From a virus, in the IMG/VR virus record IMGVR_UViG_3300028197_000150, positions 1 to 24,949 of that record: a stretch of DNA of 24,949 nt. One strand, given 5' to 3'. The position numbers and the translations under genes were made by a program. The notes below the pieces were generated by a model, which was given only the letters and a program-made list of their open reading frames with translations, did no database searches and had not been told where the DNA came from. Below are positions 1 to 24,949 of the stretch, one piece after another. How positions within the stretch are numbered: the stretch's first letter is position 1; each line of letters opens with the position of its first letter.

Positions 1-1
1 A

Positions 2-3000
2 ACACCTGAATATCCTAATGGAACATATGCATATTTTGCAACAATTGATGATTCTCTTGCTCAGGGTCAGGGTTCCGTTTTTTCTGGATATAAATTACCA
101 GTTTTTCCATATCTTTTAGGTGAAGCATATCATTCAAAACCCGAACCTTTTAACTTTAATACAGAATCAAATCAAGATGCTTTTAAAATAGAGGAATTTG
201 ATTATTGTAGAAGCACTGATCCATATAATTTAATTGACGGTAATGTTTCATATTCATATATCACAACTCCTAACAATTTAAAACAAAAAGTTGAGGTAAC
301 AGCAGTTACTCCAGGAAAAGTAGAAAAAATCGGTATTGAAACAGGTGGTACTGGTTACAAAGTTGGTGATAAAGTTATATTCAATAACATAAACACTAAA
401 TCTTTTAGCAGTGCTATTGCCAAAGTAGCAACTTTGAAGGGTAAACAAGTTGAAAATATAAGTGTCGCAACGAGTTCAATAACAAACGTTGAGATTTATC
501 CTGCATCAAAAGATAATTATTTTGTTATTGCGGACAATCCCCACAACTTCAAAAAATTTGATAGAGTTGTTATAACTGGTCTATCGACAACTTCATCTAA
601 GATTGGTGGTTTTTACTCAGCAGGGATTTCATCAAATAGATTATCACTGGTTGGAATTGGCACATCTTCGTCTGGAGTAGGGACTGTAGCAGCGACTGGT
701 ATCGTTACTTATTTTAAGGTAAATGGTAATTTAAATTATCCCCAGATTAGAGAAAATGATATACTTGGAATTGGAACAGAGCAAGTTAAGGTTTTAAATG
801 TTGATATTCTAAATTCAAGAATTAGGGTTCTTAGGGGTATTAATGGCGTTGTTGGTGCATCTCATACTATCACAAGCGTTCTTCTTGAAGATCCAAGGAA
901 ACTTACTATCTCGGCAGGTTTTAACACGACTTATGCATCAAGATTGAATAAAGTAATTTATTTTGATCCCTCTGAGAGCGTAGGTCTTGGGACAGCAGTA
1001 GGTGTTGGCATTGGTTCTACGATTGTATTTTCAAATCCTGGTGCTGGACTAACAAGAGTTGATATTCCAACCAAAGGAATTTACATAAAAGACCATGGAT
1101 TACAAACAGGAGATCAATTAACATATTCTCCAGGAAATGGAAATGGTATTGATGTTTTAAATATTGTTGGTGCATCTTCTACTTTAACAAATAATCAAAC
1201 TTTGTTCGCAGCAAAAATTTCAAATGATGTAATTGGAGTTGCCACTGTTAAAGTTGGACTAGGAACAACTGGATCGTTTGTTGGTATTGCATCAACTCAA
1301 CGGAATATAAGCACTCTCTTTTTTACTGGATTTGGAACAGGAGTTTATCATAACTTTAAAACTAATTTCTCAGTTATTACTGCAAAATTAGAGAGAAACA
1401 CTGTCACTGTTCAAACTAAACAAGCGCATGGAATTCAAGGAAGACATGAGGTTGATATTAATGTAAGTCCATCAATTTCAACTACAGTTACAGTTAGGTA
1501 CAATGATTTTAATAGAAGAGTAATTATAAATCCAAAAGATTTTGCCGCTATTGGTATTAATACATCAACAAATACAATTTCTATTAACAATCATGGATTT
1601 GAAACTGGTGAAAAAATTATACACACTGCTTTAATTCCTGCAGGAGGTCTTTCAAATAATAAAATTTATCATATTGTTAAAATTGATGAAAATTCCTTCA
1701 AACTTTCTAATACAGAGTATGAATCAAAATTAGAAAAACCACAAACTGTTGGAATCACTAGTGCTTCATCAGGAACAATTAATTTAATTAATCCAAAAAT
1801 TGATGTTTATAAAGATTCGACAGTAAAATTTGACCTTTCAGACTCCTCCTTGTCATACACAAGTCAAGGATTAAAATATCCTGCATTTGAACTGAATTTA
1901 TATCTAGATTCAGATCATAATAATATTTGGAATACGAGTTTTAAAAATAAAACTTTTGAAGTTTCAAGAACTGGCAGAGCTGGTATTGACAATAATGCCA
2001 GTGTTTCACTTTCAGTAAATTCTTTCATTCCTGAGCAATTATATTACTCGCTTGATGTTGTTGAAGAGAATGATGTCCCTGTGCCCAAGAGTGATATTTT
2101 CATTGATAATACTGTAAAATCAAATAATCAAATTGAGGTTAGAGAAAGTCTTTTTAATGGAAGATTTGCAGTTTCTATTGGTGCTACGAATTCATTTAAT
2201 TATTTCGTTAATAAATTACCAGAAAAAGTTTCTTATGCTGGAACAACATCAAAATTAAATTATACAACAGATTGTACACATACCGATGGTGCAATTAATT
2301 CATTCACGGTGATTGATGGTGGAAGAAATTATAATTCTCTTCCTGGTATCTCGACTATTGTTGGAGTAGGCACAACTGACACAGGTTCAGGTGCAATTAT
2401 ATCAGTTGAAAGTGAATCAATTGGAAAAATTAAAAAAACTAATTTACTTGATATTGGATTTGACTTCCCATCTGACTTAACTTTAAAACCAAGTACAAGT
2501 ATACCTCAAATTGTTGTAATAGAGTCATTAAGCTCTCTTGCAACTGTTGGTATCGTCTCTGCAGGAAGAGGTTACACTGTTGCACCAAAACCAGTAGTCA
2601 TTGACGCAGTAACTAAGAAGCATGTAAAAGAAATTGATCTTGTATATAATTTGGGTGATACAAATGTAAGAATACTTAATAACGCTAAAGGAATTAATAA
2701 TGTAATTCCAACTATTCTTCCAAGTCAAAATAGTAATGGAATTGGTATTGGAACTGTTGGATTTAATACTGTCACTCAAAATGTTACGGTTGGACTTAAC
2801 ACTGGTTTTAGTAGTGGACAAACTTTTCCACTTAGTGTTGGGGATAAAGTTTTAATTGAAGGTGTTAGTATTGGTATTGGATCAACTGGACTTGGTTATA
2901 ACTCAGAAGGTTATGATTATAAATTATTTGAAATTACAGAGGTTGATGAAAACTTAGGTGGAATTGGTAATGTAACTTATAGTATGGTAGGTGATCTTCC

Positions 3001-6000
3001 AAGTGGAGTTCTTACTCCTGGATTATATGATCTTCCAAATTCTGCTGGTGCAAGAATTATTCCAGAAAGATTCTTCCCAACATATAATTCAACTATTAAA
3101 CAAAATCAATTTTTTAATGGAGAGTTTGTTAAGAGTAAATCTGCAGAAGGAATAGTCAATTTCTATGACGAAAAAACTAGCACGTTAAGAATTGAGTCAA
3201 AGGAAACTTTTATAGAAAACGAAATTATTAGAGGATCTGCTTCAAGAACAGAGGGAATTGTAAAATCTGTTAGATCATATGAGTCTTATCTAAAAATGGG
3301 TGTTATATCTAAGACTTTAAGAGGTCATCAAGATGACTCTGGGTTCTTAAACACAAATACTCAAAGAATTCAAGATAGTGATTATTATCAAACATTTGCA
3401 TATTCTCTTAACTCAAGAGTTCCATATGATACTTGGAATGATGTTGTGTCATCAACTAATCATGTACTTGGATATAAAAAGTTTGCAGATTATCAAATTG
3501 AGTCTGTTTCAAGTGTGAATATCGGAATATCTACAGATCAAACATCAATTGATCAAATAATTGAAGCAGTTGGATTTGGTGATTTGAATTGTGTGTATGA
3601 CTTTGATCTTGTAAGTGAAAACTTCTTGAATGTTGCATCAAGAGTTCTATCCACCGAAATAAGATTCTCAAGTAGAATCCTTCAAGATTTTCTTGAGTCC
3701 GTTGGAAATAGAGTTCTACTAATTGATGATGTAAGTAGTCTATTTAATAGTGACCCAAGACCAACTGCTTTTAGTATAGCAAATACATTTGCTCTCAGTT
3801 CAAGAAGAGCAATGAAATACATCACATACGTAAGAGACACTAGATTTACTGCCCAAAGACAATTGATGATTGTTGATTTAATTCATGATGGTTCTCGTGG
3901 ATATATTAATCAATATGGAAGAGTTGAGAGCACTTATGATCAAGGTTCTTTTGATTTTAATATCTCTGGTAGTGATGGACAGTTACAATTTTTCCCAACT
4001 AAGTTTAAGGTGAATGATTATCAGATTGCTGCTATCTCATATAATCTTGACGATAATTTACTCAGTACCGGAGCAACTGCTGTAGGACCATCGATTATTG
4101 AAACTGATAGTGTGTCAATTGGTACTGGAATCGGAGCAACCACGATTGTAAGTATTGCTAGTACTCATAACTCAGTTAAAGTTCTTCTCGAAATAACTCC
4201 TGATATTAGCCGAGCAGAATTTGAATATAACAATCTTAATATTGTTCATAATGGAACAGATATTGAAATTTTAGAATATGGACAATTAACAACCTCTGTT
4301 GGTGATAATGCTGATGTTGGTTTTGGTACTTATAGTGCTTTAATTAACGGTTCAAATCTTGAAGTTATATTCCATCCTAACTCCGATGTTGGTATAGGTA
4401 CAACCGGTGTGGTCAATACTATTCAGGTAGGTTTGGCAACAGCTGGTATTACTGGTATCGGCACCTTTGACATGAAACATGCTAGAATTGAGGCAAGAAC
4501 AACAAGTATTTCTTCTTCAGGAACCCCTGGTATTCATACAATTTCATCATATCCTGATGATTATGATGTTGCATATTTTGTTGCTCAAGTTGCAGACACA
4601 ACAAATAATCAATATCAAATGACCGAAATCATCGTTGTAGATGATTTTGTAAGTGGTGGGAGCAGTTTAGAAACTTATGATACTGAATTTGGTGAGGTAG
4701 GAACTTCAGTTGGTCTTGGAACTTTTGGCACAAGAGTTTCTGCTTCTGGAACTACTGAGTTAATGTTTACACCTACAGCAAGTATTAATACTGTTGTTAA
4801 TGTTTATATGAATGCATTAAGACATCAGGATGATGATAAAGATACAATTGATTTTGATAACGCTGTTATTGAATCTGGATTTGCCACATATGAGGGAACT
4901 GAGAGGGACATTAAGAGAGCGTTTGAATTAAAGCATGAAACTGATAAAATTTTTGAAAGATCCTTTGAAGGTAACGATTCAAGTATTGTTAATTTAACAA
5001 ATAATACGATCACCCTCCCAAATCACTTCTTTGTAAGTGGAGAAAAAATAGAGTACAAGCACGCTGGTGCCGGGTCAACTCAAGCAATCAGTATTGCATC
5101 TACAACATTTGCAGGTATTGGATCTACAACTTTACTTCCAAGTGAAGTATTTGCAGTTAAGGTAACTGATGATAAAATTAAAATTGCTTCAAGTGCTGAA
5201 AACGCTCTCAAACCAATTCCAGAGTCAGTTGACTTAACTAGTGTCGGAATTGGAACTTCTCATAGATTTGTATCTACAAATCAAAATGCTAAAGGAATAA
5301 TAGCAATTGATAATATTATTCAATCTCCCATTGTCTCTACTGCTGTAACGACAACACTTTCAAATACCTTATTTACAACGGATGACACTCTAAAACTAGT
5401 AGGAATCTCCTCAATTAAAGGAGGGGAATTAATTAAAATTAATAATGAAATTATTAGAGTTGATGCAGTTAATATAATAGGAAATGAAAATTCTTTGAGC
5501 GTGAGGAGAGGATGGTTAGGTACTGGAGTTGGTTTTGCTGCTACAGGTAATCTTGTAACTAAAATTGTTGGTAACTACAACATTATTGATAATATTCTGC
5601 ATTTTGTAGACGCTCCTTTCGGAAACAAACCAAAAGGTGGTGATACAAATCCACCAGATGAAAGAGATTTTACAGGTATTACAACTAGTTCTAGTTTCCA
5701 GGGTCGAATATTCTTGAGAAGTGGTGCCACAAATAGCATAAATGACGCTTATCACGAAAATTATATTTTTGACGATCTTTCTCAAGAATTTAATGGTAGT
5801 AAGAAAGAATTTACTCTTAAAATGGATGGATCAAATGTAACTGGAATTGCTACTGAAAATGCTATCATTCTTGTTAATGATACTTTCCAAACACCAGGAG
5901 GAATCACTGGTGTCATTCCTCCAGAATTACAAACAAGACAATATACTCTTGCCGAAAATGCTGGTATTACATCAATTTCATTTGTAGGAGCTGCGGTTTC

Positions 6001-8779
6001 AAATTCGGCAGATGTAAGAACTTCTACTGTACCTGTAGGAGGAGTGATTGTATCCGTAGCATCAAGTGAGGGATTTGGTTATCAACCTCTTGTTGCTGCA
6101 GGGGGAACTGCCAAAGTTTCTGTTGCAGGAACAATTCAATCAATAAGTATTGGAAATAGTGGATCTGGATATAGGGCAGGAATTCAAACTGTCAATGTTG
6201 CAATAAGAACTTCTTCTGTGTCCCGGACTAATATTGTTTCTATTGGAACAGCAGTAATTTCAAACGGAAACATTACTTCAGTAGCTATATCCACTGATAG
6301 AGTATTCTATGCTCCAAGAGATGTATCAAATGTTTTGTATGATAATTCAAGTGGATTAACTACGGTAACAACTTCTACTAATCACGGACTTTCTCATAAC
6401 GATCAAATTACACTTTCTGGAATTGCATTTACTTGCAATTATAGTGGGTCTGGTCCTGTAAATGTATCAAATGCAGTTTATAATAATGTAACTGGCATTA
6501 TGACTGTTACTACATCTGCTCCACATAATTTATCAACCACTGGACAAAAGAGTGACGTTATTCTTACCGGATTAGCATTTACTTGTGGATTGGATGGCGG
6601 ATCTTCAACGCACGTTTATCCAAGAACGACTGACCCTGCATATTGTGGATCTAAAGTAACCGCAGTTAATAGTGCAACTGAATTTGTAATTAATGTTGGC
6701 GTTTCAACTGTTCCAACATTCTATAGTTCTAGTGGAGTTGCTCAACCAGCGTTAATTGCTCCCAGAAATGTAAATAATTCTGCCAGTGGAACAGATCCTG
6801 CTGCAGGAGAAACTAACGTCTTAAAAATTATTAATAATACTTCTTTTGAAGTGAATACTGGAATTTCAACTAGAAAACACTTCTATGCAAGATGTGGTAA
6901 AGTCAATATACCACTAGATGTTGTATTTGATGACCCATTAAGTTACAGCAACATTCCATTAATTTATAGTTCCACTTCTGTTGGTCTCGGAACAGGCGCG
7001 AAAATTGATGTTGTTGTTGGTCAAGGTTCAAGTGTAATTGACTTTAAGATAAGCAACACTGGATTTAGTTATGGTAATAATCAAACATTGACAGTTGCTA
7101 TAGGTGGAACCATCGGTATTCCAACTGACACAACTAAAACATTCAAAGAATTTAAAATTGATATTGATGAAATAGCAAGTGATGAATTTTCTGGATGGTC
7201 TCTCGGTGTTCTACAAGTAATTGATAATGTTGAAAAATTTATTGATGGTACTAGAACAAACTTCCCAATTGAAGTTGATGGTGTAGTCACCTCAATTGCT
7301 GCTGCAAGAGGTTCAAAAATTAACATACAAGATGTTCTTATTATATTTGTAAATAATATTCTTCAAGTTCCCGGTAAAGGTTATATATTTGAGGGTGGTT
7401 CTCAAATTGAATTTACAGAGGCACCAAAGATTGGCGACACTATTGAAATTATTTTCTATAAAGGAACTGGGGACAAAGATGTTGTTCTTAGAGAAATTAT
7501 TGAAACCGTGACGGAGGGTGATACTCTTCAAATTCAAAACAATGATATCTTTACAAATGAAGATAAGAGATCAGTTAATTTTGTATCTGGAACTGATATC
7601 GCAGAAACAAATCCATATTCTGGTCCAGGCAATATTCAGGATACATCTTTATTAAGACCAGTTGTTTGGTGTAGACAAACAGAGGATAAAATTATTAATG
7701 AAAAAGAAGTTGGTAAAGATCGAGAACTTTATGAACCCGTGATAAATCCAACAGCACACATTATTAAAACTGTTGGTGTTGGCGCAACACAAATATTTGT
7801 TGATACATTAAGACCACTCTTTAATATATTCAATGAAGTTGCAACTTTACCAAAAGTAAACACTCTTTCCTTCCAAGATAAAGTTAAATTTATTCCTCAG
7901 GATGATAAAGTTTCTGCTGCTGGAACTGCTATTGTTTCCATAGCAGGCACAATTTCTTCTGTTGCAATATCTACTGGTGGTGTCGGGTATTCAAATGCAT
8001 TGGTAAGTTTTGGTAGCACAAATGGAGTTGGAATTGGAACTACAACCACTGCTCTTGGTACAGTCACAATTGGAACGGCAGGAACAATTACTGGTGTAGC
8101 AATTACTAATCCAGGTCTTGGTTATACTCAAACTAGTCCTCCCCTGGTTTTGTTTAGTCCTCCCACAAGAGGTGTCGAGGAAAACTTTGTAAATTCGTTT
8201 AATGGTGATAATGGGGTAATTGTTGGTTTTGGCACTACATCTGTTGGTATTGGCACCACTCAATTTATTTTTGACTTACACATCCCACTTGATTCTTTCT
8301 TGAGAAATGTTGGTTATAATACTAGCATTGTTTCTACTGCAGTTACTGCAAGTTCACTAAGTTCTGGTGACTATTTTATGATATTTAATTCAAATGTAGG
8401 ATCTGCAGTAACATCTATAACATCGCTTGATACTTCTGGTAATATTGTTGGAGTTGGAACTTCAAATATTGATAATATATACTTTGTTCAAAGCACTGAA
8501 ACTGTATTCAGACCTACAGGAGTTAATTCTGAAGGTGTGGGTATTGGAACCTCTCATATAACCAGAGTATTTGTAAATGTAAGTAACAACTTCTCATATG
8601 GATCAGGTATTCAAACGTCTAATTCATTCGGTGAATTTAGTTGGGGAAGAATTGATCTAACATCTAGATCTAAAGTTACTTCATACACTGCATTTACCTT
8701 AGGAGGTATTGGTGGTATTTCTACCTCTACTTTTGTTCAGAGGTCTAAATCGCTGAAGTCAAAAGATTATGACATTTGA
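2..8779 (+). CDS. Giant baseplate-associated structural protein, C-terminal 2,925 residues (5' end outside window)
   Basis: The frame is open from base 2, so the first internal ATG (434) is not the start and the gene continues upstream. Residues are numbered here from base 2. Residues 1-40 (PEYPNGTYAYF ... FPYLLG) resemble the end of a YHYH domain (family pattern PNGTYHYH ... FPY), with the YHYH residues changed to YAYF. Around residues 1123-1170 is a block (QDSDYYQTFAYSL ... W) and around 1222-1348 a second block (FSSRILQDFLESVGNR ... FFPTKFKVNDY) of types I recall from marine T4-like structural proteins. The rest is Gly/Ser/Thr/Ile-rich beta sequence full of short repeated modules (GG-x-GY, HG-x3-G-D, GIGT). 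No signal peptide, membrane span or enzyme motif is visible. It lies directly before gp8, the place of T4 gene 7 (wedge, about 1,030 aa), so a wedge/baseplate-periphery or host-contact role is inferred. Virion structural role fairly sure; gp7 equivalence unproven. Confidence 0.8.
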   Translation, partial: TPEYPNGTYAYFATIDDSLAQGQGSVFSGYKLPVFPYLLGEAYHSKPEPFNFNTESNQDAFKIEEFDYCRSTDPYNLIDGNVSYSYITTPNNLKQKVEVTAVTPGKVEKIGIETGGTGYKVGDKVIFNNINTKSFSSAIAKVATLKGKQVENISVATSSITNVEIYPASKDNYFVIADNPHNFKKFDRVVITGLSTTSSKIGGFYSAGISSNRLSLVGIGTSSSGVGTVAATGIVTYFKVNGNLNYPQIRENDILGIGTEQVKVLNVDILNSRIRVLRGINGVVGASHTITSVLLEDPRKLTISAGFNTTYASRLNKVIYFDPSESVGLGTAVGVGIGSTIVFSNPGAGLTRVDIPTKGIYIKDHGLQTGDQLTYSPGNGNGIDVLNIVGASSTLTNNQTLFAAKISNDVIGVATVKVGLGTTGSFVGIASTQRNISTLFFTGFGTGVYHNFKTNFSVITAKLERNTVTVQTKQAHGIQGRHEVDINVSPSISTTVTVRYNDFNRRVIINPKDFAAIGINTSTNTISINNHGFETGEKIIHTALIPAGGLSNNKIYHIVKIDENSFKLSNTEYESKLEKPQTVGITSASSGTINLINPKIDVYKDSTVKFDLSDSSLSYTSQGLKYPAFELNLYLDSDHNNIWNTSFKNKTFEVSRTGRAGIDNNASVSLSVNSFIPEQLYYSLDVVEENDVPVPKSDIFIDNTVKSNNQIEVRESLFNGRFAVSIGATNSFNYFVNKLPEKVSYAGTTSKLNYTTDCTHTDGAINSFTVIDGGRNYNSLPGISTIVGVGTTDTGSGAIISVESESIGKIKKTNLLDIGFDFPSDLTLKPSTSIPQIVVIESLSSLATVGIVSAGRGYTVAPKPVVIDAVTKKHVKEIDLVYNLGDTNVRILNNAKGINNVIPTILPSQNSNGIGIGTVGFNTVTQNVTVGLNTGFSSGQTFPLSVGDKVLIEGVSIGIGSTGLGYNSEGYDYKLFEITEVDENLGGIGNVTYSMVGDLPSGVLTPGLYDLPNSAGARIIPERFFPTYNSTIKQNQFFNGEFVKSKSAEGIVNFYDEKTSTLRIESKETFIENEIIRGSASRTEGIVKSVRSYESYLKMGVISKTLRGHQDDSGFLNTNTQRIQDSDYYQTFAYSLNSRVPYDTWNDVVSSTNHVLGYKKFADYQIESVSSVNIGISTDQTSIDQIIEAVGFGDLNCVYDFDLVSENFLNVASRVLSTEIRFSSRILQDFLESVGNRVLLIDDVSSLFNSDPRPTAFSIANTFALSSRRAMKYITYVRDTRFTAQRQLMIVDLIHDGSRGYINQYGRVESTYDQGSFDFNISGSDGQLQFFPTKFKVNDYQIAAISYNLDDNLLSTGATAVGPSIIETDSVSIGTGIGATTIVSIASTHNSVKVLLEITPDISRAEFEYNNLNIVHNGTDIEILEYGQLTTSVGDNADVGFGTYSALINGSNLEVIFHPNSDVGIGTTGVVNTIQVGLATAGITGIGTFDMKHARIEARTTSISSSGTPGIHTISSYPDDYDVAYFVAQVADTTNNQYQMTEIIVVDDFVSGGSSLETYDTEFGEVGTSVGLGTFGTRVSASGTTELMFTPTASINTVVNVYMNALRHQDDDKDTIDFDNAVIESGFATYEGTERDIKRAFELKHETDKIFERSFEGNDSSIVNLTNNTITLPNHFFVSGEKIEYKHAGAGSTQAISIASTTFAGIGSTTLLPSEVFAVKVTDDKIKIASSAENALKPIPESVDLTSVGIGTSHRFVSTNQNAKGIIAIDNIIQSPIVSTAVTTTLSNTLFTTDDTLKLVGISSIKGGELIKINNEIIRVDAVNIIGNENSLSVRRGWLGTGVGFAATGNLVTKIVGNYNIIDNILHFVDAPFGNKPKGGDTNPPDERDFTGITTSSSFQGRIFLRSGATNSINDAYHENYIFDDLSQEFNGSKKEFTLKMDGSNVTGIATENAIILVNDTFQTPGGITGVIPPELQTRQYTLAENAGITSISFVGAAVSNSADVRTSTVPVGGVIVSVASSEGFGYQPLVAAGGTAKVSVAGTIQSISIGNSGSGYRAGIQTVNVAIRTSSVSRTNIVSIGTAVISNGNITSVAISTDRVFYAPRDVSNVLYDNSSGLTTVTTSTNHGLSHNDQITLSGIAFTCNYSGSGPVNVSNAVYNNVTGIMTVTTSAPHNLSTTGQKSDVILTGLAFTCGLDGGSSTHVYPRTTDPAYCGSKVTAVNSATEFVINVGVSTVPTFYSSSGVAQPALIAPRNVNNSASGTDPAAGETNVLKIINNTSFEVNTGISTRKHFYARCGKVNIPLDVVFDDPLSYSNIPLIYSSTSVGLGTGAKIDVVVGQGSSVIDFKISNTGFSYGNNQTLTVAIGGTIGIPTDTTKTFKEFKIDIDEIASDEFSGWSLGVLQVIDNVEKFIDGTRTNFPIEVDGVVTSIAAARGSKINIQDVLIIFVNNILQVPGKGYIFEGGSQIEFTEAPKIGDTIEIIFYKGTGDKDVVLREIIETVTEGDTLQIQNNDIFTNEDKRSVNFVSGTDIAETNPYSGPGNIQDTSLLRPVVWCRQTEDKIINEKEVGKDRELYEPVINPTAHIIKTVGVGATQIFVDTLRPLFNIFNEVATLPKVNTLSFQDKVKFIPQDDKVSAAGTAIVSIAGTISSVAISTGGVGYSNALVSFGSTNGVGIGTTTTALGTVTIGTAGTITGVAITNPGLGYTQTSPPLVLFSPPTRGVEENFVNSFNGDNGVIVGFGTTSVGIGTTQFIFDLHIPLDSFLRNVGYNTSIVSTAVTASSLSSGDYFMIFNSNVGSAVTSITSLDTSGNIVGVGTSNIDNIYFVQSTETVFRPTGVNSEGVGIGTSHITRVFVNVSNNFSYGSGIQTSNSFGEFSWGRIDLTSRSKVTSYTAFTLGGIGGISTSTFVQRSKSLKSKDYDI
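6321..6589 (+). repeat. Imperfect tandem duplication inside the giant structural gene
   Basis: Two adjacent copies of a roughly 42-residue unit are visible, at about 6321-6441 and 6461-6589. Both begin VSN, run through TVTTS and an H(G/N)LS motif, and end LSGIAFTC or LTGLAFTC. The DNA has diverged, so the duplication is not recent. Cysteines are otherwise rare in this protein; each copy ends in Phe-Thr-Cys, and further cysteines follow in YCG and RCG nearby. That pattern suggests a small Cys-containing beta module, although its function is unknown. Confidence 0.75.
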
Positions 8780-8783
8780 CCTT

Positions 8784-8791
8784 AATAAATA
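8784..8791 (+). promoter_or_regulatory. T4-type late promoter (AATAAATA) before gp8
   Basis: The octamer AATAAATA matches the T4/cyanophage late consensus NATAAATA. It sits in the 31-base gap between the giant gene and gp8, with its end 19 bases before the gp8 ATG. In T4, gp55 recognises this element as a -10 box with no -35 element. A transcript would begin just before the gp8 start and leave a very short leader. Confidence 0.6.
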
Positions 8792-8810
8792 AAGAAAAAA
8801 ACTGTGTCCA

Positions 8811-10364
8811 ATGGCTGCAATTATAACTGATCAAATTAGAATATTAAACGCTAAGAATTTTGTTGCGGGTGTAACTACCTCTACTAATGCATATTATTCT
8901 TTTATTGGATTGACGAATGCAACTGATTACAGTCCAACGTGGGACCAAGATCCCCCCTCACCAAAAGATAGTTTTGATGAGGAAAACCAGTATTGGGACT
9001 CGATGGTTGCTCTAAAGAAAATAAACTCATCTGACGTAAGACAAGTTGTTTCAAAAAGAAATTGGTCTTCGGGAACTACTTATGACATGTATCGTCATGA
9101 TTACAGCAGAATAAAAACTGCTGCTGTTAGTGGTGCTACTAATCTATATGCTTCATCATATTATGTAATTAATAGTGATTTTAGAGTTTATATCTGTATA
9201 CAGAATGGCACCACCCCTGATACCCCTAACGGGTCACCATCTCTTGATGAACCAACACATATTGATTTAGAACCAAGATCAGCAGGAACAAGTGGAGACG
9301 GTTATCTTTGGAAATATCTTTATTCAATTAAACCAAGTGATATTGTAAAATTTGAAGCAACTGCTTTTATGCCAGTACCCCTAAACTGGGAAACTGGCAC
9401 TGAAAATGAACTTGTAAGAAATAATGCGGTAGATGGTTCGATTAAAGTTACAACTATAACTGATAGAGGAGTAGGTATTGGACCTGTTGGCGCTACAAGG
9501 TACGCTAACGTTCCTATTAAAGGTGATGGAACTGGTGCTGAATGTACCATCGTTACATCAAACGATCAAAGAGTTGACTCCATTACTATAACTAATCAAG
9601 GTTCTGGATACACTTTTGGAAATGTAGACTTAGAAGCAGGAAACGTTCCTTCTGGTACGACCATACCTACCTTTGACGTTATCATATCACCAATGGGTGG
9701 TCATGGTAAAGATATCTATAGAGAATTAGGAGCAACTAATGTTCTTCTTTATTCTAGAATTGAAAATGATAATGATAACCCTGATTTTATTACTGGAAAT
9801 CAAATTGCAAGAGTTGGTCTTGTAGAAAATCCAAGAACTACTTCAAATACTTTATTATCGGCTGACAAAGCAAGTGCTGTTGGTGCTTTAAGATTAGCAG
9901 GAGCAGGATACAGTTCTGCTGCTTTTTCTGCCGATTCATACTTCACTCAAACTATATCTACAGGATCAACTGCTCAAGGAAGAGTAATTAGTTATAACCA
10001 AACAACTGGTGTATTGAAGTATTGGCAGGATAGAACACTTGCTGGATTTAATACAGTTGGAACTGCTCAAACCACACCAACTTATGGATTTGATTTGACC
10101 GAGTTTACTTCTTCTCCTGATACAGGTGGTAGTTTGACAATTACTCCAACAACAGGTGTTGATTTACAAATTGATTCAAACTTTAGTGGTATCCAAACGA
10201 CAATAAATAGTAGGACATATAATCTTGGTCTTACTTTTACGGACGGTATTGCACCTGCAGAAGTGAAAAAATATGCAGGAAACATTGTTTATGTTGATAA
10301 TAGACCATCCATAACAAGGTCATCTAACCAAAAAGAAGATATCAAAATTGTTTTGCAGTTCTAA
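8811..10364 (+). CDS. gp8: Baseplate wedge subunit gp8
   Basis: Gp8 is a wedge component that assembles after gp7 onto the gp10-gp7 complex, before gp6 and gp53. Hallmarks of the marine T4-like gp8 family are visible: N-terminal RILNAKNFV (residues 10-18), the block SGDGYLWKYLYSIKPSD (161-177) followed by MPVPLNW, and a C terminus ending NIVYVDNRP ... RSSNQKEDIKIVLQF (491-517). It is 517 residues against 334 in T4. The extra length lies in the middle and holds a GSGY module (264-267), a GAGYSSA segment (364-370) and a G-S-T-A-x-G-R-V segment (385-391) like those in neighbouring giants. The start follows a late promoter with only a weak ribosome-binding site. The next gene begins 6 bases after the stop. 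Identification confident from sequence and position; the role of the insertion is unknown. Confidence 0.88.
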   Translation: MAAIITDQIRILNAKNFVAGVTTSTNAYYSFIGLTNATDYSPTWDQDPPSPKDSFDEENQYWDSMVALKKINSSDVRQVVSKRNWSSGTTYDMYRHDYSRIKTAAVSGATNLYASSYYVINSDFRVYICIQNGTTPDTPNGSPSLDEPTHIDLEPRSAGTSGDGYLWKYLYSIKPSDIVKFEATAFMPVPLNWETGTENELVRNNAVDGSIKVTTITDRGVGIGPVGATRYANVPIKGDGTGAECTIVTSNDQRVDSITITNQGSGYTFGNVDLEAGNVPSGTTIPTFDVIISPMGGHGKDIYRELGATNVLLYSRIENDNDNPDFITGNQIARVGLVENPRTTSNTLLSADKASAVGALRLAGAGYSSAAFSADSYFTQTISTGSTAQGRVISYNQTTGVLKYWQDRTLAGFNTVGTAQTTPTYGFDLTEFTSSPDTGGSLTITPTTGVDLQIDSNFSGIQTTINSRTYNLGLTFTDGIAPAEVKKYAGNIVYVDNRPSITRSSNQKEDIKIVLQF

Positions 10365-10370
10365 AGAATT

Positions 10371-13300
10371 ATGCCACAGCAGACGAACCTCAACGTAGCA
10401 CCATATTTTGATGACTTTGATGCATCTAATGATTTTCATAAGGTGCTGTTTAAACCTGGATATGCTGTCCAGGCTAGAGAATTAACATCACTTCAATCAA
10501 TTTTGCAAAACCAAATCGAAAGATTTGGTCAGCACTTCTTTAAAGAAGGTGAAAAAGTTATACCTGGAAATACTGGGTATAATAGAATTTACAATTGTGT
10601 TCAGTTAGTAAATACGTTTCAAGGAGTCCCAGTTTCTGCCTACGCTGAACAGTTAGAAGGAACTAAAATAACAGGTTTGACCTCTGGTGTAACAGCATAT
10701 GTTGATTCAGTTCTTCTTCCTGAAGACTCTGAAAGAGGAAATCTTACTCTTTATGTTAACTACCTAAACTCAAGCACCGCAAACAATTCGACTGAAGTAT
10801 TCAGTGATGCTGAAGAACTTGCTTGCAATGAGATAATTTCTTCAGGTCTTTTAGGAAACAGCACAATTAGTGCTGGAGCTCCTTTTGGCGCTAGTATATC
10901 AAATAATGCCGGACAAACTGGGTCTTCATTTCATATTCAAGACGGTATTTACTTTATTAGAGGTAACTTTGTAAATGTTGATAGCGAAACTTTAATTCTT
11001 GATCAGTATGGAACAACTCCAAGTTATAGGGTTGGTCTTTTTGTAAATGAAGAAATAATTACTGCAGATTTAGACCAAACTCTTAACGATAATTCCCAAG
11101 GATTTAATAACTATGCTGCACCCGGTGCAGATAGACTTAAAATTAGCACTTCCCTTCTTAAGAAGTCTCTTGATGATTTAGATGATGGATCTTTTGTTGA
11201 ATTGGGAGTTGTAGTAAACGGAGTTTTACGAACAAAAACTAAAAAAACTGGTCTTGGTGGTGGTGTTGGTTATAGTGATATAAATGATATTCTTGCCAGA
11301 AGAACATTTGCTGAATCTGGAGACTACTACGTAACTCCTTTTGACATTACGATGAAGGATTCCCTGAATGATAACAGGGGAAATAATGGTGTGTATAACT
11401 CGGGTCAATTTACTTATGGTGGATCCGCTCCATCTGATGACCTTGCGTTATATAAAGTTTCTGCTGGTAGAGCGTTTGTTAGAGGTTATGATATTGAAAC
11501 TATTAATTCAACATATCTTGATGTTGATAAACCAAGAACTACAAAACTTATTGAAGATCAATCAATAATTTATAATACAGGACCAACACTTAAACTTGAT
11601 AATGTTAATAGAACACCTTCTGTTGGCATTGGTAGCACATATGTTTTAAGTTTGAGGGATGAAAGAATTGGTCCCAACGTTGATGCTAACGGTGCTCCTG
11701 GAAATGAAATTGGTCTAGCAAGAGTCTTTGATTTTAGAATTGAATCTGGTGCATATGATATTGCAAATGCAAATTTAAATCAGTGGGGAATCTCATTATA
11801 TGATGTTCAATCATTTACTACACTAACATTAAATCAAGCAACTAGTTTATCTGTTCCAACGTTTGTTAAGGGTCAAAGAAGTGGTGCAACTGCATTTATT
11901 CGATCTGCAGTATCTAATAGTAAAACAGTTACATTATATGAAACTAAAGGTGAGTTTATTTCTAATGAACCTCTTTTCTTTGATGGTATCTTAAATGGTA
12001 GAATTTCAATTGCTGCAACTGCTCATGGGATTGGTGATGTAAAGTCTGTATTTGGATCAACAGATGGAATTACCGGTATTCATACATTCAGTGCAGACAC
12101 AATTCAATCTGTATCATTTAATGTTGGTGTTGCAACAATTACTCCAAGAGATCAGGGTGGTATCAGCACAGTTAGAAGTACTAACCCACTTTTCCCTGGA
12201 ACTGCTCTTAAGTTAGGTAGTTTGATTCAATATAGCGATCTTGCTGCAGTTGTTGGTGATGATCAAGATCCCGTACTAGGAAGAGTTGTATCTGTTGGAT
12301 CATCTCATGTCAATTTTGTTGGCGTAACAACGGTGACTGGGATTGCAGGTGGTAAATTACCAAATGTAGTAACTAGTATAACTGATTTAAAAGTATTAAC
12401 AACACCTCTTGATCCATCAACCGATAATTCATTATTTACTTCACTTCCAAAAGAAAATATTGAAAGTTTAAATTTGACTGATGCTATATTAACAATTAGA
12501 AAATCACTAAATGTTAATATTGTAAATAATAAATTATCCAGCGCAATTACCGCTGAAGATAATGAAGTATTTTTACCATTTACTCCTACTAGATATTCTC
12601 TTATTAGAGAAGATGGAACTACTGAAGAGCTAACTGCAGATAAATTTACTATTTCCTCCCCTGGCGGAAAAAGCACTCTCCAGATTAATGGTCTTGGAAG
12701 TAATACTGATGGATCTACTTTAATTGCAACTCTTAGAAAGAGAAAACCAAAGGCAAAGATAAAAGTTAGAAATAGAGTTCAGTCAATTATTGTAGATAAA
12801 TCTAAAAATGTTGGTTCTGGTATTGGAACTACAACTTTAAATGATGGTCTTACATACGGAAATTATCCTTTTGGAACAAGAGTTCAGGATGAAACAATTT
12901 CACTTAACACTCCTGATGTAATTGAGGTTCATGGTATCTTTGAATCTACGGATACATCTACTCCTTCGTCACCTACGCTTACTTTACAATCAATTATAAG
13001 TGCTTCATCTACTATTGAAGAGTTTACTATTGGAGAATCTGTTACAGGACAAGATTCTGGTGCCGTTGCAATTATTTCTGAAAAAACCTCAATTACAGAT
13101 TCAAAAATCTCCGTTCTTTACAAAAATGATATTTTGTTTAGAGAGGGTGAAACTATTATATCATCTGAGACAAATATAAATGCAATTGTAAATGCAGCAG
13201 ACGCATCAAGTTTTGATGTATCTTCTAATTTTATCTTCAATAGTGGACAAGAACAAACATTCTATGATTATGGAGTAATCAAAAGAAAATTTAATTCTTC

Positions 13301-16300
13301 AGAACCAAGTAAAAAAATAAAAGTATACTTTAAGAGTGCTTCGTATGAAAGTACTGATGATGGAGATATTACAACGATAGGGTCATATGACAACTTTGAT
13401 TACTCTAGTGAAATTGGTGTAATTGGTGGTTTTAGAAATTCTGACATTATTGATATTAGACCAAGAGTAAGTTCAATCGCAAGTGTTTCTGAGGGAGATA
13501 GATCTCCTCTCGAATTTTTAGGAAGAGTATTTACCGGATCTGGAGATTCATCTAAAAATATTTTAGCATCAGATGAATCACTATTTGTTGATTTCTCTTA
13601 CTATCAAGGAAGAATTGATAGAATTTTTCTGACAAAAGATGGTAGTTTCCAAGTTAAGTATGGTGTTGCCTCAGATAAACCAGAACCACCTCTTGTGGTT
13701 GATGATGCAATTGAAATTTGTTCAATTACCTTACCTCCCTATCTTTACAATACTGCACAAGCTTCACTAAAATTTAATACTCATAAGAGATATCGTATGC
13801 AGGATATCCACAAACTTGAGAATAGAATTAAAAATCTTGAGTATTATACATCACTCTCGATGCTTGAAATTAACACAGCAAATTTATTCGTCTCTGATGC
13901 TGATGGTTTGAATAGATTTAAGTCTGGTTTCTTTGTTGATAACTTTACTTCATTTAAATCACAAGAAGAAGGTCTTCCAATTAAAAATAGCATCGATGCT
14001 GTGAACAAAGAGTTTAGACCAACTCATTATACTAATTCGGTTGATCTTATCCAAGGACCTGTAGTTAATAATGATACAACTGCAGATCTCAATTTTACCG
14101 CAATTGAGGGTAATAATGTAAGAAAGCAAAATGGCGTAATCACTCTTGATTATGCTGAAGTTGAGTGGTTAAAGCAGTCATTTGCTACAAGAACGGAGAG
14201 TGTAACACCATTCTTGATTAGTTTCTGGAAAGGTTCAATGGAACTTACTCCAGCATCTGACACTTGGATTGATACCGCAAGAATGAAAGCAAAAGTAATT
14301 GATGTAGAGGGTGATTTTTCTTCAACGCTTGAATTACTTGCAAGAACTGAAAATATTGACAGACAAACTGGTATGGCACCAATTGTTTGGAATGCATGGG
14401 AAACTAATTGGACTGGATCAACAATCACTCAAACCACTCAAAGGAGAGAAACCACTAGTGGTTCAGAAGTGAACGATTTTAGTAATAGACGGACAATATT
14501 CACAGCAACTAGATCAGTTATTGAAGATACACTTCAAACATCAGTTCAGACTGGTGTTGAGTCCAGATCTGGAAACAGAACTTTCGTATCAGAACAGTTT
14601 GATAGACAATCTGTTGGTGACAGAAGTGTAAGTAGGGATATTATCCCATTTATGAGATCAAGAAACATTGAGTTCGTTTCTAAAAGAATGAAACCTCTTA
14701 CAAGAATGTATGCATTCTTTGATGGAGAAGATGTTACAAGGTTCTGTGTTCCAAAACTTCTTGAAATTAGTATGGTTTCTGGAACATTTACAGTTGGTGA
14801 AACCATAACTGGAAGAATCAATAGAACCGGTTTAGACCAAGACACAGGTAACACTCAAGCAAACATCACATTTAGAGTTGCACAGTCAAACCATAGAGAG
14901 GGACCATATGATGTTCCTACAGCAACGTTTACAGAGGATCCATACAATAATACACCACTTTCTGGATCATACTCATCCACATCAGAAATTTTGAACGTTG
15001 ACACTTTCTCTCTTTCCGCTGAAGCACAAGGTGAATTTTTTGGATTTGTAGCACCAGGAATGGTTCTCACAGGAAAATCAAGTGGAGCACAAGCAACAAT
15101 CAAAGATGTAAGGTTACTTTCTGATCTTGCTGCTAATTTAACTGGTAGTTTCTTTATTCCAGATCCCAATTCAATAACTTTCCCTGAATTTGAAACCGGA
15201 ACCAAGAGTTTCACCCTAATCAACGATCCTGATAATAATCAAGATCTTTGTAACACAATTGCAGAGGAAGCATTTACTTCTGCAGGAACTCTCGAAACCG
15301 TTCAAGAAAATATACTTTCAATTAGAAATGCAAGAGTAGAACGTAGACAAGAATTCCAAGAAAGAAGTGTATCTCGTGATCTTGGAACTCAGATTGTTAG
15401 TTCTGCAGTTATTAGCAACACAGTTACAGTTCAATCAATTACCGGATGGGGTGATCCTCTAGCACAATCTTTCCAAGTGGAAGATGATACTGGTATTTTC
15501 TTAACTAAATGCGATATCTTCTTTGCATCAAAAGATGACATGAATATTCCTGTTGTCATCCAGTTAAGAACCATGGAGAATGGAGTACCAACTCAAAAAA
15601 TTATTCCTTTCTCTGAGATTGTTATTGGTCCTGAAGATGTATCTACTTCTGCTGACGGGTCGATAGCTACCTCAGTTGAATTTAAAACACCTGTGTATCT
15701 TGAAGGTGGGAATAATGCATATTCTATTTGCCTCTTATCTAACTCCACAAAATATAGTGTTTATATTTCTCGTATTGGTGAAAACGATATTCTTTCCGGT
15801 ACGTTTATTTCTAACCAACCATATCTTGGATCACTGTTTAAATCACAAAACGCATCAACATGGGAACCAAGTCAGTGGGAAGATCTTAAGTTTACTCTTT
15901 ATAGAGCAGACTTTATTGATAGTGGTTCTGTTGAGTTCTATAGTCCTGAACTGACTAAAGGTAACGGAATGATTCCAAGACTGATGCCAGATTCACTTGT
16001 TCTTAACTCTAAGAAAATTAAAGTTGGACTTGGAACTACAACCGGTGATACTGGATATGAAATTGGTAATACATTCTTCCAGTTAGGAACTCAAGCAAGT
16101 GGCGATTTGGTTGGTGTTGCAGCAAAAGCAACTGCAATTTCAGTTTCTAATCCGGGAATTGGATACACTCCTTCTACAGGGTCTAGGTCCTTTAATAGTG
16201 TTAATTTAGTTACTATAAGCGGTAATGGAAGAGGTGCAGTAGCAGATGTGTTCGTAAATGCTGGAGCAATTGGTGTTGCAACAATTACGAACGGTGGTTC

Positions 16301-17915
16301 TGGTTATCAAGTAGGTGATGTAGTTGGAATTTCTACGATTGGTATCGCAACCGTTGGTAGAAATTCAAGACTAACAATTACTGGAATTGGAATGACAAGT
16401 GAACTTATCTTTGAAAATGTTCAGGGTGAGTTTGTGACGGGGATTGGCAACACCTTGATGTATGTAAATAGCGCCGGGATTACTACTCAGTTTAACTTTA
16501 AAGACTCTGTGGGTGTTGGAAATACAATTTCTAACATTATTGTTGATACCGATGGTTTGCATATCAAGGTAAATCATAAAAATCATGGTATGTATTTTAG
16601 TGATAACAGAGTTGCTATTAATGATGTTCAACCTGATATTAAACCAACAAAACTTTCTGCAGAATTCTCCATTGGTTCTACTGGTGAAATTTCTGTTAAT
16701 GCTGGAACTAATTTTGGAACTTTTGAAAATGTTGGTGTTGGAACAACAAATGTTGGATTCTTAAAAATTGGTAATGAGATTATTGAATATACTAATGTAA
16801 CTGGAAACGTTATTGGCGGAACTATCACTAGAGGTAATAATCAATCTAACTACCCAATTGGAACACCTGTATTTAAATATGAACTTGGTGGAGTTAACTT
16901 ACATAGAGTTAACAAAACTCATAACTTAAACGATGTAACAGTGAACAATCCAATTACGTTCGATTCATATAATGTAAAACTTGATATGTCAGAAACCTTT
17001 AATACAGGAACTGGCACTAGTGCAGATGATAGAAGTAATGATGTTGGTCTGCCCAAGTTGTTTATGAATAAAACAAAAAATGCTGGTGGATATGATATTA
17101 GAGCATCTCAAAACATGCCATTTGAAATTCTTACACCAATTATTCAAAATGTAACAGTTCGTGGTACTTCACTTAATGCTGAGGTAAGAACAATATCAAG
17201 TCAAAGTATTAGTGGAAATGAAATTCCATTCATCGATGAAGGATTTACTGATCTCAATATTAACACACCTAATTACTTTGACTCTACAAGAATGATTTCG
17301 TCTAAAGTTAATGAGACTGCAAAACTTGATAACATTCCTGGAAACAAATCTTTGAATATGAGAATGTTCCTTGGAACTGTTGATACAAGAGTAAGTCCAG
17401 TGATTGACTCACAAAGAGTTTCTATTATTACAACATCAAATAGAGTTAATAGTGTAGTTACTAATTATGCAACTGATTCAAGAGTAAATACTATTAGAGA
17501 AGATCCTACAGCATGTCAATACATTTCTAAAGAAATTGTATTGGAAAATCCTGCATCTTCACTTAAGATTCTCGTTTCTGCTCATGTTAATGCACTATCT
17601 GATATTAGAGCACTATACGCCATTAGTGAGAAGGAAGGATTCGATCCTATTTTCCAACTATTCCCTGGTTATGATAATTTAAACACTAGAGGTCAAGTAA
17701 TAGACTCTAGTTTGAGTAATGGTCAATCAGATGCTAAAATCATTAGATCCGATAATTATAACTTTGATAGTTTAAATCTTGATTATAAAGAAATGACATT
17801 TACTATCGATCAATTACCTGCATTTAGATCTTATAGAATTAAACTTCTTCTTACATCTACAAGTCAGGTATATGTCCCTAGAGTCAAGGATCTAAGAGTC
17901 ATAGCACTTGCATAA
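10371..17915 (+). CDS. Giant DUF4815-type baseplate/tail structural protein (2,514 aa)
   Basis: The N terminus (NVAPYFDDFD, then VLFKPGYAVQARELTSLQS and QIERFG) is the signature of the DUF4815 family of phage tail/baseplate proteins. Around residue 1133 begins an alpha-helical stretch, RYRMQDIHKLENRIKNLEYY, likely coiled coil and typical of the family. Further on are MKPLTRMYAFFDGEDVTRFC (about residues 1442-1461), a C-terminal half with GG-x-GY and RG modules (16108-16900), and a terminal YRIKLLLTSTSQ ... RVKDLRVIALA segment recurrent in cyanophage structural proteins. The gene follows gp8 by 6 bases and its stop overlaps the next start (TAATG). It replaces T4 genes 9, 10, 11, 12 and wac in position, so a combined peripheral-baseplate and fibre-attachment role is inferred, not shown. 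No enzymatic motif was seen. It is long even for a tail protein. Confidence 0.85.
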   Translation: MPQQTNLNVAPYFDDFDASNDFHKVLFKPGYAVQARELTSLQSILQNQIERFGQHFFKEGEKVIPGNTGYNRIYNCVQLVNTFQGVPVSAYAEQLEGTKITGLTSGVTAYVDSVLLPEDSERGNLTLYVNYLNSSTANNSTEVFSDAEELACNEIISSGLLGNSTISAGAPFGASISNNAGQTGSSFHIQDGIYFIRGNFVNVDSETLILDQYGTTPSYRVGLFVNEEIITADLDQTLNDNSQGFNNYAAPGADRLKISTSLLKKSLDDLDDGSFVELGVVVNGVLRTKTKKTGLGGGVGYSDINDILARRTFAESGDYYVTPFDITMKDSLNDNRGNNGVYNSGQFTYGGSAPSDDLALYKVSAGRAFVRGYDIETINSTYLDVDKPRTTKLIEDQSIIYNTGPTLKLDNVNRTPSVGIGSTYVLSLRDERIGPNVDANGAPGNEIGLARVFDFRIESGAYDIANANLNQWGISLYDVQSFTTLTLNQATSLSVPTFVKGQRSGATAFIRSAVSNSKTVTLYETKGEFISNEPLFFDGILNGRISIAATAHGIGDVKSVFGSTDGITGIHTFSADTIQSVSFNVGVATITPRDQGGISTVRSTNPLFPGTALKLGSLIQYSDLAAVVGDDQDPVLGRVVSVGSSHVNFVGVTTVTGIAGGKLPNVVTSITDLKVLTTPLDPSTDNSLFTSLPKENIESLNLTDAILTIRKSLNVNIVNNKLSSAITAEDNEVFLPFTPTRYSLIREDGTTEELTADKFTISSPGGKSTLQINGLGSNTDGSTLIATLRKRKPKAKIKVRNRVQSIIVDKSKNVGSGIGTTTLNDGLTYGNYPFGTRVQDETISLNTPDVIEVHGIFESTDTSTPSSPTLTLQSIISASSTIEEFTIGESVTGQDSGAVAIISEKTSITDSKISVLYKNDILFREGETIISSETNINAIVNAADASSFDVSSNFIFNSGQEQTFYDYGVIKRKFNSSEPSKKIKVYFKSASYESTDDGDITTIGSYDNFDYSSEIGVIGGFRNSDIIDIRPRVSSIASVSEGDRSPLEFLGRVFTGSGDSSKNILASDESLFVDFSYYQGRIDRIFLTKDGSFQVKYGVASDKPEPPLVVDDAIEICSITLPPYLYNTAQASLKFNTHKRYRMQDIHKLENRIKNLEYYTSLSMLEINTANLFVSDADGLNRFKSGFFVDNFTSFKSQEEGLPIKNSIDAVNKEFRPTHYTNSVDLIQGPVVNNDTTADLNFTAIEGNNVRKQNGVITLDYAEVEWLKQSFATRTESVTPFLISFWKGSMELTPASDTWIDTARMKAKVIDVEGDFSSTLELLARTENIDRQTGMAPIVWNAWETNWTGSTITQTTQRRETTSGSEVNDFSNRRTIFTATRSVIEDTLQTSVQTGVESRSGNRTFVSEQFDRQSVGDRSVSRDIIPFMRSRNIEFVSKRMKPLTRMYAFFDGEDVTRFCVPKLLEISMVSGTFTVGETITGRINRTGLDQDTGNTQANITFRVAQSNHREGPYDVPTATFTEDPYNNTPLSGSYSSTSEILNVDTFSLSAEAQGEFFGFVAPGMVLTGKSSGAQATIKDVRLLSDLAANLTGSFFIPDPNSITFPEFETGTKSFTLINDPDNNQDLCNTIAEEAFTSAGTLETVQENILSIRNARVERRQEFQERSVSRDLGTQIVSSAVISNTVTVQSITGWGDPLAQSFQVEDDTGIFLTKCDIFFASKDDMNIPVVIQLRTMENGVPTQKIIPFSEIVIGPEDVSTSADGSIATSVEFKTPVYLEGGNNAYSICLLSNSTKYSVYISRIGENDILSGTFISNQPYLGSLFKSQNASTWEPSQWEDLKFTLYRADFIDSGSVEFYSPELTKGNGMIPRLMPDSLVLNSKKIKVGLGTTTGDTGYEIGNTFFQLGTQASGDLVGVAAKATAISVSNPGIGYTPSTGSRSFNSVNLVTISGNGRGAVADVFVNAGAIGVATITNGGSGYQVGDVVGISTIGIATVGRNSRLTITGIGMTSELIFENVQGEFVTGIGNTLMYVNSAGITTQFNFKDSVGVGNTISNIIVDTDGLHIKVNHKNHGMYFSDNRVAINDVQPDIKPTKLSAEFSIGSTGEISVNAGTNFGTFENVGVGTTNVGFLKIGNEIIEYTNVTGNVIGGTITRGNNQSNYPIGTPVFKYELGGVNLHRVNKTHNLNDVTVNNPITFDSYNVKLDMSETFNTGTGTSADDRSNDVGLPKLFMNKTKNAGGYDIRASQNMPFEILTPIIQNVTVRGTSLNAEVRTISSQSISGNEIPFIDEGFTDLNINTPNYFDSTRMISSKVNETAKLDNIPGNKSLNMRMFLGTVDTRVSPVIDSQRVSIITTSNRVNSVVTNYATDSRVNTIREDPTACQYISKEIVLENPASSLKILVSAHVNALSDIRALYAISEKEGFDPIFQLFPGYDNLNTRGQVIDSSLSNGQSDAKIIRSDNYNFDSLNLDYKEMTFTIDQLPAFRSYRIKLLLTSTSQVYVPRVKDLRVIALA

Positions 17916-18142
17916 TGGAAAAATACACAGTTAAGGGTCACTCCGATTTAGCGAGAGACCCTGAAAATGGATCAATTGTTAATGTAAATAAAACTGAATA
18001 TAATCAATATCTTGCGAGACGTGAAGTGAAAAGTGAAAAAAATGAAAAAGTACAGAACATTGAAGATGAACTCACTAACATGAAAGGTGACATTGACGAA
18101 ATTAAATTATTACTTAAGGAGTTATTAAATGGACCCAGATAG
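17915..18142 (+). CDS. Small conserved phage protein with C-terminal coiled coil (75 aa)
   Basis: The start overlaps the stop of the DUF4815-type gene (TAATG at 17913-17917), implying translational coupling. The N-terminal half, KGHSDLARDPENGSIVNVN then EYNQYLARR, looks like a short conserved module that I associate with small proteins of marine T4-like phages. The C-terminal half (about residues 40-72, VQNIEDELTNMKGDIDEIKLL) has heptad spacing and is probably a coiled coil. There is no signal peptide or enzyme motif. Its place among virion genes suggests a small structural or assembly factor, but the function is unknown. The reading frame is supported by coupling on both sides. Confidence 0.75.
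   Translation: MEKYTVKGHSDLARDPENGSIVNVNKTEYNQYLARREVKSEKNEKVQNIEDELTNMKGDIDEIKLLLKELLNGPR
18116..18121 (+). promoter_or_regulatory. Strong Shine-Dalgarno AAGGAG within the upstream gene
   Basis: AAGGAG lies 7 bases before the ATG at 18129, inside the last codons of the 75-aa gene. It is the best ribosome-binding site seen in the window and fixes the start of the overlapping 59-aa gene, which would otherwise be easy to overlook. Confidence 0.7.
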
Positions 18143-18308
18143 CATTGAACTAAGTAATCTATCAAAACAATTTGCTTATACTAAATTAGCATCACAGATA
18201 GATAGTTGTGATGATCGTGAAGAACTAAAAAATATTGCAAAATCTTTTGCGAAATTATATTATAAACAACAAGAAACAATGTCTATAATAGGTATCCCTA
18301 ATGGCTAG
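18129..18308 (+). CDS. Small overlapping phage protein, unknown function (59 aa)
   Basis: ATG at 18129 is preceded by AAGGAG (18116-18121) and the frame runs to TAG at 18306-18308. It overlaps the upstream gene by 14 bases and the downstream gene by 8. The predicted product is charged and largely helical: MDPDSIELSNLSKQFAY at the start, then a SCDDREELKNIAKSFAKLYY segment with amphipathic character. No catalytic motif, signal peptide or membrane span is seen. The good ribosome-binding site, the tight overlap at both ends and the fully open frame in an otherwise gapless operon argue that it is real. It may be a small assembly or regulatory protein; I do not recognise a function. Confidence 0.72.
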   Translation: MDPDSIELSNLSKQFAYTKLASQIDSCDDREELKNIAKSFAKLYYKQQETMSIIGIPNG

Positions 18309-18687
18309 TAATAACATTACTTTTGACCCAGATTCTGGAATTCCCTATGGTGCTAATCTAAGCATCTACACTGGCGGAGACTTTAAAGCAAAATTTAATG
18401 TACTAAACACAGCAAGTTCTGTATTTAATTTAAGTGGTTATTCTGGATCTGCTCAAATAAGAAAGAGCACTTCTATAGGGTCTACGACTATCCCTGCCGC
18501 AACTCTTACAGTTGGAATCACTAGTGCTTTAGGTGGTGTTATGGAAGTTTCTATGGGGTCTACAGACACAAGGAACCTCGCTGAGGGAAGATATATGTAT
18601 GATGTGCTCGTAAGTTCTGGAGCAACTTACTATAATATTGTAAATGGGAATGTGTATGTATATCAGGGTATTTCCTCTGCTCCATAA
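18301..18687 (+). CDS. Small beta-rich virion structural protein (128 aa)
   Basis: The product is Ser/Gly/Thr-rich with alternating hydrophobic residues, suggesting an all-beta (Ig-like) domain: FKAKFNVLNTASSVFNLSGY (about residues 28-47), a middle STDTRNLAEGRYMYDVLVSS (about 87-106) and a final NIVNGNVYVYQG strand pair. The pattern of an N-terminal strand, 'L-x-G-Y-S', then 'L-x-x-G-x-Y-x-Y-x-V' recalls beta-sandwich domains of phage baseplate and fibre proteins, but I cannot assign a family. The start overlaps the 59-aa gene by 8 bases, with an AGGT some 10 bases upstream. Its stop codon lies within a late promoter that serves gp13. A virion or fibre-accessory role is inferred from composition and context. 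Confidence 0.7.
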   Translation: MASNNITFDPDSGIPYGANLSIYTGGDFKAKFNVLNTASSVFNLSGYSGSAQIRKSTSIGSTTIPAATLTVGITSALGGVMEVSMGSTDTRNLAEGRYMYDVLVSSGATYYNIVNGNVYVYQGISSAP

Positions 18688-18690
18688 ATA
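18683..18690 (+). promoter_or_regulatory. Late promoter (CATAAATA) overlapping a stop codon, before gp13
   Basis: CATAAATA matches NATAAATA and contains the TAA stop (18685-18687) of the upstream gene. The gp13 ATG is 20 bases past the octamer, the same spacing (19-20 bases) as at gp8. This similar geometry supports a real promoter for the neck-gene unit. Confidence 0.6.
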
Positions 18691-18709
18691 CTTAAAAAGT
18701 AGTGAATAG

Positions 18710-19555
18710 ATGGCACAACCTGCAAGTAGGACAGATCTCATAAACTATTGTAAAAGACAGTTGGGTGCTCCTGTCTTGGAAATTAATGTCGCTGACGAGC
18801 AAGTTGATGATCTAGTTGATGATGCTCTGCAGTATTTTCATGAAAGACACTTTGATGGTGTAGAATCAACATATTTAAAATATAAAATTACTCAAGCAGA
18901 TATAGATAGAGGTCGCGGAAGAGGTGGTGATAATCCAGTTGGTATTGTAACCACTAGTGCTGAAACAACTATAGCAGGAACTGCAACTACTTTTTCATAT
19001 GAAGAAAATAGCAACTATCTTCAAGTTCCTCCAGCAGTTATAGGCATAAACAAAATTTTTAAATTTGATGGATCTAACACTGTAACTAATAATATGTTCA
19101 GTGTAAAATATCAACTTTTTCTAAATGATATTTACACATTTAGTTCAATGGAGATTCTGACTTATGGAATAACAAAAAGATATCTAGAGGATATTGATTT
19201 TCTTTTAACTACAGAAAAGCAAATAAGATTTAACCAGAGACAAGATAGATTGTATCTTGATCTTGATTGGTCAAGTGTAACAGTTGATGATTATATAATA
19301 ATTGATTGTTATCGTTTATTAGATCCTAATGATTATGGAAGAGTTTATAATGATTCATTCTTAAAACGATACTTAACTGCCTTGATGAAAAGGCAGTGGG
19401 GTCAAAATCTAATTAAATTCCAAGGTGTTAAACTACCAGGTGGAATTGAACTAAACGGGCGTCAAATTTATGATGATGCGGATAAAGATCTTGAAATAAT
19501 TAGAGAGCAAATGTCAAATACTTATGAACTTCCTCCCTTTGACATGATAGGTTGA
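18710..19555 (+). CDS. gp13: Neck protein gp13 (head completion)
   Basis: Gp13 acts with gp14 to close the packaged head and make the neck to which the tail attaches. The N terminus SRTDLINYCKRQLGAPVLEI (residues 6-25) followed by DEQVDDLVDDALQYFHERH is diagnostic of the T4-like gp13 family. The C-terminal part has LTALMKRQWGQNLIKFQGVK, then LPGG and LNGRQIYDDA, all typical. Length 281 residues against 309 in T4, so no insertion is seen here, unlike gp14 and gp15 next door. It starts 20 bases after a late promoter and is followed after 4 bases by gp14, so the two are presumably co-transcribed. High confidence. Confidence 0.93.
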   Translation: MAQPASRTDLINYCKRQLGAPVLEINVADEQVDDLVDDALQYFHERHFDGVESTYLKYKITQADIDRGRGRGGDNPVGIVTTSAETTIAGTATTFSYEENSNYLQVPPAVIGINKIFKFDGSNTVTNNMFSVKYQLFLNDIYTFSSMEILTYGITKRYLEDIDFLLTTEKQIRFNQRQDRLYLDLDWSSVTVDDYIIIDCYRLLDPNDYGRVYNDSFLKRYLTALMKRQWGQNLIKFQGVKLPGGIELNGRQIYDDADKDLEIIREQMSNTYELPPFDMIG

Positions 19556-19559
19556 TATA

Positions 19560-21011
19560 ATGGTATTAAATCCTTTTTTTACTCAAGGCACCTCAGCTGA
19601 GCAAAATCTTGTTCAAGATTTGATAAATGAGCAGTTAAGAACTTATGGAGTAGAAATATTCTACATCCCTAGAAAGTTTGTTACGGAAAAATCTATTATC
19701 CGTGAAGTAGTGCAGTCAAAATTTGATATGGCACTTCCACTCGAAGCTTATGTCGATAACTATGATCAATATTCTGGAGCAGGTAATCTTCTCTCTAAAT
19801 TTGGAATTGAATCTAGAGATGAAGTAAGACTTGTAATATCAAGAGAAAGATACGAAAATTATATCTCACCGCTAATCGAAGATCAAGCAAATATTAAATT
19901 ATCCACAAGACCTAAAACCGGTGACTTAATTTGGTTTCCACTTGATGATAGAATTTATGAAATTAAAGATATTGAGTATGCAAAACCATATTACCAACTA
20001 CAAGACCTTTATACATATGAGTTAACTTGTGAACTCTTCCGCTATGAGGATGAAGTTCTTGCGACTGGTATTGATGATATTGATAACAACTTAGTTGGTG
20101 ATGATCCAGATGGAACGACTGAAGACGGGATCAGTACTATTCAAGGTGTAACACATACTCTGACATTAGTTGGTACAGGTGTAACCGCTACTGCTGTTGC
20201 AGGTATTGTTACATCTGGTGGTATTAGATTCATAAACGTTACCAATAGAGGAGGAGGATATGGTGAGATTCCAACGGTAGCAATATCCTCTGCTCCATCT
20301 ACAGGCATAACTGGTATTGCTACTGCCACGATGATTGGAGGTATTAATGTTTGCAATCTTAATTCTAATCCAAGATTACAATCAGTACAAACCGTTCCTA
20401 TCATCAACCCAGGTGCAGGGTACACAGTTGCTCCTAAGATTAAATTCTATGGTGGAAAAGGTGGCACAGGTGCCGCTGCAACCTCAGGAATTGCTGATGG
20501 TACAGTAGGAATTATAACTGTAAGTTCTGGAGGAAGCGGATACACTACGGCACCATCAATTTCACTTTCAAATGAAATATTCTTATCAGGTGTTTCGACA
20601 TCTTCAGCACAGTTAATTACAGTGTTAAATGCTGCGGGGACAGTTACTGAAATAAGAATAACTAATGCAGGTTTAGGGTACAGTGCAGCACCCACAATAA
20701 CTGTAAGTTCCCCTGACATGGATTCAATAGGTGACTTTATATTTAATGAGATTGTAACAGGACAAACAAGTGGAACAACTGCAAGAGTAAGGACATGGAA
20801 CTCATCAACTAATGTACTTGAAGTTGCAAGTGTGAGTGGTGCATTCACGATAGGTGAAGATGTTGTTGGGTCTACTTCAGGATCTTCACACGCATTAAGA
20901 GTAATTGATACTACACCTGATAATGATCCATTCGCAGATAATTTTGAGATTGAAACTGAAGCAGACAGTATTTTAGATTTTTCTGAGCAAAATCCTTTTG
21001 GTATTCCCTAA
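19560..21011 (+). CDS. gp14: Neck protein gp14 with a repeat-rich insertion
   Basis: Gp14 forms the neck with gp13. The N-terminal 175 residues are canonical: NLVQDLINEQLRTYGVEIFY (16-35), KSIIREVVQSKF, and TGDLIWFPLDDRIYEIKDIEY (120-140) followed by YQLQDLYTYELTCELFRYE. The last 30 residues (DPFADNFEIE ... ILDFSEQNPFGIP) also look like a normal gp14 terminus. Between them lie about 270 extra residues, giving 483 against 256 in T4. The insertion holds four GG-x-GY-x3-P modules (about 230, 284, 323, 369) and a gEdvvGStSG-type module (390-440). AGG sits 8 bases before the ATG. Identity confident; the insertion may project from the neck as a decoration, which is inference. Confidence 0.92.
   Translation: MVLNPFFTQGTSAEQNLVQDLINEQLRTYGVEIFYIPRKFVTEKSIIREVVQSKFDMALPLEAYVDNYDQYSGAGNLLSKFGIESRDEVRLVISRERYENYISPLIEDQANIKLSTRPKTGDLIWFPLDDRIYEIKDIEYAKPYYQLQDLYTYELTCELFRYEDEVLATGIDDIDNNLVGDDPDGTTEDGISTIQGVTHTLTLVGTGVTATAVAGIVTSGGIRFINVTNRGGGYGEIPTVAISSAPSTGITGIATATMIGGINVCNLNSNPRLQSVQTVPIINPGAGYTVAPKIKFYGGKGGTGAAATSGIADGTVGIITVSSGGSGYTTAPSISLSNEIFLSGVSTSSAQLITVLNAAGTVTEIRITNAGLGYSAAPTITVSSPDMDSIGDFIFNEIVTGQTSGTTARVRTWNSSTNVLEVASVSGAFTIGEDVVGSTSGSSHALRVIDTTPDNDPFADNFEIETEADSILDFSEQNPFGIP
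20247..20693 (+). repeat. Four GG-x-GY-x3-P protein modules inside gp14
   Basis: Copies read RGGGYGEIP, PGAGYTVAP, SGGSGYTTAP and NAGLGYSAAP, spaced about 54, 40 and 45 residues apart. Between them are hydrophobic beta-type stretches such as GTVGIITVSS. They are repeats at protein level; the DNA copies have diverged. The same module is seen in the two giant proteins and in gp8. Confidence 0.8.
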
Positions 21012-21014
21012 ATA
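21007..21014 (+). promoter_or_regulatory. Late promoter (CCTAAATA) overlapping the gp14 stop, before gp15
   Basis: CCTAAATA contains the CTAAATA form of the cyanophage late element and spans the gp14 TAA stop (21009-21011). The gp15 ATG lies 37 bases beyond, with an AAGG Shine-Dalgarno at 21041-21044, so the leader would be somewhat longer than at gp8 and gp13. Confidence 0.55.
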
Positions 21015-21051
21015 AAGTTAGTCAGACTACTTAATGTCTTAAGGTCACAAT

Positions 21052-22035
21052 ATGTTTGGATATTTTTATAACGAAATTTTGAGGAGGACTATTATATCCT
21101 TTGGAACCCTCTTTAATAATATTTCAATTCAACAGGAAAATTCTGTTGTAAATGTTCCTCTTTCATATGGACCTACTCAAAAGTTTCTAGCAAGAATCGA
21201 ACAATCTCCAGATTTAAATAAACCAACGGCAATTACCTTGCCAAGGATGTCATTTGAGTTTACAGGTCTGACTTATGATTCATCTAGAAAAGTAACAACA
21301 ACTCAACAATTTGTTGTAAAAGATCCAAGCGACAATACGGAAACAAAAAAGGCATTTATGCCTGTTCCTTACAATATGCAATTTGAGTTGTCTGTCATGA
21401 CAAAATTAAATGATGATGCTCTTCAAATTGTTGAACAAATTTTACCTTATTTTCAACCAGCATATAATTTAACGGTTGATCTAGTGTCAACTATTCAAGA
21501 AAAAAAAGATATTCCTGTAGTGCTTGAGAACATCACTATGGAAGATGATTACGAAGGTGATTTTACTAAAAGAAGAGTTTTACTTTATACTTTTAGATTT
21601 ACAGCAAAAACATATCTGTTTGGTCCAGTATCTTCTGCAACCAAAGATATCATCAAGAAGGCAACAGTCAATTATCTTACGGGAACAGATACTTCAAATA
21701 CAGAGAGAGCACTTACATACTCTGTTGAACCAAGAGCAATCAAAAACTATACAGGTGATGCTGCCACTAACCTTTCTGATGATGTCACGAAGACTGCCAA
21801 AACAATTAATGTTGATAGTGTAAGTGGATTGAATGCAAAAACTTATGTTGATTTGAATGGTGAAACCATTTACATTAAATCAATTGATGGAACTAAACTT
21901 TCTGTTATAAGAGGTCAATATAATACTGCCGCAGTTACTCACCTTAAAGGAGATGGAGTATTTGTTATTGATTCCTCAGATAATGCATTGATTGAAGAAG
22001 GTGATGACTTTGGATTTAGTGGAACAATCTCATGA
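21052..22035 (+). CDS. gp15: Tail completion / sheath-stabiliser protein gp15
   Basis: Gp15 caps the finished tail tube and sheath and connects the tail to the neck. Family hallmarks: MFGYFYNEILRRTIISFGTL (1-20), VPLSYGPTQKFLARIEQ (35-51), ITLPRMSFEF (61-70), AFMPVPYNMQFELSVMTK (101-118) and RVLLYTFRFTAKTYLFGPV (175-193). It is 327 residues against 272 in T4. The extra part is a C-terminal module (241-307) with TINVDSVSGL, NGETIYIKSI and LSVIRGQYNTAAVTHLKGDG that also occurs in the two giants. The start is set by AAGG 7 bases upstream. Its stop overlaps the gp16 start (ATGA). High confidence in identity. Confidence 0.93.
   Translation: MFGYFYNEILRRTIISFGTLFNNISIQQENSVVNVPLSYGPTQKFLARIEQSPDLNKPTAITLPRMSFEFTGLTYDSSRKVTTTQQFVVKDPSDNTETKKAFMPVPYNMQFELSVMTKLNDDALQIVEQILPYFQPAYNLTVDLVSTIQEKKDIPVVLENITMEDDYEGDFTKRRVLLYTFRFTAKTYLFGPVSSATKDIIKKATVNYLTGTDTSNTERALTYSVEPRAIKNYTGDAATNLSDDVTKTAKTINVDSVSGLNAKTYVDLNGETIYIKSIDGTKLSVIRGQYNTAAVTHLKGDGVFVIDSSDNALIEEGDDFGFSGTIS
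21772..21972 (+). repeat. Copy of a shared 'E-I-I ... V-x-RG' module at the gp15 C terminus
   Basis: Residues 241-307 of gp15 form a unit: hydrophobic strand, (N)GE-T-I-Y-I, a short linker, L-S-V-I-RG, then H-x-x-GD-x-V. Comparable units lie in the first giant gene (about 718-906 and 5391-5571) and in the DUF4815-type gene (about 16711-16890). The latter reads IGNEIIEY ... ITRG ... GTPVF. Confidence 0.65.
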
Positions 22036-22442
22036 GTTTTAATGATTTAAACGATACTTTTAATGTTGATGGAGAGATAGTCCCATCAACTGATATAAAA
22101 CTTAAAAAGATCACATCTCAAATTGATGATATCAAAAAAGATTATGATTATACTAGAGGTAATCTTTATTCTATAATTGAAAAAGGTCAAGAGGCAATAA
22201 ATGGCATTCTTGAACTCGCACAAGAATCAGATCAACCTCGTGCTTATGAAGTTGCTGGCCAGTTAATTAAAAGTGTATCAGACGCAACTGATAAATTAAT
22301 GGATCTTCAAAAGAAACTTAAAGATGTTGAAGATGATAAACAAGTACGTGGTCCATCTACTGTAAATAATGCATTGTTCGTTGGATCAACTGCAGATTTA
22401 GCAAAAATGTTAAAAGACGGACTTAAAGAAGAACCTAAATAA
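22032..22442 (+). CDS. gp16: Terminase small subunit gp16
   Basis: Gp16 is the DNA-recognition and regulatory subunit of the packaging terminase; it works with the large subunit gp17, expected downstream of this window. The central block DYDYTRGNLYSIIEKGQEAI (about 37-56), then GILELAQESDQPRAYEVAGQ and LIKSVSDATDKL, is the conserved helical oligomerisation core of T4-type gp16. The C terminus includes NNALFVGSTADLAKML. Length 136 residues against 164 in T4. It overlaps the gp15 stop by 4 bases (ATGA), implying coupling. In T4, genes 16 and 17 overlap; here at least two other genes follow first. High confidence. Confidence 0.93.
   Translation: MSFNDLNDTFNVDGEIVPSTDIKLKKITSQIDDIKKDYDYTRGNLYSIIEKGQEAINGILELAQESDQPRAYEVAGQLIKSVSDATDKLMDLQKKLKDVEDDKQVRGPSTVNNALFVGSTADLAKMLKDGLKEEPK
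22434..22441 (+). promoter_or_regulatory. Late promoter (CCTAAATA) overlapping the gp16 stop
   Basis: The same CCTAAATA octamer as before gp15, again containing most of the upstream TAA stop (22440-22442). The next ATG is 43 bases from the octamer, which leaves a leader holding the small inverted repeat at 22448-22461. Confidence 0.5.
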
Positions 22443-22447
22443 AAAAA

Positions 22448-22461
22448 GGGAGATAAATCCC
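22448..22461 (+). other. Small inverted repeat in the leader of the coiled-coil/fibre gene
   Basis: GGGA-GATAAA-TCCC can form a 4-bp stem with a 6-base loop. No T-tract follows, so it is not a convincing intrinsic terminator. It might stabilise the 5' end of the late transcript or influence initiation at 22484, where no good Shine-Dalgarno is seen. Weak evidence. Confidence 0.3.
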
Positions 22462-22483
22462 GAAGTATAAAAGTACTAATAAA

Positions 22484-24463
22484 ATGTCGAACAAGGATTT
22501 ACCTTCGATTGATGAGTTTGCTGAAGATTTAAGTAACCTTCCATCAATTGATGAATTTATTACAGAGGAAATGCAAGAGGATTTACCCTCTGTAGAAAAT
22601 TTTATTGAAAAAGAACAAGAAATAATTACAGAACAAACTCAAACTATTGAAGATGTAAATGGAGATACGTTTGCAGAAATTCAAGATATAGTTCCACCAT
22701 GGCCAGAATTGGTCAAAATGGTAAATGATATCAGGGCAGATATTCCTGATATTCCCGAGATTAAATATTATGATAAAGAACTTGAGCAGTTATCTGAACA
22801 AATTTCTCAAGTAAGAAATGAGATTCCAGAGGTTCCTGAAGTAAGATATTATGAGAGTGAAGTTGAAGCAATCTGTGGGCAGATTGATTTAGTAAGAGAA
22901 GAGATAAAAACTAAAATACAAAATATTCCTGAGGTAAAATACTACGATGAACAAGTAGATGTTATTGAAGATAGAATAGATTGCCTTCAAACTGAAGTAA
23001 CAAATCTTCCTGAAGTTAAATATTATGATGAAGAAATCAAGGCAATATGTGATGCTATTGATACTGTAAAAACATCTATCCCAGTATTTCCAAAGTGGGT
23101 TAATGAAATAAATGAAGTACCTGATTTTTCATGGATCGGTAAAACATTCAGTGTAATTGATGATGACTTTATTAAAGTAAATGATACGATTGATACTTTA
23201 AAAGAAACTGTTCAAATTGATATTGAAAACTTAATTGAAAAAGTTGAGGTAAAACATTTTGAGAGTAAAGTTCAGTTAACAACTGAACTAAAGGATAGGA
23301 TTAAAGAAGAAAAAGAAAAAATTTGGAAGGACCTTCGTGAGTCCTCAATGAAAATTTGGGAATATCACAAAGAGTTTAAAGATGATGATCATAAACTAAA
23401 AAAACAAATTCTTGGAGAATATAATTCTTTAAAACAAAATATTAAAAAGGAACTTAATGAAATAAGTGATGAGAGTATAAAAACTGATGAACTTTTACTT
23501 AAGTATTTTACTGAATTAAAAGTTCAAGTATCTTCTATTATAATTCCAGAAGTCAAATATTATGATGATGATATCAAAGGTGTCAAGACAGAATTAAAAG
23601 AACTCAAAAATCTTGTAAAACTTATAAAAGTAGAGCAAAAAGAATTACAGGAGGGATTACTAAATGAACCCCCAGATAAAAAATTATCTATAAATGGACA
23701 ATCTGATCCACTAACTCCAACAGATAAACAGTTTCCAGACCTTAAAACATTAGCAGATCATTACAGATTATTCATTACCAGAACTCAACAGCAACTTGCT
23801 GTAATGGGTGGTGGTGGTGAAGTTCGTCTTGAATTTCTTGACGATCTTGATAGGGACACAGCATTAGTAGATGGTAAGTTTTTACAATATCAAGCGTCAA
23901 CTAAAACATTTATTGGTGCAGATGCCTCAGGTGAAACTACAAAAACTTTAGATAGTGTTTTAGGTGACGGCAATTCCTCTACAAAAGGAATGTCAGTTGG
24001 TATATTAACTGCTACAAATGCATTCATCACTGGAGATTTAAATGTAACAGGTGACCTTGTATATGATGAGGTTACTGGTAGAAACATAAACATTACGGGT
24101 ATCGCAACAGCGGCAACTATAAATGTTGGCACTGCCACGACGATAGATGGAAGCGGTATCAACGTAACTGGTATTATAACTGCTACTACTTTTAGTGGAA
24201 ACATAACTGGAAATGTAACTGGTAATGCTACAGGATTATCTGGGTCACCTGATATTGCTGTTACTAACATAACAGCGGGAATTGCTACAGTATCTTCTGC
24301 ACTTTATATTCCACAATATACAACTACAGCAAGGGATGCCGCAACCTTTGCAGAGGGAGCGATTATTTACAATACAACTACTAAAAAAATAAACTTCTAT
24401 GATGGAACAAACTTCGTAGAACTACCAGGCGTAACACTTGGACTTGGTATGGGAGTCTTCTAA
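22484..24463 (+). CDS. Coiled-coil and fibre-like structural protein between gp16 and gp17 positions (659 aa)
   Basis: Three parts are visible. Residues 1-45 carry three LPS(I/V)(D/E)(E/N)F copies. Residues 87-395 are charged and helical, with PE(V/I)(K/R)YY(D/E) motifs at 91, 118, 149, 176 and 355, a diverged one near 255, and coiled-coil heptads between. Residues 500-610 are Thr/Gly/Asn-rich beta repeats (ITGDLNVTGDL, ITGNVTGNATGLSGSPDI) like those of marine-phage fibres. The end, ARDAATFAEGAIIYNTTTKK then NFYDGTNFVELPG, resembles fibre C-terminal domains. A trimeric or elongated fibre or whisker-type protein is likely; host-receptor contact is inference. The start has a late promoter and a small hairpin upstream but no clear ribosome-binding site. 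Structural class moderately sure; exact location in the virion unknown. Confidence 0.82.
   Translation: MSNKDLPSIDEFAEDLSNLPSIDEFITEEMQEDLPSVENFIEKEQEIITEQTQTIEDVNGDTFAEIQDIVPPWPELVKMVNDIRADIPDIPEIKYYDKELEQLSEQISQVRNEIPEVPEVRYYESEVEAICGQIDLVREEIKTKIQNIPEVKYYDEQVDVIEDRIDCLQTEVTNLPEVKYYDEEIKAICDAIDTVKTSIPVFPKWVNEINEVPDFSWIGKTFSVIDDDFIKVNDTIDTLKETVQIDIENLIEKVEVKHFESKVQLTTELKDRIKEEKEKIWKDLRESSMKIWEYHKEFKDDDHKLKKQILGEYNSLKQNIKKELNEISDESIKTDELLLKYFTELKVQVSSIIIPEVKYYDDDIKGVKTELKELKNLVKLIKVEQKELQEGLLNEPPDKKLSINGQSDPLTPTDKQFPDLKTLADHYRLFITRTQQQLAVMGGGGEVRLEFLDDLDRDTALVDGKFLQYQASTKTFIGADASGETTKTLDSVLGDGNSSTKGMSVGILTATNAFITGDLNVTGDLVYDEVTGRNINITGIATAATINVGTATTIDGSGINVTGIITATTFSGNITGNVTGNATGLSGSPDIAVTNITAGIATVSSALYIPQYTTTARDAATFAEGAIIYNTTTKKINFYDGTNFVELPGVTLGLGMGVF
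22499..22603 (+). repeat. Triple LPSIDEF-type repeat at the protein N terminus
   Basis: Residues 6-12, 19-25 and 34-40 read LPSIDEF, LPSIDEF and LPSVENF, separated by short acidic linkers. They could be short linear binding motifs, for instance for docking on a partner in the head or tail. Confidence 0.75.
22754..23026 (+). repeat. Tandem PEVKYYD repeats, about 27-31 residues per unit
   Basis: Units start at residues 91, 118, 149 and 176 (PEIKYYDKEL, PEVRYYESEV, PEVKYYDEQV, PEVKYYDEEI); another lies at 355 (PEVKYYDDDI) and a decayed one near 255 (VEVKHFESKV). Each is followed by about 20 helical residues. Pro-Glu at each unit start suggests a repeated helix-breaking turn between coiled-coil segments. 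Confidence 0.85.
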
Positions 24464-24498
24464 TTAAATCATTTAAACAATATCAAGAGTCTTGGTCT

Positions 24499-24506
24499 AA
24501 TAAATA
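24499..24506 (+). promoter_or_regulatory. Late promoter (AATAAATA) before the last, partial gene
   Basis: The octamer AATAAATA, identical to the one before gp8, lies in the 66-base gap between two genes, with its end 23 bases before the ATG at 24530. This gives a late transcription unit for the genes leading towards gp17. Confidence 0.58.
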
Positions 24507-24529
24507 TAAAAAGAGCATTGACTGTAAAA

Positions 24530-24949
24530 ATGAACAAAGGTTATGATGCCAACAATTTTAATAAGTTGAAGAACAAAATTGGTTCTGCTAAAAAGCATCG
24601 TAAACCTGCAGTGGAAGAGTCGAGAATGAACGAAGAAAAAAAGAATGGTCGTTGTCCTGAAGGACAATACTACTGCTACACTGATGAAAAGTGTAAAGCA
24701 ATCCCCAAAGGATTTAAAGTAGTTGGTCGTACTGGAATGCTTCGTAAAGATAATGATTATTCTGTTGACGATACTAAGAAAAATGGTAACGGCAACGGAA
24801 ATGGTAATGGTAATGGTTCCAATGGTAATGGCTCTAATGGTAATGGTGGAGGAGTAAGTGAATCGAAAAGTGGTGATTCTTCTCTGCGTGACTGGTTTGG
24901 CAAGAGTAAGTCTAGTGATGGCAAGCCTGGTTGGGTTCAACTGGGTGGG
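24530..24949 (+). CDS. Partial protein with Cys motif, Asn-Gly linker and DUF5872-like start (140 codons, 3' end outside window)
   Basis: ATG at 24530 follows a late promoter, with an AAAGAG-type weak ribosome-binding site; the frame stays open to the window end. The N terminus is Lys/Asn-rich and basic. Next comes a Cys cluster, CPEGQYYCYTDEKC (C-x6-C-x5-C), ending in IPKGFKVVGR, and then a low-complexity Asn-Gly linker (24782-24853). At the end is SLRDWFGKSKSSDGKPGW (from 24881), which resembles the start of the small DUF5872-type domain found in marine phages and giant viruses. The Cys cluster could bind metal or form disulfides; neither is shown. Position between gp16 and the expected gp17 suggests a late virion or head-associated role. 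The function is unknown to me. Confidence 0.78.
   Translation, partial: MNKGYDANNFNKLKNKIGSAKKHRKPAVEESRMNEEKKNGRCPEGQYYCYTDEKCKAIPKGFKVVGRTGMLRKDNDYSVDDTKKNGNGNGNGNGNGSNGNGSNGNGGGVSESKSGDSSLRDWFGKSKSSDGKPGWVQLGG
24782..24853 (+). repeat. Asn-Gly (AATGGT) hexanucleotide-like repeat
   Basis: Ten Asn-Gly dipeptide codon pairs (AAT/AAC + GGT/GGC/GGA) broken by two Ser codons, then Gly-Gly. The DNA is a near-tandem AATGGT microsatellite, which makes length variation by slippage plausible. In the protein it would be a flexible linker between the Cys cluster and the SLRDWF domain. Confidence 0.8.

Follow-up and report, generated by a model that had tools for sequence, protein, structure and literature searches.

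We propose that a repeat of about 45 aa, the GxGY module, is a promiscuous beta-structured add-on that was placed in exposed virion sites, has been vertically inherited since, and probably serves surface display with weak adhesion; we would put the odds of this reading at roughly two in three. The window examined here (the whole stretch of DNA analysed, 24,949 nt) is part of the genome of a cyanophage of the Kyanoviridae, and among named phages Synechococcus phage Bellamy comes nearest to it (gp14 identity 88%). It holds, in order, the baseplate wedge initiator gp7 (2-8779; phrog_2885, E=0), the 5' end of which is lost at the window edge; gp8 (8811-10364; PF09215, E 1.7e-15); a DUF4815/'VrlC' protein of 2,514 aa (10371-17915); two small genes; gp13; the neck protein gp14 (19560-21011; PF11649, E 6e-26); gp15; the small terminase; and a fibre-like gene. 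That one motif is common to gp7 (then called the 'giant protein'), gp8, the DUF4815 protein and gp14 had been claimed in an earlier, sequence-only reading of this DNA, and the profile, shuffles and decoys described below bear the claim out.

The GxGY repeat and other modules in the window

A profile iterated from the four gp14 copies of the window (consensus VIANGTISSITITNGGSGYTSPPTVTISGG; match threshold E<0.01) finds 174 copies in 17 phages. At the same threshold, reversed phage proteins used as decoys give zero matches and 800 shuffled window proteins give none. The bare G.GY pattern is likewise in excess over composition shuffles, with 8 occurrences against 1.0 in gp7, 3 against 0.14 in gp8, 3 against 0.56 in the DUF4815 protein and 4 against 0.17 in gp14, where the longer G.GY...P occurs 4 times against 0.01. 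The module corresponds to no family in Pfam or NCBIfam and has no sequence match in the PDB, and a literature search found no paper naming the motif; it is possible that it carries a name under InterPro, CDD or ECOD.

All copies in the window lie on the plus strand. The strongest are those of gp14 (profile E 4e-11 to 3e-7): copy 1 at 20190..20327 (anchor residue 231, E 2.7e-7, AlphaFold strands 211-217, 221-229 and 239-242), copy 2 at 20352..20489 (anchor 285, E 2.2e-7, strands 274-278, 281-283 and 294-297), copy 3 at 20472..20609 (anchor 325, E 1.5e-7, strands 306-312, 315-323 and 334-337) and copy 4 at 20610..20747 (anchor 371, E 4.3e-11, strands 351-356, 362-369 and 379-382). The gp8 copy occupies 9540..9677 (anchor 264, E 1.4e-7), and the gp8 model suggests a second, degenerate copy immediately upstream, at about 9441-9524. 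A further candidate in gp8, 'SGDGY' at 9294, was rejected, being a conserved gp8 core motif also present in T4 gp8. The DUF4815 protein has one copy at 16236..16373 (anchor 1976, E 7.2e-5) and a weak one at 16095..16232 (anchor 1929, E 0.18). Six copies in gp7 range in profile E from 1.4e-7 to 4.4e-3: 287..424 (anchor 116, E 4.8e-5), 2261..2398 (anchor 774, a GGRNY variant, E 6e-4), 2504..2641 (anchor 855, E 3.2e-3), 6101..6238 (anchor 2054, E 1.1e-4), 7919..8056 (anchor 2660, E 4.4e-3) and 8054..8191 (anchor 2705, E 1.4e-7). Much of the gp7 set consists of weak, solitary copies. A copy is present at every place listed in the sequence-only reading, three of these being weak, namely gp7 at about 2321 (GGRNY, not GY), gp7 at about 6071 (under threshold) and the DUF4815 protein at about 16155 (E 0.18).

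In an AlphaFold model of gp14 built from 52 gp14 sequences (pLDDT mean 72, and 85-93 across most of the array), the copies place strands at about -20 to -14, -10 to -2 and +8 to +12 relative to the anchor glycine, copy 2 being shorter. The gp8 model (pLDDT 60 overall, 71-88 in the module region) has its module strands at residues 241-249, 255-265 and 270-272, or -23 to -15, -9 to +1 and +6 to +8 relative to the anchor. The predicted unit is two antiparallel strands followed by a G-x-G-Y turn and a short third strand, and copies of different genes do share a common predicted fold, with the same strand register in gp14 and gp8. Foldseek found no significant match for the gp14 array in the PDB, and no Ig fold among the significant structure matches; beta-barrel matches to eIF2-gamma and SelB (E 0.05 and worse) were judged to be chance. 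When compared with predicted structures of viral proteins, the gp14 model further hits Bellamy gp7, a P22 gp10-like protein and a number of neck and baseplate proteins from phages, at TM-scores so low that these matches are not assignable to the array alone.

These genes also share three further module families, none of which gave a decoy match, and all of which lie here on the plus strand. Module B ('SGATA' type, 'EIITGSSSGATARVVSWN...') ends the gp14 array at 20748..20879 (E 6.6e-18), occurs in the DUF4815 protein at 11862-11981 and 13035-13169 (E 8.9e-13 and 4.4e-10), and is also found in gp8 and gp7. Module C ('NHGFxTGD' type, 'ITIPNHGFKTGDKVVY...') lies in gp7 at 5009..5257 (E 1.4e-18), with further gp7 copies at 1079-1336 and 1577-1777. 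Module D ('RGxxGTTAAxH' type, '...LKIGDEIIKYTSVTGNTLTVTRGVDGTTAASH') forms the C-terminus of gp15 at 21805..21954 (E 1.1e-14) and recurs in gp7 at 743-877 and 5390-5530 (E 3.7e-10 and 2.3e-11) and in the DUF4815 protein at 16740-16841 (E 1.2e-7).

Module insertions in virion proteins with conserved cores

T4 gp8 and gp14 had been said to be too short to hold the module, and alignment of both genes agrees. The window genes are orthologous to T4 gp8 (PF09215) and T4 gp14 (PF11649), with cores alike in sequence and fold (gp14, PDB phmmer 1.5e-20 and Foldseek 1e-7; gp8, Foldseek 1n7z 2e-7), but the window proteins carry about 200-290 aa of inserted modules and the T4 proteins none. T4 gp8 aligns at both termini, while window gp8 keeps about 200 aa extra; T4 gp14 (256 aa) aligns to residues 2-166 only, and a scan of the whole T4 genome with the profile returned no module copy. 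In gp14 the array is located between the neck core and a conserved C-terminal motif, and the gp14 of Sinorhizobium phage phiM7 (217 aa) consists of core and motif without the array. A similar difference separates the DUF4815 protein of Staphylococcus phage phi812 (PDB 9euf, ORF65; 1,152 aa), the core of which is homologous to that of the window's protein (E 2e-42), from the cyanophage one, which at 2,514 aa carries modules A (GxGY), B and D. For gp7, length runs to 4,067 aa in Bellamy, as against 1,032 codons in T4 and 1,016 aa in pelagiphage HTVC008M.

Copy number in gp14 is exactly 4 in 203 of 235 complete sequences, with a range of 0-9 and protein lengths of 217-1109 aa. Where gp14 is expanded, its leading copies mostly correspond to slots 1-3 of other phages and the additional ones mostly to slot 4, which points to growth chiefly by tandem duplication within the gene. 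Import of gp7 copies into the expanded arrays was also considered and largely set aside; most extras resemble gp14 slot 4, and for a minority the closest match is a gp7 slot. Residues 323-448 of S-SSM7 gp14, inside the array, form a candidate LamG-like lectin segment, matching Laminin_G_3 (E 7.6e-6) at 26.6 bits, under the cut-off of 27.6; window gp14 has no Laminin_G_3 match in Pfam.

A virion-wide decoration domain, as the module had tentatively been called, proves a good description, and one that extends past the neighbouring genes to gp5, tail fibres, sheath, tail tube, capsid and cement. All six of the extra sites that were looked up in complete cyanophage genomes fall in virion genes: the gp5 tail lysozyme of S-CAM9 and P-SSM2, tail fibres of P-SSM2, S-CAM9 and S-SSM7, and a virion structural protein of Bellamy. 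The module is present in at least 17 PHROG families, every annotated one of which is head, connector or tail. In three phages, Alux-21 and Bas97 of E. coli and Mica of Burkholderia, the sheath has about 80 aa of module at a point where the homologous sheath of Vibrio phage MAR continues uninterrupted, which is evidence of a real insertion. Stenotrophomonas phage IME-SM1 and Acidovorax phage ACP17, whose sheaths are T4-like, carry the module at a separate site. Bacterial genomes and prophages add two kinds of tail tube protein, a major capsid protein, a capsid cement protein and a prophage-type sheath, together with a Nostoc sheath with six copies, a beta-helix protein, and proteins from Verrucomicrobia and other phyla with secretion-type N-termini (judged by eye); this list comes from a two-copy consensus query and is biased to tandem copies and near-consensus sequences. 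Heterologous insertions are usually two-copy, an observation that we do not count as evidence, since the query itself held two copies.

Display, spacing and the likeness to Ig-like domains

Phage Ig-like domains occur in tail fibres, baseplate wedge initiators, major tail and major head components and decoration proteins (PMC7602432), and have been proposed to be weak binders of surface carbohydrates (quoted in PMC9230969). As with the Ig-like domains of Hoc, pb10 and the BIG2-bearing major tail and coat proteins, GxGY is a beta add-on that turns up across virion protein classes, is present or absent between homologues, and is dispensable for assembly cores. In contrast to these, it is a repeat of about 45 aa with a G-x-G-Y turn and probably not a sandwich of 7-9 strands, as AlphaFold predicts some three strands per unit. 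Neither the consensus nor the S-CAM9 array has an Ig-family (Ig/BIG/FN3) Pfam match at E<=1, and we hence describe the unit as behaving like Ig-like domains and do not class it as one. A further parallel is offered by the additional domains of tail sheaths (PMC9230969), which are beta-rich and inserted in the sheath core, like the GxGY inserts, and lie away from the tube, as the GxGY inserts probably do too; those described are mostly Ig-like, and GxGY repeats are not named in the available text of that source.

Under the reading that we favour, GxGY would have been spliced into exposed loops or ends, usually as tandem copies, with the assembly cores left undisturbed. The arrays would project from neck, baseplate and sheath, where they may act as spacers or as low-affinity surface binders that keep the particle close to the envelope of the host, a role proposed for phage Ig-like domains. 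Surface exposure is suggested by the insertion behaviour and, through analogy, by what PMC9230969 reports of sheath add-on domains, and the module may act in surface adhesion.

The alternative that we take most seriously, with a real if minority chance of being correct, is that the repeats are spacers or cement, lengthening or stiffening virion parts and locking adjacent subunits together, and bind nothing on the host. Such a role fits the strict conservation of the gp7, gp8 and gp14 slots across the Kyanoviridae. It is also in keeping with the position of the gp14 array in the region that, in T4, is the C-terminal part of gp14 contacting gp15 (PMC12270204); part of the array could therefore serve assembly and not display, which makes a structural role a serious rival. 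However, gp14 copy number varies from 0 to 9 and sheath homologues function without the module, so that several lineages can assemble without it, and its presence in secreted bacterial proteins also counts against this alternative. Of the two, we consider display with weak adhesion somewhat more likely than a spacer or cement role. A bolder extension, which we regard as doubtful, is that GxGY constitutes a second general adhesion module of tailed phages, independent of the Ig-like domains, that in unrelated lineages coats the capsid, cement, tube, sheath, neck, baseplate and fibres, is exchanged with bacterial secreted proteins, and is dense on the cyanomyovirus neck and baseplate, where it would set first host contact.

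Inheritance by gene and slot

Domain shuffling in phage structural proteins is already well described (PMC10684548), and the sequence-only reading had thought it plausible that a mobile or recombining module spread among neighbouring virion genes, which copies clustering by phage would support. The copies instead follow gene and slot across the Kyanoviridae, largely as that reading had said would refute it. Matching slots recur among the phages compared at about residues 220, 270, 310 and 355 of gp14 and 265 of gp8, and gp7 slots are kept at about 750, 790, 1120, 1450, 2200, 3400 and 3800-3900. The nearest neighbour of a copy in a distant phage belongs to the same gene in 81% of cases, against 43% when shuffled (197 copies). 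Mapped onto a tree of 150 copies, the gene label changes 23 times, compared with 57 after shuffling; the tree rests on 34 columns, with most forks unresolved, and for this reason label counts alone were used. Cross-gene best matches show no excess within the same phage (15 against 12.7 expected) or within the same clade (44 against 44.1).

We conclude that GxGY spread between genes long ago and has been inherited gene by gene thereafter. An ancestor of the marine T4-like phages would have gained the gp7 and gp8 copies and, in the Kyanoviridae, those of gp14, each then passing down with its gene. Recombination still going on between adjacent virion genes within one phage is, for GxGY, largely refuted by the strong gene-wise grouping and the lack of a same-phage excess, and we consider it very improbable. 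One plausible event of this kind involves another module: gp13 proteins of the S-CAM9 group carry a homologous module C insert of about 90 aa, found in 21 gp13 sequences, and in eight phages the insert most resembles one particular gp7 slot. On these sequence comparisons the insert is plausibly the best candidate for a true cross-gene transfer, but an old one, given its identity of only about 28-38% to gp7 and its presence in all 21 gp13 sequences. That short Gly/Tyr/Thr-rich beta repeats merely came to look alike without common ancestry is less credible still, for although the units are short, Gly/Thr/Ser-rich and average 28% in column identity, zero decoy matches contrast with 174 real ones, cross-gene E-values with PHROG profiles reach 1e-10 and lower, and gp14 and gp8 share the predicted strand register.

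Virion-wide add-on domains have been known mainly as Ig-like, and GxGY, which is not in Pfam or NCBIfam, adds a separate family of repeats distributed in the same way. It accounts for part of the surplus length of neck and baseplate proteins in marine T4-like phages, and a single profile helps to annotate what are listed as 'structural proteins' in viruses that are very abundant in the ocean. The module is also a test case for module spread, in which old insertions give way to vertical inheritance and tandem copy change. If the module binds glycans, it would offer a direct handle on cyanophage adsorption.

Module families B, C and D

Three repeat families besides the GxGY module, designated B ('SGATA' type), C ('NHGFxTGD' type) and D ('RGxxGTTAAxH' type), are distributed over gp7, gp8, the DUF4815 protein, gp13, gp14 and gp15, each in more than one of these genes. 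In the window, module C occurs at 1079-1336, 1577-1777 and 5009-5257, module B at 11862-11981, 13035-13169 and 20748-20879, and module D at 743-877, 5390-5530, 16740-16841 and 21805-21954.

Module C, elsewhere found in gp7, also forms an insert of about 90 aa in gp13 of S-CAM9 (L088:31337-32455), and the same insert is present in 20 more gp13 ORFs (e.g., sequences L190, L195 and L209). In eight phages, a single specific slot of gp7 is the nearest relative of this insert.

gp14 proteins

In three long gp14 proteins (762-1,109 aa), the GxGY array is broken by an extra segment, which is LamG-like by profile in S-SSM7 (L087:34704-36989; 26.6 bits, cut-off 27.6) and by eye resembles the S-SSM7 segment in L225:5424-8750 and L250:8988-12053. 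Comparison of the gp14 model with the predicted structures in BFVD gave a fold match, at E 9e-6 and 23% identity, to the giant-virus protein A0A3G5AH46 (Sylvanvirus).

Split genes and GxGY copies in other proteins

The DUF4815 and gp7 genes of S-SKS1 (L091, NC_020851) are broken into several mostly unannotated ORFs (5976-13332 and 14900-27283), reflecting either sequencing errors or real frameshifts.

Six GxGY copies lie in a contractile sheath protein of Nostoc foliaceum (L448:2864-4963). L452:3431-4762 encodes a T4-like gp8 with two modules; the contig is listed under Muricauda (MAG TMED12) and is probably phage DNA that was binned there. The fibre-like protein L020:2912-6406 bears two GxGY copies in its C-terminus; because its N-terminus is similar to the window ORF 22484-24463 and its C-terminus differs, C-terminal swapping is suggested.
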